Shown one piece after another: positions 1-62,156 of a stretch of 62,156 bases of DNA (its first letter is position 1; each line of letters starts with the position of its first letter). Position numbers and translations under genes: made by a program. The stretch lies in contig JAILIG010000042.1 of NCBI GenBank assembly GCA_024695445.1, positions 1 to 62,156 of the forward strand, given 5' to 3'. The notes beneath the pieces are model-generated. The model worked only from the letters and a program-made list of their open reading frames with translations, ran no database searches and was not told the origin of the DNA. Source of the stretch: Oscillospiraceae bacterium. Its GTDB lineage: Bacteria > Bacillota > Clostridia > Oscillospirales > Ruminococcaceae.

Positions 1-302
1 GCTTTTTTGCGTATCACCGCAAGGGTGTGAAATGTTGCAAGGTGCGAATTTGCCGTACTCAGCGCATGAAACAGCGAATGTCCCAGCCACAGCGCAAGTA
101 TCACAACACAATTGATGATGTATGCGCTCTTGTCCGTACTGCCTGCGAGCAGGTCTTTTTCGATCCTTGCAATAAAATAATACGGAGCAATTCCGCAGAA
201 CATACTGATTGCCGCAAGTATCACGCTTGCGGCAAACTTTCCTTTTCGCTCACCCGACTGCCTGAGCAGCCAGCCGAATGAGCCGTTCTGATCCTTCCCC
301 AT
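1..302 (-). CDS. ABC exporter, N-terminal membrane part (runs off window edge)
   Basis: About 100 N-terminal residues are visible before the left edge. The sequence opens MGKDQNGSFGWLLRQSGERK and continues with two hydrophobic helices separated by a short charged loop, then a segment resembling the first coupling region of an ABC exporter. This is the usual start of a fused membrane-plus-ATPase half transporter of the lipid/multidrug (MsbA/IrtA-like) type. The ATG at 302 has an AGGAGG site about 7 bases upstream, which fixes the start. The nucleotide-binding domain lies outside the window, so substrate and partner cannot be judged. A second exporter half often follows such genes, but that is not visible here. 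Confidence 0.75.
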   Translation of the reverse strand, partial: MGKDQNGSFGWLLRQSGERKGKFAASVILAAISMFCGIAPYYFIARIEKDLLAGSTDKSAYIINCVVILALWLGHSLFHALSTANSHLATFHTLAVIRKK

Positions 303-435
303 TAGATATCCTCCTGTCTGTTGCGATAATTCTGCGGTGATACTGCGCCGACGGGTCCATGTGCTCCAGCGCCTGCGAAAAGCTCTGGTTTGCAAGGTGA
401 TACATGCCTTTTTCAAGTTTCAGCGTATCGTACAT
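250..435 (-). CDS. Short 61-residue ORF, possible capsid-gene remnant
   Basis: This frame starts with a good Shine-Dalgarno site (GAAAGGAAGG) and opens MYDTLKLEKGMYHLANQSF, then overlaps the ABC exporter start in another frame. From memory the first 32 residues resemble the N-terminus of some clostridial phage major capsid proteins, after which the resemblance ends abruptly. That would fit a phage gene cut off and fused to unrelated sequence. It could instead be a genuine short leader peptide translated just ahead of the exporter. The resemblance is a recollection and was not searched, so the function is left open. Confidence 0.3.
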   Translation of the reverse strand: MYDTLKLEKGMYHLANQSFSQALEHMDPSAQYHRRIIATDRRISNGEGSERLIRLAAQAVG

Positions 436-793
436 AACGATCCTTCCTTTCTGCCGGCAGCACCGGCAACTGAATGCGGAATGATAAATGATATGCGGTC
501 GTGCGATAAGGGGTCAAGGGGGCAACGAAAGGGGAGCATATATTGGCGGAGCAAATTATGCGTGGTTCGCTTGCGAACCACAGGCGAGTGGGAGAAACTC
601 GGGGGGATAGGGGCTTGGAGCGAAGCGGAATCGCCCCTTTCCCTCTTTGGGTTTGTCTCTCGCACTCGTGCCCCTGCGCCCAGCGAAAATCTCTGTCGGA
701 CAAAGGGTTAAGAACAAGGAACTGAAAACCTCTGTTTTTTGTTCTTCATCTTTTTGTCATGAAAAAACTCCGGCTGGGCGCGGGGCGCGAATC

Positions 794-871
794 GTGAGGG
801 GGAACCACAAGAGAGGGGGAAGTCGTCGGCTCCGCCGCCGGTCTCCCCCCTCTCTTAAGGTTCCCCCTCAC
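794..871. repeat. Large imperfect inverted repeat
   Basis: Arms of about 27 bases (794-820 and 844-871) pair almost perfectly. Each arm contains GTGAGGGGGAACC on its outer side and a run AAGAGAGGGGG on its inner side, with one extra C and one two-base mismatch. The loop of about 23 bases is GC-rich. No run of T follows, so it is not a classic terminator. It looks like a foldback intergenic repeat. Confidence 0.65.
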
Positions 872-935
872 ACTCCCCTTCCTTATTTCTCCCCTCTCTG
901 TTCCGTCACCGCCGGCGTAAGCCGTCATTCCGCAT

Positions 936-962
936 TTACCTCCTACCTCCTACCTCCTACCT
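936..962. repeat. Tandem CTACCTC repeat
   Basis: Three to four copies of a 7-base unit (TACCTCC) lie just downstream of the AATGCGGAATGA inverted copy. On the minus strand this reads as consecutive AGGAGGT motifs. No open frame of note follows on that strand, so the Shine-Dalgarno likeness is probably accidental. Confidence 0.6.
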
Positions 963-1065
963 TCTATTTTTAATCATCGTGTAATCAGCACGCCGAAAAC
1001 GTTGTCTGTCATATTGAAGGCCGGAACAGATTCCGGAAAACAGACAGAAAGCGAGAGATGATACA

Positions 1066-3267
1066 ATGAAAAAAACAGTTTCGATTTTTGCGGCAGCATT
1101 GCTGCTCCTGACAGGCTGCGCCGACAGCAGCTCCGTCACCACAACAGATCAGACCGCTCTCTCCGCCCCCGCGGAAAGCACGCTCTCCGAAACCACCGAT
1201 ACGACTGCCGCACCGGACGATTCCGCGGAAACCGCTTCCTCCGCTGATCTCACCGACGGCACTGCCGCCTCCGGTCAGCAGACAGATGCCGTTTCCGGTA
1301 CATCCGCGGAGAACGGTCAGACCGTCACCACCGCCACAAACGGCGGACAGTCCTCCGGCAGCGTGACAACTGCACCGAAATCCCAGAAGAAACAGCTGAT
1401 CCGCGATCTTTCGGCACTCTCCGTAAAAGGCGATCTCTGCGCTGTCACGGACGGCAGAAACGGCAGAGCAGTCGTCGGCTGCAGCAATGACAGCGGCGGC
1501 ATGACCGCCTATGTCATCGACACCGCTGCGGACAGGCTCGTCACCTCGTTCAAGCTGAAATATAACTGTGAGGAGTTCCTCGGCGTCACCAAACAGAACG
1601 AACTGATCACCCAGCGCGAATTCGGCCAGTATGACACTTTTGAGGGCACGGAGCTTGTCTATTACGATCTGACGACCGGAAAGGCGCAGGCGGTGAATTA
1701 CAAAACAACGGTCTACGCGTTTGCGCAGTATGAAAAGAAGACGGACACGGTCTATGGCTATACCAGAGATAAGCTCTATACATTCGGCAGAGACGGCAGC
1801 TTCCGCACGGCGGCGAATTCTTCTTATTACGACGGCGGCTTCTGCTTCTTCGCGGACGGCATTATCGTTGATAAAGAATACGGAGCGGCCGGAAACACGA
1901 TCCATGTCCGGCAGTCCGGCCAGACGAAGGATCTCTGGGACCTTGCGGAATCGCAGACCGATCCGGTCGAGCTTACGGCGTCCGGCAGCGCGATGCTCAT
2001 CACGAAGACCGCTTATGTCGAGGCGAAGGGCTGCTCCGTCACGAACGCTGTCATCAGCGACCTGCACAGCGGCAGCCTGCGGGCGGAATGCAAGCTCACA
2101 GAAGGCGCTTACAGCCTGTTCACCGCGCAGGATTCTGACACCGCGCTGATCGCAGCGGTCGATCCGGACAGCTGGAACATGAAGTCCCTGACGCTCTTTG
2201 ACACGAAGACCTGCAAACGCGCAAAGAATAAGATCGCACTCAAAGCAAATACCTTTGCGGTGCGGTGCTGCATGCTGAAGGACAACGGTCTCTGGGCGGC
2301 GGCGGTCAGCGAGGGCAGCGGTTCGTCCGCGAGAACGCGCGTGTTCCTGATCGACCCGACACAGACCGACATCACCCGCAGCTTTGACAAGCCCTATGAC
2401 TTCAGCAAGGCTTCCGTCAGTACCAAGGCGCTCGGCAAAGAGCTGGAGCCGCTGCACGAGATCACGGAGCGCATCCTGAAGAATACCGGCGTGCATGTCC
2501 TGATCGGCAATGAGATCTTCACGGACGGCTACCCGAGCAACTTTATTCTGACCTCCTGCGAGGAGGAAGGCTACGGCGTGAACGCCTACCGCGACAAACT
2601 GCTCGCTATTGAAAAACAGCTGAACCGTTATCCGAAGGACTTTTTCAGAAAGTATGTCCGCAGCTCCCGCAGCGGCGCGGCCATGAACGGCCTCAGAGTG
2701 TTCGTGCCGATCAATATCACGAACATGCAGGGCGGCGGCATCGCGGCAGGCGGCCTCACATGGCAGAGCGAGGGCTGGTACAATGTCGCGGTCCGCATCG
2801 ACACGATTGAAGGCTACAACACCACGCTGCATCACGAGCTCTGGCACAGCGCTGACTTTGTCCTGCAGGATGCCGGCATCGACATCTACGATGCGAAATG
2901 GAACGCGCACAACCCGAAGAACTTCACCTACAGCACCGGCAACTACGAGGACTATTTCACGCATACGGAGTACGCGGATCAGAACCTCAAGGACGCGGCG
3001 CTGAAAGCGTCGATCAGCGCGGATGAGATCTGCTTTGTCCGTGATTACGGCATCGTCAGCGGGGAGGAGGACAGCGCGATCCTGATCGAGGCGCTGTTCG
3101 ATACGCCGTGGCATTTCGGCGCGGGAAACAATTCTCTCGGCTACAAGTACAAAAACACCAAGGAAATGATCGCGGCGTTCCCGCATCTGCAGGGAAAGCT
3201 CGATCTGCTCACCGCAGCGGCAAAGAAGCTCTGGGGCTATGCCTACTGGGAGCAGATGTCGCTGTAA
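1066..3267 (+). CDS. Secreted lipoprotein with putative C-terminal zinc metallopeptidase
   Basis: The 733-residue product starts with a lipoprotein signal (LLLLTGC lipobox, Cys at about residue 18), followed by a Ser/Thr-rich linker to about residue 100. A long middle part with repeated strand-rich blocks could form a beta-propeller. The C-terminal third carries HELWH at residues 590-594, an HExxH pattern in the sequence TTLHHELWHSADF, followed by conserved-looking acidic residues that could supply the third zinc ligand. This suggests an extracellular, membrane-anchored metallopeptidase of unassigned family. The peptidase role is inferred from the motif alone. A clean intrinsic terminator follows and no partner gene is obvious. 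Confidence 0.75.
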   Translation: MKKTVSIFAAALLLLTGCADSSSVTTTDQTALSAPAESTLSETTDTTAAPDDSAETASSADLTDGTAASGQQTDAVSGTSAENGQTVTTATNGGQSSGSVTTAPKSQKKQLIRDLSALSVKGDLCAVTDGRNGRAVVGCSNDSGGMTAYVIDTAADRLVTSFKLKYNCEEFLGVTKQNELITQREFGQYDTFEGTELVYYDLTTGKAQAVNYKTTVYAFAQYEKKTDTVYGYTRDKLYTFGRDGSFRTAANSSYYDGGFCFFADGIIVDKEYGAAGNTIHVRQSGQTKDLWDLAESQTDPVELTASGSAMLITKTAYVEAKGCSVTNAVISDLHSGSLRAECKLTEGAYSLFTAQDSDTALIAAVDPDSWNMKSLTLFDTKTCKRAKNKIALKANTFAVRCCMLKDNGLWAAAVSEGSGSSARTRVFLIDPTQTDITRSFDKPYDFSKASVSTKALGKELEPLHEITERILKNTGVHVLIGNEIFTDGYPSNFILTSCEEEGYGVNAYRDKLLAIEKQLNRYPKDFFRKYVRSSRSGAAMNGLRVFVPINITNMQGGGIAAGGLTWQSEGWYNVAVRIDTIEGYNTTLHHELWHSADFVLQDAGIDIYDAKWNAHNPKNFTYSTGNYEDYFTHTEYADQNLKDAALKASISADEICFVRDYGIVSGEEDSAILIEALFDTPWHFGAGNNSLGYKYKNTKEMIAAFPHLQGKLDLLTAAAKKLWGYAYWEQMSL

Positions 3268-3325
3268 GACACACTGACAGCAGACAGTATCATTCTCTCG
3301 CAGGGTCATCCGGACCCGGATCCTT

Positions 3326-3359
3326 TCCCCCGCCGGTTCACAGGCGGGGGAGCTTTTTT
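3326..3359 (+). terminator. Intrinsic terminator
   Basis: A CCCCCGCC/GGCGGGGG stem with an 8-base loop is followed by AGCTTTTTT. It ends the lipoprotein transcript. Confidence 0.9.
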
Positions 3360-3635
3360 CAAGCACGGAGATTTATGAATAAACTTTGCAGAAAGCTTAT
3401 CGCGAATGTGAATTCTGAACGATTTTCCAATTAAATGATCGTCTGTTTACTTTTCGTTTGTCCGTTTTGTAGAATGTGTATAAATCTCTTTTGTTTCCGG
3501 TGAAAATATGCTACAATAGAGATGAGTGGAGACATGCGCAGTTCGGGAGCCTGCTCTCCGCTTTTACTTAAATAAACAAAGTCGGCACGAACCGGCAGAA
3601 CCGAATCATCCAACAAGGCGAAGGAGAGAGATGCC
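3360..3635 (+). promoter_or_regulatory. Upstream region of the 53-residue gene
   Basis: No gene is seen here. A TACAAT -10-like box at about 3511-3516 follows TTGTTT at a short spacing, so the promoter is plausible but not ideal. The expected leader of about 110 bases contains a GGAGA/TCTCC pairing near 3527-3562 and a GAACCGGC/GCCGA-rich section. The stretch is AT-rich compared with its surroundings. Confidence 0.4.
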
Positions 3636-3797
3636 ATGCAGAGAAATTCCCAAGAGAATGTTTATTTCGGATATACACTATCTGAATTGGAGCAGCAATT
3701 TGAAGGAACAAAGTATGTTTTTACTGTGAACGATGAAGGTCAAACAACCGTTAAAGCATTTGAAGCATATGTCTTTATTGTACAGCAGAAATCATGA
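3636..3797 (+). CDS. Unknown 53-residue small protein
   Basis: This short frame begins MQRNSQENVYFGYTLSELEQ and has a strong Shine-Dalgarno site (GAAGGAGAG) about 8 bases before its ATG. It is acidic, has no membrane segment and no cysteine, and its codons are more AT-rich than those of neighbouring genes. A promoter-like TACAAT box lies about 120 bases upstream and a convergent hairpin just downstream. I do not recognise the family. The good ribosome site and coherent composition argue that it is translated, while its short length keeps this uncertain. AT-rich composition might reflect recent acquisition. Confidence 0.6.
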   Translation: MQRNSQENVYFGYTLSELEQQFEGTKYVFTVNDEGQTTVKAFEAYVFIVQQKS

Positions 3798-3823
3798 AAA
3801 AGCAAGAGATGTTCCGTATATAA

Positions 3824-3872
3824 ACAAAAAAGCGCCGCGCTCTAGGATATCATATCCCAGAATGCGGCGTTT
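3824..3872 (-). terminator. Intrinsic terminator of the transglutaminase-like gene
   Basis: Read on the minus strand, a CGCCGC/GCGGCG stem encloses an inner GGATAT/ATATCC pairing and is followed by CTTTTTTG. It may also slow transcription of the convergent small gene, where the T run is weaker. Confidence 0.8.
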
Positions 3873-3935
3873 AATCATACTGCTTCATTCTTTGTTCTGT
3901 TCATTTCCTGACGGGCGTTCTACATCCTGTACCGC

Positions 3936-5696
3936 TTACTGAGTCACAGTCAGCGTCGCCGGGTAAGAAGTCATCGTATTGCCGTTTTTGTTCGTGACCG
4001 TGCAGATATACTGCCGTCCGTTCATGCCGGCGGTCGCCGTAAAGCTCAGGGTGCTGCCGGTCTCGCTCAGCGTGATCCACTGACCGTTTGCGGAGTTGCG
4101 GTACTTCCACTGATAAGTCAGCTGGTCGCCGAACATTGTGACCGCAAAGGTTGCCGTCTGACCTGCGTGAACCGTCTGGCTCGCAGGTGCGCAGTTGTTG
4201 ACATAATCCCAGAAGCCCTCATGACGCTGGTGGAGATAATAGAGGAACTCCGGCTGCTTGTTGTTCAGGTATTCCCAGCCGCAGTAGCCGTACATGAACT
4301 GCAGCACGCCGTTAAATGCCTGCCAGTCAGAGCCCTGGAACATCACGCCGTCCATATCGAGGTCGTAGTCGAGAATGCCGTCGTTGTTGCTGTCTGCGAA
4401 GGACTCGGTCGCACTTGCAATCATGGCCTCGACCTCACTGCTCGTGCCCGTAAAGGTACTGAGGTACGGGTGCTCATTTGCGACATTCCACAGAGAAGGC
4501 GGATCGAAATGCGGGGAAATCTGGCTGTTATGGATTGTCTGCATCGCTGCATCGCTCTTGAGGAAGCGCGTATACATGGTTCCGTAGAGGGTGCCGTTTG
4601 TGTGGTCGTCCCAGGTCACATCCGTTTCATAGTACTTGCCGCCGATCTTGACCAGATTCCATGCGTGACCGACATTGCCCGCATTGGTCGTCTGAAGCGG
4701 ATAGGACTCGATGTTCGCAGCGGAAAGCAGCATGGTGTATGCCTTGGTATAGCCTGCACAGACTGTTTCACCGATGCCCTGTCCGCGGACATTCAGCGCA
4801 TAGCTGAGGAACACGGAAGATGCAACCTGGTTTTCGCTGTCGTCCAGCCGCTCAGAGCCGTTGCAGTCTTCATACTGGCAGTGGCGGACGAGCCAGTCGT
4901 GGAGCTGACGCGCCTTCAGACCGTCGTTCATCCACGGATCGGTTTCTGTTGCGACAATATAATCGCAAAGTGCAGTGCAGTAATCATTGACGAACTTGAC
5001 ATTGACGCTTCTGGAAAAATGATTGAGAATTGCAGTCGAAACGGAAGAATTCAGAACCGGGTACTGCAGACCGTTGATGTTCTGATACGAAAGAACCGTT
5101 TTGCCGTTGACCTTGGTCAGCTTCGGGCAGTCCACAAAGGCTTCAAAGTATCTGCTCGTAAAGGAATTCGCGGAAACCTGCACATTCGTCAGTTCCGGGC
5201 ATTCTGCAAATACATTCGCGCTCAGCTCGGTCGGGCCGGTAATCTTCACGGTTTTCAGCGCTTCACATTCTCTGAAGGCGCTCTGCTCAACATAGGTTAC
5301 ATTGGCAGGCAGAGTGACGCTCTTCAGATCCGTAAATGCAAAGGCGTAAAAGCCGATGCGCTGGAGCGTGGAGGGAAGTGACACGGATGTATAGTGCTTG
5401 TTCCCGAATCCGTTCCAGAGGCCGAAATCTTCAATCTCCGTGACCGTCAACTGCACATTCGGCAGCTGCGAATTCGACGACGACGGGTTGATCGTGCCGG
5501 GAATGGTGACGGATGTGAGGGATGAGGCGCAGTTTGTGACTTTTGCGGTCTGTGCTGTCGTGTCATAGGAATAGGTGATGCCGTTGATCGTGCAGGAGCC
5601 CGTCGCCGCTTCCGCGGTCAGGCAGGGTGCAAATGCGGCTGCGCAGACACCGAGAGTTGCTGATGCGAGCCATGTGATGAGTTTGCTGTGTTTCAT
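3936..5696 (-). CDS. Secreted LRR / transglutaminase-like / Ig-like protein
   Basis: The 586-residue product starts at the ATG at 5696 (AAGGAGG 7 bases upstream); an open frame continuing to 5852 is probably untranslated leader. Order: signal peptide (about 1-30), BspA-type leucine-rich repeats (about 60-230), a transglutaminase-like core with Cys313 (ETVCAGY), His344 (GHAWN) and Asp359 (ETDVTW), an Asp/Asn-rich calcium-loop-like segment (DSNNDGILD, then DLDMDG), and a C-terminal Ig-like domain of about 80 residues. The triad is in the order and spacing expected for the family, so a cysteine-protease or cross-linking activity at the cell surface is likely. Its Ig-like domain is of the type repeated in the 1402-residue protein downstream. 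Substrate is unknown. Confidence 0.85.
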   Translation of the reverse strand: MKHSKLITWLASATLGVCAAAFAPCLTAEAATGSCTINGITYSYDTTAQTAKVTNCASSLTSVTIPGTINPSSSNSQLPNVQLTVTEIEDFGLWNGFGNKHYTSVSLPSTLQRIGFYAFAFTDLKSVTLPANVTYVEQSAFRECEALKTVKITGPTELSANVFAECPELTNVQVSANSFTSRYFEAFVDCPKLTKVNGKTVLSYQNINGLQYPVLNSSVSTAILNHFSRSVNVKFVNDYCTALCDYIVATETDPWMNDGLKARQLHDWLVRHCQYEDCNGSERLDDSENQVASSVFLSYALNVRGQGIGETVCAGYTKAYTMLLSAANIESYPLQTTNAGNVGHAWNLVKIGGKYYETDVTWDDHTNGTLYGTMYTRFLKSDAAMQTIHNSQISPHFDPPSLWNVANEHPYLSTFTGTSSEVEAMIASATESFADSNNDGILDYDLDMDGVMFQGSDWQAFNGVLQFMYGYCGWEYLNNKQPEFLYYLHQRHEGFWDYVNNCAPASQTVHAGQTATFAVTMFGDQLTYQWKYRNSANGQWITLSETGSTLSFTATAGMNGRQYICTVTNKNGNTMTSYPATLTVTQ

Positions 5697-5853
5697 GTGA
5701 AAATCCTCCTTAAAAAGTTGTTTAATATACCGAGCTGCCTCCTCCGCGCGGAATGCAGCCTGGTTTCGGAATGATAGAATTGCTGTGTCTCCGTTGCAGA
5801 CATCACGCATCCGGTCCTGGTGCCGGACGCATTCTGTTGATATTCTGTTCATA

Positions 5854-5883
5854 ATTATATAACGATGTTGTGTTCCTTGTCAA
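5854..5883 (-). promoter_or_regulatory. Promoter of the transglutaminase-like gene
   Basis: On the minus strand TTGACA (5883-5878) and TATAAT (5859-5854) are separated by 18 bases. Transcription should begin near 5847 and produce a leader of about 150 bases, which contains a GCATCCGG/CCGGACGC hairpin-like pair near 5807-5831. Confidence 0.85.
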
Positions 5884-5893
5884 CCGTTTCAAA

Positions 5894-5966
5894 GTAAGAT
5901 GCGTGATAAGCAGGGTAAGTTGTGTTTTTATGAAAGTAAGTTGCATTCTGAGCAAGGCAAGATGCG
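5894..5966. repeat. Four direct repeats at exact 21-bp spacing
   Basis: Copies of GTAAGNTGCG start at 5894, 5915, 5936 and 5957 (GTAAGATGCG, GTAAGTTGTG, GTAAGTTGCA, GCAAGATGCG). A 21-bp step places every copy on the same DNA face. The nearest copy lies about 10 bp upstream of the -35 box of the minus-strand promoter, which is the position expected for activator sites. LytTR-type regulators use imperfect 9-bp direct repeats about 21 bp apart, but the fit to that consensus is partial. Confidence 0.8.
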
Positions 5967-6027
5967 CTGCACACGCAGAGCAGAACGGAGGGAAAGCAGC
6001 AAAGCACGGCTCAACGACAAACAGGCA

Positions 6028-6060
6028 TAAAAATACCGGCTCACAAAAGTAAGCCGGTAT
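6028..6060 (-). terminator. Intrinsic terminator of the amino-acid importer operon
   Basis: On the minus strand ATACCGGCT pairs with AGCCGGTAT and is followed by a TTTTT run. Confidence 0.9.
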
Positions 6061-6074
6061 ATATGCTGTACTGC

Positions 6075-6800
6075 TCAGAGCACCTTTGAAAGAAAATCTT
6101 TCAGACGCGGGCTCTTTGGATTGGAAAAGAATTCTGCGGGACTGTTCTGCTCCATGATTTTGCCGTCCGCCATGAACAGGATCCGCGACGCAACCTCGCG
6201 TGCAAAGCCCATTTCATGCGTGACAACAACCATGGTCATGCCGTCCTCTGCAAGCTGCTTCATCAGCTCCAGCACCTCGCCGACCATTTCCGGATCGAGC
6301 GCAGAGGTCGGTTCATCGAACAGCATAACCTCCGGATTCATCGCCAGCGACCGCGCAATCGCAATGCGCTGCTTCTGTCCGCCGGAAAGCTGGGCCGGAT
6401 AAGCGTCCGCCTTGTCCGCCAGGCCAACCCGCTTCAGCAGCTCCGATGCCCGGTCGTCTGCCTGCTCCTTCGTCAGAATGCCGAGCTTGACGGGCGCCAG
6501 CGTGATATTTCGCCGGATGGTAAGATGCGGGAACAGATTGAAATGCTGAAACACCATGCCCATTCTGCGGCGAATGAGATTGAGCTCGCGGTCGTGCAGC
6601 CCGGTCAGCTCCTGTCCGTCAAAGACAATGCTGCCGGCTGTCGGTTTCTCGGTGAGGTTCAGGCAGCGCAGAAAGGTGCTCTTGCCGGAGCCGGACGGCC
6701 CGATGATGACGACCTTCTCTCCCTTTTCAATCTGCTCGGAAATGCCGTTCAGAACAGTCACATCTCCGAAGCGCATCGTCAGATCCTTAACGGTGATCAT
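6075..6800 (-). CDS. Polar amino-acid ABC transporter, ATP-binding protein
   Basis: The 241-residue protein is a complete GlnQ/HisP-type ATPase: Walker [10 protein letters not shown], a Q-loop at [12 protein letters not shown], signature LSGGQKQR, Walker [15 protein letters not shown] and the switch His in [10 protein letters not shown]. Its length is normal for the family. It overlaps the permease gene by 14 bases and is last in a three-gene operon. It would drive uptake of a polar amino acid at the inner face of the membrane. The substrate cannot be fixed from sequence. Confidence 0.95.
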
Positions 6801-7485
6801 TGGATGCCAGCCTCCTTTCGAGCAGATTTACAAGCTTTGTCAGCAGAACGACCATGACCAGATAGATGACGGCGACCGCAATGAGCGGCATGAATGCCGA
6901 AAAAGTCTGCGAGCGGATGATATCGCCGCCCTTGGTCAGATCGGCGATTGCGATATAGCCCGCAACGGAGGTTTCCTTCAGCAGGACAATCGCTTCGTTT
7001 GCCAGTGCCGGCAGCACCGTCTTGAGCGCCTGCGGCATAATCACGGAAATCATCGTCTGCCGGTAATTGAGACCGAGACTGCGTCCGGCTTCCAGCTGTC
7101 CGATGTCCACCGCCATGATGCCGCCGCGCACGATCTCGGCGACATACGCACCCGAATTGATGCCGAATGCGATGACGGCGACAAAGGTCTTGGAGATCGG
7201 CACGCTTGCGAAGATGACAAAATAAATAATCAGCAGCTGCACCACAACCGGTGTGCCGCGGATGACCGTCAGATATAGCCGGCAGATCAGATCGGGAATC
7301 AGCAGTTTGCCGGTCCGAAGATGCGTCGAGCGGATGATCGCAACCAGAAAGCCCAGCAGCATTCCGATGATTACGGCGAAAAATGTGATAATCAGCGTGG
7401 TCTTCAGGCCGTCTGTCAGATATTGCCAGCGGTTTTCCTCGATGAAATTCTGTCGGAAGCTCTCAAGGAAGCCCATACGAAACAC
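6787..7485 (-). CDS. Polar amino-acid ABC transporter, permease
   Basis: This 232-residue protein is a HisM/GlnP-type permease with about five membrane helices. It contains the coupling motif typical of the family ([20 protein letters not shown], where EAA-G is conserved) and a further helix region with AVAVIYLVM near the C-terminus. It sits between the binding-protein and ATPase genes, with 29 bases to the former and an overlap with the latter. A single permease gene suggests a homodimeric channel. The Shine-Dalgarno GAAAGGAG precedes the start. Confidence 0.93.
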
Positions 7486-7514
7486 TCCTTTCGTCAGCGA
7501 GCAGCCTCAGCCGT

Positions 7515-8297
7515 TCAGTCCTTGCGCACCAGTACAACCAGATGCGTCGTCGTATAGGTGTCGGAGAAAAGCACATTCTTCTCGCGTCCGGGTGTCACGG
7601 ACATTCCTGCGACGCCGACATCTGCCTTTCCGGACTGCACTGCCGGAATGATTGAATCAAACGCCATATCCTCGATCCGGAGCTCATAGCCGAGTGTATC
7701 GCAGACAGCGGTCATCATATCGACATCAAAGCCGACAATCTCGCTTCCCTTCTTGAATTCATACGGCGGGAATTCTGCATTGGTGGCCATGACAATCCGC
7801 CCCTTGCTGCGGTCTGTGCCGTCCGGAGAGGTGTAGGCCTTGGTACCGGCTTCCTCGCTGTCGTAGTTGTCCTTGATCTGCTTTAAAGTACCGTTCTCGC
7901 CGAGCGTCTTCAAAGCACTGTTGATCTCGTCGCAGAGCGCGGTATTGTCCTTCCGGATCGCAATGGCGTATTCCTCATCCGCAAAGCCCTCAGAGAGCTG
8001 CTGAATGTCGGAATTGTTTTTGAGAAACACGGATGCGGTGTCGCTGTCAATGATGATCGCATCAATCTTGCCCTGCTTTAATGCCTGCACCGCATCGGAA
8101 TACTTGTTGTACTTTTCGACCTTGGCGTTTTCGACATCCTCTGCGAGCGTGTCACCGGTCGTACCGAGCTGCACGCCGATGGTCTTCCCCTTGAGATCGT
8201 CCACGGAATGCACCGTGTTGGCAGGCGCACCGCCGCAGGCAGTCAGCATCAGCGCGGACAGACAGACCGCTGCAAAGCCGGCGAACATTTTTTTCAT
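7515..8297 (-). CDS. Amino-acid ABC transporter, substrate-binding lipoprotein
   Basis: The 260-residue protein has a lipoprotein signal peptide (LTACGG lipobox, Cys near residue 21) and a bacterial solute-binding family 3 fold. The order of the two lobes is unusual. The segment normally near the N-terminus (RIVMATNAEFPPYEF...VGFDVDMMTAV) lies at about residues 165-205, while a DLKGKTIGVQLGTTGD segment normally found in the second half begins the mature protein. This reads as a circularly permuted or rearranged binding protein. It is the first gene of the importer operon and has its own strong promoter. Confidence 0.9.
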   Translation of the reverse strand: MKKMFAGFAAVCLSALMLTACGGAPANTVHSVDDLKGKTIGVQLGTTGDTLAEDVENAKVEKYNKYSDAVQALKQGKIDAIIIDSDTASVFLKNNSDIQQLSEGFADEEYAIAIRKDNTALCDEINSALKTLGENGTLKQIKDNYDSEEAGTKAYTSPDGTDRSKGRIVMATNAEFPPYEFKKGSEIVGFDVDMMTAVCDTLGYELRIEDMAFDSIIPAVQSGKADVGVAGMSVTPGREKNVLFSDTYTTTHLVVLVRKD

Positions 8298-8350
8298 AGA
8301 GATTCATCCTTTCTGTCATTTTTCCGGTCACAGACCGGTATTCCTGTTTT

Positions 8351-8379
8351 ATTATAACATATACCGTTCAAAAAATCAA
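8351..8379 (-). promoter_or_regulatory. Promoter of the amino-acid importer operon
   Basis: On the minus strand TTGATT (8379-8374) and TATAAT (8356-8351) have 17 bases between them, giving a leader of about 45 bases. Confidence 0.85.
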
Positions 8380-8406
8380 TGCCCGGAACCGCTGCCTGAG
8401 CCGGGC
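8365..8406 (-). terminator. Weak terminator after queF
   Basis: GCCCGG and CCGGGC pair across a 14-base loop and are followed, after ATTGA, by TTTTTT on the minus strand. The run of T overlaps the next promoter, so read-through into the importer operon is possible. Confidence 0.5.
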
Positions 8407-8419
8407 TTGACCGCGAAGC

Positions 8420-8914
8420 TTACCGGTTATCGACCGGCTCCGGATACAGGTCGTGATGCGTCAGCCGCTCCCACGCAACCTGCTCCCACTTCGTCCCCGG
8501 CATTCCGTAATTGCAGTACGGATCAATGGAGATGCCGCCGCGGGGCAGGAATTTTCCCCAGACCTCGATATAAGCCGGCTCCATCAGCCGGATGAGATCG
8601 TTCATGATGATGTTTACGCAGTCCTCGTGAAAATCGCCGTGGTTGCGGAAGCTGAACAGATACAGCTTCAGCGATTTGCTCTCGACCATGCGGATCCGCG
8701 GGACATAGGAAATATAAATCGTCGCAAAATCCGGCTGGCCGGTAATCGGGCAGAGACTCGTAAACTCCGGACAGTTGAACTTGACGAAATACTCCCTGTC
8801 CGGATGCTTGTTTTCAAAGGTTTCCAGCACCGACGGATCATAGTCCGAGGGATACCGGGTGTGCCGGTTGCCGAGGAGCGTCATGCCCTCCTGCTCTTTG
8901 TTCCGTTCGCTCAT
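8420..8914 (-). CDS. queF: NADPH-dependent preQ0 reductase
   Basis: QueF reduces 7-cyano-7-deazaguanine (preQ0) to preQ1, the last free-base step of queuosine synthesis. The 164-residue protein shows the family core: the catalytic Cys in [14 protein letters not shown] and the [20 protein letters not shown] motif that binds substrate and NADPH. Length matches the short single-domain form of Bacillus. The ATG at 8914 lies about 7 bases from AGGAG; the ATG at 8920 is too close. It is the last gene of queD-queE-folE-queC-queF. Confidence 0.95.
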
Positions 8915-8916
8915 CT

Positions 8917-9603
8917 TCATGCTCCTTTCAGTGCCGGATCCTCAATGCCGTTTGCGGCAAAGGCCGCTGCACGGTCCCGGCAGGTTCCGCAGCGTCCGCA
9001 GGGGCGTGCGCCGCCCTCATAGCAGCTCCATGTCAGATAATAGGGCGCATGAAGCCGCAGTCCCTCCGCGACAACATCCGCCTTCGTCTTTCCGACAAAC
9101 GGCGCCTCAACCCGAAGCTGTTTTCCGCTGCCGAGGAAAACGGCCTGATTGATTGCGTCATTGAATTCCTGACTGCAGTCCGGATAGGCATTGCCGGCGG
9201 CGTCGTCCGCGTGCGCACCGTAATAAATGACGCCGCAGCCGTTTGACAGTGCAATGCTCGCGGCAGACGACAGAAACAGTCCGTTCCGGAACGGCACATA
9301 GGTCGAGACCGGCTTGCCGTCCGTCTCGCTGAGCTGCTCCGCATAGCTCTCCTTCGGAATCTCCCGGCTGCTGCCCTTGAGCAGCGCACAGTCCGAGCCG
9401 GCGAAAATCGCGGCCAGATCCAGCGTTTGCAGCCGGACACCGTAATACGCCGCAACAGCCTTTGCTGCCTCGATTTCCTTTGTGTGCTTCTGACCGTAGG
9501 ACACCGACAGCGCAAGCACCTCATCCGCGCCGTACCGTGAAACGGCCAGTGCCAGACAGGTCGTGCTGTCCAGCCCGCCGCTGAATAAGACCAGTGCTTT
9601 CAT
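8917..9603 (-). CDS. queC: 7-cyano-7-deazaguanine synthase
   Basis: QueC makes preQ0 from 7-carboxy-7-deazaguanine, ATP and ammonia. The 228-residue protein starts with the PP-loop [12 protein letters not shown] and ends with the zinc-binding cysteines in [20 protein letters not shown]. The start ATG overlaps the folE stop (ATGA arrangement), indicating translational coupling in the queuosine operon. Confidence 0.96.
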
Positions 9604-10169
9604 TTGACGCCCTCCGTAATCAGTCTTTGCAGATTCCAGTCCTCCCGGAACCTGCCGCAGAAGGTCTGCGTGACGGTTCTCGCAGAGGCATTGCGGATGC
9701 CCCGCGCCGTCATGCAGCTGTGCGTACCGGCAATCACCACGCCGACATCCGGCGAACCGGTCGCCTCCGTCATTATCTCTGCGATGTCTGCGCCCAGACG
9801 CTCCTGTAATTGCAGGCGCTTGGCGGCCATATCGCAGATGCGGGCGATCTTGGAAAGGCCGATGACCTTGCCCCGCGGCACATAGGCCACATGAACGGAC
9901 ATATCGTACATCAGCGCCATGTGGTGCTCACAGCAGGAGAACACCTCAATGTCCCGCACCACGACAGGTCCCGCATTCTGCGGTGCCTCAAAGGTCTTGC
10001 CGAACATTCCGGCGATTTCATGATTTGTATATCCGATGCCCGCAAAAATTTCCTCATACATCCGTGCCACCCGCGCAGGCGTCTCGATCAGGCCCTCTCT
10101 GTCAGGATCCTCGCCGAGCGCCGTCAGGATGCCGCGGATGTGCTCTTCAATCGCTTTCCGGTCAATCAT
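9600..10169 (-). CDS. folE: GTP cyclohydrolase I
   Basis: The enzyme converts GTP to 7,8-dihydroneopterin triphosphate, the entry compound for queuosine and also for folate. Family marks are [14 protein letters not shown], the zinc-site FSCCEHH, the [18 protein letters not shown] block and the HSCMTARGI active-site segment. The ATG at 10169 gives 189 residues, the usual length of the homodecameric Bacillus form, and has GAGAGGA about 9 bases upstream. Its place inside the operon means its supply is controlled with queuosine demand. Confidence 0.96.
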
Positions 10170-10220
10170 CACGCTCATTCCTCTCATATCTGAATCTGTA
10201 CCCGCGGTGTGCCGGCGTGC

Positions 10221-10886
10221 TCAGACGCCTCTTGCAAGCGGATCCCAGATGAATTTGTGCAGCTGTAATTGCAGACGGAACTCCCCCATCCGCTGCTCCT
10301 TCATGATGTCCACGATCTCGGCGGGATCAATCCGGCCGAACACGGGACTCAGATACAGCGGACACTGCGGTCTGAACTGTGCGGCGATCTCCTTTGCGCG
10401 GAATACATCCCCGCGTGAGCCGCAGACGAATTTCACGGTATCCTGTGCCTGCAGCAGCGCAAAATTTTCTGTATGCATAAACCGTTCCATGCCGCTGGAC
10501 GGGAGCTTATAGTCCATCGTAAAGACGGCGCCGCAGCCCTGAAATGCCGCCAGCGGAACCGCACCGTTTGTCTCAGCCTCCACCCGCAGCCCCATACCCG
10601 AAAGCTGCCGCATCAGGCCGGCGATGTCCGGCTGCAGCAGCGGTTCTCCGCCGGTCAGCGTGACATTCCGCACGCCGGCTTCTGCGGCATCTGCCGCGAT
10701 CTGCAAAAGCTGCGCCGCGGTGACCGCTTCATACGGGGCATCCGTGCCGCAGGCCCATGCCGTATCACACCAGTCGCATCGCAGATTGCAGCCCGCAAAC
10801 CGCAGAAACAGCGCCAGCTCTCCGGCGCGCTGTCCCTCGCCGTTGATGCTGATGAAATGCTCCGCGAGCCGATAGGTTCTTTCCAT
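10221..10886 (-). CDS. queE: 7-carboxy-7-deazaguanine synthase (radical SAM)
   Basis: QueE rearranges 6-carboxytetrahydropterin to 7-carboxy-7-deazaguanine. The 221-residue protein has the substrate segment EHFISINGEGQRAGELALF, the iron-sulfur CxxxCxxC in GCNLRCDWCDT and the TLTGGEPLLQ SAM-binding block. The ATG at 10886 directly follows the queD stop and matches the usual N-terminus; the frame is open further upstream but that part overlaps queD. It belongs to the queuosine operon. Confidence 0.95.
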   Translation of the reverse strand: MERTYRLAEHFISINGEGQRAGELALFLRFAGCNLRCDWCDTAWACGTDAPYEAVTAAQLLQIAADAAEAGVRNVTLTGGEPLLQPDIAGLMRQLSGMGLRVEAETNGAVPLAAFQGCGAVFTMDYKLPSSGMERFMHTENFALLQAQDTVKFVCGSRGDVFRAKEIAAQFRPQCPLYLSPVFGRIDPAEIVDIMKEQRMGEFRLQLQLHKFIWDPLARGV

Positions 10887-10887
10887 A

Positions 10888-11307
10888 TCACACCTCGTAT
10901 GCCGCACAGTTGTCCGGCGTTTCATAAACCGTCACGCGCAGAACCGGCAGCCCCGCTGCGGCAAGCGCTTCAAAAAAGGCCTTTGCAAAATTCTCCGCCG
11001 TCGGACGGTACGGCACTTCAATCATACGGAACTGCTCGTCCCGCAGTGCGGCAAGTGTTGTGGCCTTCAGGGAGCCGGTCTCGTAAATCAGTGCGTGGTC
11101 ATAGGCATCTGCAAGGGCGCGCACGGCTTTTTTCAGGTCGGAAAAGTCGATGACCATACCGCGCTGCTGACCGTCTGACTGTAAAGATTCCTGCCCGGCC
11201 TCGGCCTCGATCACCCAGTGATGGCCGTGCAGATTGGCGCATTTTCCACTGTAACCGCTGAGAAAATGCGCGCTGTCAAAGGCGGCAGAGGTTTTCAGCC
11301 GATACAT
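10888..11307 (-). CDS. queD: 6-carboxy-5,6,7,8-tetrahydropterin synthase
   Basis: QueD converts dihydroneopterin triphosphate to 6-carboxytetrahydropterin. The 139-residue protein shows the zinc histidines in FDSAHFL and NLHGHHW, the catalytic Cys in GKCANLHG, the DFSDLKK block, and an acidic Glu region near the end. I chose ATG 11307 because GGAGG is about 7 bases upstream and homologues start with a short MYRLK-like segment; ATG 11313 is too close to the ribosome site. First gene of the operon, directly after the riboswitch terminator. Confidence 0.95.
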   Translation of the reverse strand: MYRLKTSAAFDSAHFLSGYSGKCANLHGHHWVIEAEAGQESLQSDGQQRGMVIDFSDLKKAVRALADAYDHALIYETGSLKATTLAALRDEQFRMIEVPYRPTAENFAKAFFEALAAAGLPVLRVTVYETPDNCAAYEV

Positions 11308-11322
11308 TCTCATTCCTCCATG

Positions 11323-11361
11323 CAAAAAAGATACTCCCGTCCGCGTGCAGACAGGAGTATC
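11323..11361 (-). terminator. Attenuator terminator of the queuosine operon
   Basis: On the minus strand GATACTCCTGTC pairs with GACGGGAGTATC and is followed by TTTTTT, just before the queD ribosome site. An upstream AGTATATCCGGATACT palindrome shares bases with the left arm and could act as the competing antiterminator. Confidence 0.88.
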
Positions 11362-11382
11362 CGGATATACTGCTTTTGTCTG

Positions 11383-11427
11383 CCCTGGTTTTGTTTTCCG
11401 ACAGGATGGCGCAAACGAACTGTCGGG
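11383..11427 (-). ncRNA. preQ1-I riboswitch
   Basis: In the queD leader, stem CCGACAG/CTGTCGG encloses a 15-base loop starting TTCG and ending CATC. It is followed by the A-rich tail AAAACAAAACCAGG. Loop TTTG can pair with tail CAAA to form the H-type pseudoknot typical of the class, and the tail closely resembles that of known preQ1-I aptamers. A terminator follows 22 bases later, so preQ1 should switch transcription of queDE-folE-queCF off. Confidence 0.8.
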
Positions 11428-11449
11428 TATGCGAAGCACACCGCTAATC

Positions 11450-11478
11450 AGTATACCACAGCAGAGCCGAAATGTCAA
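11450..11478 (-). promoter_or_regulatory. Promoter of the queuosine operon
   Basis: On the minus strand TTGACA (11478-11473) and TATACT (11455-11450) are separated by 17 bases. Transcription would start near 11443, giving a leader of about 135 bases that begins with a GGTGTGC/GCATACC hairpin. Confidence 0.9.
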
Positions 11479-11719
11479 GGGTACGGGGCAAAAAATGTTC
11501 CGGCAGAACGCGCTGAATCACAGGTTTTTTATTCCGTTGTATTTTCGGAGCGGTTATGCTGTAATGAAAAAACGGTGCCGGCGCAACCAAACACGAAACA
11601 ATGAACGGCGCACCCGGAATCCGGACGCTTTTGCTGCGGCCGGTCACCGTTTGTGCCGTCATTTTGTCCAAAGAGAACGGCTGATTTTTGTGGTGTTCTA
11701 CAAAAAAGCCGCAGAACCC
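11479..11719. other. Intergenic region between divergent operons
   Basis: Apart from the two flanking promoters I see nothing that can be supported. Short open frames here lack ribosome sites. Confidence 0.5.
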
Positions 11720-11750
11720 TTGACTTAGAGTGAACTCCATGTAGTATGAT
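11720..11750 (+). promoter_or_regulatory. MerR-type promoter with 19-bp spacer
   Basis: TTGACT (11720-11725) and TATGAT (11745-11750) are 19 bases apart, the stretched spacer typical of MerR-activated promoters. The spacer carries an imperfect dyad centred on GAGTGAACTC, as in operators bound by MerR regulators of oxidoreductase genes. It should be autoregulated by the MerR protein encoded next. Confidence 0.85.
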
Positions 11751-11784
11751 AATATTGTCAGTTTTTTTCGGGAGGTGAACACCC

Positions 11785-12204
11785 GTGACAATCAAAGAGG
11801 TTTGCAGCCGGTTCGGCATCAGTCCGGACACACTCCGTTACTATGAGCGCGTCGGTGTGATTCCGGAGGTTCACCGCACACCGGGCGGCATCCGGGATTA
11901 TACGGAAGAGGATCTCGGCTGGGTTGAAACCGCTGCCTGCTTCCGGAGCGCCGGAATGCCGATCGAGCTGCTGATCGAATATGTCCGGCTCTACAAAGAG
12001 GGCGACGGCACTATTGCAGAGCGCTGTGCGCTTCTCAGAAAGGCAAGAGAACGCATTCTCGCGGAACGGCAGAAATGCGACGACGCCCTCCGGAAAATGG
12101 AGTACAAAATCAGAGTGTATGAAAAAGCCGTCCGCACCGGCAGACTGGACTGGGACGGAGATGACGGCTGCTGCAACTGCAGCAGTCCGAAGCAGGAGGA
12201 GTAA
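11785..12204 (+). CDS. MerR-family transcriptional regulator with cysteine-rich tail
   Basis: The 139-residue protein has a MerR winged helix at its N-terminus (TIKEVCSRFGISPDTLRYYERVG would be helix-turn-helix 1-23), a GGIRDYTEEDL wing, and a long dimerisation helix. It ends in an acidic tail with CCNC near residue 131. It starts at GTG, 7 bases after GGAGGTG. The sequence resembles regulators that respond to aldehydes or thiol stress, but those usually have few cysteines. The tail cysteines could bind metal or sense redox state. It is followed by a Dxs-like gene 3 bases later. Confidence 0.9.
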   Translation: MTIKEVCSRFGISPDTLRYYERVGVIPEVHRTPGGIRDYTEEDLGWVETAACFRSAGMPIELLIEYVRLYKEGDGTIAERCALLRKARERILAERQKCDDALRKMEYKIRVYEKAVRTGRLDWDGDDGCCNCSSPKQEE

Positions 12205-12207
12205 GCC

Positions 12208-13953
12208 ATGCTGATTGATTCGATCCATTCCCCTTCTGACATCAAGACGCTGGACACAGATCAGCTTTTAACGCTTGCTGCGGAGATCCGCAGCGGGCTG
12301 ATGAACCGGCTCTCAAAAAAAGGCGGGCATTTCGGGCCGAACTTCGGCATTGTCGAGGCGACCGTCGCTCTGCACTATGTCTTTGATTCACCAAAGGACA
12401 AGTTCGTCTTTGATGTGTCGCATCAGTGCTATGTCCACAAAATCCTCACCGGACGGAAGGAAGCCTTTTTCTGCGATGCGCATTTTGACGATGTGTCCGG
12501 ATATACGAATCCGGACGAAAGCCCGCATGACTTTTTCAATGTCGGACACACCTCCACATCGGTCAGCCTTGCCTGCGGGCTTGCAAAGGCCCGTGACCTG
12601 AAGGGCGAAACAGGCAATGTCATCGCCGTGATCGGGGACGGCTCGCTGAGCGGCGGCGAAGCACTGGAGGGTCTCGATTTTGCGGCGGAGCTCGGCGGGA
12701 ACCTCATCATTGTCGTCAATGACAACGATATGTCCATTGCCGAAAACCACGGCGGACTGTATCAGAATCTCAGAACGCTGCGGGAGACAAACGGCAAAGC
12801 GCCCTGCAACCTCTTCCGCGCCATGGGGCTGGACTACCGCTTTTTGGCGGACGGAAATGACATTCCGGCGCTGATTGCGGCATTCCGGGCCGTCCGGGAT
12901 ACCGACCGTCCGACCGTCGTGCATATCTGCACGAAAAAGGGCTCTGGCTATGCGCCCGCGGAAACCGACCGGGAGAACTGGCACTGGCATATGCCGTTTG
13001 ATCCGGAAACGGGAAAAGAACTGATTCCGGGCGGCGGCGAAAGCTACGGCAGCCTGACCTGTGAGTACCTGCTGAAAAAAATGAAGGCTGATCCGCGGGT
13101 TGTCGCTCTGGCGGCGGCGGTTCCGGTCTGCATCGGCTTTACAGAGGAAAAACGGCGTGAGGCCGGACGGCAGTTCGTGGATGTCGGCATCGCAGAGGAG
13201 CACGCGGTTGCAATGGCCTCCGGCATTGCGCGGAACGGCGGCAAGCCCGTATTTGCAACGCATTCGAGCTTCTTCCAGCGGACATATGACCAGATTTCAC
13301 AGGATCTCTGCATCAACCGCAGCCCCGCGACGCTGCTGGTCAACACCGCTTCCGTCTACGGGATGCACGATATCACGCATCTGGGCATCTTCGACATTGC
13401 GATGATGTCCAATATTCCGAATCTGGTCTACCTTGCGCCGACCTGCTGTGAGGAATACTTCGCCATGCTGGACTGGAGCATCGAACAGAATCAGTTTCCC
13501 GTGGCCGTCCGGATGCCCTGCAACGGCGTGGTGCATTCAAGCCGGCGGTTTGATACGGATTACAGCGGCCTCAACCGCTATGAAGTCACACAGCAGGGCG
13601 AAAACACCGCGATTCTGGCGCTCGGCGACTTCTATCAGCTCGGAGAAGCACTGGCCGCATACATCACAGAGAAAACCGGCACCGCGCCGACGCTCGTCAA
13701 TCCGCGCTATATCACCGGAACGGACGACCGGCTGCTCGAACAGCTCAAGGCAAGGCACTCCGTCGTCATTACGCTGGAGGACGGCATCCTGAACGGCGGA
13801 TTCGGCGAGAAAATCGCCCGCTTTTACGGTCCCTCTGCAATGAAGGTCTATAGCTACGGTCTCAAGAAGGAGTTTCTGGACAGATATCAGGTCGGGGATG
13901 TACTGAAAGCCAATCATCTGACGCCTGAACAAATTTACTGCGATATTTTTTAA
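12208..13953 (+). CDS. 1-deoxy-D-xylulose-5-phosphate synthase-like enzyme
   Basis: This thiamine-diphosphate enzyme of 581 residues has the transketolase layout: a thiamine-binding GDGSLSGGEALEG...NDNDMSI part, a central pyrimidine-binding domain with GIAEEHAVAMASG, and a C-terminal transketolase domain. It is about 40-50 residues shorter than standard Dxs and departs from the consensus at the N-terminus (GGHFGPNFG in place of GGHLAPSLG). It may be a second Dxs making DXP for isoprenoid, thiamine or pyridoxal routes, or a related acyloin-forming enzyme. Control by MerR and pairing with two oxidoreductases argue against a plain housekeeping role. Confidence 0.8.
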   Translation: MLIDSIHSPSDIKTLDTDQLLTLAAEIRSGLMNRLSKKGGHFGPNFGIVEATVALHYVFDSPKDKFVFDVSHQCYVHKILTGRKEAFFCDAHFDDVSGYTNPDESPHDFFNVGHTSTSVSLACGLAKARDLKGETGNVIAVIGDGSLSGGEALEGLDFAAELGGNLIIVVNDNDMSIAENHGGLYQNLRTLRETNGKAPCNLFRAMGLDYRFLADGNDIPALIAAFRAVRDTDRPTVVHICTKKGSGYAPAETDRENWHWHMPFDPETGKELIPGGGESYGSLTCEYLLKKMKADPRVVALAAAVPVCIGFTEEKRREAGRQFVDVGIAEEHAVAMASGIARNGGKPVFATHSSFFQRTYDQISQDLCINRSPATLLVNTASVYGMHDITHLGIFDIAMMSNIPNLVYLAPTCCEEYFAMLDWSIEQNQFPVAVRMPCNGVVHSSRRFDTDYSGLNRYEVTQQGENTAILALGDFYQLGEALAAYITEKTGTAPTLVNPRYITGTDDRLLEQLKARHSVVITLEDGILNGGFGEKIARFYGPSAMKVYSYGLKKEFLDRYQVGDVLKANHLTPEQIYCDIF

Positions 13954-13965
13954 GGAGGAATCATC

Positions 13966-14484
13966 ATGGAAGCATTTGAAAATCTGGTCACAAGAAGAAG
14001 CGTCCGTCAGTTTAAGGCGGATCCGATCCCGAAGGAGCTCCTCGAAAAGGTCATCGAGGCGGGCACCTTTGCACCCACTGCCATGAACTGGCAGACGCCG
14101 GTCATCCTCGCTGTCACGAACAAGGATCTGCGGGACCGCATCTCTGCATGGAACGCAAAGGTCATCGGCGGAGACATGGATCCGTTCTACGGCGCGCCGG
14201 TCGTTCTGATCGTGCTGGCGGACAGGTCCAAGCCGACCTACCTCTATGACGGCAGTCTGGTCATGGGCAATCTGCTGAACGCCGCACACGCGCTCGGCCT
14301 CGCAAGCTGCTGGATTCACCGCGCAAAGGAAGAATTTGAAGCCGAAGAAGGCAAAGCCCTGCTGAAAGAGCTCGGCATCGAGGGCGATTACGAGGGCATC
14401 GGGCACTGCATCCTCGGCTACCCTGCCGGCGATCCGGTGCCGGCTGCGCCGCGCAAGGAACACTATGTCTACTGGGCGGAATAA
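13966..14484 (+). CDS. Nitroreductase family FMN-dependent oxidoreductase
   Basis: The 172-residue protein has the nitroreductase-family start (FENLVTRRSVRQFKADPIPK, where the RRSVR block contacts FMN), the APTAMNWQ segment and the C-terminal LGYPAGDP motif. Members reduce nitro compounds, quinones or flavins with NAD(P)H. It lies 12 bases after the Dxs-like gene with AAGGAGG before its start. The physiological substrate is not visible in the sequence. Co-regulation with an aldo/keto reductase suggests a detoxification or reductive metabolism role. Confidence 0.9.
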   Translation: MEAFENLVTRRSVRQFKADPIPKELLEKVIEAGTFAPTAMNWQTPVILAVTNKDLRDRISAWNAKVIGGDMDPFYGAPVVLIVLADRSKPTYLYDGSLVMGNLLNAAHALGLASCWIHRAKEEFEAEEGKALLKELGIEGDYEGIGHCILGYPAGDPVPAAPRKEHYVYWAE

Positions 14485-14499
14485 GGGTACGGTGCCGGC

Positions 14500-15429
14500 A
14501 TGAAAACAATCTGTATTGCAAACGGGCCTCAGAATGCGTCCGCAATCATTCAGGGGTGCATGAGAATGCCTGCCCTTTCCAGAGAGGATGCGGCTGCCGT
14601 GATCCGCACGGCATATGACTGCGGCATCAACTTCTTTGACCACGCCACCTGCTACGGCGAAAACGGTGCGGCAGAAACAAGATTCCGCGAGGCGTTCCCG
14701 CTGACCGGCCTGAAACGGGAGGATATTTTCATTCAGAGCAAATGCGGCATCTGCCCGGAACGGCAGGAATTTGACTGGACAAAGGAAAATATCCTTTCCA
14801 GCGTCGATGACAGTCTCCGCCGGCTGGGAACCGACTACCTGGACACGCTGCTCCTGCACCGCCCCGATCTGCTCTTTGATCCGGAGGAGGTCGCGGAGGC
14901 CTTTGACCTGCTCGAACAGGCCGGAAAGGTACGCTGGTTCGGCGTCAGCAACCTCATGCCGATGCAGATCGAGCTGCTGAAAAAATATGTCAGACAGCCG
15001 CTTGTCATCAATCAGGTGCAGCTTTCGCTGGAGCAGTCCCAGCTCATAGATCAGGCGCTGTATATGAACAACAGGACGACGGAGCGTTCCGTCAGCAGAG
15101 ACGGCAGCGCACTCGACTACTGCCGCCTGCACGACATCACGGTGCAGGCCTGGTCGCCGCTGCAATACGGAATGTTCGGCGGCTCGTTCATCGACCATCC
15201 CGATTTTCCGGAGCTGAACAAGGCGCTCGGTGACATCGCAGAGCGGGAAAATGCTTCCCGGGCTGCGGTTGCCGTCGCCTGGATTCTGCGGCACCCCGCC
15301 AAAATGCAGGCCGTCACCGGCACAATGAATCCGGCACATATCCGCGATGTCTGCGCGGCCTGTGATGTGACGCTCTCGCATCATGACTGGTATGTGCTGT
15401 ACCTTGCATCGGGCAAGTTTTTGCCGTAA
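14500..15429 (+). CDS. Aldo/keto reductase
   Basis: The 309-residue protein folds as an NAD(P)H-dependent aldo/keto reductase. It contains the catalytic-site residues Asp in GINFFDHATCYG, the following Tyr, Lys in QSKCGI and His in LLLHRPD. The family barrel sequence QAWSPLQYGMFGG appears near residue 225. It resembles the YdhF-type group by its length and its lack of long insertions. It is the last gene of the MerR-dxs-nitroreductase operon, 15 bases after the nitroreductase gene. The start MKTICIANG has only a weak ribosome site. Confidence 0.9.
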   Translation: MKTICIANGPQNASAIIQGCMRMPALSREDAAAVIRTAYDCGINFFDHATCYGENGAAETRFREAFPLTGLKREDIFIQSKCGICPERQEFDWTKENILSSVDDSLRRLGTDYLDTLLLHRPDLLFDPEEVAEAFDLLEQAGKVRWFGVSNLMPMQIELLKKYVRQPLVINQVQLSLEQSQLIDQALYMNNRTTERSVSRDGSALDYCRLHDITVQAWSPLQYGMFGGSFIDHPDFPELNKALGDIAERENASRAAVAVAWILRHPAKMQAVTGTMNPAHIRDVCAACDVTLSHHDWYVLYLASGKFLP

Positions 15430-15433
15430 ACAA

Positions 15434-15474
15434 ACGGGGACACCCTGTCGTCAGAGGGTGTCCCCCCTTTTTTT
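15434..15474 (+). terminator. Intrinsic terminator of the MerR operon
   Basis: GGGGACACCCTG pairs with CAGAGGGTGTCCCC across TCGT and is followed by a run of seven T. Confidence 0.92.
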
Positions 15475-15530
15475 GTGCGGCGAAATATCGGCTGCCTGCG
15501 GTATTCTGTTTTATATATCCGTCAATGCAC

Positions 15531-15559
15531 TTGACACCGAAAATGAATGGTGATATAAT
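15531..15559 (+). promoter_or_regulatory. Promoter of the 1402-residue BspA-like gene
   Basis: TTGACA (15531-15536) and TATAAT (15554-15559) with exactly 17 bases between them. The leader is about 65 bases. Confidence 0.92.
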
Positions 15560-15630
15560 GGTATTATCCGTAAAAAGCGGATAAAAATATACACCGCGTA
15601 TCCACACTTTGAAAAAACGGGAGGTATTCT

Positions 15631-18600
15631 ATGAAGCGACTCATAAAACGGCTGCTGAGCCTTGTGCTCGCAGGCGCAACCGCGCTCTGTGCGGTGCCGA
15701 TGAACGACGGCATTGCAGAGCTGTTCTCTGTGCCAGTTACGGCGAATGCTGCAACCGCCAAAACACCCGCCAGCGGTAATTATAAGTATGGCTCATGGAC
15801 ATTTGACAGCAGCACCGGCAAGCTGACTGTCAAAGGAGACTATACCGGCTATCTCTTGACATCATGGAGTGACGAGGATGTCACCACTCCAACCTATCCG
15901 GTCAAAAACGAAATCAAACAGGTTGTAATCAGCTCCGGCGTTGAACAGATTCAATCCAACACCGGCCTCGGTTCATTTGAAAGCTGTAAAAATCTGACCT
16001 CCGTGACAGTCCCTTCGTCAGTCAGGGAACTCTGCACGCAGTGCTTCTGCCGCTGCGAAAACCTGACCTCTATCGACCTTTCCGGCTGTAGCAGGCTCAC
16101 CACGCTTCCGTCCTGCTGTTTCTATATCTGCTCCAAACTCAAAACGGTCAAGCTGCCGGTGAATCTGTCTAAAATCGGAAGCAACTGCTTTTATTCCTGC
16201 ACCGTCCTGACCGGCATCACTCTGCCGGAAAGTGTTGAGGCGATCGAACAGGAAGCATTCCGGGGTTCCGGTCTGACCACACTGACAACCAACCGCTATT
16301 TAACAAACATCGGGAAATATGCTTTTAAAAACTGCAATTCCCTGACCGAGGTCACGCTGGTAAACGGACTGAAAACGCTCGGTGATGAAGCGTTCAGGGA
16401 ATGTGCTCTGCTGGAAACGGTTTCCGTTCCGGCATCGGTCACCAGCTTTGGAGCTTATGCCTTTTATGAATGCCCGAAGCTGCAGAATGTCACACTGGAA
16501 GACGGTCTGAATGCAATCGGACAATACGCCTTCTCCGGATGCGAAACCCTTGCCTCGATTACGATTCCGGGTTCAGTCCAAGAAGTCAGCGCTCGCGCTT
16601 TCAGGTACTGCCAGAATCTGAATACGGTCATACTGAACGAAGGAACCAAAACTATCTCAGATGCTGCGTTCTATAACTGCGATAATCTGACCGAGATCAC
16701 GATCCCTGCTTCCGTCACATCCGTCGGCCAGCAAGCACTTGGTGACTGCCTGCGGCTGGAGTCTGTCACATTCCTCGGCACCGAAACCGCGATCTATGAC
16801 GAAAAGAAAACGATCTACAATCAGAATACAACTTATTTCTACTACGACGGCAAGATCATCGGATACGAGGACTCCCTGGCAGAATCCTACGCTGCGAAAT
16901 ACGACCGCACTTTTGAGACACTTCCGATTATACCGCCGACACCGACCTCCGGTCACTGCGGCTCCTTTGCGAACTGGGCATATGACGCTGCCCTGCAGGA
17001 GCTGACCATTTCCGGCACCGGCTGGATTGACAGTTACATGAGCGCAGGCGATACACCGTGGGCGCCCTATGCAGAGGCCGGAAAAATCCGCTCTGTCGTG
17101 ATTGAGGAGGGCATCACCGTAATCGGCGACAGAGCCTTCCAGAATGCGCATATCCGTTATATTGAACTGCCCTCTACGCTGACTACAATCTACGAATATG
17201 CACTCGCAGGCAACGATTTCCGTTCGCTCTATATTCCCGACAGCGTCACATACATGGACTCAAACATTGCGTCTGACTGCAAAAACCTCACAAACCTGCA
17301 TATCTCTGAAAATCTGGAATATATTCAGTACGGTTCATTCATGGGATGCACCGCATTGAAGCAGGTCACGCTCCCGAAATGTGTCTGCATGATCGGCCGC
17401 TCTGTCTTCGAAGGATGCTCCGCCCTGACGGATGTCTATGTGCTGAATCCGGACTGCGTAACCGAAGGTTCGGAAACCTCGCTCGGCGGCATGGAGGGCA
17501 AAAGCGTCACGCTGCACGCGAACTACATCTCGGCAACAAAGACCTTTTACAAATCCCACATATACTATTTCTCGTTCAGGCAGCTTGACACCGAATACTG
17601 CGGCGAATTCATCCGGTGGAGCTACGATGATAGGAGCTGGAGCAAAACCCTGACACTCAAGGGCTTCGGCGAGCTGTTCACTTTTGAGAATTACTGGAAC
17701 ACACCGTGGTATTCGATTGCATCCGAAGTCAAGAATCTGGTTCTGCCGGAAGGCATCACCCACATCACGAGCTATGCGTTCTATAACTTCAGCAATCTCA
17801 AAAGCGTGACGGTGCCGGCTTCCGTTCAGCAGATTGATGACTATGCCTTTGCAAAGTGCGCCGCGCTGGAAAGCGTCACCTTCCTCGGTGCGGAAACCCA
17901 GATTTATGACGCCGAAACAGCGATCTGCAACTCGATATCCAACTCGTCCACGCACATCTTCTTCACCGGCACGATCTTCGGCCAGTACAACTCCGGCGCG
18001 CACGATTATGCCACAAGCTTCAATTACAAATTCCAGTCGATGGACGGCGCGTTCTGCGGCGACAACATGGTTTATACCTATGATGAGGACTCCAAAACAC
18101 TGACAATCACCGGCTCCGGCGAGATGACCGATTTCGCAAACTCCGCCCATGCGCCGTGGAATGATTTCAAAAGCGAGATCGAAAACATCATCCTGACGGA
18201 GGGCATCACCTCGGTCGGCAACACCGCTTTTGAGAGCATGAGAAATCTCAAGAGCATCACGCTCCCGTCCACGCTCAAGCGCATCGGCAACAACTCCTTC
18301 AACAATGTCGGTCTGACAGAGATCATTCTGCCGGATGGGCTCGAAACCATCGGCACTTACGCCTTTATGTATACCGACAGCCTCACCAAGCTCGTCATTC
18401 CCGGCACTGTGACCTCGTTCGGCACACAGCCGATGAGCGCCGCCTTCTCCAGTGCAGAGGACGCAGCGAATGTCCTGATTATCGGCGAGGGCATTACGGA
18501 AATCGACGGCCTGGGCGGCAGCTCCAAGGTCAAAACGGTCTATCTGCCCGAATCCTGTGCAAGCATCGGCGAAAACACCTTCCCGTACTGCTACCGGCTG

Positions 18601-19839
18601 ACGGATATCTACATTCCGAATAAGAACTGCGATATCTTTGACAGCGCGAAAACACTCGGATGCAACGATAATCTGACCGTTCACGGCTATGCCGGCTCCA
18701 CCGCACAGGCATACGCCGAGAACTACGGCTTCAACTTTGAGGCACTGATTATCCCGGCACCGGTCATCACGAAGCAGCCCGCAGGCATCACCGCAAATGC
18801 CGGCGAAACTGTTGCCTTTACCGTGGCAGCCTCCGGCTCCGATCTCAGATATCAGTGGCAGTTCAATAACGGCTCCGGCTGGAAGAATTCCTCCGCGGCC
18901 GGCGCACAGACCACAGAGATGCGCATTGAGGCAACTGCTGCCCGCGACGGACAGAAGTACCGCTGCGTCATCCACGACGGAAACAGCGAACCTGCAATTT
19001 CCACGGCGGTCACTCTCAAGGTCAAGCCCACGATCACAACCCAGCCCAGGAGCGTCACGGCCGTCATCGGCACAACCGCGAAATTCACCGTTGCCACCGA
19101 CGCCAAGACACCGTCCTATCAGTGGCAGTACAACAACGGCTCCGGCTGGAAGAATTCTTCCGCTTCCGGCGCAAAGACCGCAACCCTCAGCATTGAAGCC
19201 ACCGCTGCCCGCAACGGTCAGAAATACCGCTGCATCGTCAAGGCAGCAAGCGGCGCTTCCACAACCTCCTCCGCGGTCATTCTGACCACGAAGGCTGCTG
19301 CTGCAGTCATCACCGCACAGCCGAAAAATGTCTCTGCTGCTGTCGGCGCAACGGCGCAGTTCACAGTCACCGCAACCGGCAATGATCTGAAATACCAGTG
19401 GCAGTATGACAACGGCTCCGGCTGGAAGAACTCCTCCCAGAACGGCGCAAAGACCGCAACCCTGAGCGTTCCGGTCATCGCGGCACGCGACGGTCAGAAG
19501 TACCGCTGCCTCGTCACGGCCGGCACTGCCGATGCCGTCCCGACAAATGCTGCCGTCCTCAAGGTGAAGGCAACCGTCACTGCACAGCCGAAGAATGTCA
19601 CTGCGGCAGCCGGTGAGACTGCTCAGTTCACCGTCACCGCAACCGGCGTGACGCTGTCTTATCAGTGGCAGGTCAACACCGGCTCCGGCTGGAAAAACTC
19701 CACCCTCGAAAGTGCTGCAACCGCGACACTGAAGGTTCAGGCTGCCGCATACCGCAGCGGTTATCAGTATCGCTGCATCGTCAGCTCTGTCAACGGCACG
19801 ACGGATACCTCGGCTGCCGCAACCCTGACTGTCAGCTGA
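15631..19839 (+). CDS. BspA-like leucine-rich-repeat surface protein with four Ig-like domains
   Basis: The 1402-residue protein has a signal peptide (about 1-42) and then many BspA/LRR_5 repeats of the form LTSVTVPSSVRELCTQCF. Three times the repeats are interrupted by a related block of the type CGxxxxWxYDxxxxxLTIxGxG...PW (starting near residues 440, 658 and 810). From about residue 1045 four Ig-like domains of about 88 residues follow, each carrying YQWQxNNGSGWKNS. No LPXTG motif, dockerin or clear SLH domain is present, so its anchoring is unclear. LRR_5 proteins mediate adhesion or polymer contact in gut bacteria. It is a single-gene unit with its own promoter and terminator. Confidence 0.9.
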   Translation: MKRLIKRLLSLVLAGATALCAVPMNDGIAELFSVPVTANAATAKTPASGNYKYGSWTFDSSTGKLTVKGDYTGYLLTSWSDEDVTTPTYPVKNEIKQVVISSGVEQIQSNTGLGSFESCKNLTSVTVPSSVRELCTQCFCRCENLTSIDLSGCSRLTTLPSCCFYICSKLKTVKLPVNLSKIGSNCFYSCTVLTGITLPESVEAIEQEAFRGSGLTTLTTNRYLTNIGKYAFKNCNSLTEVTLVNGLKTLGDEAFRECALLETVSVPASVTSFGAYAFYECPKLQNVTLEDGLNAIGQYAFSGCETLASITIPGSVQEVSARAFRYCQNLNTVILNEGTKTISDAAFYNCDNLTEITIPASVTSVGQQALGDCLRLESVTFLGTETAIYDEKKTIYNQNTTYFYYDGKIIGYEDSLAESYAAKYDRTFETLPIIPPTPTSGHCGSFANWAYDAALQELTISGTGWIDSYMSAGDTPWAPYAEAGKIRSVVIEEGITVIGDRAFQNAHIRYIELPSTLTTIYEYALAGNDFRSLYIPDSVTYMDSNIASDCKNLTNLHISENLEYIQYGSFMGCTALKQVTLPKCVCMIGRSVFEGCSALTDVYVLNPDCVTEGSETSLGGMEGKSVTLHANYISATKTFYKSHIYYFSFRQLDTEYCGEFIRWSYDDRSWSKTLTLKGFGELFTFENYWNTPWYSIASEVKNLVLPEGITHITSYAFYNFSNLKSVTVPASVQQIDDYAFAKCAALESVTFLGAETQIYDAETAICNSISNSSTHIFFTGTIFGQYNSGAHDYATSFNYKFQSMDGAFCGDNMVYTYDEDSKTLTITGSGEMTDFANSAHAPWNDFKSEIENIILTEGITSVGNTAFESMRNLKSITLPSTLKRIGNNSFNNVGLTEIILPDGLETIGTYAFMYTDSLTKLVIPGTVTSFGTQPMSAAFSSAEDAANVLIIGEGITEIDGLGGSSKVKTVYLPESCASIGENTFPYCYRLTDIYIPNKNCDIFDSAKTLGCNDNLTVHGYAGSTAQAYAENYGFNFEALIIPAPVITKQPAGITANAGETVAFTVAASGSDLRYQWQFNNGSGWKNSSAAGAQTTEMRIEATAARDGQKYRCVIHDGNSEPAISTAVTLKVKPTITTQPRSVTAVIGTTAKFTVATDAKTPSYQWQYNNGSGWKNSSASGAKTATLSIEATAARNGQKYRCIVKAASGASTTSSAVILTTKAAAAVITAQPKNVSAAVGATAQFTVTATGNDLKYQWQYDNGSGWKNSSQNGAKTATLSVPVIAARDGQKYRCLVTAGTADAVPTNAAVLKVKATVTAQPKNVTAAAGETAQFTVTATGVTLSYQWQVNTGSGWKNSTLESAATATLKVQAAAYRSGYQYRCIVSSVNGTTDTSAAATLTVS
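18846..19780 (+). repeat. Four in-gene repeats coding the Ig-like domains
   Basis: A segment containing CAGTGGCAG and GGCTCCGGCTGGAA recurs near 18853, 19121, 19394 and 19663, at spacings of about 269-273 bases. Near-identical DNA within one gene suggests recent tandem duplication or gene conversion. Confidence 0.85.
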
Positions 19840-19856
19840 GCTGTACGCACCATACC

Positions 19857-19895
19857 GCACAAAAGCCGCCCTGTTTTTCACAGGGCGGCTTTCTT
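19857..19895. terminator. Bidirectional terminator
   Basis: AAAGCCGCCCTG pairs with CAGGGCGGCTTT and lies between the convergent BspA-like and histidine kinase genes, with T-rich ends in both directions. Confidence 0.85.
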
Positions 19896-19916
19896 ACCGA
19901 TATGAAGGTGCTGCAT

Positions 19917-20816
19917 TCAGGCTGTATCCGGACGCGGTTCCGGCAGACGGAACCGGATCGTCAGCTCCTGACCGTGCAGCGCTGCCGTGATCGTTCCGCC
20001 CATCCGCTCGGCCAGCGTCCGCGCAATCGAAAGGCCGAGCCCGGTGGAATACCGTGCCGCTTCCACCGTATAAAAACGGTCAAAGAGCTGCTCCACCTGC
20101 ACGGCGGTCAGCTCCTTTGCCGTATTGGAAAAGGTGATCTCCCCGTCTTCCGTCATTGTGATGCGGAGATCCCCGCTGCTGTATTTTACCGCATTGCTCA
20201 GCAGATTCGTAAATACCCGCGACAGCTCCGCACGGTTGACCTGCCGCAGCACCCGCTGCTCCGGAATCGAAATCTCCGGCGTGATGCCCCGCCCGGTCAG
20301 AGCCGGGTAGAAGCTGCCGATGCTCTCTGCAAGCAGCTGATTGACACAGACCGTTTCGGTCTCCGTGCTGCGCTCGTCCGAGAGAATCACCGAATACCGG
20401 AACAGCTCCTCGGTGAGCTGCTTCATCAGCTCGGTGCGCTCCCGGATGACGGAAAGGTACCGCGCCGTCTTTTCGGGATCGTCTGATTTCTGCATCATGT
20501 CCAGATACCCGCAGATCGCCGTCAGCGGCGTGCGAAGATCGTGCGAGAGATTCGTGACCGCGTTTTTCAGCTCCGCATTCCCCTGCCGGTACAGCAGCCG
20601 TTCCTCGCGCAGAACACGAAGCTGTTGATTGATGCACTCCGTCAGGGCGCGCATATCGCGGTCACGGCTCGAAATCCCGATCAGCGTATTTGTTTCCTGC
20701 TCCAACTTCTGCGGGAGCGCGGATGTGATTTCCCGTGCCGTCTTTTTCAGCAGACACAGTCTGACCGCCAGTATGACAGCCGCCGGCACCGACAGCGCAA
20801 GCAGTACATAAACCAT
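19917..20816 (-). CDS. Sensor histidine kinase with a minimal membrane anchor
   Basis: The 299-residue protein begins MVYVLLALSVPAAVILAVRL, a single membrane segment with no external sensing domain. It is followed by a linker, a dimerisation/phospho-acceptor helix with SHDLRTPLTAI, and a catalytic domain with NLLSNAVKYS (N box) and GLGLSIARTLAERMGG (G boxes). This minimal layout is shared by kinases that sense through a partner ABC transporter. The start at 20816 was chosen by the hydrophobic start and a GAGG site. It is the last gene of the RR-ATPase-permease-kinase operon. Confidence 0.9.
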   Translation of the reverse strand: MVYVLLALSVPAAVILAVRLCLLKKTAREITSALPQKLEQETNTLIGISSRDRDMRALTECINQQLRVLREERLLYRQGNAELKNAVTNLSHDLRTPLTAICGYLDMMQKSDDPEKTARYLSVIRERTELMKQLTEELFRYSVILSDERSTETETVCVNQLLAESIGSFYPALTGRGITPEISIPEQRVLRQVNRAELSRVFTNLLSNAVKYSSGDLRITMTEDGEITFSNTAKELTAVQVEQLFDRFYTVEAARYSTGLGLSIARTLAERMGGTITAALHGQELTIRFRLPEPRPDTA

Positions 20817-20868
20817 TTCACAGCCTCGCTTTCTTACGGGAATTCGGAATCTCTGCACGGTCAGCCGC

Positions 20869-21618
20869 TTATTTCAGATCCTTCGCAGAGAAATGATGCA
20901 GCAGCAGAAGCAGCATCACTGCACCGAAAGACAGTGTGCAGACAACGGTCAGCCATCCCTTGTCCGGCCATGTCAGAATCGAGATTTGCAGATGCTCGGT
21001 CATCAGGCCGCCGGTGAAGAACCGGAAGATGAATTTCAGCACACGGCTCTCCGGATACGCCATCGAAAGAAGCGAGAAACCGACCAGAGGAAATTCCATC
21101 ATCACATACAGGATTGCAAGGCCGCGGTAATCTGCAAACACCACGCAGACCAGCAGACAAAAGATCATATTCGTCAGCAGCGAGCAGAGCATCACCCCGA
21201 AATTCGCCGCGAGCTTTCCCGCCTCAATGCCGGTCATGTCAAAGCCCATCAGCCAGCCGGAGAAAAAGGATATGCCCATATACAGTGCAAACATCATCAG
21301 CAGCACCGCGAAAAACACCGTCAGCCACGAGAAGCAGATCGCCTTCCGGCTGTGCCCGACAATCATCTTGTTCCGGATCGCTCCGCTCGCAAATTCCGAA
21401 ACGACATTCAGACCGAGCACTGCCGCCAGCAGCATCGGGAGCAGATACAGCGCGCCCGCTTCCACAGTGCCTGCCAGCACCTTTTGATCCGATGCCGCGG
21501 CGTTCGTCACATTAAAGAGGACACCCATTGCGGCAGTGAACACCAGTATGAACCGGAATATTCTTGACCGGAACAGCTTTGCAAAATCTGCACAGAGAAG
21601 CTTACTCATTGCTGCCAC
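20869..21618 (-). CDS. ABC-2 type permease
   Basis: The 249-residue protein has about six membrane helices, in the arrangement of ABC-2 permeases such as those in lantibiotic or bacitracin immunity transporters. It overlaps the ATPase gene by 17 bases (start at 21618, ATPase stop at 21602) and comes 52 bases before the kinase gene. The N-terminal cytoplasmic segment LLCADFAKLFRSRIFRF is typical of this group. It would form the channel with the adjacent ATPase, most likely for export or removal of a membrane-active peptide. Confidence 0.85.
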   Translation of the reverse strand: MAAMSKLLCADFAKLFRSRIFRFILVFTAAMGVLFNVTNAAASDQKVLAGTVEAGALYLLPMLLAAVLGLNVVSEFASGAIRNKMIVGHSRKAICFSWLTVFFAVLLMMFALYMGISFFSGWLMGFDMTGIEAGKLAANFGVMLCSLLTNMIFCLLVCVVFADYRGLAILYVMMEFPLVGFSLLSMAYPESRVLKFIFRFFTGGLMTEHLQISILTWPDKGWLTVVCTLSFGAVMLLLLLHHFSAKDLK

Positions 21619-22516
21619 CTCCTACCAGAGAAACAAAGAATCCTTCGAGACTTTCATCATGCTCCGTACAGGAGAGGATCTCGCAGTGTTCCTCCGCCAG
21701 CGCAAACGCCAGCTTTGAGATATTCGGCTTTGCAAAGATGTCCGCCGCGGTGCTGTCAATGATCTTGTATTCCGTCCCCGCTGCGTCCAGTACCCGCGCC
21801 AGCGCTGCGGTGTCCGTCACCGTCACGCGCAGGCATTTGCGGCAGGCGGCATCGAGCTCCTCTGCACTCATCTCACGGACAATGCGCCCGGCATCGACAA
21901 AGCCGTAATGCGTCGCAAGCTTTGCCAGCTCATCCAGAATGTGCGAGGAAATCAGGACCGTGATATTCCGCTCGCGGTTCAGCTTCAGAATCAGCTCGCG
22001 CATTTCGATGATGCCCTGCGGATCCAGTCCGTTGATCGGCTCGTCAAGCATGAGAAAATCGGGGCTTCCGCACAGTGCGATCGCAATTCCGAGGCGCTGC
22101 CGCATTCCGAGCGAGAAGTTTTTCGCCGTCTTTTTGCCGGTGTTCTCCAGCCCGACCAGTCTGAGCAGCTCCGGGATGCCCTCAAAGCTCGGCAGCCCCA
22201 GCAGGCGGTACTGCTGCTTCAGGTTTTCCTCTGCGGTCATCTCAGGAAACAGCGACGGCGTTTCAACGACGGCTCCCATCCGGCGGCGGGCGCTGAGAAT
22301 GTCCGGGCTGCCGTTTGAAATGCCGTACAGCTCAAATGTACCGTCCGACGGAAACTGAAGTCCGCAGATCAGGCGGATCAGCGTGGTCTTTCCGGCGCCG
22401 TTCCTGCCGACAAAGCCGTAAATCGAACCCTTCGGCACATTCATCGTCAGACCGTTCAGCGCTTTGAAATGCTTGTAGCTTTTGCAGAGATTGCTTGTTT
22501 TCAGCACAAAGTCCAT
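21602..22516 (-). CDS. ABC transporter ATP-binding protein (BcrA-like)
   Basis: This 304-residue ATPase has Walker A GRNGAGKTTLIR, signature FSLGMRQRLGIA and Walker B FLMLDEPINGLDP, with a C-terminal extension of about 80 residues as seen in drug and lantibiotic resistance ABC proteins of the BcrA type. The ATG at 22516 has AAGGAGG about 7 bases upstream; the frame is open further upstream without support. It works with the next-encoded permease, under likely control of the response regulator encoded before it. Confidence 0.92.
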   Translation of the reverse strand: MDFVLKTSNLCKSYKHFKALNGLTMNVPKGSIYGFVGRNGAGKTTLIRLICGLQFPSDGTFELYGISNGSPDILSARRRMGAVVETPSLFPEMTAEENLKQQYRLLGLPSFEGIPELLRLVGLENTGKKTAKNFSLGMRQRLGIAIALCGSPDFLMLDEPINGLDPQGIIEMRELILKLNRERNITVLISSHILDELAKLATHYGFVDAGRIVREMSAEELDAACRKCLRVTVTDTAALARVLDAAGTEYKIIDSTAADIFAKPNISKLAFALAEEHCEILSCTEHDESLEGFFVSLVGGGSNE

Positions 22517-22597
22517 AACCAGACCTCCTTTTTGTTTCTGATAACAGGATATCATAAAACAGTTAAGAAACCGGTTAAGAAAACGGGAAAGATTCCA

Positions 22598-23266
22598 TTA
22601 AGATTTTGCCGTCAGCAGAAAACCGATGCCCCACACGGCAGAGATGTACTCCCGGCCTGTGACCGCCTTCAGCTTTTTCCGGAGATTGTGAATGTGGATC
22701 TTCAGCGAATCCTCGGTGCAGTCCGGCGTGTCCGCACTGATGCGTTCCAGAATCGTCAGCTTGGCTACCACCTGCTCCGGATTCTGCATCAGGAGCTTCA
22801 GTATGGCAAATTCCGTGCGGGTGAGCCGGATTTCCGAACCGCCGGCCTCCGCCCTGTGCGTATCGGTGTGCAGCAGAATCTCCTGAAAGCGCAGCACGGC
22901 ACTGTCTGATGCGGCATTGCGCTTCCGGAGCTGTACCTGAATCCGTGCCAGCAGCTCTTCCATTTCAAACGGCTTTGTGATGTAATCCACGGCACCGCCC
23001 AGAAGCAGGCCGACCTTGTCTGCCACATCTGCCTTCGCACTGACCACAATCACCGGAATCCCGCTGATCTGCGGCAGAAGCGCCTCGCCGGAAAGCCCCG
23101 GCAGCATCAGATCGAGCAGAATCAGATCGGGCGGCGTGCTTTGCAGGCGCATCAGCGCCTCTGTGCCGGAATACGCACTCTGTACCGTGTAACCCTCCTG
23201 CGCAAGCACCTCTGTCAGCATCCCGTTGATGTGGGAATCGTCGTCCACGATCAGAATATTTGCCAT
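22598..23266 (-). CDS. OmpR-family response regulator
   Basis: The 222-residue protein has a receiver domain with the acidic pocket in IVDDD, phospho-acceptor Asp in LILLDLMLPG and Lys in DYITKPFEMEEL. It is followed by a winged-helix DNA-binding domain (LTRTEFAILKLLMQNPEQ and DSLKIHIHNLRKKL). The ATG at 23266 follows AGGAGG by 8 bases; an upstream GTG at 23275 is too near that site. It is the first gene of the operon and should regulate the ABC genes together with the kinase. Confidence 0.94.
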   Translation of the reverse strand: MANILIVDDDSHINGMLTEVLAQEGYTVQSAYSGTEALMRLQSTPPDLILLDLMLPGLSGEALLPQISGIPVIVVSAKADVADKVGLLLGGAVDYITKPFEMEELLARIQVQLRKRNAASDSAVLRFQEILLHTDTHRAEAGGSEIRLTRTEFAILKLLMQNPEQVVAKLTILERISADTPDCTEDSLKIHIHNLRKKLKAVTGREYISAVWGIGFLLTAKS

Positions 23267-23335
23267 CGCAGTCACCTCCTGCGTTTTCTCAGAAATGTCT
23301 CATAAAATACCGCCGTCAGCTCATGCGGCGTTTCT

Positions 23336-23364
23336 ATTATAGCATTTCCGGCGTGAAAATGCAA
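23336..23364 (-). promoter_or_regulatory. Promoter of the response regulator/ABC/kinase operon
   Basis: On the minus strand TTGCAT (23364-23359) and TATAAT (23341-23336) are 17 bases apart. Confidence 0.85.
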
Positions 23365-23380
23365 GTTTCTTCACCGGTAC

Positions 23381-23409
23381 CTGACAGCTTCCGGAAAATG
23401 CAGTATCAT
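23381..23409 (+). promoter_or_regulatory. Promoter of the feoAB gene
   Basis: CTGACA (23381-23386) and TATCAT (23404-23409) have 17 bases between them. Transcription should start near 23416, at the start of a folded leader. Confidence 0.75.
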
Positions 23410-23410
23410 A

Positions 23411-23520
23411 TAGGCAACGGCGGATGCCCCGCAAGCAGGAACCGAAGGATTCGTAATCCCCTGCACCGTTCGCGCCCCTGCGGCATATCCTGACAATGAG
23501 ACGGACTTCAGAATCCGTCC
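23411..23520 (+). ncRNA. Structured leader of feoAB, candidate metal-sensing riboswitch
   Basis: The leader can form several hairpins: GGCA/TGCC or GCGG/CCGC near 23413-23432, GCAGG/CCTGC (23434-23464) with an inner CGAA/TTCG, and CGC/GCG near 23470-23482. An outer AGG/CCT closes them into a multi-arm junction. A further ACGGA/TCCGT hairpin precedes the ribosome site. There is no T run, so any switch would act on translation. The NiCo (czcD) class, reported to respond to iron-group metals, is one possibility, but I could not match its consensus reliably. Confidence 0.4.
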
Positions 23521-23538
23521 GCTGGAAGGAGTGAAACC

Positions 23539-25722
23539 ATGGATGACGAACTGACACTGGCGGAGCTGCCGGTCGGGTGCAGCGCCATCATCACAGAAAT
23601 TGAGGCGGACGCAGCAGAACGCGCCCGCCTCTCTCAGCTTGGTCTGACTGCCGGCACGGAGCTGATCTGCCGTCTGCGCGCCGCTGGCGGCTCTCCGGTC
23701 GCTTTTTCCGTGCGGGGCGTGACCTTCGCCCTGCGCGACACCGACTGCCGCCGCATCCGGCTCAGAGCTGCCCGCCCCAAAAACAGCAGAACCTATCTGC
23801 TGGCCGGCAACCCGAATGTCGGGAAAAGCACCGTGTTCAACGCACTGACCGGCCTGAAACAGCACACCGGAAACTGGTGCGGCAAAACCGTCACAGGCGC
23901 GGTCGGACACTGCACATACCGCGGACAGCACATCACACTGATTGACACGCCCGGTACCTGCTCGCTGCGGTCGGAAACCGCAGAGGAATCGGCTGCCGCC
24001 GAGGTGCTGCTGCACACACCGCATGACTGCGTATTCTGCATCTGCGATGCAACCGCTCCGGAACGCGGCATCCGGCTCGCGCTGGAGCTGCTCGAATGCG
24101 GCGAGCCGGTCATACTCGCCGTCAATCTCATGGACGAGGCGGAACGGCAGGGCATCCGCATCGACAGGGCGCTGCTCTCCGCACAGCTCGGCATTCCCGT
24201 TGTCACGCTGTCTGCCAGAAAAAAAGGCGCTGCGCGTGCGCTCCTTGACGCCGCCGCAGACACCGTTCTGCCGCCGGAAAAGCCGCCTCTCCGGTACAGT
24301 GAAGAAACGGAGGCGGAAATCTGCCGCATCACCGGGTCAGAACACAGTTCCCGCTTTGCGGCGGTGTCTGCGCTGCTGCAAAAAGCCAGGCAAAATCCCG
24401 ATGCCGAATCAAAGCGTACTGCCGCAGAAACCGAGCGTGTGCTGCTCGATGCCGCACACCGCATCTGCGCCGCTGCCGTACAGATTCCGCCCGAGGCCGG
24501 TGCGCGAACCCGTCTGGCCGACCGTCTGCTGACCGGTCCGTTGCTGCGCATCCCGCTGATGCTGCTGCTCTTTCTGCTCGTCTTCTGGCTCACGCTCGTC
24601 GGTGCAAACTATCCCTCCAAATGGCTCGCCGCAGGATGCAGTGCGCTCTGCGCAGCAGCAAAAACCGCTGCCGGGACAATCGGGCTGCCGCAGTGGCTCT
24701 CCGGCGCACTGATCGACGGTGCGCTGCGCGGAACCGGCTGGGTTGTTTCGGTCATGCTGCCGCCGATGGCCGTTTTCTTTCCGCTGTTCACGCTGCTGGA
24801 GGATGTCGGTCTGCTACCGCGCCTCGCCTTTAACGCGGACCGCTGCTTTGCGCGGTGTCATGCCTGCGGAAAGCAATGCCTGACTATGGCGATGGGCTTT
24901 GGCTGCAATGCGGTCGGCGTGACGGAGTGCCGCATCATCCAGAGCCGCCGCGAACGGCTGATTGCCGTTCTGACCAATGCGCTCGTCCCCTGCAACGGCA
25001 GGTTTCCGGCGCTGATTGCGGTCATCACCTGCTTTTTTGCCGGTACGGGACACAGCCTGCGCGCAGCCCTGCTGCTGACGGTACTGATCGCGCTGAGCAT
25101 TGCGGTCACGCTGCTCTGCTCGGCACTCCTGAGCCGCACGGTGCTGCGCGGCACGCCGTCCTCGTTCGTGCTGGAAATGCCGCCCTTTCGCCGCCCGCAG
25201 CTTCTCAGAATCCTCGTCCGCTCGGTGCTTGATCGGACGGTCTTTGTGCTCGGCAGAGCCGTCGTCACGGCGGCGCCCGTCAGTCTGCTGATCTGGGTGC
25301 TCGCAAACTGCCGGATCTCGGAACAAAGCCTGCTGAGCCTGCTCGCGGGACTGCTCAACCCCTTCGGCATCCTGCTCGGCCTTGACGGGGTGATTCTGCT
25401 GGCGTTTCTCCTCGGTCTGCCGGCGAATGAAATTGTTTTGCCGGTCGCCGTTACGGCCTATCTCGGCTGCACGGCGCTGACCGATTACGGCTCCTATGCC
25501 GCCCTGCACACACTGCTGACTGCCAACGGCTGGACGCTGCACACGGCTGCCTGCTTTTTGATTCTGACGCTGTTTCATGCGCCCTGTGCAACCACGCTGC
25601 TGACCGTCCGGAGGGAAACCGGAAGCCGCCGTCTGACCGCCGCGGCCTTTCTGCTGCCCTCTGTCGTCGGTATACTGCTCACCGGCGGGCTCTCCGCACT
25701 GCTGACACTCTGCGGGCTGTAA
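23539..25722 (+). CDS. feoB: Ferrous iron transporter, FeoA-FeoB fusion
   Basis: The 727-residue protein begins with a FeoA-like SH3 domain (about 1-78, with LTLAELPVGCSAIITEI and RLSQLGLTAGTEL). A GTPase domain follows with G1 GNPNVGKST, G3 DTPGTCSL and a G4-like NLMD. From about residue 335 it has eight or more membrane helices with the two Gate-type repeats, where AMGFGCNAVGV and LVPCNGRFPAL mark the conserved FeoB cysteine motifs. It takes up Fe2+. Fusions of FeoA to FeoB are known in a minority of Firmicutes and Bacteroidetes. It is monocistronic. Confidence 0.95.
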   Translation: MDDELTLAELPVGCSAIITEIEADAAERARLSQLGLTAGTELICRLRAAGGSPVAFSVRGVTFALRDTDCRRIRLRAARPKNSRTYLLAGNPNVGKSTVFNALTGLKQHTGNWCGKTVTGAVGHCTYRGQHITLIDTPGTCSLRSETAEESAAAEVLLHTPHDCVFCICDATAPERGIRLALELLECGEPVILAVNLMDEAERQGIRIDRALLSAQLGIPVVTLSARKKGAARALLDAAADTVLPPEKPPLRYSEETEAEICRITGSEHSSRFAAVSALLQKARQNPDAESKRTAAETERVLLDAAHRICAAAVQIPPEAGARTRLADRLLTGPLLRIPLMLLLFLLVFWLTLVGANYPSKWLAAGCSALCAAAKTAAGTIGLPQWLSGALIDGALRGTGWVVSVMLPPMAVFFPLFTLLEDVGLLPRLAFNADRCFARCHACGKQCLTMAMGFGCNAVGVTECRIIQSRRERLIAVLTNALVPCNGRFPALIAVITCFFAGTGHSLRAALLLTVLIALSIAVTLLCSALLSRTVLRGTPSSFVLEMPPFRRPQLLRILVRSVLDRTVFVLGRAVVTAAPVSLLIWVLANCRISEQSLLSLLAGLLNPFGILLGLDGVILLAFLLGLPANEIVLPVAVTAYLGCTALTDYGSYAALHTLLTANGWTLHTAACFLILTLFHAPCATTLLTVRRETGSRRLTAAAFLLPSVVGILLTGGLSALLTLCGL

Positions 25723-25734
25723 CAGATACGAATT

Positions 25735-25785
25735 AAAAAAACAGCCTGAAAGCGGCAAACACACCGGCTTTCAGGCTGCTTTTTC
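25735..25785. terminator. Bidirectional terminator
   Basis: CAGCCTGAAAGC pairs with GCTTTCAGGCTG, flanked by AAAAAA and TTTTT. It separates convergent feoB and the hydrolase gene. Confidence 0.9.
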
Positions 25786-25788
25786 ACT

Positions 25789-26865
25789 TCACGAAATATG
25801 CGCATCGAAGAACTGCAAAAAGCGCGCGAACAGCTCCTTGTCCAGACTGCCGCTCCACTTTTCCCGATCCAGATTGCTGCGGATGTACGCGGCCTTGTCT
25901 TCGATGAACCGCGTCTTGTTCTCATCGGCACGGAAGTCGTAATCCAGCGTCTTTGTCCATTTCTCAAATTCCGCATCGAAAGCATCTATGTACGAGGTGT
26001 CCTGATACACATAATTGTGTCCCCGGTTCTCAAAACGGATGAATACAAAGCGCGGATCGTCCTTGTATTTTTCATAGTACACATCGTACCCGTACTGAAT
26101 CGGGACAACGCCGTCATCGGCGCTGTGCAGCACCAGAACTGCGGCATCGCTTGCGGCAAAGCCGTCCATTGCGGTTTTGGAGGCATATTTGCCGTAATGA
26201 ATGCGCTCGTGGATCCGGACAAACGGCATCATCGTATAGATGACACTGCCGGCCTGCGATTTTCCGCCCGCCTCAAACAGGTCGGACGAGCGATTGCAGC
26301 CGGAACACTCGATCACCGCTTTGATTTCGGGATGATAATTCAGAACGGCACACGCACTGTATCCGCCCCAGCTGTGCCCGAAAAGGACAATCGGCAGCTT
26401 CGGGAAATTTCCGCTGTTCTCCACAAAGGAAACCGCATAATCCAGATCCGTCACGCCCTGCGGAATGCCGCCGACGCCCTCGCCTTCGCTCTCGTCATTT
26501 CCGGTCGCGTCATAGGCAAACACATCGTAGCCGTGTTCTGCAAAATAAGCGGCAACATCCATATAGGAGTTATGACCGGCGCCGAGCCCGTGTGCAATCA
26601 CAAGCATCGCACGCGGCGTTTCCCCCGACTGATACAGGTATCCGGTCAGCTTTTGGCCTTTGTCCGAGGGAAACTCGTATCTGGTACGCTGTAACCCCTC
26701 AAAATCCTCTGTCATCAGCATGAGCGGTTCATAGCTCTGAAACCGCCTGTTGAAGTTCTGACGGTACATATACACAGAAAATGCCCACCAGCCGGCAATC
26801 AGCAGCAGGATGACAATACACAGGATGATGAGTACGGTTTTTTTCCGGGATTTTGCTTTTTTCAT
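25789..26865 (-). CDS. Membrane-anchored alpha/beta hydrolase
   Basis: The 358-residue protein has a short basic N-terminus and one membrane helix (about 9-32). The alpha/beta-hydrolase part contains a VIAHGLGAGHNSY oxyanion region, the nucleophile Ser in FGHSWGGY, an Asp in LHSADDGVV and a His in RFENRGHNYVY, which together form a complete catalytic triad. The family is serine aminopeptidase S33/BAAT-like esterases, and the active site would face outward. The ATG at 26865 follows AGGAGG by 8 bases. The substrate is not evident. Confidence 0.88.
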   Translation of the reverse strand: MKKAKSRKKTVLIILCIVILLLIAGWWAFSVYMYRQNFNRRFQSYEPLMLMTEDFEGLQRTRYEFPSDKGQKLTGYLYQSGETPRAMLVIAHGLGAGHNSYMDVAAYFAEHGYDVFAYDATGNDESEGEGVGGIPQGVTDLDYAVSFVENSGNFPKLPIVLFGHSWGGYSACAVLNYHPEIKAVIECSGCNRSSDLFEAGGKSQAGSVIYTMMPFVRIHERIHYGKYASKTAMDGFAASDAAVLVLHSADDGVVPIQYGYDVYYEKYKDDPRFVFIRFENRGHNYVYQDTSYIDAFDAEFEKWTKTLDYDFRADENKTRFIEDKAAYIRSNLDREKWSGSLDKELFARFLQFFDAHIS

Positions 26866-26942
26866 GCGGCGTTCCTCCTGTAATCCGCGGCTCTGCCGCT
26901 CGTGTGTGTTCCGTACAGACGGATTCAACCTGTCTCCGGAAC

Positions 26943-26979
26943 GGACAAACGCCCCGCAGCATTGTGCAGCAGGGCGCTT
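26943..26979 (-). terminator. Terminator of the SPFH gene
   Basis: On the minus strand GCGCCCTGC pairs with GCTGCGGGGCG and is followed by TTTGTCC. The T run is short, so termination may be partial. Confidence 0.6.
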
Positions 26980-26997
26980 ATCCTTGACTGTGTGTGT

Positions 26998-27969
26998 TTA
27001 TTTCGCAGGATCAGACTCTGCAATGGACTTGAGCGCTGTCGTCAAACTTGCAAGGCCCTGAATCTCGCTCGGAATGATAATTTTGGTCGATCTGCCATCG
27101 GCCGCTTTTGCAAAGGCTTCCAGAGACTTGAGCTGAATGATCTTATCGGTCGGCGCGGATGCGTTCAGCATTCCGAGTGCCTCCGCCTCGCCCTGTGCTT
27201 CCAGCATCTTCTGCTGACGGACTGCGTCCGCACGAAGCAGCATGGCCTGCTTTTCTGCCTCTGCTGCAAGGATCTGCGCTTCCTTTTCAGCCTGTGCGCG
27301 CAGAATCTTCGACTCCTTTTCACCTTCTGCCACGAGGATTGCGGATTTCTTTTCGCCCTCTGCCTGAAGGATCTTTTCACGGCGCTCACGCTCCGCCTTC
27401 ATCTGCTTCTCCATCGCGTCCTGAATCTCACGCGGCGGAAGGATGTTCTTCAGCTCCACGCGGTTGACCTTGATACCCCAGCGGTCGGTTGCCTGGTCCA
27501 GAATTGCCGTGATCTTCGTGTTGATGACATCACGGGAGGTCAGCGTCGCATCGAGCTCCATCTCGCCGATGATGTTTCTCAGCGTCGTGGCCGAGAGGTT
27601 CTCGATTGCGGCCATCGGGCGCTCCACACCGTAGGTATACTGCTTCGCATCGGTCACCTGGAAAAACACGACCGTGTCAATCTGCATCGTGACATTATCC
27701 TTGGTAATCACAGGCTGCGGCTTGAAGTCCACGACCTGCTCCTTGATCGTCACGACCTTGACCACATGGTCAAAGAACGGAACCAGGAAATGCGGGCCGG
27801 TGTGCCACTCCTGATAGAAGGAGCCGAGCCGCTCCACGACATAGACGCTTGCCTGCGGGACAATTTTGATGTTTGCGATGATGACGATTGCGATGATGAC
27901 CAGGAATACCAGTGCGGCGATCAGCGCGCCGTTTCCGATGGCTGCGAATGCAAATGCAAAGTTCAACAT
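26998..27969 (-). CDS. SPFH/band-7 (stomatin, QmcA-like) membrane protein
   Basis: The 323-residue protein has one N-terminal membrane segment (about 5-33), an SPFH domain (VPQASVYVVERLGSFYQEW to about residue 190) and a long charged helix in which the segment ILxAEGEK recurs, ending in a short hydrophobic tail. This is the stomatin/QmcA layout that forms large oligomers in membrane microdomains. It lies 28 bases after the NfeD gene, its usual partner, and the two should be co-transcribed. The role in quality control or membrane organisation is inferred from the family. Confidence 0.94.
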   Translation of the reverse strand: MLNFAFAFAAIGNGALIAALVFLVIIAIVIIANIKIVPQASVYVVERLGSFYQEWHTGPHFLVPFFDHVVKVVTIKEQVVDFKPQPVITKDNVTMQIDTVVFFQVTDAKQYTYGVERPMAAIENLSATTLRNIIGEMELDATLTSRDVINTKITAILDQATDRWGIKVNRVELKNILPPREIQDAMEKQMKAERERREKILQAEGEKKSAILVAEGEKESKILRAQAEKEAQILAAEAEKQAMLLRADAVRQQKMLEAQGEAEALGMLNASAPTDKIIQLKSLEAFAKAADGRSTKIIIPSEIQGLASLTTALKSIAESDPAK

Positions 27970-27996
27970 GATAAGTTCCTCCGTTTCAGTTTGTAA

Positions 27997-28437
27997 TCAG
28001 TTGTTCGGTGCGCGGCGGACAATCAGCTTCGCGCCGTCCACCTTTGAGATCAGCACGATCGTCTGAACCTCCAGCACCTCGCCGTTTTCCGAGACGGCAA
28101 TCCAGTCCACTCCGTTTGCACGGACGCGGCCGGTACCGTGTGCGGCGTCCACCGTCTGGATGACGACCGCCTGCGTTCCGATGTCCTTGTCGGCATTCAT
28201 CGGCGGCGTCTGCTTGACACGCAGCTTCGCCAGAAACGGTCTGGTTCCGAGCAGGAGCAGCAGCGAAACAAGCACAAAGACGCCGAGCTGTCCCGTGAAA
28301 CCGAGATCCGCGAGCGCTGCGATAAATGCGCCTGCCGCACCGAACGCAAACCAGATACTGACCAGCTGCATCGACGCGAACTCCACGATCACTGCCAGAA
28401 CAAAAACAACACCCCAAAAAATCAGATATGGTACCAT
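27997..28437 (-). CDS. NfeD-family protein, short form
   Basis: The 146-residue protein has about three membrane helices in its first 75 residues and a C-terminal OB-fold-like domain (about 80-146) with TQAVVIQTVDAAHGTGRVRA and NGVDWIAVSENGEVLEV. This is the short NfeD form that pairs with stomatin-like proteins. The ATG at 28437 follows AAGGAGG by about 7 bases. It lacks the ClpP-like protease domain seen in long NfeD proteins. Confidence 0.92.
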   Translation of the reverse strand: MVPYLIFWGVVFVLAVIVEFASMQLVSIWFAFGAAGAFIAALADLGFTGQLGVFVLVSLLLLLGTRPFLAKLRVKQTPPMNADKDIGTQAVVIQTVDAAHGTGRVRANGVDWIAVSENGEVLEVQTIVLISKVDGAKLIVRRAPNN

Positions 28438-28485
28438 TGGCTCCTCCTTTCCGTGCAGGCGTGCCTGCCGCAAGCTTATGTTTTT

Positions 28486-28514
28486 ATTCTATCATAAATG
28501 CCGATAAAAAGCAA
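28486..28514 (-). promoter_or_regulatory. Promoter of the nfeD-SPFH operon
   Basis: On the minus strand TTGCTT (28514-28509) and TAGAAT (28491-28486) are 17 bases apart. Confidence 0.7.
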
Positions 28515-28802
28515 GCGTCAAAAAATTACAAATTCCGGCTGAAAAATCGGATAACCGCCGATTTTTGAATTCTCCTCATCCGTTCAGCCCCGCAGTACGC
28601 CGAGGACACCTTTGCCGCAGGCGGTCATCCGCTTTGCCCGGATATTCAAAATGCACGCAGATACATGGAAAACAAATTCATGCCGCCCTTACATATTCCG
28701 CGCCGTTCTGCATATACTCCCACTGTGCGAACGCGCCAAAGCTCGTTTTTTCTCCCGAATGCGCCGCCGCACAGTCTTTTTATCATGCGAAAGGATTTGA
28801 CG
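28515..28802. other. Intergenic region with one perfect hairpin
   Basis: A 9-bp perfect stem AAAAATCGG/CCGATTTTT lies at about 28541-28567. It has terminator-like flanks in both directions although no gene ends here. I see no other supported feature; open frames on either strand lack ribosome sites. Confidence 0.5.
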
Positions 28803-28979
28803 ATGATGAATCAGAAGAAGAACCCGAATATTCACTGCACGGTACAGCAGTGCCGTCACAACCTTTGCAGTGAGGATTTCTGCACGCTGGATACTGTCCA
28901 CATCGGCACGCACGAGTCCGATCCGTCCGTCAAGGAATGCGTGGACTGCAATTCCTTCGAGAAGCGGGACTGCTGCTGA
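28803..28979 (+). CDS. DUF1540 cysteine-rich small protein
   Basis: The 58-residue protein has eight cysteines in the DUF1540 arrangement, starting with the NIHCTVQQCRHN block, then two further cysteines, then ECVDCNSFEKRDCC at the end. Members are small, probably metal-binding proteins of unknown function, common in Firmicutes. The ATG at 28803 follows AAAGGA by about 7 bases; the frame is open further upstream without support. The pair MM at the start leaves a choice of 28803 or 28806. Confidence 0.88.
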   Translation: MMNQKKNPNIHCTVQQCRHNLCSEDFCTLDTVHIGTHESDPSVKECVDCNSFEKRDCC

Positions 28980-29083
28980 GCCTGCGGCTCCGCCATGCCC
29001 GCACGGGACGGCGGAGTCCTGTACATAACAGACAAATTCCAGTCATCAGAAATAGTGAAAACGACAGTTTTCTCCGAAAATGC

Positions 29084-29112
29084 TTGATGAATCTTTCCCT
29101 TTGCAGTATAAT
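29084..29112 (+). promoter_or_regulatory. Promoter of ireB
   Basis: TTGATG (29084-29089) and TATAAT (29107-29112) are 17 bases apart. Confidence 0.85.
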
Positions 29113-29181
29113 GATACTATACAAAAGAAGGGGCACAAAAAAGTCAAAGTTCCACCGCACACAGAAAGGAGTGCCTGAGCT

Positions 29182-29427
29182 ATGTCCGACAAAACCATCA
29201 CCTTCTCGATTTCCGAAGAGCGCGAAAAGGAAATGAAGCGCATTCTGCACACAGTCTATGACGCGCTGCGGGAAAAGGGATATAATCCGATCAATCAGAT
29301 CGTCGGCTATATTCTGTCCGAGGATCCGACCTACATCACCGTACATAATAATGCCAGAAGCCTGATCCGGCACATCGACCGGGACGAGCTGATGCAGGTA
29401 CTGGTGAAAACCTATCTGTCCGACTGA
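29182..29427 (+). CDS. ireB: IreB family regulatory phosphoprotein
   Basis: The 81-residue protein matches the IreB/UPF0297 family along its length: the N-terminal threonines in [10 protein letters not shown] that a PASTA kinase phosphorylates in enterococci, the segment [19 protein letters not shown], and the [12 protein letters not shown] end. IreB acts on cell-envelope homeostasis. In many Firmicutes the gene is followed by ruvX and a DUF1292 gene; here it stands alone, with its own promoter and terminator. The ribosome site AGAAAGGAG is clear. Confidence 0.95.
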
Positions 29428-29464
29428 CAGATGAAAAGCACCGTGGGGAGTGAAACGCCGAAGG

Positions 29465-29498
29465 GCACGGAACGGACAGTTCCGTGTTCTTTTTTTGC
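29465..29498 (+). terminator. Intrinsic terminator of ireB
   Basis: CACGGAAC pairs with GTTCCGTG across GGACA and is followed by TTCTTTTTTT. Confidence 0.9.
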
Positions 29499-29516
29499 CG
29501 GAATCTGCGGCAGGCG

Positions 29517-29545
29517 TTGACAATCTGCACATATTGTGCTATCAT
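29517..29545 (+). promoter_or_regulatory. Promoter upstream of the 227-residue lipoprotein
   Basis: TTGACA (29517-29522) and TATCAT (29540-29545) are 17 bases apart. Transcription would start about 220 bases before the lipoprotein gene. Confidence 0.82.
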
Positions 29546-29771
29546 ATAAATATGCTGATAACATTTATTCAGCAGATGGAGGTGATAAATCAGAAAAGCA
29601 ATTTTAGGAAACAAGTATGTAAGCCATCCGCTTTAGAAGCAGGAGTAACAGGCAGGGCGTCATCAACATCATATCATTTAAATATGAAGCAATCTGCAAA
29701 ATATTCGGCCGGAAACAGAAGAGTCCTTGTTTTGACCGGATACTACAGCTAACCGAACGGGGGTATTTTAA
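29546..29771 (+). other. Long leader with a possible short ORF
   Basis: A strong GGAGGTGAT ribosome site lies at about 29578 with no ATG at the right distance. A 58-codon frame starts at the ATG at 29575, overlapping that site, and an alternative frame after the site would need an ATC start and stops after 15 codons. This may be a leader with a peptide, or a decayed gene. Neither option can be decided here. Confidence 0.35.
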
Positions 29772-30455
29772 ATGAAGTGTTTTGCAATTCTGCTCGCCGC
29801 CGCGCTGTGCCTGACCGGCTGCCGCGGGAATTCCTCCGAACAGAGTGCATCCGTTCCGGAAACAACCGGCACAGCCGCACCTGCCTCTGGCACCGCTGCC
29901 ACAACCGGCAGCACGGAACAATCCAATGAGACGCATACGGAAAGTACGGCATCCGCCGCGGAAAGCCCTGCCCCGCCCCTCTTTGAGGATTTGCTTTCTG
30001 AATCAGGGGCTCACGCGCTGACAGAATTCACAGACAGCGTTATTGCAATGTATGTGCGGCAGTTTACGACCGATGCGCAGTCAGACGGTGATTTCACGGT
30101 GTTCGGCGCATCGAAGCAGCTCAGCAATTATCTGGTTTATGCAGCATCCAGGGAATCAACGCAGTGCGCAGAGGACGATCCGTTTCTGCTGACAGAGGTT
30201 CAGACAGAGAAACACAGCAGCTATATTCTGCAAAAGGGGATTCTGTCCAATCGAGCAGGAACGTGCAAAAACGGCTCCTGCTCCGTCATCATCGGCGAAC
30301 AGGACGGCCGCGCAGTGCTGCTTGATCTCATCCGGGATTCGCAGGATTCCGCAGATCTTCTGAGCCGGCCGGAACAGGTTCTCTCACCCGATCCGGATTT
30401 CTGGTCAAATCCGGACAAATGGCAGCCGCTGATGCAGAGGCTTGGTCTGAGCTGA
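29772..30455 (+). CDS. Unknown lipoprotein
   Basis: The 227-residue protein has a lipoprotein signal (CLTGC, Cys at residue 17) and a Thr/Ser/Ala-rich linker to about residue 65, then a folded domain of about 155 residues with two cysteines (CKNGSC). I do not recognise the domain. The layout matches other lipoproteins in the window. No catalytic motif can be seen. It is monocistronic, with a long leader and its own terminator. Confidence 0.8.
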   Translation: MKCFAILLAAALCLTGCRGNSSEQSASVPETTGTAAPASGTAATTGSTEQSNETHTESTASAAESPAPPLFEDLLSESGAHALTEFTDSVIAMYVRQFTTDAQSDGDFTVFGASKQLSNYLVYAASRESTQCAEDDPFLLTEVQTEKHSSYILQKGILSNRAGTCKNGSCSVIIGEQDGRAVLLDLIRDSQDSADLLSRPEQVLSPDPDFWSNPDKWQPLMQRLGLS

Positions 30456-30462
30456 TATTTCC

Positions 30463-30502
30463 CAAAGACACGGTGTGCTGTTTGCCCCGTGTCTTTTTTT
30501 CG
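30463..30502 (+). terminator. Intrinsic terminator
   Basis: AAAGACACGG pairs with CCGTGTCTTT, followed by TTTTTC. Confidence 0.88.
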
Positions 30503-30533
30503 GCGGGATTCCCCGAAAAAACTCCCGCAAGGC

Positions 30534-30562
30534 TTGACTTTCGTGCTTTTTTGTGTTAAAAT
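30534..30562 (+). promoter_or_regulatory. Promoter of the acyl-CoA synthetase-like gene
   Basis: TTGACT (30534-30539) and TAAAAT (30557-30562) are 17 bases apart. Confidence 0.78.
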
Positions 30563-30614
30563 GGAAAAGTACGGCATTATGCCGGAACAATTTCTGAAAG
30601 GACGCTGAATCCCC

Positions 30615-32249
30615 ATGCCGATTATTGACATTCTGGAGCGCAACGCCGCGCTCTACGGCAACGATACGGCTCTCGTCGAGCTGAACCCCTCCATTCTGGA
30701 GCCGCGCCGTATCACATGGAAAGAATATGAACTCATCGAGCCGCGCCGCCCGAATTATTACCGCCGCGAAATCACCTGGAAGGTCTTTAACGAGAAGGCA
30801 AACCGCTTTGCACATTTCCTCATCTCCCGCGGCGTCAAGAAGGGCGATAAGGTCGGCATCCTGCTGATGAACTGCATCGAGTGGCTGCCGATCTACTTCG
30901 GCATCCTCAAGATCGGCGCACTGGCTGTGCCGCTCAACTTCCGCTATTCCGCGGACGAAATCGAATACTGTGTCGGCCTCGCCGAGATCTCCGTTCTGGT
31001 CTTCGGTCCGGAATTCATCGGCAGAGTCGAGGAGCTGGTCGATACCGTCGGAAACGACCGGATGCTGCTCTATGTCGGACAGGGCTGCCCCGGCTTTGCC
31101 GAGAGCTATGACCTGCTGACCGCGAATTTCCCGAGCAACTCCCCCGCCATCTTCCTGACGGACAACGACGATGCCGCAATCTATTTCTCCTCCGGCACCA
31201 CCGGCTTCCCGAAGGCCATTCTGCACAATCACGAGAGCCTGATGCACTCCTGCAAGGTCGAGCAGGCACACCACGGTCAGACAAGAGACGATGTCTTCCT
31301 CTGCATCCCGCCGCTCTACCACACCGGCGCCAAGATGCACTGGTTCGGCAGCTTCTATGTCGGCGCTAAGGCCGTCCTGCTGAACGGCATCTCGCCGAAT
31401 GTCATCCTCGATGCGGTTTCCTCGGAGCACTGCACGATCGTCTGGCTGCTCGTGCCGTGGGCACAGGACATCCTCGACGCGATCGAGAGCGGAAAGGTCT
31501 CCCTGAGCGACTATGAGCTCTCGCAGTGGCGGCTCATGCACATCGGTGCGCAGCCCGTCCCGCCCAGCCTCATCAACAGATGGAAGAAATACTTCCCGAA
31601 TCACCAGTATGACACGAACTACGGCCTCAGCGAGTCCATCGGACCGGGCGCTCTGCACCTCGGCGTGGAGAATATCCACAAGGTCGGCGCGATCGGCAAG
31701 GCGGGCTACGGCTGGGAGAGCAAGATCATCGACGAAAACGGCGATCCCGTCCAGCGCGGCGAGGTCGGCGAGCTCTGCGTCAAGGGACCGGGCGTCATGA
31801 CCTGCTACTACAACGATCCGGAGGCAACTGCCGCAGTCCTCAAGGACGGCTGGCTGCTGACAGGCGATATGGCACGGGAGGACGAGGACGGCTTCGTCTA
31901 CCTCGTGGACCGCAAAAAGGATGTCATCATCACCGGCGGCGAAAACCTCTATCCCGTTCAGATCGAGGACTTCATCCGCTCGAACCCGAAGGTCAAGGAT
32001 GTCGCCGTCATCGGTCTGCCGGACAAGCGCCTCGGCGAGATCGCAGCTGCGATCATCTCGATCAAGGAGGACTGCACCTGCACAGAGGAGGAAATGGCCA
32101 AATTCTGTGAGGCGCTGCCCCGCTATAAGCGTCCGCGCAAGTACATCTTTGCCGATGTGCCGCGCAATCCTACCGGCAAAATCGAAAAGCCGAAGCTCCG
32201 CAAAATGTACGGCTCGGACCGCCTGATTGCAGAGCAGAATGAGTGCTGA
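30615..32249 (+). CDS. AMP-dependent synthetase/ligase (acyl-CoA synthetase-like)
   Basis: The 544-residue protein is a class I adenylate-forming enzyme. It contains the P-loop-like IYFSSGTTGFPKAILHN, the NYGLSESIGPG motif, LLTGDMAREDEDGF, and the hinge/C-terminal VDRKKDVIITGGENLYP with the final catalytic Lys in NPTGKIEKPKL. Such enzymes activate a carboxylic acid with ATP and pass it to CoA or a carrier. It stands alone, so the acid is unknown. The N-terminal 40 residues include a repeated RRxTWK block (RRITWKEYE and RREITWKVFN), an insertion not usual in the family. Confidence 0.9.
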   Translation: MPIIDILERNAALYGNDTALVELNPSILEPRRITWKEYELIEPRRPNYYRREITWKVFNEKANRFAHFLISRGVKKGDKVGILLMNCIEWLPIYFGILKIGALAVPLNFRYSADEIEYCVGLAEISVLVFGPEFIGRVEELVDTVGNDRMLLYVGQGCPGFAESYDLLTANFPSNSPAIFLTDNDDAAIYFSSGTTGFPKAILHNHESLMHSCKVEQAHHGQTRDDVFLCIPPLYHTGAKMHWFGSFYVGAKAVLLNGISPNVILDAVSSEHCTIVWLLVPWAQDILDAIESGKVSLSDYELSQWRLMHIGAQPVPPSLINRWKKYFPNHQYDTNYGLSESIGPGALHLGVENIHKVGAIGKAGYGWESKIIDENGDPVQRGEVGELCVKGPGVMTCYYNDPEATAAVLKDGWLLTGDMAREDEDGFVYLVDRKKDVIITGGENLYPVQIEDFIRSNPKVKDVAVIGLPDKRLGEIAAAIISIKEDCTCTEEEMAKFCEALPRYKRPRKYIFADVPRNPTGKIEKPKLRKMYGSDRLIAEQNEC

Positions 32250-32273
32250 ACGCGCAAAACAGCGAAGCTTCAA

Positions 32274-32310
32274 AAAGCCCCGCCGGAACCGGAACCGGCG
32301 GGGCTTTTAT
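32274..32310 (+). terminator. Intrinsic terminator
   Basis: AGCCCCGCCGG pairs with CCGGCGGGGCT and is followed by TTTTAT. Confidence 0.88.
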
Positions 32311-32412
32311 ACACCGGAATCTTTTTTCAGGAAATTTTCCGGAACGGTGTAATGTTTTCTGAAATTTGTCGTTCTTATAAGCAGAAGGGCATATGCAAGG
32401 CGGTGACTGCCA

Positions 32413-32970
32413 ATGAAAGACAAAAGAATTCTTTTGATGCTGCATAACAGAGATGAGCAGGCGCTCAGGGCAATCATCGCCGAGTACGGAGCGCTCTGCC
32501 GGTCTGCTGCGCTCGATATTCTCAGGGACGAGCAGGATGCGGAGGAGTGCTTCAGCGACGCTCTGCTGACCGTCTGGAACGCGGTTCCGCCCGCCTGCCC
32601 TGAGAATTTCCGGGCGTACCTTCTGAAAATTCTTCGCAATCATGCGCTGGACAGGTATAAAGCCAGACAGCGCGGCAAGCGCGGAAACGGACAGTATCCG
32701 GCGGCACTGGACGAGCTCGCGGAAATCCTGCCTGCGCAGCAGAACACAGAGGCTGCCGTAGAACAGCGGGAAATGCTTTGCGCCGTGACGGAGTTTCTCC
32801 GCACGCTCCCGCAGAAGCAGCGCGACCTCTTCGTCCGCCGGTACTGGAGCTTTTCTTCATTTGCCGAGCTGGCGGCGGATTTTCACATGACGGAAAACAA
32901 TGTAAAGGTCACGCTGACACGCCTGCGGCAGCGCTTGACGGAACATCTGAAAAAGGAGGAATTGCTATGA
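32413..32970 (+). CDS. ECF-like sigma factor, module 1
   Basis: The 185-residue protein has a sigma-70 region 2 (about 10-85, with DEQDAEECFSDALLTVWNAV) and a region 4 helix-turn-helix (about 120-180, with LPQKQRDLFVRRYW and MTENNVKVTLTRLRQRL). No region 1 or 3 is present, so it is an extracytoplasmic-function type. It shares DAEEC...LxTWNAxPPA, the RNxAxx block and the ALDEL segment with the sigma factor at 47659. Its stop overlaps the start of the next gene (ATGA), coupling it to its likely anti-sigma partner. No clear ECF promoter was identified upstream. Confidence 0.92.
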   Translation: MKDKRILLMLHNRDEQALRAIIAEYGALCRSAALDILRDEQDAEECFSDALLTVWNAVPPACPENFRAYLLKILRNHALDRYKARQRGKRGNGQYPAALDELAEILPAQQNTEAAVEQREMLCAVTEFLRTLPQKQRDLFVRRYWSFSSFAELAADFHMTENNVKVTLTRLRQRLTEHLKKEELL

Positions 32971-33938
32971 CACCGGAAGAACTGATCGGGCTGATGAATG
33001 AGCTGCCCGATGACATGATTGATTCCGCAAACCGCACGCGGTTCCGGCGGCGCGGCAGCATCTGGTATCTGATTCCCGCGGCCGCTGCCTGCCTGCTGGT
33101 CGGCATTGCGGCAATGCTTTACCCGAAGCTGCAAACGCAGAAGCCGGCAGCAGTCGGTCCGGCTGAAACGGGAATATCGGTCAGTGCGGAGACAACTGGC
33201 AGCGAAACCTCCGCCGCCGACAGCACCTCTGCACCGGTTTCCGGTACACAGCAAACGGAAACCGCCGTTTCGGATGAACCGTCTCACCGCACCGGGACGC
33301 AGAGTGATACAAGACCGTCATCCGGTACACAACATACGACTGCTTCTGTGTCAAGCATGACAACCGACAGCACAGTGCATTGTACAGAGGCCACGCCGCA
33401 GTCAACACAGGACACCAAAATAACATCGCTGACTTCTCAGAGCACAAGTCAAAGCACCGCTTCTTCTGCGAATGAAACGGAATCCAAAACGGATGCGAGC
33501 GATGAGGGCATGACATTCACAGAAGAGCCTGTCCCCTTCCGCATTCTCAGCCAGAAAACAGTGGAAGCGTCCGAGGAATCGCTGCCTTTTTCGACGCAGA
33601 TCAAGCTGTATCGGGATGCCTTGCCGGATGCCTATTCTGCAGAGCTGTTCCCTGCGATAGACTTTGAAACGGAGGACTGTCTGGTCATCCGGTTCCGTGC
33701 AGAAGGCTGCGGAGACGGAATAGCAGAGCCGTCAGGCGGCAGCGGAATGTTTTACAGCATCACCGTGACACCGCCTGCGGCACCGGAAGGCACTGTGCAG
33801 GAATTTGCCATCGCTGCGGTCGTTCCGAAGGCGCTTTACAGCCCCGCCGCACCGGACGGACTCAACCGGTGGCTGCGTCTGGAACGCACCGTTCGTGCGG
33901 GTGCGGAAATGCAGTGTACGATGATCCGGTATGAATGA
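32967..33938 (+). CDS. Putative membrane anti-sigma factor, module 1
   Basis: The 323-residue protein has a short cytoplasmic N-terminus (ELIGLMNELPDDMIDS), one membrane helix (about 33-52), a Ser/Thr-rich linker (about 62-180) and an external C-terminal domain of about 140 residues that I do not recognise. Gene order, ATGA overlap with the sigma gene and topology match an anti-sigma factor that senses outside the cell. It carries no zinc-binding HxxxCxxC motif. The ATG at 32967 follows AAGGAGG by about 8 bases; upstream parts of the same open frame overlap the sigma gene and are not coding. Confidence 0.8.
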   Translation: MTPEELIGLMNELPDDMIDSANRTRFRRRGSIWYLIPAAAACLLVGIAAMLYPKLQTQKPAAVGPAETGISVSAETTGSETSAADSTSAPVSGTQQTETAVSDEPSHRTGTQSDTRPSSGTQHTTASVSSMTTDSTVHCTEATPQSTQDTKITSLTSQSTSQSTASSANETESKTDASDEGMTFTEEPVPFRILSQKTVEASEESLPFSTQIKLYRDALPDAYSAELFPAIDFETEDCLVIRFRAEGCGDGIAEPSGGSGMFYSITVTPPAAPEGTVQEFAIAAVVPKALYSPAAPDGLNRWLRLERTVRAGAEMQCTMIRYE

Positions 33939-33954
33939 ACAGGAGGGATTCATA

Positions 33955-34752
33955 ATGAAGAACATCAAAATCAAAGCCGCGTCTGTGCTCCTTATGACAG
34001 GATGCCTGTTTGCACAGGCACCGCTGACGGCATTCTGCGCTGACGGCAGCAGTATAGCAAAAGCAATCTCTCTCGTGGAGATTGGTGGAAGCAGGCTGCT
34101 GTTCGACGAAAGCACCGGTGCATGGTACGATCAGGCCGGCAATCTGCTGGCGGATGCGTCGGCACCCTTGCAGACTGCGCTGTACGAGGGAAAGACCTAC
34201 ACCGTTGACTTGAACAAAATGCAGGTGTCTGCCGCAGACGGCGGCGTGAACGACGAACTGACCGCGCTGCTGCCGCAGTATCTGGCCTTCCGCCCTCTGA
34301 CGGTATCGGCAATTGACGGACAGTATCTCGATGAGCTCTTCGGGACAGAGACATACGAAGCTGCTGCGGCACAGATTCAGCAAATCGTGCAAAGTATTCC
34401 GCTAACCTATCGGTTCAGTGATTCGACGGAACTGTTTTACTGCGAAATTTCGCTCGGCAGCGAGGTGCTCGGCGGTATGCAGTACTCGATCGACGCAAAC
34501 GATTACCCGGAAGCAGTTCCGTGGTGCAATGACGGCGACAGTGCCGGCATCCAAACCGCATTTACCGGCATGGGCGATGTCAATGTCAACGGCAGATACG
34601 AGATTGCGGATGCAATTCTGCTGGCGCGTTACATCGCGGAGGATGCCGAAGCGGCCGTATCCAGCCTCGGACGGGAGCTGGCTGACATGGACGGCGACAG
34701 TCTGCTCCGCGCAGAAGATCTGGTTCTGGTGCTCCGGCAGCTTGCCGGCTGA
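33955..34752 (+). CDS. Secreted dockerin-containing protein, module 1
   Basis: The 265-residue protein has a signal peptide (about 1-25), an N-terminal domain of about 175 residues containing LLFDESTGAWYDQAGNLL and SIPLTYRFSDSTELFYCEI, and a C-terminal type I dockerin-like module (about 207-265). The latter has two calcium loops, GDVNVNGRYEIADAILLARY and LADMDGDSLLRAEDLVLVLR. The start at 33955 follows AGGAGG by 8 bases; upstream ATG at 33931 lacks support. It would attach to a cohesin-bearing scaffold. Its N-terminal region is paralogous to that of the 1371-residue protein at 49266. Confidence 0.88.
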   Translation: MKNIKIKAASVLLMTGCLFAQAPLTAFCADGSSIAKAISLVEIGGSRLLFDESTGAWYDQAGNLLADASAPLQTALYEGKTYTVDLNKMQVSAADGGVNDELTALLPQYLAFRPLTVSAIDGQYLDELFGTETYEAAAAQIQQIVQSIPLTYRFSDSTELFYCEISLGSEVLGGMQYSIDANDYPEAVPWCNDGDSAGIQTAFTGMGDVNVNGRYEIADAILLARYIAEDAEAAVSSLGRELADMDGDSLLRAEDLVLVLRQLAG

Positions 34753-34766
34753 CCGGTTCCGTACAA

Positions 34767-34803
34767 ACAGCGCCCCTCACAGCTTCGTGAGGGGCGCTTT
34801 GCA
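34767..34803. terminator. Bidirectional terminator
   Basis: GCGCCCCTCAC pairs with GTGAGGGGCGC between the convergent dockerin and lysA genes. Confidence 0.85.
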
Positions 34804-34807
34804 TTGA

Positions 34808-36103
34808 TTACAGGTCGCAGCGGCAGATGTCCTCGTAGGTCTCGCGGCGGACAACCGTCCGCACCGCGCCGTTCTTTACCATGACCATTTCCGGCCGCGG
34901 ATTGCGGTTGTAGTTCGACGACATGGAGTAGTTATAGGCGCCGGTCGCCAGCACGGCCAGCGTATCGCCCGCCTGTGCCTCCTGCAGCAGCATATCCTTG
35001 CCGATCAGGTCGCCGCTCTCGCAGCACTTTCCGCCGATCGTGACCGTCTCGGTGCGCGGGGCGTCGGCACGGTTTGCGATGAGCGCTTCGTACTCCGACT
35101 CGTAGAGCGCATAGCGCGGGTTGTCGCACATTCCGCCGTCGATCAGCACATAAGTACGGATGCCCGGAATCTGCTTCTTCGCCATGACCGTATAAAGTGT
35201 GATGCCCGCAGCGCCGACAATCGAGCGGCCCGGCTCAAAGAGCATGAACGGCTCCGGGTACGAGAGCGCCGCACAGGTCTTGCGGATGGCTTCCAGCATG
35301 GCGCGGACGATGTCGCCGAAGGGCTTCGGATCGTCGCGCTCAACATAACGGATGCCGGGGCCGCCGCCCAGATTCAGCTCCGTCAGGACGATGCCGGTCT
35401 CCTGCCGCACGGTATTCATGAGGCCGAGCATCACACGGGCGGCCTCTGCAAAGGGCTCGGTTTCCAAGATCTGCGAGCCGATGTGGCAGTGCAGGCCGAC
35501 CAGCTCCAGATTCGGACAGGCAGCAGCAGCCTTGACCGCTTCCAGCGCCTCTCCCGTTTCCAGCGCAAATCCGAACTTGGAATCAATCTGCCCCGTCTGA
35601 ATGAAGCTGTGGGTGTGCGCGTCGATGCCCGGCTTGATGCGGAGCAGAATGCGCACGGTCTTGCCCGCGTCCGCCGCAATGCGGTTCAGGCGCGTCATCT
35701 CCGGCAGATTGTCCGCGACAATTCTGCCGACATTGCTGTCCACTGCCATTTGCAGCTCAGCATCGGTCTTGGAGTTGCCGTGCATGACAATGTCCGAAGC
35801 GGGCATTCCGGCGGCAAGTGCCGTAAAGAGCTCCCCGCCCGACACAACATCGGTGCCGAGGCCCTCCGAATGCACGATGCGGTACAGCTCCTTGCAGGAG
35901 AGCGCCTTGCTGGCAAAACAGATCATGCCGTTTCCGCCGTACTCCTCCTGCAGAACGCTCCGGAAGCCGCGGCAGTTTTCGCGGACCGTCGTTTCATCCA
36001 TGACATAGAGCGGGGTGCCGTGCTGCTGCGCCAGCGCCACACAGTCGGCTCCGCCGAACAGCAGATGCCCTTCGTCAGAAACAGTCAGATTGGGTGTAAG
36101 CAT
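34808..36103 (-). CDS. lysA: Diaminopimelate decarboxylase
   Basis: LysA makes lysine from meso-diaminopimelate with pyridoxal phosphate. The 431-residue protein has the PLP lysine in MICFASKALSC, the GGGPGIRY phosphate-binding loop and the conserved CCESGDL active-site Cys segment near the end. The ATG at 36103 follows AAGGA by 8 bases; other in-frame starts upstream are less supported. It follows rlmL by 5 bases in an operon headed by a penicillin-binding protein gene, away from the riboswitch-controlled dap operon. Confidence 0.96.
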   Translation of the reverse strand: MLTPNLTVSDEGHLLFGGADCVALAQQHGTPLYVMDETTVRENCRGFRSVLQEEYGGNGMICFASKALSCKELYRIVHSEGLGTDVVSGGELFTALAAGMPASDIVMHGNSKTDAELQMAVDSNVGRIVADNLPEMTRLNRIAADAGKTVRILLRIKPGIDAHTHSFIQTGQIDSKFGFALETGEALEAVKAAAACPNLELVGLHCHIGSQILETEPFAEAARVMLGLMNTVRQETGIVLTELNLGGGPGIRYVERDDPKPFGDIVRAMLEAIRKTCAALSYPEPFMLFEPGRSIVGAAGITLYTVMAKKQIPGIRTYVLIDGGMCDNPRYALYESEYEALIANRADAPRTETVTIGGKCCESGDLIGKDMLLQEAQAGDTLAVLATGAYNYSMSSNYNRNPRPEMVMVKNGAVRTVVRRETYEDICRCDL

Positions 36104-36108
36104 GGAAA

Positions 36109-37236
36109 TCATCCTTCCCTTTTTTCCTTCCAGAATTGATAAAGCTGACATTGCAGCATTCCGTTATAGAGCTTCCGGCGCCTGCGCGCTTTCCGCCCGT
36201 AGCATTTTTCAAATTCCGCATCCGGCGTGATGATGCTGCACGCGGCATCATCCGGAAACACCATGCCCATGACGCGGTACAGCGCTCTGGCTGCGGAGAC
36301 ATCGAGCATCCGCTCACCGTAGGGCGGATTGCAGACGATGATCTGTCCGGGGACAGCTTCAAAATCCCTGATGTCGCGCTGCTTGACCGTGATGCGGTCG
36401 GCAACGCCGGCCTTTTTTGCATTTTCGATTGACAGCGCCACGGCTTCCGGATCACAGTCATAGCCGAAGGCCGTGAATGCGGCATCGCGGTTGATTTTGG
36501 CGCGTGCCGCTTCCCGCGCATCAAACCATGCGCGCTTCGGCATCTGCGTCCAGCGCTCGGCGGCAAACCGCCGGTGCAGTCCGGGTGCCATGTGCATTGC
36601 GCGGTATGCGCCCTCGATCAAAAAGGTGCCGCTGCCGCAGAACGGATCGCAGAGCACTGCGCCCGCCCGGCAGTGAGACAGATCTAAAATACCGGCCGCA
36701 AGCGTTTCGCGGATCGGTGCGGCGTTGGCAATCTGCCGCCAGCCGCGCTTATAAAGCGGAACGCCGGAGGTGTCAAGATATACCGTACACAGATCGCTGC
36801 GAATGGAAAACTGTATCTGATGCACGGCGCCGGTCTCCGGCAGCGCCTCGGTGTGATGCGCACGCTGAAGGCGCCTGACCGCCGCTTTCTTGACAATCGC
36901 CTGACAGGCAGGCACACTTTTCAGGGCGGAATTCAGCGAGCTGCCCTTGACGGGAAAGGCATCGTCCGGTCCGATGAACTGCTCCAGCGGAAGTGCCGCC
37001 ACGCCCTCAAACAGCGGATCAAAGGCGGTTCTGCCGCGCTGCGGTGCGACAGAAAAGCTGCCGAGTTCAATCAGCACACGCTCCGCTGTCGTCAGCTCAA
37101 CATTGGCGGCGGCGAGCATCGTCCAGTCTCCGGTGAAGGACACTCTGCCGTCTGCCGCACTGATCTCCGCTGCGCCGAGCCGGATCAGCTCAAATTTCAA
37201 AACACTTTCCAGTCCGAAATGACAGGGGCAGCACAT
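36109..37236 (-). CDS. THUMP-domain class I rRNA methyltransferase (RlmL-like)
   Basis: The 375-residue protein starts with a THUMP-type part (MCCPCHFGLESVLKFELIRL) and carries a Rossmann methyltransferase domain with DPFCGSGTFLIEGAY and the catalytic NPPYGERM motif, as in RlmL-type enzymes that make m2G in 23S rRNA. ATG at 37236 matches the family start but has GGAGG 19 bases away. A TTG at 37278, 8 bases after GGAGG and just after the penicillin-binding protein stop, would add 14 residues. The true start is therefore open. Confidence 0.88.
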   Translation of the reverse strand: MCCPCHFGLESVLKFELIRLGAAEISAADGRVSFTGDWTMLAAANVELTTAERVLIELGSFSVAPQRGRTAFDPLFEGVAALPLEQFIGPDDAFPVKGSSLNSALKSVPACQAIVKKAAVRRLQRAHHTEALPETGAVHQIQFSIRSDLCTVYLDTSGVPLYKRGWRQIANAAPIRETLAAGILDLSHCRAGAVLCDPFCGSGTFLIEGAYRAMHMAPGLHRRFAAERWTQMPKRAWFDAREAARAKINRDAAFTAFGYDCDPEAVALSIENAKKAGVADRITVKQRDIRDFEAVPGQIIVCNPPYGERMLDVSAARALYRVMGMVFPDDAACSIITPDAEFEKCYGRKARRRRKLYNGMLQCQLYQFWKEKREG

Positions 37237-37279
37237 CCGGAAACCCGTTGTGCTGCCTCCCTTCTGCTGTCGTTCCAAA

Positions 37280-39691
37280 TCAGTTTCCTCCGCCGGCATC
37301 CGGGCCGTAGTTTTTGGCTTCCTGCAGGCCGAGCTCACGGTTGTCACAGTACGGCGCATTAGTCGATTTCCAATAGCCCTCGACGCCCTTGCCGCAGGAA
37401 TCCACCGCGATCTTGCCGGTTGCGGTGCAGACATGGCCCTTGATGACGGTGCTGCACTCCGGGAAGTCCCTGCCGGACCAGTTCCGGACAATCCAGTCGC
37501 CGATGATGTTTTTCCACGCGTGCGGCGTATCAATCGCGCCGCGGTTCTTGATTTCCTTGTTTTCCTTGTAGCCGAGCCAGCAGCCGCTGACGAAATCAGG
37601 ATTCAGGCCGACAAACAGCTTATCGCACCAGTCGGTCGTCGTACCGGTCTTACCGGCAATCGGAATCTGCTTGCCGTTCTTATAGAGCTTGGCCTGCTTA
37701 CCGGTACCCTGCTCGCCGTTGACAACATTCTGCAGCAGCTTGTTCATGACATAGGAGGTCTCGCGGTCTACGGCCTGCGTACTGCCCTCGCCGCCCTGGT
37801 AGATGACGCCGCCGTCACCGGATTCCACGCGGTCGATGATGTGCGCATCGCAGAAGGTGCCGCCGTTGCCGTAGATCATGAAGGCGTTGACCAGATCCTT
37901 GACCGTCACGCCGTAACGCAGAGCGCCGACGGAAAGCGGAGCAAAATCCTGGTCCTTGACATCGAGGTCGAGGCCGAGCGTATTGGTTGCAAAGTCGAAC
38001 ACCTTGTCCTTGCCGTAGGTCTTGACCAGCATGGCCGGGATCGTGTTCTTGGAGACCTCCAGCGCCTTGTAGACATTGACCTTGGCACGGGACCATGTGC
38101 CGACACTCGTTTCGGAGTAGTTGGTCGGCCACGGATTACCGGTCTCAGGGTTCGTCATGACCGGAGCGTCGAGAATCTTTGAGCCCCAGGAAATCGCATC
38201 GTGATAGAGCGCGTAGCCGTAGGATGTGACAGGCTTGATCGCGGAACCGGGCTGCTGCTTTTCAGTCGATGCAAAGGAGGTGCCGAGCGAACCCTTCTTC
38301 TTGCCGATCATGCCGACGGTGCAGAGCACTCTGCCCTCGTAGTCGATCGCGGTAAAGCCGCACTGCAGCGGCATCACCTCGTCCTTGCCGTCCACAACGC
38401 CCTCATATTTGCCGTCGTGGTTCAGGTCGCGCAGATAATTCGTGCGGGCTGCGGTCGTCATGCCGCTCAGGATATTGTTCATGTCCAGGAACTTCGCTTC
38501 GACATATGCCTGCATTTTCCGGTCAACGGTCGTATAGATCTGATAGCCGCCGCTGTTGATCTTGGCGAGCGCTCTCTGCATCGTGATGCCGCGCTGATCC
38601 ATCAGCACATGAGCGTACTCGCGCAGCGCCTCGTCAACCGCCCACGAAGTGGACTTTTCCTCGGTGATGGCTGCACCGTTCTCGTCCACCTTCGGCTCCT
38701 CGTCCGGGTGGAGCTGCTTGTACTCGTCAGTACCCTTGAAGATCAGATGCTCGTGCAGGGCATCCTGATACTCGTCAAAGGTGATTGCGCCGTTGTAATA
38801 CATTCTGTAAAGGATATACTCCATACGGTCGCGGTTAGTCTGCATACCGGTGTTGATAAATTTGTCGGAAATATACTCGGTCTTGGTGACATTGTTGAAG
38901 CCGCGCTCGTAGTAGCCGGCGAAGGGGTTGTTGACCTCCGGGCTCTGCGGAATGGCTGCAAGGCACGCGCCCTCTGCAATCGACAGCTCGCTGACGGACT
39001 TGCCGAAATACTTCAGGGATGCCATCTCGACGCCGTTTGCCGCGCCGCCGAAGCCGATGTAGTTGATATAGGTTTCCAGGATCTCGTCCTTGGAATAGGA
39101 CTTTTCAAGCTGGAGTGCGCGGTAGACCTCACGGATCTTACGCTGCGGGCTCGTTTCATCGTCGCCCGTCAGGTTCTTGACGAGCTGCTGGGTGATCGTC
39201 GAACCGCCCTGCTCGGAGTTCCAGAACTTGAGGATCATGTTTGCGATTGCACCGGCGGTACGCTTATAGTCCACGCCCTCGTGCAGATAGAAACGCTCGT
39301 CCTCGCCGTAAACAAAGGCATCGCGCACATGCTGCGGAACCTTTTCCAGATCAACCGGGAGTCTCTGGACGGACTGGTTGACATTATAGACATTGATATA
39401 TTCGCCGTTTTCGTCCGTCTCGTAGATGTTCGTCGAATAGCTCATTGTCATTTCCTGAATGCTGACAGAGGTGGTCGTTTCCATGTAATTGAGGACATAG
39501 CTCGTCGCCGCAAGGGCACAAATGACGCCTGTGATAATGAACAGCAGCATAAAGGACAGCACCGTGACCAGAATCACGGAACCGATTTTTTTGAGAATGC
39601 GCAGAATCAGCGGGGTTCTGCGGCGCTTTTTTTTCTTTTTTTCTGGCTTTTGCAATGCGCCGGTGCTGCTGATTGCGTTGGTCATATCCAT
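37280..39691 (-). CDS. Class A penicillin-binding protein (PBP1a type)
   Basis: The 803-residue protein has a basic cytoplasmic end (KKKKKRRR), a membrane helix (about 36-65), a GT51 glycosyltransferase domain (EDERFYLHEGVDYKR, GGSTITQQLVKN) and a transpeptidase domain with the serine in QQPGSAIKP (SxxK), an SxN-like motif further on, and the KTG in AGKTGTTTDW. It polymerises and cross-links peptidoglycan outside the membrane. It heads a PBP-rlmL-lysA operon. A poly-A coding tract of about 20 bases near the start may be prone to slippage. Confidence 0.95.
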   Translation of the reverse strand: MDMTNAISSTGALQKPEKKKKKRRRTPLILRILKKIGSVILVTVLSFMLLFIITGVICALAATSYVLNYMETTTSVSIQEMTMSYSTNIYETDENGEYINVYNVNQSVQRLPVDLEKVPQHVRDAFVYGEDERFYLHEGVDYKRTAGAIANMILKFWNSEQGGSTITQQLVKNLTGDDETSPQRKIREVYRALQLEKSYSKDEILETYINYIGFGGAANGVEMASLKYFGKSVSELSIAEGACLAAIPQSPEVNNPFAGYYERGFNNVTKTEYISDKFINTGMQTNRDRMEYILYRMYYNGAITFDEYQDALHEHLIFKGTDEYKQLHPDEEPKVDENGAAITEEKSTSWAVDEALREYAHVLMDQRGITMQRALAKINSGGYQIYTTVDRKMQAYVEAKFLDMNNILSGMTTAARTNYLRDLNHDGKYEGVVDGKDEVMPLQCGFTAIDYEGRVLCTVGMIGKKKGSLGTSFASTEKQQPGSAIKPVTSYGYALYHDAISWGSKILDAPVMTNPETGNPWPTNYSETSVGTWSRAKVNVYKALEVSKNTIPAMLVKTYGKDKVFDFATNTLGLDLDVKDQDFAPLSVGALRYGVTVKDLVNAFMIYGNGGTFCDAHIIDRVESGDGGVIYQGGEGSTQAVDRETSYVMNKLLQNVVNGEQGTGKQAKLYKNGKQIPIAGKTGTTTDWCDKLFVGLNPDFVSGCWLGYKENKEIKNRGAIDTPHAWKNIIGDWIVRNWSGRDFPECSTVIKGHVCTATGKIAVDSCGKGVEGYWKSTNAPYCDNRELGLQEAKNYGPDAGGGN

Positions 39692-39783
39692 GAAAATGAA
39701 GCTCCTTTCGGGTACGGCAGTTTCCGCTGCCGGCTTGGGCTTTTCACCGAAAAAAACGGTAAAAGGGATATTTATACAGATTT

Positions 39784-39812
39784 ATTATACCACAAAATCG
39801 CCGGCTTGTTAA
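39784..39812 (-). promoter_or_regulatory. Promoter of the pbp-rlmL-lysA operon
   Basis: On the minus strand TTAACA (39812-39807) and TATAAT (39789-39784) are 17 bases apart. Confidence 0.85.
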
Positions 39813-39981
39813 GCCTTTTCAGGAAATTGTAATCGTTTTGTGTATTTTTGAGAAAGTCATCCGCATATCGGCGATTGTTTTGTATCATACTATTCATGTT
39901 CCGGTCCGGATCGGTGTAAAATTGCGTTTTTTGCAGCGGTCCTGCGAATCGGGGATCCAATCTGAAAGGAAGGTGTCCGGA

Positions 39982-40368
39982 ATGTTACAATCCAAAATCG
40001 GGCTGCCGGTCACGCTGGCAGCAGTCACGGTCACGCTGGCGGCAATGCTCCTGACGCCGATGGCATCGGCGAAAAAACGCGCGGAGGCTCTGCCGGGATC
40101 CGGCGGGCTCGAAAAGCTCCTGCTGCCGGAGGACAGCGCGGCGCCCGGCATCCGTGACGCTCTGCCGGAGCTGCCCGATCAGCGCTATCTGCTGAAGCTG
40201 CGCGGCAATGTGCTCTCGGTCTATGCGGAGGGTGAGACGGAAGCCTCCGCCGTCTATGAGCTGCCGTCCCGCTGGCTGCCGGATTATGACAGAATTGTGC
40301 TGGAATACGGTCTGCGTGCCGAAAATGAAGCCGAGCTGCGCAGGCTGCTGGAGGACTATGTGTCATGA
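39982..40368 (+). CDS. BofC-like exported protein
   Basis: The 128-residue protein has a signal-anchor (about 5-28) and a C-terminal part with YLLKLRGNVLSVYAEG, VYELPSRWLPDYDRIVLEYG and a final Glu-rich helix ELRRLLEDYVS. This resembles the C-terminal domain of BofC-type proteins and related short clostridial exported proteins. The start ATG at 39982 follows GAAAGGAAGG; the open frame continues upstream without a ribosome site. Function in spore-forming signalling is only a family hint. Confidence 0.6.
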   Translation: MLQSKIGLPVTLAAVTVTLAAMLLTPMASAKKRAEALPGSGGLEKLLLPEDSAAPGIRDALPELPDQRYLLKLRGNVLSVYAEGETEASAVYELPSRWLPDYDRIVLEYGLRAENEAELRRLLEDYVS

Positions 40369-41228
40369 ATGTTTGGCGGCGCGCCGGAAGCTGTCTGCGG
40401 GTTCACAAGCGCAGTGCGGGAATCCTTGCGGCGGCGGAGCTCTGCCTGCTGCTGATGCTGACTGGAACGGGGTATTTTTTGCAGCAGAGTCTGCTGCATG
40501 GGAATCTGCTCGGAAGCCTCTCCTCGGCTCCTGCGGGCGGCTGGGAGCTCTGGCTCGGCGGCTGCCTGCTGACCGCCGTTCTGGTGCTGACGCCGGTCAG
40601 GGTGCAGAGCGCATGGATGCTCGGTGAGATGACCGGCGTCCTCGATGAAAACGACATCGGGTTTCTGCAGTGCAGCGGGAACCTCTGGCTCTGGCGCAGA
40701 ATGCTCGCGGCAAGACTGCTCCTGACCGTCAGGCTGCTGCTTTCTCTGCTGCCCGCGGTGACCGCATGGACCGCGGGCGGCGTCCTCATGCGGCTGATGC
40801 CGGTCTGGCGGGACGGCTTTCCCGCGCTGCTCGCCGCGGCGCACCTCAGGGCGGCCGGAATCGGGCTGCTGGCGCTGCCGCTGCGGGTGCTCGGCGCATG
40901 GCTCGCGCTCCCCTTCTGCTTTCTGAAAACGCCGCACCGGAGCGCCCGCGAGACCGTGCGGAACGCGGTCCGGCTGAGCCGGCATCACAGCGGAATGCTG
41001 CTCCTGCGCCGCGGAATCTGTCTGCCGCTTCTGCTGGTTCCGCCCGCTGCGTTCCTTTTGCTGCCGCGGCTCGCCGCCTCGGAACTGCTCTGGGCCAGCC
41101 GCCGCTGGACACGCTGCTGCGGCAGTCAGCAAATGCGCCTCGGCCGCTGCAAAAACCGACATTTTCTCTCGTGCAGGCATCACAAAACGCCCGCTCCTAT
41201 CCCGGCAGAACGCTGTGCAATCCGATAA
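40365..41228 (+). CDS. Unknown multi-pass membrane protein
   Basis: The 287-residue protein has about six membrane helices, including AAELCLLLMLTGTGYFLQ near residue 20, and ends in a basic, Cys-containing tail. It overlaps the BofC-like gene by 4 bases (ATGTCATGA), so the two are translationally coupled. I do not recognise the family. It is Leu/Arg-rich and of very high GC, so weak resemblance to other proteins would be unreliable. The Arg-rich tail lies on the cytoplasmic side if the N-terminus does. Confidence 0.75.
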   Translation: MNVWRRAGSCLRVHKRSAGILAAAELCLLLMLTGTGYFLQQSLLHGNLLGSLSSAPAGGWELWLGGCLLTAVLVLTPVRVQSAWMLGEMTGVLDENDIGFLQCSGNLWLWRRMLAARLLLTVRLLLSLLPAVTAWTAGGVLMRLMPVWRDGFPALLAAAHLRAAGIGLLALPLRVLGAWLALPFCFLKTPHRSARETVRNAVRLSRHHSGMLLLRRGICLPLLLVPPAAFLLLPRLAASELLWASRRWTRCCGSQQMRLGRCKNRHFLSCRHHKTPAPIPAERCAIR

Positions 41229-41244
41229 AACTGCCGGATTCTGC

Positions 41245-41273
41245 TTGCGATTCTCACGGTTTTGAATTATAAT
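41245..41273 (+). promoter_or_regulatory. Promoter of the M23 peptidase gene
   Basis: TTGCGA (41245-41250) and TATAAT (41268-41273) are 17 bases apart. Transcription should start near 41280, about 55 bases before an AAGGAGG ribosome site at 41334-41340. Confidence 0.8.
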
Positions 41274-41347
41274 GAGCTTGTCCGGACGGATGCCGCACGG
41301 CAAGTTCGTCCGACAGATTAAAAATCAATCGGGAAGGAGGGATTCTT

Positions 41348-43027
41348 CTGCAAAGCTCCGTCCGGCAGCCGGCACCGCTTCGGCTGCTCTCATGGTTCGG
41401 CAGCTGCGGCTGCGGCGTTCTGACACTGTTTGCCCGCTTTTTCGCGGCAATCGGCAGGGGGATCCTGCACTTTTCCCGCGATCTGCTGCACGGCTGCGGC
41501 AGAGTCTGGCGGCTCTTCCGCGGCATTCTGCTCACTCCGATCCGGCTGCGGCGCGATGTCGCCGAAGCGGCAGAGACACAGTGGCGCAGCGCCGGCAAAG
41601 ACGCCTCCCGCGGAGAAAAGGCAAAAGCCTTCCTTCGTGCGCTCGGCACCGTGCTGTTCAGTGAAAACGGCATCCTCACCTCGGTTTTCCGCTTCGCTGT
41701 CCCGCTCGTCTGCTGCGGATTCCTGTTCGCGGTCGTCCGATACGGAAAAAGCCTCGACTACGGCATCGCTGTCACCTTCAACGGCGCCGAGCTCGGCATC
41801 ATCAATGACGAGTCCGACTACGAAGCAGCAGAGCAGATTGTCCGCCGCCGTCTTTCCTATACGGAGGAAGAACCGGAATTCTCGTTTCAGCACGAATTTC
41901 AGATCACGGCAGATCACGAAAGCGTCCGGCTCATGCCGGCCGAGCTCGCCGACCGGATGCTCCGGAGTGCGGCAATCGAGCTGACGGACGGCTGGGGCGT
42001 TTACCGCGGCGAGGCGTTTCTCGGTGCCGTTTCGGACACAAAGCCAATCGCACGGGCACTGGAGGAACAGCTCAGCCGCTATCAGGAATCGCTGACGGAC
42101 GATGTGGACGAGGTCTTTTATCCGGAGGAAATCACCTACGAAAAGGGTGTGTATCTCAGGGAGAATCTGACGGCGCCCGAAAGCATCATCTCCGGGCTGA
42201 CGGCCGTGAAAACCGGTACGCGCACCTACACCGCCGGCGCGGACGAAACGGTCTATTCCGTTGCACAGCGCTTCACGACCACACCCGAACGCATCCGCGA
42301 GCTGAACCCCTCGCTGACCGATACCGTCCCGCAGGCGACGCGCATGACTGTTCCCACTGAGACGCACGCCCTGCCGATCTCCTACCGCAAAACAGTCAAG
42401 ACCATCGCCTTTGTCAATTACGATGTCATCCGCACAGAGACCGCAAAGCTCAATGCCGGCACGGAAAAGGTGCTGCGCCGCGGCGTCAAGGGCGAACGCC
42501 GCAACACCGTGCAGCTGACCTTCACCGACGGCGAAGAAAGCGGCCGCGAGCTGCTTCGTTCGGAGATCGTTTCGCTGCCGGTTGACGAGGAGCTGGGCAT
42601 CGGTACCTACTCGCCGAAGCCCTTCAGCAGCGAAACCCGCCTGTCCGGCACCGGACAGTTCGGCTGGCCGGTCAACGGCGGCTATATCAGCGATGTGTTT
42701 ATCAGCAACCGCAACCACCGCGGCCTCGATATCGCGGCACCGGGCGGCACGGAGATCTATGCGGCGGAGGACGGCATCGTCACGGCGGCGACACTCTCCG
42801 GCAGCTATGGCAATTATATCAAAATTGACCACCTGAACGGCTACGAAACCCTCTACGCACACTGCAGCATCCTGCTCGTTTCTCCCGAAGAGGAGGTCAC
42901 CCGCGGGCAGGTCATCGCGCTGGTCGGCACGACCGGTCACTCCACGGGCAATCATCTCCATTTTGAGGTGCGCGTGAACGGACTGAACTACAATCCGGCA
43001 GACTATCTGCGTGTCAATGCCGACTGA
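41348..43027 (+). CDS. M23 metalloendopeptidase with G5 and LysM domains, unusual start
   Basis: Read from CTG at 41348 the protein has about 559 residues; the first conventional in-frame start I see (GTG at 41651) would give 458 and lies over 300 bases beyond the ribosome site. Order: a basic N-terminal region, a membrane helix (about 110-135), a partial beta domain, a LysM motif (AGADETVYSVAQRF, about 300-345), a G5 domain (about 365-440) and a C-terminal M23 domain with zinc ligands in NHRGLDIAAP and HLHFEV. It cleaves peptidoglycan cross-bridges or stems at the cell surface. Start codon evidence is described in the findings. Confidence 0.85.
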   Translation: MQSSVRQPAPLRLLSWFGSCGCGVLTLFARFFAAIGRGILHFSRDLLHGCGRVWRLFRGILLTPIRLRRDVAEAAETQWRSAGKDASRGEKAKAFLRALGTVLFSENGILTSVFRFAVPLVCCGFLFAVVRYGKSLDYGIAVTFNGAELGIINDESDYEAAEQIVRRRLSYTEEEPEFSFQHEFQITADHESVRLMPAELADRMLRSAAIELTDGWGVYRGEAFLGAVSDTKPIARALEEQLSRYQESLTDDVDEVFYPEEITYEKGVYLRENLTAPESIISGLTAVKTGTRTYTAGADETVYSVAQRFTTTPERIRELNPSLTDTVPQATRMTVPTETHALPISYRKTVKTIAFVNYDVIRTETAKLNAGTEKVLRRGVKGERRNTVQLTFTDGEESGRELLRSEIVSLPVDEELGIGTYSPKPFSSETRLSGTGQFGWPVNGGYISDVFISNRNHRGLDIAAPGGTEIYAAEDGIVTAATLSGSYGNYIKIDHLNGYETLYAHCSILLVSPEEEVTRGQVIALVGTTGHSTGNHLHFEVRVNGLNYNPADYLRVNAD

Positions 43028-43134
43028 TCTGCCGAACAGAGCCGGCCTGATGTTCAAAACTCCGTTGAAATTGTAGAGAAATCTGTTGTATTTTGACAGA
43101 TTTCCGCACTTTCCCGTTTTTTTGAAAAAAGTCC

Positions 43135-43163
43135 TTGACAATTCCGCAGCTTTGTGATATAAT
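43135..43163 (+). promoter_or_regulatory. Promoter of the tRNA-Thr/tRNA-Tyr unit
   Basis: TTGACA (43135-43140) and TATAAT (43158-43163) are exactly 17 bases apart, as expected for stable RNA. Confidence 0.92.
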
Positions 43164-43193
43164 CATAAAGCTGGTCACGGAAGATGACCGATT

Positions 43194-43266
43194 GCTGGTG
43201 TAGCTCAGTTGGTAGAGCAGCTGATTTGTAATCAGCAGGTCGGGGGTTCGAGTCCGTCCACCAGCT
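43194..43266 (+). tRNA. tRNA-Thr (TGT)
   Basis: Acceptor stem GCTGGTG/CACCAGC, D-arm TAGCTCAGTTGGTAGAGCA, anticodon loop TTTGTAA with anticodon TGT, and T-loop GTTCGAGTC are all in place. The CCA end is not encoded. Confidence 0.97.
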
Positions 43267-43276
43267 TCTGATATAT

Positions 43277-43361
43277 GGGAGAGTTCCCGAGTGGCCAAAG
43301 GGGGCAGACTGTAAATCTGTTGCGTCTCGCTTCGGTGGTTCGAATCCACCCTCTCCCACCA
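43277..43361 (+). tRNA. tRNA-Tyr (GTA)
   Basis: Acceptor stem GGGAGAG/CTCTCCC, anticodon GTA in loop CTGTAAA, and a long variable arm as in bacterial tRNA-Tyr. CCA is encoded at 43359-43361. It is 11 bases after tRNA-Thr. Confidence 0.96.
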
Positions 43362-43397
43362 AAAAAACCGACATCGTTTCGATGTCGGTTTTTTTAT
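43361..43397. terminator. Bidirectional terminator
   Basis: AACCGACATCG and CGATGTCGGTT pair across TTT and are flanked by runs of A and T. It ends both the tRNA unit and the XRE regulator gene. Confidence 0.9.
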
Positions 43398-43415
43398 TTC
43401 CGGCAGCACCGGTCC

Positions 43416-43631
43416 TCATTCTGCGGAATCTCCGGAGAAGGAGAACAGCATCTCCACCGTCGTCCCGAACACGGCCGCAATGTCCATTGCAAGCTTCAGG
43501 GAAGGGTTATACAGCCCCTTTTCCAGCCGGATGATCGTCTCCCGCCGGACATCGACACGATCTGCCAGCTCGCCCTGTGTCATGCCGGTTTTGGCGCGGA
43601 ATTCGCGGATCCTTGTCTTGAGCTCAGGCAT
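43416..43631 (-). CDS. XRE-family helix-turn-helix regulator
   Basis: The 71-residue protein is a single HTH_3/Cro-CI-type domain (MTQGELADRVDVRRETIIRL) followed by a short acidic tail, of the YozG type. The ATG at 43631 overlaps the previous gene by 8 bases and follows AGGAGCAGGA; the frame is open upstream but inside the neighbour. It is probably the repressor acting on the 16-bp palindromes in the promoter of its own operon. Which signal releases it is unknown. Confidence 0.93.
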   Translation of the reverse strand: MPELKTRIREFRAKTGMTQGELADRVDVRRETIIRLEKGLYNPSLKLAMDIAAVFGTTVEMLFSFSGDSAE

Positions 43632-44097
43632 CGTCCTGCTCCTCTCCGGCGCACTGGGCCTCTGTTTTTGCTTCGTAATACATCGCAATAAAATAGTAAA
43701 CTGCAAAGAACAGATAAATCACAGAGGCGATCCAGGCATAGTGAATCTCAACCGTGATCTTCTGCGGCTTGCCGACAAAGCAGGTGCAGACCATAAACAG
43801 GACAAAGCCGGCAAACGCCAGAAACCGGATAAAGCCGCTGTTCGTCTTTGCGATGTTTTCTCTGGCAAGCTCGTCCTCGCGGTCGCGCCGTGCGGCGTTG
43901 ACCAAAAAGAAGGTCATTGTGACAAACACCGCCGCAATCATCAGTGCAAACGCCAGAAACCGGATCAGAATGCGGGAGCCTTCTGTCAGTTTATCCAGTG
44001 CGTAGTACCCGCCCCAGATGGCTGCCATGAACAGGCCGACCAGTGCGTGACGGAAATAAAGTCTGCGGTAGGAAAGCTTTTGAATGGGTTGTTTCAC
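43624..44097 (-). CDS. Four-helix membrane protein paired with the XRE regulator
   Basis: The 157-residue protein has four membrane helices as two pairs (about 18-66 and 88-142), separated by a charged loop of about 20 residues (ARRDREDELARENIA). Membrane proteins of this type are commonly encoded directly before YozG-type XRE regulators in Firmicutes. It overlaps the regulator gene by 8 bases. It may sense a membrane signal for the regulator. Its specific function is unknown. Confidence 0.82.
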   Translation of the reverse strand: MKQPIQKLSYRRLYFRHALVGLFMAAIWGGYYALDKLTEGSRILIRFLAFALMIAAVFVTMTFFLVNAARRDREDELARENIAKTNSGFIRFLAFAGFVLFMVCTCFVGKPQKITVEIHYAWIASVIYLFFAVYYFIAMYYEAKTEAQCAGEEQDDA

Positions 44098-44118
44098 AGT
44101 GCATCGCTCCTTTTCAAT

Positions 44119-44234
44119 GTGATGTTTCCATCACTTTATGTGACAAGTATATCACATTCCCACGGCGATGTCAAGCGGTTTGTGACAAATTCATCACTTT
44201 TGGAGCAGTATACAACGCGTGATATATTTCTCAC
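44119..44234. promoter_or_regulatory. Four-operator array of 16-bp palindromes
   Basis: GTGA-N8-TCAC occurs at 44119-44134, 44140-44155, 44182-44197 and 44219-44234. The starts are 21, 42 and 37 bases apart. One copy overlaps the -10 box, one is just downstream of the start point, and one lies upstream of the -35 box of the minus-strand promoter. The fourth lies toward the divergent GNAT promoter. The likely ligand is the XRE protein encoded by the same operon. Confidence 0.82.
44146..44174 (-). promoter_or_regulatory. Promoter of the membrane protein/XRE operon
   Basis: On the minus strand TTGACA (44174-44169) and TATACT (44151-44146) are 17 bases apart. The -10 box lies inside a palindrome. 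Confidence 0.9.
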
Positions 44235-44265
44235 ATTCCGATTGTGGATTCTGTCCAAAAGCGGG

Positions 44266-44294
44266 TTGCATTCCGGCGGCATCCGTGCTATAAT
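44266..44294 (+). promoter_or_regulatory. Promoter of the GNAT gene
   Basis: TTGCAT (44266-44271) and TATAAT (44289-44294) are 17 bases apart. Confidence 0.85.
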
Positions 44295-44357
44295 ATTGTA
44301 TCGCCGCTGCGCGGGGCAGCATATATTGACAGCAGTACAGGATGAGGAGGCAAACAA

Positions 44358-44762
44358 ATGGAAATCACTTACAGGGAAACACATGAATTTACGCGTGAGC
44401 AGCTCGAAACGCTGTTTCTTTCGGTCGGCTGGTCGTCAGGCGCATACCCTGACCGGCTGGTCCGGGCGATGAAGGGCTTTCAGACCGTCATTTCCGCATG
44501 GGACGGGGACCGGCTGGCCGGCATGGTCTGTGCAATGGACGACGGCGTGATGAATGCATATGTTCACTATCTGCTCGTGCATCCGGACTATCAGGACAGA
44601 GCCGTCGGGCGCACGCTCATGGAGCACATCAAGACAAAATACAGGGACTATTTGCGCATCTGCCTGATCGCCTACAATGACGAGCTGCACTTCTACGAAA
44701 ACTGCGGATTTCACCGCTCCGAGGAGTCCTCGCCGATGCACCTGACATCGCTCTGGACATAA
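44358..44762 (+). CDS. GNAT-family N-acetyltransferase
   Basis: The 134-residue protein fits the GNAT fold: the acetyl-CoA-binding segment LVHPDYQDRAVGRTLMEHI (motif A) is clear, followed by a beta-strand and ENCGFHR near the end. Such short GNATs acetylate small amines or protein N-termini. The start has AGGAGG 8 bases upstream. The gene is divergent from the XRE operon, with one palindromic operator in the shared region. The substrate is unknown. Confidence 0.92.
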   Translation: MEITYRETHEFTREQLETLFLSVGWSSGAYPDRLVRAMKGFQTVISAWDGDRLAGMVCAMDDGVMNAYVHYLLVHPDYQDRAVGRTLMEHIKTKYRDYLRICLIAYNDELHFYENCGFHRSEESSPMHLTSLWT

Positions 44763-44833
44763 AAACGGGGCGCATTCCGGCATATTTTCCGCGGCAGGCT
44801 GCATAGGATACGGCAGAAAGGGGTGGTCTGCCG

Positions 44834-47476
44834 ATGCAGCAGATTACAGCCGCGGCCGGATCCGGTCTGACGGAGGAAGCAGCCGCACAGCGCCGCAGAG
44901 AATTCGGGGAAAACCGGCTGGCAGCCGAGAAAAAAGCGCATCCGCTCCGCATCCTGCTCCGGCAGTTCTCCGATGTGACGGTGCTGATTCTGATTGCGGC
45001 GGCGGGGATTTCGCTGCTGCTGCATGAATATGCCGATGCCGTCACGGTTGCGGTCATCGTCGTACTGAATGCGCTGCTTGGATTCATACAGGAATTCCGC
45101 ACGGAGCAGACCTTGCTCGCTCTGAGCCGCATGACTGCCCCGACGGCGCTCGTCCGGCGGGACGGCACCGCAAAACGCATTCCCGCGGATGCGCTCGTAC
45201 CCGATGACATCATTCTGCTCGAAGCCGGCGACTGCGTCCCGGCCGATGCTGTCATCCTCTCCTGCGCACAGCTCTCGGCGGAGGAATCCGTCCTGACCGG
45301 CGAATCTGCGGCCGTGCAAAAGCACACGCATTCCCCTGCCGATCCGGCACCGGACAACAGCGTCGGGCGCGGGGACATTGTCTATGCCGGTACATCCGTC
45401 ACGCACGGCACCGCCGAGGCCGCTGTCATCGCAACCGGAAAAGCAACACAGATGGGGCAGATCTCACAGATGCTCTCGGACATCGAGCCGGGGGAAACAC
45501 CGCTGCAGAAACGCCTCGGTGAGCTCGGCCGCACCGTCGCCCTGATCTGCCTTGCTGTCTGTGCGGCGGTCTCCGGCGCGGGCATCCTGCGCGGAGAACC
45601 TGTCTTTGAAATGCTGATGACCGGCATCACGGTCGCCATTGCAGCCATTCCGGAGGGGCTTCCGGCCACGGTGACCATTGCGCTGGCACTCGCCGTCCGG
45701 CGGATGCTCCGGCGCAATGCGCTGGTCAACCGTCTGCACGCCGTCGAGACGCTCGGCTGCACCTCCGTCATCTGCACGGACAAAACCGGCACGCTCACCG
45801 AGAATAAAATGACCGTCCAAAGCATTTACACAAGCGGACAGCAATATGAAGTCACAGGGACGGGCTGGCAGGTCGCCGGCTCCCTGACGCGGAACGGCTT
45901 ACCGGTCAGCGCACACCGCAGCCCCGCCCTCTCTGCACTGCTGCGCTGTGCCGTGCTTTGCAGCCACGCGGCAATTTCCCGCGGCGGTCAGGATTCTGAA
46001 TGGAGTGTCTCCGGCGATCCGACCGAAGCCGCGCTGCTCGTTGCCGCGGCAAAATGCCATGTGACAGCGGACGGCTTTGCGCGGATGCACTGCACCGCAG
46101 AACGCCCCTTTGAAAGCGAAACGCGGATGATGACCGTTTTTTGCAGCACGGACGGCTGTACGGACAGTACCGCACTGACCAAAGGTGCGTCCGATGCGGT
46201 TTTAAGCTGCTGTCAGTATTACCGTGAGCAGGAACAGATCCTTCCGCTGACGCCCGCAAAACGCGCTGAAATCGCCGCCGCTGCCGATGACATGGCCGCA
46301 AATGCCCTGCGTGTCCTCGCCTTTGCCGAGCAGGAGCAGGTTTCCGGCACGGAGCAGCCCGCAGAAATGGTCTTTCTCGGTCTGACAGGGATGCTCGATC
46401 CGCCGCGGGAACAGGCAAAGCGAGCCGTCGCCGACTGTATGCGTGCGGGCATCCGCGTCGTCATGCTGACCGGTGACCATGCGAAAACTGCGGCAGCCAT
46501 CGCGCAGAAAACAGGCATCCCGCACGGCGGCCGCGTCCGGACGGGCGCTGAGCTCGACCGCATGACCGACCGTGAGCTCGCGGACGAGATCCGGCGCTGC
46601 GGCGTGTTCGCCCGTGTCACACCCGCGCACAAGCTGCGGCTCGTCAGGGCATACAGGGCGGCAGGCGCAGTCGTCACGATGACCGGAGACGGCGTCAACG
46701 ACGCACCGGCGGTCAAGGAAGCGGATATCGGTGTCGCAATGGGTATCAACGGGACGGATGTCACGCGGCAGGCGGCGGATGTCGTGCTGCTCGACGACCG
46801 GTTTGACACGCTCGCGGCCGCCGTGCGCGAGGGACGGACGGTTTATGCGAATATCCGCAAATTTGTACGGTATCTGCTCGCCTGCAACATCGGCGAGGTG
46901 CTGACCATGTTTGCCGGAATCCTGATGGGCTTTCCGATGGTGCTGCTTCCGACACAGATCCTGCTGGTCAATCTGATGACGGACGGTCTGCCGGCTGTCG
47001 CACTCGGCCTTGAGCCGCCCGCCGCAGACATCATGCGCTGCCCGCCCCGTCCCGCCGATGCTCATTTTTTCTCCGGCGGGCTGCTCTCGCGGATTATTTT
47101 CCGGGGCATCTTCATCGCGCTGTCCACGCTCGGTTCGTTTACGACGGTGCTGCGCCTGACCGGCTCGCTCGGCGCTGCGCGCACCGGTGCGCTCGTCACG
47201 CTGATCGGCTCTCAGCTTCTTCATGTCTTTGAGTGCAAATCCGAGCAGGGCACCCTGTTTTCCGTGCCGTACTTCTCAAACGGCAAGCTGGTGCTCTCGG
47301 TGCTGATCTCTGCTGCCGTGACCGCCGCCGCAGTCTGGCTGCCGGTGCTGCAGACCGTGTTCTCGACCGTTGCACTGCCGCTTCCTGCACTGCTGACCGC
47401 ACTCGGCTTCAGCCTTGCGGTGCCGCTCGCCGCCGCCGCGGGCAGTCCCCGCGGAAATCATACGGAATCTGTCTGA
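44834..47476 (+). CDS. Cation-transporting P-type ATPase (P2, calcium-type)
   Basis: The 880-residue protein contains the actuator TGES motif, the phosphorylated Asp316 in ICTDKTGTLTENKM, an ATP-binding KGASDAVL segment, and the hinge MTGDGVNDAPAVKEADIGVA. It has about ten membrane helices, with AAIPEGLPATVTIALALAV in M4, the PEGL motif of calcium-type P2A pumps. It most likely exports Ca2+ or Mn2+. Ion choice cannot be certain. AAAGGGG precedes the start, and a terminator follows that overlaps the promoter of the next gene. Confidence 0.92.
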   Translation: MQQITAAAGSGLTEEAAAQRRREFGENRLAAEKKAHPLRILLRQFSDVTVLILIAAAGISLLLHEYADAVTVAVIVVLNALLGFIQEFRTEQTLLALSRMTAPTALVRRDGTAKRIPADALVPDDIILLEAGDCVPADAVILSCAQLSAEESVLTGESAAVQKHTHSPADPAPDNSVGRGDIVYAGTSVTHGTAEAAVIATGKATQMGQISQMLSDIEPGETPLQKRLGELGRTVALICLAVCAAVSGAGILRGEPVFEMLMTGITVAIAAIPEGLPATVTIALALAVRRMLRRNALVNRLHAVETLGCTSVICTDKTGTLTENKMTVQSIYTSGQQYEVTGTGWQVAGSLTRNGLPVSAHRSPALSALLRCAVLCSHAAISRGGQDSEWSVSGDPTEAALLVAAAKCHVTADGFARMHCTAERPFESETRMMTVFCSTDGCTDSTALTKGASDAVLSCCQYYREQEQILPLTPAKRAEIAAAADDMAANALRVLAFAEQEQVSGTEQPAEMVFLGLTGMLDPPREQAKRAVADCMRAGIRVVMLTGDHAKTAAAIAQKTGIPHGGRVRTGAELDRMTDRELADEIRRCGVFARVTPAHKLRLVRAYRAAGAVVTMTGDGVNDAPAVKEADIGVAMGINGTDVTRQAADVVLLDDRFDTLAAAVREGRTVYANIRKFVRYLLACNIGEVLTMFAGILMGFPMVLLPTQILLVNLMTDGLPAVALGLEPPAADIMRCPPRPADAHFFSGGLLSRIIFRGIFIALSTLGSFTTVLRLTGSLGAARTGALVTLIGSQLLHVFECKSEQGTLFSVPYFSNGKLVLSVLISAAVTAAAVWLPVLQTVFSTVALPLPALLTALGFSLAVPLAAAAGSPRGNHTESV

Positions 47477-47485
47477 CGCATCGGG

Positions 47486-47531
47486 CAGGGAAAACCGGGC
47501 TTTCTTGCCGGATTTCCCTGCCCTTCTTGCA
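47486..47531 (+). terminator. Intrinsic terminator of the P-type ATPase gene
   Basis: GGGCAGGGAAA pairs with TTTCCCTGCCC and is followed by TTCTTGC. The T run is short and its end overlaps the next promoter. Confidence 0.7.
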
Positions 47532-47555
47532 GTCTCGGAAAAGCTGTGATATAAT
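47527..47555 (+). promoter_or_regulatory. Promoter of sigma/anti-sigma/dockerin module 2
   Basis: TTGCAG (47527-47532) and TATAAT (47550-47555) are 17 bases apart, a housekeeping-type promoter. The leader of about 95 bases ends with AGGGGG before the sigma gene. Confidence 0.8.
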
Positions 47556-47658
47556 AATAATGAAAAAAACGGATTGTATCAAACCTGTTTTTGTAACCTC
47601 ACGCAGACGGACTGTGTCTATTTTAGTAGAGGGACATTCGGAAAGGGGGCAACGGCTC

Positions 47659-48213
47659 ATGGAGGACGCTGAAATCATCGGCCTGTATTTTGCACGCGAT
47701 GAACGCGCAATCCGCGAAACCGGAAGCAAATACGGTGCCGCACTCAGCCGTCTTGCCGAGCGGATCACCGGCAGTCCGCAGGATGCGGAAGAATGCGTCA
47801 ACGATGTCATGCTCAGCACATGGAACGCAATCCCCCCTGCAAAGCCGCAAAGTCTCTTTGCCTATCTGGTCACGGCAGTGCGCAATACCGCGATCAATCT
47901 GGCAGTCAGATCAAAAGCAGAAAAACGCGGCGGCAATCAGATGCGCCTCGCACTGGACGAGCTCTCTGAAAGTCTGCCCGCGCCGGACGATGTCGAGACG
48001 GCACTCTCGGAAAACGAGGCCGCAGAACGGATGCGGAAGTTTGTCGCCTCGCTCCCGAAGGAGACCGGCAGAATGTTCATTCTCCGGTATGTCTATCTGC
48101 TTTCTGTCAAAGAAATTGCTGAAAAAATGGGCGTTGGCGTCAGCAAGGTCAAGGTTACGCTGCACCGCACACGCCGCGCTCTGAAAGACTTTTTAGGAGG
48201 TGAAGAGCTGTGA
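47659..48213 (+). CDS. ECF-like sigma factor, module 2
   Basis: The 184-residue protein has sigma-70 region 2 (DAEECVNDVMLSTWNAIPPA near residue 36) and region 4 (LPKETGRMFILRYVYLLS and MGVGVSKVKVTLHRTRRAL). It parallels the sigma factor at 32413 in length, order and motifs. The ATG at 47659 follows AGGGGG; an ATG at 47560 sits at the expected transcription start and is unlikely to be used. The stop overlaps the next gene's GTG start (GTGA). It likely works with the anti-sigma-like protein encoded next. Confidence 0.92.
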   Translation: MEDAEIIGLYFARDERAIRETGSKYGAALSRLAERITGSPQDAEECVNDVMLSTWNAIPPAKPQSLFAYLVTAVRNTAINLAVRSKAEKRGGNQMRLALDELSESLPAPDDVETALSENEAAERMRKFVASLPKETGRMFILRYVYLLSVKEIAEKMGVGVSKVKVTLHRTRRALKDFLGGEEL

Positions 48214-49250
48214 ATGCAATGACACTGTTCAAGGCCCTGAGCCATCTGAATCCGCAGGACATCGCTGATGCGTGGAACGGCACTGCACCGGAAGAAGCAA
48301 AAACGGAGCCGGAGCAGTTTTATGCGATCCCTGCGGAAATCCCGAAGCGAAACAACCATCCGCGGCGTCTGCTGCTGAGACGCATCACGGAGGCCGCCGC
48401 CTGTGCAGCCTGCCTGGCACTCGCCGTGACCGCCCTGCTGAAATTCCGCGCACTGTCCGGAAGAACGCCTCTGAATTCCGCGCCGAACCAGACCGCTGCC
48501 GTCACGGTCATCACGACCGAACGCACCGGAACAGATACCCGAAAGACGGAATCTGTGACAGGCACCGCGGACACCGTCAGCACCGAACCCGGAACGGAAC
48601 AGACCACACAGGATACCGCGCCGCTGCAAACCAAGCAGACCGCCGGCGATACCTCCGGTTCTGCTGCGGAAACAACCGGTTCTGCGGCATCCGGAAGCCA
48701 GACCGCTGAAAGCAGCACCGCAGAGACAACCTCTGTCTCCGCCGAACAGGCCGAAGCAAAAATCCCGGTCATGGTCGTGCTCGGAGACGGCGCACAGACA
48801 CAGGACAACGGCGCGGGCTGGAGCATTCTCAAGGACAAGGCTGCAATCGAAGCCTATCTCGCGGGAGACAGCCCGGAGGTCACCGTCGGCATCGGACTGA
48901 AATCCCCTGAGCTGAAGAACAAAATCCTCAGCAATCCTGCGATGATCCGCGTGCGCTGGATGTCGGACGATGCCCGCTGGAGCTCCTACGGTATCACCTC
49001 GGCGGAGGTGAAAAACGGTGTGCTGCACCTCGGCATTGCCGTCTACTGCGCCGATTCAGCCGGCGACTTTGCCCGCAGCCCGTGGGTGTATGATGCCGCG
49101 CTCATTTGCAGCGCAGACGAGCTGCCTGATCTGCGGGATGTGCAGATCACCAAAACAGAATTTACCGAATCCGAAGCAAGCGGCATCCGCGAGTGGATGC
49201 GCTTTGATGAACAGCTTGATCCGGATTTGTACCTGACAGTCAAAAAATAA
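48210..49250 (+). CDS. Putative membrane anti-sigma factor, module 2
   Basis: The 346-residue protein has a cytoplasmic segment of about 55 residues (LFKALSHLNPQDIADAWNG is comparable to the start of its counterpart at 32967), one membrane helix (about 60-79), a Ser/Thr-rich linker (about 90-185) and an external domain of about 155 residues that I cannot assign. GTG at 48210 follows AGGAGGTG by about 9 bases and overlaps the sigma stop. The external domains of the two anti-sigma-like proteins look unrelated at sequence level, so they may sense different signals. Confidence 0.8.
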   Translation: MNAMTLFKALSHLNPQDIADAWNGTAPEEAKTEPEQFYAIPAEIPKRNNHPRRLLLRRITEAAACAACLALAVTALLKFRALSGRTPLNSAPNQTAAVTVITTERTGTDTRKTESVTGTADTVSTEPGTEQTTQDTAPLQTKQTAGDTSGSAAETTGSAASGSQTAESSTAETTSVSAEQAEAKIPVMVVLGDGAQTQDNGAGWSILKDKAAIEAYLAGDSPEVTVGIGLKSPELKNKILSNPAMIRVRWMSDDARWSSYGITSAEVKNGVLHLGIAVYCADSAGDFARSPWVYDAALICSADELPDLRDVQITKTEFTESEASGIREWMRFDEQLDPDLYLTVKK

Positions 49251-49265
49251 AAAGGAGGGTTCATC

Positions 49266-52200
49266 ATGAAACAGATCAGACGAGGAGCTTCGCTGCTGCT
49301 GGCAGGGGCAATGCTGACATCCGTGCCGGTTATCCCCTATGCGGCACCGGAAATCACTGCGGAGGCAGTCTCCCAGACACGCGTTTTCCGCTATGACTTC
49401 GGCAGCTTTGCAGCACTTTTTGACACACAGACCGGCAAGTGGTATACGGAAAGCGGTGCGGTACTGAAGCCGCAGACCGAAGCCGTCCAGACCTGGAAAA
49501 ACGGCGGCCTGACCGTCGATTTTGAACAGCATGAAGCATACAGGGAATCTGAAGACGGCACCAGAAAGCTGAATGACCGCGTGACGGATTTTCTCAGGAA
49601 TTCGCTTGCGTACTTCGTCCCGGACTATGCCACGGAGTATTACGACAAGGCACAGCAGAAGCACATCAGTGTTCCGGCGCCGACTTCCTTCCCGTTGACC
49701 TACCGCGTACTGCCGGATGCCGAATGCTTCAGCGTCGAGATCCTGATCGGCGAATACAGCCTCGGACAGTTTACGGACAGTGAAACACAGTATCAGCCGA
49801 ACGGTGCCGTCGGCTACGGACGCCCCGATGCCTTCACCGATGACGGTGACCTCACCGTGGACGGAAATATCTCCATTGCGGATGCGATCTATTCCAGCCG
49901 CATCGCCGCTGAGGACAAGGAACTGAAGATTTCCGCGCTCGGTCTCGATCTGGCGGACGAGGACGGCGACGGCATGGTCGGCATGGGCGATGTACGCGCA
50001 CTGCTCAAGGAACTGGTCTCCCCGAACACCCGTCCGTATCTCACGCAGGTCTCCGAAATCTACCGGCACGAGACACTGCGCGACCTTTACACCGCCGAGG
50101 AACTGAGCGTCTTTCTGGAGGACGGCTCGGAAACCTATGTCACGGCATACGAAAGCCTGAACGGTTCTCTGGAGCAGACTGCAAAATATCACGGCTATGA
50201 CAGCTTTGAACAGATGCTCAGTTCGTTTGAAGGCGACGGAAAGACCTCCCACTTTCTCGCAGACTGCGAGCCGGGTGAAACATACGACAAGTGGTATCTG
50301 AGCTACATTGACAGCGAAACCGTCTACAAGTACATGGAAATCAAGAGTCTTGATGTGTCGGAGGCCGGCCTGCTGACCGTCTCCTGGTACGGACTCGCAG
50401 CCGGCGAGCAGACACAGCAGTTCAACGCCTTCACGCACATCCTGACCGTAAAGCACGGCGTCTGGGATGAGATCAAGGGCTTCCACTGCGGAAACGACTC
50501 CTGCACCAGCCAATACGCATCGGGTCAAGAGGATCGTTTCTCCGCAGAGGTCGGAAAGCTGCTGACGATCACCCGCAGCCGGAGCGGACAGCGGATTCCG
50601 GCGGACGCAATCCCCGTGACACAGGATATCCGCGAAACCGTCATGATCGACGACCGGTTCGCAGAGCCCGCATTCGGCTATGACTATGACAGCTGGGACG
50701 GAAAGGATGACTATGAGCGTTCGCTGGCACTGACCGACGAGGACATGGGCGTTCAGATGAGCGTTCTGCCGAAGGACGATGAAATCCGGATCTTCACGAA
50801 GCACGACTCGCCGTATATGCCGCAGGATTGCAGAGTCACATGGTTCAAGCTGGACGACGAAGGCAAGCTGACCGTCGGCATCCTCGCGGACAGACGGAAT
50901 GACCGCCCGATCGGCGAATCGGTCGTCTTTGCAGATGACCTGCTGCTGCCGGAGGGCTCTCTGTCCGCAGACGCCGTCAAGTCGGTGGAGCTGCGTGCTG
51001 ATATCGCAAACTCGGACCTCAACGAGATTCTTGCAAACTACTATTTCAAGGAGCCGTGGGATGCCTCTATGGGATATTACCCGGTCAAGCTCGCGCTTCT
51101 GAAGGACGGCAGCACCACCACCGGAACCAGAGAGCTGACCTCTGAGATTATCTCGAACGAGCATCTGCGCGATCAGTTCGCATATGCGTTTGAGACCGCG
51201 ACCTCGTATAACCCGTCGCCGGACGATTCCGCACCGGGAACAAAAAGCATGACCAGCCGTTCCAGCCTCTCCTGCCGGAACGGGATGATTGAGCAGATTG
51301 CAAAGCAGCACGGATATGCCGACGCAGCGCAGCTTGCATGGGAGGGCCTCTATCCCTACGATACCGACCGGCATTTCCTGACGGACTGCCAAAAGGGTTC
51401 GGAATATGACCGGTGGTATCTGAGCTGCATTTTTGACGAGGAAGCCTATCAGGACTGCCGGATCACCGGCCTGAACCTCTCTGAGGACGGCCTGCTGACC
51501 GTCACATGGGCGATGCTCAGCAACGAAAAAGCAGAAGATACTGCGTTCTCCCATATCCTGACCGTGGAGCACGGCATCTGGGACAAGGTCAAGGCATTCG
51601 ATTTCAAGACAGTGCTCTATGACGCCGCAGATGCGGAACAGCTCGCAGCATTCCGAAGAGCCGCCGGACAGGCGCTGACGATCGGACACAGAGCACCCGA
51701 TGAGGAGCCGCCCACCTACATCGACGGTGTGCAGATTCTGCTCGAAGAATACAGTTCTGTCAAGGCAGACTGGGACAAACGGTCTGACGAGGACTGGACC
51801 TATGAATGGACGAAAAGCTCCTCTGCATTCATCAGACAGGAAGACTACGAAGCGGCCGAGCAGACGCTGGTCAGCCCCTCTGACGGGTTCTGCCACATTT
51901 CCGCGGCGCTGAAACGCGGTGAGAAATCTGACACACTCATGCTCTACTGCACGGCAGAAGCCCCGTTTGACGGCGCATTCGGCATCCGCTCGCTTCAGAT
52001 GGACAAAGACGGCAAGCTGACGGTCTCGGTCGCCTTCTGCACCACAGGCGACCGCCCGGTGCCGGTCATCCACGGCAGAAGACTGACTCTTCCGGCCGGA
52101 CAGCTGCCGGACATCACGGCACTGGAAGTTCAGCACACCTCCTACAATGATCCCGGCGCGCTGCAGGACGAAAGCAACGGCGATTATTTGAGATTCAAAA

Positions 52201-53381
52201 GCGCGGTTTCTAAGTATAACGGAATCGCAGTGACGAGAATCGGAACGGAACAGCCCCGCCTGTCGGATTTCACATATCCGGTCACCGAGCACAAGGTGCT
52301 GTGCGACCAGTACACCGTTCAGAGAATGACTGACTCCTACACGGATGAAACCGGCAATGTCACAGTGAAAACTATGATGACATACAACACATTAAACGGC
52401 AACCTGGAAGAAATTGCAAAGATTCACGGCTATGAAAACGGACTGGAGCTGCTTCAGGCAGTGGAACAAATTCCAAGAACGGACAGCGGCGCACACTTCC
52501 TGTTGCACTGCGAAGAGGGCGAGCAGTTTGACAAATGGTATCTGAGCTTCTTTTTCGACAGTGAGTGCTATAACCGCTGCGAATTCTCCGACCTTCGGCT
52601 GACCATCGGCAGAGGTATGCTGGACATGAAGCTCTCTCTGCTGAATGACAGAAACGGCGCCGGCCTTTTCTACAATGCGTTCACGCACATCCTGACCGTG
52701 GAGCACGGTCTCTGGAACAAGGTCAAAGGGTATTGGATTGACGCGAAAACCTATTCCGGTGAGAATGCAAAGGCGTTTTCGGAATCGTACAGCGACAAGC
52801 TGACGCTGATATATACGGCATCCGAGGAAGCCCACGCTTCAATCAGAATCAGCACAGCAATCATCAATGTATCCGGACTGGAGCATGAGCAGGAGAAGCT
52901 CCAATACGACGGCACTCTGACCGACTGGGAAGGCAGGGACGACTTTCTGGAGGCAAGCAGGACGCTCAGCACGGCATGGGACTGCGACCTGCCAAACGGA
53001 ACCACAGACCGCCGCGCAGAGCTCTGTGCTCTCGTGAAGGACGGAAAGCTGAAGCTCTATATCACCGGCAGCAGCGAGGAGGTTTCCTGGTCCTCATACT
53101 GCGGCATCGAAGAACTGTACCTCGGACCGGACGGCAAGCTGACCGTTACGGCGGGATTTTATCCCGCAGGCGATGTGCAGACGCCGGTGATCTTTGCAGA
53201 AACGATTGAACTCCCGCAGCGCTATGCTTCCGATCGGATTTTGTCCGTGGAGCTGATCCCGCATATCTACCGGGATCCCAGAGACAACTCCTCCGGCTCC
53301 GCAGTGATCCGCGGCGAACAGTGGGAGGCCTTCCAGGCTGCGACCGAAACCGTTAGCTTTACGAGAGAAACGGCTGCGTAA
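49266..53381 (+). CDS. Secreted dockerin-containing protein with three large repeats, module 2
   Basis: The 1371-residue protein has a signal peptide (about 1-30), an N-terminal domain like that of the module 1 protein (ALFDTQTGKWYTESGAVL; SFPLTYRVLPDAECFSVEI), an internal dockerin-like module (about 191-250, with GDLTVDGNISIADAIYSSRI and LADEDGDGMVGMGDVRALL) and three repeats of about 370 residues (about 256-620, 621-996, 997-1371). Each repeat shares an FL-DC/HC---E-YDKWYLS-type block and HILTVxHGxWDKVK-type block. No catalytic motif or known carbohydrate-binding module can be recognised. The start follows AAGGAGG. Confidence 0.88.
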   Translation: MKQIRRGASLLLAGAMLTSVPVIPYAAPEITAEAVSQTRVFRYDFGSFAALFDTQTGKWYTESGAVLKPQTEAVQTWKNGGLTVDFEQHEAYRESEDGTRKLNDRVTDFLRNSLAYFVPDYATEYYDKAQQKHISVPAPTSFPLTYRVLPDAECFSVEILIGEYSLGQFTDSETQYQPNGAVGYGRPDAFTDDGDLTVDGNISIADAIYSSRIAAEDKELKISALGLDLADEDGDGMVGMGDVRALLKELVSPNTRPYLTQVSEIYRHETLRDLYTAEELSVFLEDGSETYVTAYESLNGSLEQTAKYHGYDSFEQMLSSFEGDGKTSHFLADCEPGETYDKWYLSYIDSETVYKYMEIKSLDVSEAGLLTVSWYGLAAGEQTQQFNAFTHILTVKHGVWDEIKGFHCGNDSCTSQYASGQEDRFSAEVGKLLTITRSRSGQRIPADAIPVTQDIRETVMIDDRFAEPAFGYDYDSWDGKDDYERSLALTDEDMGVQMSVLPKDDEIRIFTKHDSPYMPQDCRVTWFKLDDEGKLTVGILADRRNDRPIGESVVFADDLLLPEGSLSADAVKSVELRADIANSDLNEILANYYFKEPWDASMGYYPVKLALLKDGSTTTGTRELTSEIISNEHLRDQFAYAFETATSYNPSPDDSAPGTKSMTSRSSLSCRNGMIEQIAKQHGYADAAQLAWEGLYPYDTDRHFLTDCQKGSEYDRWYLSCIFDEEAYQDCRITGLNLSEDGLLTVTWAMLSNEKAEDTAFSHILTVEHGIWDKVKAFDFKTVLYDAADAEQLAAFRRAAGQALTIGHRAPDEEPPTYIDGVQILLEEYSSVKADWDKRSDEDWTYEWTKSSSAFIRQEDYEAAEQTLVSPSDGFCHISAALKRGEKSDTLMLYCTAEAPFDGAFGIRSLQMDKDGKLTVSVAFCTTGDRPVPVIHGRRLTLPAGQLPDITALEVQHTSYNDPGALQDESNGDYLRFKSAVSKYNGIAVTRIGTEQPRLSDFTYPVTEHKVLCDQYTVQRMTDSYTDETGNVTVKTMMTYNTLNGNLEEIAKIHGYENGLELLQAVEQIPRTDSGAHFLLHCEEGEQFDKWYLSFFFDSECYNRCEFSDLRLTIGRGMLDMKLSLLNDRNGAGLFYNAFTHILTVEHGLWNKVKGYWIDAKTYSGENAKAFSESYSDKLTLIYTASEEAHASIRISTAIINVSGLEHEQEKLQYDGTLTDWEGRDDFLEASRTLSTAWDCDLPNGTTDRRAELCALVKDGKLKLYITGSSEEVSWSSYCGIEELYLGPDGKLTVTAGFYPAGDVQTPVIFAETIELPQRYASDRILSVELIPHIYRDPRDNSSGSAVIRGEQWEAFQAATETVSFTRETAA

Positions 53382-53441
53382 TGCTGAGGGAAGGCCGGCA
53401 AAGCCCGAACACAGCTTTCTGTGATATCCTGCTGACAAACG

Positions 53442-53475
53442 AAGGGCACCCTGATTTCAGGGTGCCCCTTTTTCT
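53442..53475. terminator. Intrinsic terminator
   Basis: AGGGCACCCTG pairs with CAGGGTGCCCC across ATTT and is followed by TTTTT. It lies between the convergent dockerin and rnhA genes. Confidence 0.88.
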
Positions 53476-53477
53476 GT

Positions 53478-53948
53478 TCAGCTGTTGCGGTCGCGCTCTG
53501 CGACGGCAAGGCGGTCACAGCGCTCGTTTTCGGGATGTCCCGCGTGTCCCTTCACCCAGTTGAAGCGAACCCGATGCTTCTCCAGCAGCGGCAAAAGCTT
53601 CTCCCAGAGATCCACATTCAGTGCGGGCTTTTTGTCGGACTTGATCCAGCCCTTTGCCTTCCAGGCATAAACCCAGCCCTTCGTCACACTGTCCGCGACA
53701 TACCGCGAATCGGTTGTGACCGTGACGGCGCAGGCGGTTTTCAATGCGGAAAGCCCCTCGATCACGCCGGTCAGCTCCATGCGGTTGTTGGTTGTCTGCG
53801 GTGCGCCGCCGGACAGCTCTTTTTCGTGGAATCGGCCGGCCGCATCCGTAAACTGTAAAATCGTACCCCAGCCGCCCGGACCGGGATTCCCGCTGCAGGC
53901 GCCGTCTGAGAACATCTGCACCTGCGGAAGGCCTTGTTCCAAAATCAT
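53478..53948 (-). CDS. rnhA: Ribonuclease HI
   Basis: The 156-residue enzyme cleaves the RNA strand of RNA-DNA hybrids. The catalytic acidic residues are in FSDGACSGNPGPGGWG, NRMELTGVIEGL, VTTDSRYV and NERCDRLAV, the four expected positions, and the VKGHAGHPENERCD handle is present. Length is normal for the bacterial type. The ATG at 53948 has AGGAGG 8 bases upstream. It stands 39 bases after the zinc-ribbon gene and could share its transcript. Confidence 0.96.
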   Translation of the reverse strand: MILEQGLPQVQMFSDGACSGNPGPGGWGTILQFTDAAGRFHEKELSGGAPQTTNNRMELTGVIEGLSALKTACAVTVTTDSRYVADSVTKGWVYAWKAKGWIKSDKKPALNVDLWEKLLPLLEKHRVRFNWVKGHAGHPENERCDRLAVAERDRNS

Positions 53949-53987
53949 CGGACGCCTCCTGTCTCTGTCATCACGGTATTCATCGGT

Positions 53988-54575
53988 TCAGACAATCTTT
54001 CCGAGCAGAAAGCCGAAAAGCCAGCCCGTGAAAAACGCCGGCACGCCGCCGATCAGCAGCAAAAGCACGGCTCGCGCCAGACGGTGTGTCAGAAACTGCT
54101 CCGGCACAAACTCCTCCTGCATATACCGGCTCGGTGTGCAGAAGCCGAGAATCAATGCGGTGACGGCTGTCCAGACCGCGGCAATCAGCAGATGATGCCG
54201 CCACGCGAGCAGCATCGTCAGCACAAATGTCACGCCCGCCCAGATGTACGCGAAGCGCAGCCAGACCTTGTAAGCCGCGTCGGACGGATTGTACCGCGCA
54301 GCCGTGCCGACCCGCTCAAACCCGCCGGCATCCGGATGCCTGTAATAATCCGGATGCCCGTAATAAACCGGCAGCTCCGGATCCGGAATTCCGTCGTACA
54401 CCTGCCGTTCATTCCGGAGCGAATAGCGCGGATCCGGCTTCGCCATAATCGGCGAGCGCTCCGGGAACGAGCCCGGTACCTTGACCTTCGGCGCATCGAG
54501 ACAGCGCTGGCAGCGGGTATCCGAACCCAGATACAGCGGACAGCCACAGATTTCACAGGTTTTGAGCTTGCTCAT
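53988..54575 (-). CDS. Zinc-ribbon membrane protein of unknown function
   Basis: The 195-residue protein starts with a four-cysteine zinc ribbon (CEICGCPLYLGSDTRCQRC). A proline- and tyrosine-rich cytoplasmic stretch (about 30-90) follows, then four membrane helices as two hairpins (about 100-195), with GGVPAFFTGWLFGFLLG at the end. I do not recognise a family beyond this layout. The ATG at 54575 follows GGGAGG by about 7 bases; the same frame continues far upstream opposite ppdK and is not coding there. Confidence 0.82.
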   Translation of the reverse strand: MSKLKTCEICGCPLYLGSDTRCQRCLDAPKVKVPGSFPERSPIMAKPDPRYSLRNERQVYDGIPDPELPVYYGHPDYYRHPDAGGFERVGTAARYNPSDAAYKVWLRFAYIWAGVTFVLTMLLAWRHHLLIAAVWTAVTALILGFCTPSRYMQEEFVPEQFLTHRLARAVLLLLIGGVPAFFTGWLFGFLLGKIV

Positions 54576-54814
54576 TGTGATTCCTCCCTGTCTGATGATG
54601 AAGATTTCTTTTTTAGTATAACATAAAAATGCCGTTTTTGCAAGCGTCCGGAAGCGATTTTTCCGTTTTCCGGCGGCTCCTGCCACGCATAATGACCGTC
54701 TGACCGCATTCTTATGCTTTTCATGCAGATTCACAAGCATTTCGACGGAATTTGTGAAAATTGCCAAAATTGGCGGAAAGACCGCTCCGAGTCCAAAAAA
54801 AATCGGAAAAAGAC
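54576..54814. other. Intergenic region between divergent genes
   Basis: AT-rich spacer between the zinc-ribbon gene and the ppdK promoter. TTTTTAGTATAACATAA near 54611-54627 could hold a minus-strand start signal, but I cannot match both boxes. No gene is seen. Confidence 0.4.
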
Positions 54815-54844
54815 TGGACAATTTATACAGGAATGTGATATAAT
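54815..54844 (+). promoter_or_regulatory. Promoter of ppdK
   Basis: TGGACA (54815-54820) and TATAAT (54839-54844) are 18 bases apart. A CGGTACTG/CAGTACCG hairpin lies in the leader near 54854-54895. Confidence 0.8.
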
Positions 54845-54920
54845 AGACATACATCCGGTACTGTAACGGGCGAAGTCTGCCCTTTGCAGTACCGGTCAAC
54901 AAAGAATGGAGGTTTTTCCC

Positions 54921-57542
<2,622 letters not shown>

Positions 57543-57568
57543 TTTTTCAGCAAACCCCAATCGGTTTT

Positions 57569-57603
57569 CAAACGCTCCCCTGCTCTGTGCGGGGGAGCGT
57601 TTC
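57569..57603 (+). terminator. Intrinsic terminator of ppdK
   Basis: AACGCTCCCC pairs with GGGGGAGCGTT and is followed by TTCGC. The T run is short. Confidence 0.7.
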
Positions 57604-57639
57604 GCATCATGCGAAAAAACTGCTCCCCGTTTTCTGCAA

Positions 57640-57684
57640 ACAAAACCGCCGCATCTGCGTCAAACAGATGCGGCGGTTTCTTTT
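57640..57684. terminator. Bidirectional terminator
   Basis: AAAACCGCCGCATCTG pairs with CAGATGCGGCGGTTT, followed by TTTGTTTG on the minus strand (after tRNA-Pro) and CTTTTC on the plus strand. Confidence 0.85.
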
Positions 57685-57687
57685 CAG

Positions 57688-57760
57688 TCGGAGTGACAGG
57701 ATTCGAACCTGCGGCATCCTGCTCCCAAAGCAGGCGCGCTACCAGCTGCGCTACACCCCG
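57688..57760 (-). tRNA. tRNA-Pro (TGG)
   Basis: On the minus strand the acceptor stem CGGGGTG/CACTCCG, D-arm, anticodon loop TTTGGGA with anticodon TGG and T-loop GTTCGAATC form a normal cloverleaf. CCA is not encoded. It follows dapB by about 70 bases but has its own promoter. Confidence 0.96.
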
Positions 57761-57796
57761 ATGACAGCGGCTCCGGTTTTCCGAAGCCGCCCTATC

Positions 57797-57825
57797 ATTA
57801 TATCACGATGCTGCGGATTTGTCAA
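57797..57825 (-). promoter_or_regulatory. Promoter of tRNA-Pro
   Basis: On the minus strand TTGACA (57825-57820) and TATAAT (57802-57797) are 17 bases apart, immediately after the dapB stop. A GGCGGCTTCGG/CCGGAGCCGC hairpin precedes the tRNA. Confidence 0.9.
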
Positions 57826-57831
57826 GGCGAA

Positions 57832-58590
57832 TTATGCCTCGTTCAGCAGATCGGTCATGTCATAAAGTCCCGGTGCGCGGCCGACCAGAAAGATCGCGGC
57901 ATTCACCGAGCCCTCTGCAAACACACGCTTCGACGATGCCGTATGCGTCAGCGAAATGCACTCATCCGGACCGGCAAACAGCACCTCGTGCTCCCCTACG
58001 ATCGTTCCGCCGCGGACAGAGTGGATGCCGATTTCCGTGATCTCGCGCTTTTTGCGGACGCTGTGGCGGTCATAGACCGGGTGCTTCTGCGGATCAGAGG
58101 CCTCGCAGAGCGCGTTGGCCAGCATCAGAGCCGTGCCGGACGGCGCGTCAATCTTCTGGTTGTGGTGCTTCTCGATGATTTCAATATCAAAGCGGTTGCC
58201 CAGCACTGCCGCCGCCTTCTTCGAGAGCGCAATCAGGAGCTGGATGCCGATGGACATATTGAACGAAGAGAAAAATGCCGCCTTTTCCGACGCCTGCCGG
58301 ATCTCTGCAAGCTGCTCCTCCGAATAGCCGGTGGTCGCCAGCACAACCGGTGTACCGGTCTCCAGCGCGTAGTCCAGCAGGCCGCGCAGTGTGCTCGGAT
58401 GACTGTAATCTATGATGACATCGGGCTTTTCCTGCATTTCCGCCGGTGTCTTGTAAACCGGTACCGGACATCCCTTCGCTTCGCCGATGTCAATGCCGCA
58501 GCAGACCTCGCAGTCCGTGCGCTCGGAAATGCACGAAAGCAGCGTTCTGCCCATTTTGCCGCAGATGCCGCTGATTGCAATACGAACCAT
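57832..58590 (-). CDS. dapB: 4-hydroxy-tetrahydrodipicolinate reductase
   Basis: DapB reduces the DapA product with NAD(P)H on the way to diaminopimelate and lysine. The 252-residue protein has the nucleotide-binding start IAISGICGKMGRTLLSCI, the catalytic segment IEKHHNQKIDAPSGTALML and the VRGGTIVGEHEVLF block. It lies 99 bases after dapA, the largest gap in the operon, but with no clear separate promoter. It is the last gene of the riboswitch-controlled cluster. Confidence 0.97.
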   Translation of the reverse strand: MVRIAISGICGKMGRTLLSCISERTDCEVCCGIDIGEAKGCPVPVYKTPAEMQEKPDVIIDYSHPSTLRGLLDYALETGTPVVLATTGYSEEQLAEIRQASEKAAFFSSFNMSIGIQLLIALSKKAAAVLGNRFDIEIIEKHHNQKIDAPSGTALMLANALCEASDPQKHPVYDRHSVRKKREITEIGIHSVRGGTIVGEHEVLFAGPDECISLTHTASSKRVFAEGSVNAAIFLVGRAPGLYDMTDLLNEA

Positions 58591-58689
58591 AATTTGAACC
58601 TCTTTTCTGTTTGAAAATCTGCGGCAGCCGGACCGTCAGCCCGTACTGCCGCTGTCTTTCATCTGATTCCCGGTGAAGGGACTGCTGCA

Positions 58690-59577
58690 TCAGATCAGGC
58701 CGTGCTTTCTGAGCTCGCCCTCCAGCACTGCCGCCGTGTTCTCCGCCATGTGGCAGAGCGGCATCCGACATTCGCCTGCTGTAAAGCCCATGCGGTTGAC
58801 CGCTTCCTTGACCGGAATCGGATTTGTCTCAATGAACAGTGCGTGAATCAGCTTCAGATACTTGAGCTGCATCGCGGCGGCGGTCCGGAAGTCCCCTGCC
58901 AGTGCCGCTGCGGTCATATCATGCGTCTCACGCGGGAGCACATTCGACAGCACGGAAATAACGCCCTTTGCGCCAAGCGACATCATCGGGATGATCTGGT
59001 CATCGTTGCCGCTGTAAACATCGAGCTTGTCGCCGCAGGCTTCGATCAGGTTCGCCGTGTAAGTGATGTTGCCGACTGCGTCCTTCATGGCGGCGATGTT
59101 GTCGATCTCGGCAAGGCGGGCAGCCGTTGCGACCTCGATCGTCATGCCGGTACGGGACGGGACATTGTAGAGAATGATCGGCAGGCTGACAGCCTCCGCA
59201 ATCGTCTTGTAGTGGAGATACAGGCCGTTCTGCGTGGTCTTGTTGTAGTACGGCGTGACGAGCAGCAGCGCATCTGCGCCCGCAGCCTCGGCTTCCTTTG
59301 AGAGCATGACCGCCGTCGAGGTGTCGTTGCTGCCGGTGCCGGCAATGACCGGTACACGGTGCGCGGTGTGCTCCACGGCAAAGCGGATGACATCAATATG
59401 CTCCTGCTCGCTCAGCGTCGAGCTTTCACCGGTCGTGCCGGCGATGACGAGCGCATCGGTGCCGTTTTCGATCTGAAAATCAATCAGCCGCGCCAGCTCC
59501 TCATAGTTGACGGAGCCGTCTGCGGAAAACGGTGTGACCAGTGCGACTGCCGCACCGGTGAAAATCGTATGCTTCAT
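58690..59577 (-). CDS. dapA: 4-hydroxy-tetrahydrodipicolinate synthase
   Basis: DapA condenses aspartate semialdehyde with pyruvate. The 295-residue barrel enzyme has the GTTGESSTLSEQEH motif, the tyrosine in LYNVPSRTG, the Schiff-base Lys in IAAMKDAVGN and the SGNDDQIIPM segment. Length is as expected for the tetrameric enzyme. Its start at 59577 follows AGAAAGGAAG by about 5 bases. It is downstream of the two small unknown genes and before dapB. Confidence 0.97.
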   Translation of the reverse strand: MKHTIFTGAAVALVTPFSADGSVNYEELARLIDFQIENGTDALVIAGTTGESSTLSEQEHIDVIRFAVEHTAHRVPVIAGTGSNDTSTAVMLSKEAEAAGADALLLVTPYYNKTTQNGLYLHYKTIAEAVSLPIILYNVPSRTGMTIEVATAARLAEIDNIAAMKDAVGNITYTANLIEACGDKLDVYSGNDDQIIPMMSLGAKGVISVLSNVLPRETHDMTAAALAGDFRTAAAMQLKYLKLIHALFIETNPIPVKEAVNRMGFTAGECRMPLCHMAENTAAVLEGELRKHGLI

Positions 59578-59597
59578 TCAGAATCTTCCTTTCTGTA

Positions 59598-59996
59598 TCA
59601 TCGTTCAAAAAATACGGGAAACTCAGCGGAAAGCCACGCGGTCAGCGTTTCGCAGTCCGATGCGGTCAGGCCGGAAACAGCCGGGCTCCCGCTGTCCCCG
59701 GAGCAGGCCGCCAGCAGCAGATCGCCGTAAATCGGGCAGCCGGTGTGGTAAAAACAGGTACCGGCAAAATTGACCGGCAGTGCGCGCTCCCCGCCGCGGG
59801 CATCTATGAAATAACACAGGACAAACCGCCCCGCAAAGACCTGCGGCATGACCGGCAGACGCATCCGCTCGGTCACATCGGTGTGCAGAAGCTCTGCCAG
59901 CAGCGCCGCGGAAACGCCCGCCTCCGGCACAGAAATCTGCTCTGCACCGCCGGATGCCGGCAGCCGCACGAGATACCGTTCGCCGGATGGCTCCAT
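59598..59996 (-). CDS. Unknown 132-residue protein in the lysine operon
   Basis: The protein begins MEPSGERYLVRLPASGGAEQ and contains one segment rich in aromatic and Gly residues (FVLCYFIDARGGERALPVNF). It has no signal peptide or membrane helix. I do not recognise the family. It follows the 200-residue gene by 19 bases and precedes dapA by 20 bases, so it belongs to the same transcript. GGAAGACG lies before the ATG. The longer open frame overlaps the upstream gene and is not supported. Confidence 0.7.
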   Translation of the reverse strand: MEPSGERYLVRLPASGGAEQISVPEAGVSAALLAELLHTDVTERMRLPVMPQVFAGRFVLCYFIDARGGERALPVNFAGTCFYHTGCPIYGDLLLAACSGDSGSPAVSGLTASDCETLTAWLSAEFPVFFER

Positions 59997-60015
59997 GACA
60001 GCGTCTTCCTTTCCG

Positions 60016-60618
60016 TCAGAGAATTCTGACAAAATTGCGAACCAGCGACGGCTCGGAGATTTCCTCCCCGACTCGTGCGATGTTCTCAGCGACGCCGAAG
60101 GTGAATACCGGAACGGTTCCCTCCGGATCGAGCTCGCGGATCGCCTCCTGCACAGAATCGGGTGCGGCTTCATTCACCGGAATGAAGATGCGCTCGGTGT
60201 CGTCCCGCCCCGCAATCACGCGGGTGACGGTCACGGCGCGCTTGGAGCCCGTCACAGAAATATAATCCGGATCGGTCGCCAGCAGAAATGCCCGGTATTC
60301 CATCGGGACATCCTTCGCACCGCAGGCGACCAGCAGCTCGCTCATGGCATTGGCCTCAAGGTCGGTTGCGTCGTCATGCAGCACGAGCATGAAATCCTTC
60401 GGACGCAGTCCGCGGACATACTCCCGGAGAAACTGTCTCAGCGGTTTGGGCTGCTCCTGATACTGCTGCAAATACGCCGGCACATACGGATACAGCGGCG
60501 GATTCGGCGGCGTGTAGGTCTGAAAGCGCAGGGTGCCGTAAATTTCACGGTTGCTTTTCAGGTCTACAACAGAGAACTTCATCGTGTCATCCATCGGGCA
60601 GACAAATAAATGCTTCAT
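60016..60618 (-). CDS. Unknown 200-residue protein in the lysine operon
   Basis: The product starts MKHLFVCPMDDTMKFSVVDL, then has a Pro- and Tyr-rich turn (about 35-58) and a conserved-looking acidic second half ending NIARVGEEISEPSLVRNFVR. No export signal or catalytic motif is visible. A cytosolic role is likely. It follows asd by about 60 bases and shares a transcript with dapA and dapB. GAGG stands 12 bases before the start. No gene of this kind belongs to the standard pathway, so it may be regulatory or unrelated. Confidence 0.72.
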   Translation of the reverse strand: MKHLFVCPMDDTMKFSVVDLKSNREIYGTLRFQTYTPPNPPLYPYVPAYLQQYQEQPKPLRQFLREYVRGLRPKDFMLVLHDDATDLEANAMSELLVACGAKDVPMEYRAFLLATDPDYISVTGSKRAVTVTRVIAGRDDTERIFIPVNEAAPDSVQEAIRELDPEGTVPVFTFGVAENIARVGEEISEPSLVRNFVRIL

Positions 60619-60679
60619 TTCAGCAGTCGCACCTCACTTTCTCTGCGGGTACGCTCCGGCGGGGGCTCCGTGCCGGAGC

Positions 60680-61762
60680 TCAGTCGAAATAGCCCTTTGC
60701 AGCCAGCAGCTCGGCCAGCTCAACCGCACCGCCCGCGGCACCGCGCAGCGTATTGTGCGAGAGGCAGGCGAACTTGTAATCAAACAGCGTATCCTCGCGG
60801 AGTCTGCCGACGGAAACCGCCATGCCGCCCTCCAGCATCCGGTCGAGCTTTGCCTGCGGACGGTCCGGCTCCTCAAAGTAATGGATAAACTGCTTCGGTG
60901 CGTGCGGCAGATTCAGTGCCTGCGGCTCACCGGCAAACTCTGCCCAAGCCGCCTTGATCTCCTCGATGCTCGGCTTCTGCTCGAACTTGACAAAGACCGC
61001 AGCCGTATGGCCGTCCGAAACCGGAACGCGGAAGCACTGCGTCGTAATCAGCGGGCTCTGTGCCTTGACGATCTCGCCGTTTTCAATGCGGCCCCAGATC
61101 TTCAGCGGCTCCTGCTCGGATTTTTCCTCCTCGCCGCCGATGTACGGGATCAGGTTGTCGATCATTTCCGGCCAGCGTTCAAAGGTCTTGCCGGCACCGG
61201 AGATTGCCTGATAGGTGCAGGCCAGAACCGTCTTGATGCCGAACTTTCTCAGCGGGTGCAGCGCCGGAACATAGCTCTGAATGGAGCAGTTCGACTTGAC
61301 TGCGATGAAGCCGCGCTTCGTGCCGAGGCGCTTCTTCTGCGATGCGATGATTTCGAGATGCTCCGGGTTGAGCTCCGGAATAATCATCGGGACATCGGCC
61401 GTAAAGCGGTGTGCGGAGTTGTTCGAGACGATCGGGCACTCTGCCTTGGCATATGCCTCTTCCAGCGCACGAAGTGCGTCCTTTTTCATATCGACCGCGC
61501 AGAAGCAGAAGTCGACCTCTGCCGCGATCTTCTCAATATCCTCACCGGCATCGTAGATGACCATGTCGGCAAACTTTTCCGGCATCGGCTGATCCTTGAA
61601 TGCCCAGCGTGCGCCGACTGCATCCCGGTAGGTCTGGCCGGCCGAGCGGGAAGATGCCGCCAGTGCCGTGACCTTGAACCACGGATGGTCTGCAAGCAGC
61701 AGCGCAAAGCGCTGTCCGACCATGCCCGTTGCACCGATGATGCCTACGCGAAATTCTTTCAT
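60680..61762 (-). CDS. asd: Aspartate-semialdehyde dehydrogenase (archaeal-type)
   Basis: The enzyme reduces aspartyl phosphate to aspartate semialdehyde, the branch point for lysine and threonine. The 360-residue protein has the nucleotide-binding GIIGATGMVGQRF, the catalytic Cys159 in KSNCSIQ and the QAISGAGKTFERWP block. Both the length and the NCS active site place it in the archaeal/fungal-type subgroup also found in Clostridia. The ATG at 61762 follows GGAGG by 9 bases. It is the first gene after the lysine riboswitch. Confidence 0.96.
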   Translation of the reverse strand: MKEFRVGIIGATGMVGQRFALLLADHPWFKVTALAASSRSAGQTYRDAVGARWAFKDQPMPEKFADMVIYDAGEDIEKIAAEVDFCFCAVDMKKDALRALEEAYAKAECPIVSNNSAHRFTADVPMIIPELNPEHLEIIASQKKRLGTKRGFIAVKSNCSIQSYVPALHPLRKFGIKTVLACTYQAISGAGKTFERWPEMIDNLIPYIGGEEEKSEQEPLKIWGRIENGEIVKAQSPLITTQCFRVPVSDGHTAAVFVKFEQKPSIEEIKAAWAEFAGEPQALNLPHAPKQFIHYFEEPDRPQAKLDRMLEGGMAVSVGRLREDTLFDYKFACLSHNTLRGAAGGAVELAELLAAKGYFD

Positions 61763-61825
61763 AAAAATCGTCCTCCGTTTCATAATCGGCTCCGTGTACC
61801 GGAGCGCCTTTTGGGTTTTGAGGCA

Positions 61826-61858
61826 GAAAAAAATCCGCCAATTCTGGAAATGGCGGAC
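61826..61858 (-). terminator. Riboswitch-controlled terminator before asd
   Basis: On the minus strand TCCGCCA pairs with TTGGCGGA, followed by TTTTTTT. It lies between the lysine aptamer and asd. Confidence 0.9.
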
Positions 61859-61921
61859 ATTGAGCAGATGAACGGGTTTCCGCTCGGCCCGGAAAACATC
61901 CGGCCGGTACGGAAAAAACCG

Positions 61922-62138
61922 GTCAGCACTCCACAGAGCGCCCGATATCGGGCGGCTTTGTGACAGTCACGCATCTGTTCGGTGCGCGCCCAGCATCTGC
62001 GGAAGCCGATTCCGGCAAACGCTTCGGCGGTCTTGCCTTTTCCACCGGATTCCCGCGGCCGTGCTGCATTCAGCATTCCGCGTCGGGTCGGCACCCTGAT
62101 CCGGCAGGACTCATCAAGCCCGCGCCTCTGTCCGTGCC
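61922..62138 (-). ncRNA. Lysine riboswitch (L box)
   Basis: The leader carries the conserved L-box elements in order: ACAGAGGCGCG near the 5' end, GATGAGT, GGTGCCGA, GGAAAAGG with CCGCCGAAGC, GATGCTGGGC and GTGACTGTCA. The outer stem pairs GGCAC and ACAGAG near the 5' end with GTGCT and CTCTGT near 61922-61938. A GCCCGATATCGGGC hairpin closes the last arm. Lysine binding should favour the downstream terminator and reduce asd-dapA-dapB expression. Confidence 0.92.
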
Positions 62139-62141
62139 TCT

Positions 62142-62147
62142 ATCATA
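62142..62147 (-). promoter_or_regulatory. -10 box of the asd-dap operon promoter
   Basis: TATGAT on the minus strand lies about 8 bases before the predicted start of the lysine leader. The -35 box would lie beyond the window edge. Confidence 0.6.
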
Positions 62148-62156
62148 TCACATGAT

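Follow-up and report, generated by a model that had tools for sequence, protein, structure and literature searches.

The Ruminococcus-type gut bacterium studied here carries about twenty copies of a gene pair encoding an ECF sigma factor and a single-pass anti-sigma-like membrane protein, and one branch of this family (the sig1 branch) probably controls a regulon of secreted dockerin proteins, working like SigI/RsgI but built from ECF parts. The analysis started from a 62,156-nucleotide stretch (hereafter the window; Oscillospiraceae bacterium, assembly GCA_024695445.1, contig JAILIG010000042.1), in which a preliminary description had noted two paralogous modules, each with an ECF-like sigma factor, a coupled anti-sigma-like protein and a secreted dockerin protein. 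This observation was confirmed. The features of the two modules are as follows.

32348..32378 (+), predicted ECF-type self-promoter of module 1 (TGTAATG...TTTGTCGTTCTTAT)
32413..32970 (+), ECF sigma factor 1 (sig1, 185 aa)
32967..33938 (+), anti-sigma-like membrane protein 1 (323 aa), with a short conserved N-terminus, one TM, a Ser/Thr-rich stalk and an outer domain
33060..33116 (+), predicted transmembrane helix of anti-sigma-like protein 1
33579..33926 (+), outer domain of anti-sigma-like protein 1
33955..34752 (+), secreted dockerin protein 1 (265 aa)
34573..34743 (+), dockerin of secreted protein 1
47592..47623 (+), predicted ECF-type self-promoter of module 2 (TGTAACC-N16-TGTC)
47659..48213 (+), ECF sigma factor 2 (sig2, 184 aa)
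48210..49250 (+), anti-sigma-like membrane protein 2 (346 aa)
48384..48440 (+), predicted transmembrane helix of anti-sigma-like protein 2
48948..49148 (+), part of the outer domain of anti-sigma-like protein 2 that is homologous to the repeats of the secreted partner
49266..53381 (+), secreted dockerin protein 2 (1371 aa), with an N-terminal domain, a dockerin and then repeats
49845..50015 (+), divergent dockerin of secreted protein 2
50286..50519 (+), sensor-like repeat 1
50778..51029 (+), sensor-like repeat 2
51408..51635 (+), sensor-like repeat 3
51930..52175 (+), sensor-like repeat 4
52530..52775 (+), sensor-like repeat 5
53043..53294 (+), sensor-like repeat 6

In both modules the sigma and anti-sigma-like genes overlap by 4 nt (ATGA in module 1, GTGA in module 2), and the secreted gene follows after 16 nt and 15 nt, respectively. 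The two sigma factors are 39% identical over 184 aa (E 1e-42) and match Sigma70_r2 and r4_2, as two-region (sigma2, sigma4) sigma factors; sigma factor 1 matched Pfam Sigma70_r2 (3e-11), r4_2 (2e-9) and TIGR02937 (5e-26), and sigma factor 2 matched Pfam Sigma70_ECF (3e-12) and r4_2 (5e-12). The secreted proteins align over nearly all of the smaller one (31%, E 3e-26), although the match is weaker without the dockerin (E 1.6e-6). The type I dockerin module of secreted protein 1 exceeded the PF00404 cut-off (24.3 bits against 22.9; 26.8 bits in a separate search). In contrast, the dockerin of secreted protein 2 is divergent: it gave no Pfam hit at E<=1, but aligned to dockerin 1 and was recognised by a profile of this genome's own dockerins (E 7e-9). 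The outer parts of the two membrane proteins showed no real similarity by BLASTP (best E 0.13, in the Ser/Thr-rich stalk) or by profile comparison (0.4%). Hydropathy indicated one transmembrane segment in each membrane protein (2.11 from residue 32 and 2.02 from residue 59).

A search of the genome showed that two modules is an undercount, as at least 21 sigma/anti-sigma pairs are present in this 89%-complete draft, and 24 of 24 other same-genus genomes searched hold 2-34 copies. The two sigma factors are not each other's nearest paralogues: sig1 is closer to copies on contigs 92 and 27 (66% and 56% identity), and sig2 to the one on contig 166 (50%). Sig1 falls in a clade of 35 rows (support 100/99), whereas sig2 has an orthologue 81% identical in a related genome (G017), where the orthologous pair also lies beside an orthologue of secreted protein 2 with a dockerin. 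All 21 own sigma genes are overlapped by the next gene (20 by 4 nt, one by 14), and one hydrophobic segment before residue 110 was found in 135 of 135 membrane proteins of at least 150 aa. The N-terminal profile of these proteins is shared with 74 of 82 anti-sigma-like proteins from named genomes. The zinc-binding ZAS motif, present in many but not all anti-sigma factors, was not found, as HxxxCxxC was absent from the first 120 residues of 21 of 21 own proteins, six of them cut short. Assignment of these membrane proteins as anti-sigma factors is inferred.

The linkage of the secreted gene to the pair in related genomes, which had been set as a test beforehand, was then evaluated. A dockerin gene follows 5 of 15 complete own pairs, 28 of 38 relatives' modules chosen by similarity, and 28 of 35 rows in the sig1 clade; the spacing in relatives is tight, mostly with a ribosome-binding site. 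However, 9 of 15 complete own pairs have no dockerin gene next to them, with one more undecided at a contig end, and two of six relatives of the secreted N-terminal domain outside this genome lie in stretches where no sigma gene was found. Moreover, module 1 looks mosaic: with the dockerin masked, secreted protein 1 matches module-2-type secreted proteins (E 3e-11 to 3e-7) and not the usual sig1-branch family, and the secreted genes seem to have been exchanged between modules.

An ECF-type promoter (TGTAAC-N15/16-YGTC, with -35 AAC and -10 CGTC elements) was detected in a seeded test. The loose pattern occurs upstream of 10 of 21 own and 11 of 37 relatives' sigma genes, whereas 200 shuffles gave 0.35 and 0.5 on average, with maxima of 2 and 3. 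Nevertheless, unseeded Gibbs motif searches did not recover the promoter and returned the Shine-Dalgarno sequence and an upstream A-tract, and a generic strict form was not enriched in the own genome (15 hits, reversed control 20). A sig1-type pattern, written partly from the module 1 promoter, gave 22 hits in 9 of 25 genomes, against 1 for the reversed pattern, and no hit in the other sixteen. Of these hits, 14 are sigma operons and 8 of 8 others precede secreted dockerin genes, with a Pfam dockerin over cut-off in 7 of these 8. Two of the eight (own contigs 108 and 189) had been seen before the pattern was written, while the five in other genomes were not used to write it; the eight represent about five independent cases, and the upstream DNA of contigs 25 and 189 is near-identical. 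Most of 119 own dockerin genes lack the motif, as judged with a score matrix made from the self-promoters and used only to rank dockerin upstream regions. For sig2, no target outside its operon was found: the module-2 pattern gave 7 hits (control 2), comprising four module-2 operons and three that precede an aconitase-like gene, a DAK-like gene (both named by eye) and a secreted protein with no dockerin seen.

In module 2, the outer domain of the sensor is homologous to six repeats of its secreted partner (hhalign 93.5%, E 2.4e-7), and this outer domain is conserved in module-2 orthologues. The outer domain of sensor 1 is only weakly tied to the outer-domain family of the sig1 branch, with E 0.0095 to a profile made without it (an earlier match, with sensor 1 in its own seed, proves nothing) and BLASTP E 4e-6 to one member; searched alone, it found no homologue among the loci examined. 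Profile comparisons of sensor 1 with the sensor-2/secreted domain gave 61% and 0.4%, so that it is not firmly tied to this domain. In addition, dockerin-like stretches were found in 8 of 135 anti-sigma-like proteins at E<1e-3, one of them complete (Pfam 26.8 bits). Among 17 own membrane proteins scanned (two of them cut), only LRR, PASTA and dockerin models, and small repeat models overlapping LRR, passed cut-off, and no CBM, GH, PA14 or other carbohydrate-binding or hydrolase domain was found. The W-V-P-type domain of three target proteins was also tested as a relative of sensor domains, but no anti-sigma-like protein was seen among its 36 hits. AlphaFold models of the secreted repeats and of the N-terminal domain were poor (mean pLDDT 45 and 41), and profiles of the outer domain of sensor 2, of the 10-row secreted family and of the repeats found nothing in solved structures beyond one chance-level hit (E 0.6). 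A comparison of ECF and dockerin numbers across genomes was discarded because dockerin scoring extended only to 150.

Taken together, we consider it likely, though not certain, that the two modules belong to a genus-wide, expanded family of autoregulated ECF sigma/anti-sigma circuits. In this view, each membrane protein would hold its sigma through a short cytoplasmic segment and carries an exchangeable outer domain on a Ser/Thr-rich stalk, and a signal at the cell surface (most likely plant polysaccharide, or the cellulosome itself) would release the sigma, probably by proteolysis. The sigma would then transcribe its own operon from a TGTAAC/CGTC-type promoter, including the secreted dockerin gene where there is one, and in the sig1 branch also dockerin genes elsewhere in the genome. 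The gene order, the paralogy, the linkage in relatives, the association of the sig1-type promoter with dockerin genes and the domain shared between sensor 2 and secreted protein 2 rest directly on sequence, whereas sigma/anti-sigma binding, the signal and its ligands, proteolysis, promoter use and docking on scaffoldins are inferred, as is the presence of a cellulosome, which is deduced from the dockerins of this genome. The interpretation in the preliminary description was supported only in part. Paralogous ECF circuits, the linked secreted dockerin gene and the likeness to SigI/RsgI held, the last now with promoter evidence for the sig1 branch, but the proposal that each circuit pairs one extracellular signal with one cellulosome-linked protein was not supported as stated, given about 20 circuits, the pairs without a dockerin neighbour and the scattered dockerin targets of the sig1 branch; sensing and coupling remain inference.

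Of the alternatives, a feedback circuit in which the sensor is read out by cellulosome components (through docking or contact between like domains) rather than by a polysaccharide is possible but tentative. The homology of the sensor-2 outer domain to the repeats and the dockerin-like stretches in anti-sigma-like proteins speak for it, although the homology may only mean a shared ligand, and most sensors have neither feature. In its broadest and equally tentative form, ruminococcal cellulosomes would be governed by a dedicated family of up to 20-30 ECF sigma/anti-sigma sensors per cell, part of which read the cellulosome itself through sensors that carry dockerins, or the same domain that their secreted cellulosomal partner carries in many copies, so that assembly state or ligand capture outside the cell would set transcription of matching dockerin genes. 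Somewhat less likely, the pairs may be general envelope or surface-stress circuits that sense cell-wall or surface damage, with dockerin genes as only some of many surface genes near or under them. In Clostridia the pair occurs without a dockerin gene next in 57 of 87 rows from named genomes (14 with, 12 cut, 4 with no anti-sigma recognised), PASTA and LRR outer domains occur, and most complete own pairs lack a dockerin neighbour; against this, the non-sigma hits of the sig1-type promoter all precede dockerin genes, and the dockerin label is clustered on the tree (20 changes, shuffled mean 38, 0 of 500 as low). Incidental linkage through duplication of modules with neighbouring genes and without functional coupling, to which the many paralogues, the swapped secreted genes and the non-independent targets could point, is improbable given the tight spacing in relatives and the unlinked dockerin genes with the same promoter type in three other genomes.

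Control of the cellulosome in this group of bacteria is largely unexplained. A 2024 survey states that only Acetivibrio-type cellulosomes use RsgI receptors, and its section on Ruminococcus cellulosomes names no regulator (PMC11557425); the regulation section of a 2025 review names none for Ruminococcus either (PMC12484212). The present family is a concrete candidate with promoters, target genes and sensor domains, all predicted from sequence, so that control of a rumen fibre-degrading machine becomes directly testable. If sensors share parts with the cellulosome, this would also be an unusual way of coupling a secreted machine to gene expression.

Several known systems resemble these modules. 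Bacteroidetes FecI/FecR-type cell-surface signalling likewise combines a sigma, a membrane anti-sigma and a third surface gene, but here no TonB receptor was seen and the third gene encodes a secreted dockerin protein. Clostridial ECF sigma factors with a short single-pass anti-sigma share the sigma type, the overlap and the short N-terminal segment, but in the other half of the tree (57 rows) no row has a dockerin gene next (43 without, 10 cut, 4 with no anti-sigma). The sigma24C-Rsi24C pair of C. thermocellum is a sigma24-type pair with a membrane anti-sigma in a cellulosome bacterium, up on pretreated poplar (PMC3990059), whose non-catalytic GH5 binds crystalline cellulose (PMC3526467); it is one pair with a GH5 module, whereas here about 20 pairs carry other outer domains, with dockerin genes in the operon. 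The SigI/RsgI biomass-sensing circuits of Clostridium thermocellum, Acetivibrio and Pseudobacteroides also comprise many sigma/single-pass anti-sigma pairs in one cellulosome bacterium, with varied outer domains, autoregulation and regulons recognisable by promoter likeness (PMC6056542, PMC4711584, PMC3413522). In the present family, however, the best sigma models are ECF ones, with no SigI model among the best 25 of 85 and 94 NCBIfam matches, and no RsgI N-terminal domain was found by Pfam in the two window proteins at E<=1 or in 15 further own proteins at 0.01. The family further differs from SigI/RsgI in that the promoter is of the TGTAAC/CGTC type, the own outer domains scanned hold no CBM or GH, and a dockerin gene often forms part of the operon.

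The six reading frames lie where the preliminary description had placed them, and its observation of two like modules was confirmed. Each module runs in the order sigma factor, anti-sigma-like protein and secreted protein, with a 4-nt overlap between the first two genes and gaps of 16 nt (module 1) and 15 nt (module 2) before the third, each with a ribosome-binding site. The two sigma factors (sig1 and sig2) match ECF-type models and are 39% identical. The secreted proteins are related over nearly the full length of the smaller one, whereas the outer parts of the membrane proteins are not detectably related. Secreted protein 1 has a Pfam dockerin, while the dockerin of secreted protein 2 was detected only with a profile built from this genome's own dockerins. 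A lysine riboswitch and three tRNA genes were also found in the window, at 61916-62138 (-), 43194-43361 (+) and 57687-57760 (-).

The count of two modules proved too low, as about twenty such pairs are present in the genome. A search of the own genome (2.88 Mb, 190 contigs, 89% complete) returned 26 matches to sig1 at E<=0.01, of which 21 lie at E<=4e-29 and five at 1e-11 or weaker. All 21 are followed by an overlapping frame in the same direction (20 by 4 nt, one by 14 nt); 15 of these second frames are complete and 6 are cut by contig ends. In the complete ones, the part beyond the transmembrane segment is about 200 to 720 residues long. Pfam names LRR, PASTA (in a cut one) and dockerin among them, and nothing over cut-off in most. 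Five of the 15 are followed by a secreted dockerin gene: both window modules, contigs 27 and 92, and one on contig 19. By Pfam, the dockerin is over cut-off in window protein 1 and contig 27, just under it on contig 19, and not found in window protein 2 and contig 92, although the own-dockerin profile finds all five. In the genus, 24 of 24 other genomes searched hold 2-34 copies at E<=1e-20, whereas of 16 genomes from elsewhere in the order, 6 hold 1-6 copies and 10 hold none. The same-genus genomes have 60-150 dockerin matches each, with no more than 150 candidates scored.

Linkage of the secreted gene to the pair was next examined in relatives. Forty stretches were taken from same-genus genomes as top matches to sig1, sig2 or the secreted proteins, and therefore do not represent a random sample. 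Thirty-eight sigma genes were found in 37 of them; all 38 have the 4-nt overlap, and 28 have a dockerin gene next, while 10 do not. The three stretches without a sigma gene include two (from genomes G007 and G024) with a relative of the secreted N-terminal domain; of six such relatives outside this genome, four lie next to a sigma/anti-sigma pair. Among the best 80 of 588 confirmed loci from named genomes, 87 sigma rows gave 14 with a dockerin gene, 57 without, 12 cut and 4 with no anti-sigma recognised. On a tree of 143 sequences, sig1 lies in a clade of 35 (support 100/99), 28 with a dockerin gene and 7 without, and sig2 in a clade of 9 (100/99), 7 with and 2 without. The dockerin label needs 20 changes on this tree, against 38 in shuffles. 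Therefore, the pair is a wider clostridial one, and the dockerin gene belongs to one half of the tree, mostly Ruminococcus-type records.

Of 135 anti-sigma-like membrane proteins with at least 150 residues, 135 have one hydrophobic segment before residue 110, and one has another later. A profile of the first 30 residues of 20 own proteins found 74 of 82 proteins from named genomes and 37 of 37 same-genus ones at E<0.01, and none of 82 shuffled sequences. No zinc motif is present in the first 120 residues of the 21 own proteins, six of them cut short. These features fit a short conserved segment that would hold the sigma factor, with exchangeable outer parts.

To identify candidate promoters, the regions upstream of the sigma genes were inspected. 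By eye, nearly all own sigma genes have TGTAAC or a near relative, followed after 15-16 nt by YGTC and often ATA, although unseeded motif finding did not return this element. With a fixed loose pattern, 10 of 21 own and 11 of 37 relatives' upstream stretches match (one of 38 was too short), against averages of 0.35 and 0.5 in 200 shuffles, with maxima of 2 and 3; a strict pattern matches 2 and 4. In the relatives, the -10 box lies 29-57 nt, mostly about 45 nt, before the start of the sigma match. In addition, a T-run follows the -35 box in the sig1 branch, and such T-tracts have been cited for Bacillus ECF promoters (PMC6056542).

Whether these promoters extend to dockerin genes elsewhere was then assessed. 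A generic strict form is not enriched in the own genome (15 hits, 4 of them sigma operons, against 20 for the reversed control), and most of 119 own dockerin genes lack the motif: 7 score at least 10 bits against 4.1 in shuffles, and 2 at least 14 bits against 0.4. The latter two are on contigs 172 and 189. The contig-189 site and a weaker one on contig 108 (9.5 bits) are near-copies of the contig-27 sigma promoter. A pattern was then written from the sig1 and contig-27 self-promoters. In the own genome it has five hits without mismatch, namely those two sigma operons and sites before dockerin genes on contigs 25, 108 and 189; with up to two mismatches it has 7 hits, against 3 for the reversed pattern. 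With up to one mismatch in 25 genomes, it has 22 hits, in 9 genomes, against 1. Fourteen are sigma operons, and the other eight, in four genomes, all lie 77-260 nt before the start of a secreted dockerin gene, counted from the -35 box. Pfam has the dockerin over cut-off in seven of these; the eighth falls short (18.6 of 22.9 bits) but scores E 7e-25 with the own-dockerin profile, whose training set held it. However, two of the eight (contigs 108 and 189) were known when the pattern was written, contigs 25 and 189 have near-identical upstream DNA and share a leader with contig 108, and two from other genomes are alike, so that about five are independent, four of them from other genomes. The leader shared by the three own target genes (loci L343, contig 25:217; L345, contig 108; L346, contig 189) is long, follows the promoter (ttctgcacaaa...aaaccgttt...ttttac) and is possibly a further control element. 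The putative targets include a CBM4_9/esterase protein, an LRR protein and proteins of unknown function, and one (G024) aligns with the secreted family of the sig1 branch at 31% identity to its first row. For sig2, no target outside its own operon was found. Other promoter-like sites were as follows.

Window 980-1075: a site 25 of 33 identical to the contig-16 sigma self-promoter, in front of a lipoprotein-like gene.
Contig 172 (locus L279): a high-scoring site (20.3 bits) before a secreted dockerin gene, not hit by the sig1-type pattern and perhaps for another sigma of the family.
Contig 5:37283 (locus L248): a site about 700 nt upstream of a secreted LRR-like protein gene, with no clear gene between.
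Genome G009, contig 149:556 (locus L375): a module-2-type site before a secreted protein with a PPKTGD, sortase-like end.

Some sensors and secreted proteins were also found to share parts. The outer domain of anti-sigma-like protein 2 and its orthologues is homologous to the repeats of secreted protein 2, with a profile comparison of 93.5%, E 2.4e-7 (77% with a shallower alignment), against 0.4% for another secreted family used as control. A profile of the six window repeats alone, run on 135 anti-sigma-like proteins, ranks seven of the ten module-2 members first (E 4e-7 to 4e-3), the best of ten-fold shuffles being 0.34. With eleven repeats, the first five are module-2 members and two others follow at 4e-3 and 6e-3 (best shuffle 0.07). 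The window's own anti-sigma-like protein 2 is not significant in these direct searches (E 1.3 and 1.1) and joins through its orthologues. Moreover, eight of 135 anti-sigma-like proteins carry dockerin-like stretches at E<1e-3, by a profile trained on own loci. One of them is a complete dockerin in the own genome (Pfam 26.8 bits), as given here.

Own genome (G000), contig 19:15754-16593 (locus L061:3755-4594, - strand): an anti-sigma-like membrane protein with a complete dockerin in its outer part, followed by a secreted dockerin gene, and thus a sensor that could plug into a scaffoldin.
Loci L176, L146, L209, L180 and L074: weaker dockerin-like EF-hand stretches in the outer parts of other anti-sigma-like proteins.

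With dockerins masked, secreted protein 1 matches only module-2-type secreted proteins and one beside another sigma branch, but not the 13-member family usual with the sig1 branch, so module 1 looks mosaic. This explains why the preliminary description recorded like secreted proteins beside unlike sensors.

The interpretation offered there, that duplicated sensing circuits pair one extracellular signal with one cellulosome-linked or scaffold-linked protein, was partly supported. Gene order, the multiplication of the pairs, their linkage to dockerin genes in relatives and the homology between sensor 2 and its secreted partner rest on the sequence comparisons, whereas autoregulation is inferred from the promoter patterns, binding of the sigma factor by the membrane protein is inferred, and the step from an outside signal to sigma release is inferred from known anti-sigma circuits. 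The shared domain may mean that sensor and secreted protein bind the same ligand, or each other. We consider that the modules probably work as autoregulated ECF sigma/anti-sigma circuits, in which a signal at the cell surface would release the sigma to transcribe its own operon and, in the sig1 branch, also dockerin genes elsewhere in the genome, with confidence slightly lowered because the sig1-type pattern has hits in only 9 of 25 genomes and two secreted relatives lack a sigma neighbour.

No description of such a system was found in the titles, abstract openings or passages of the open-licence literature searched (passages from PMC11557425, PMC12484212, PMC6056542, PMC4711584, PMC8999054, PMC3990059, PMC3526467, PMC5742341, PMC6507058, PMC3413522, PMC5814915 and PMC3573020), and the terms looked for did not occur in PMC6118326. 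The nearest precedent is the sigma24C-Rsi24C pair of C. thermocellum.
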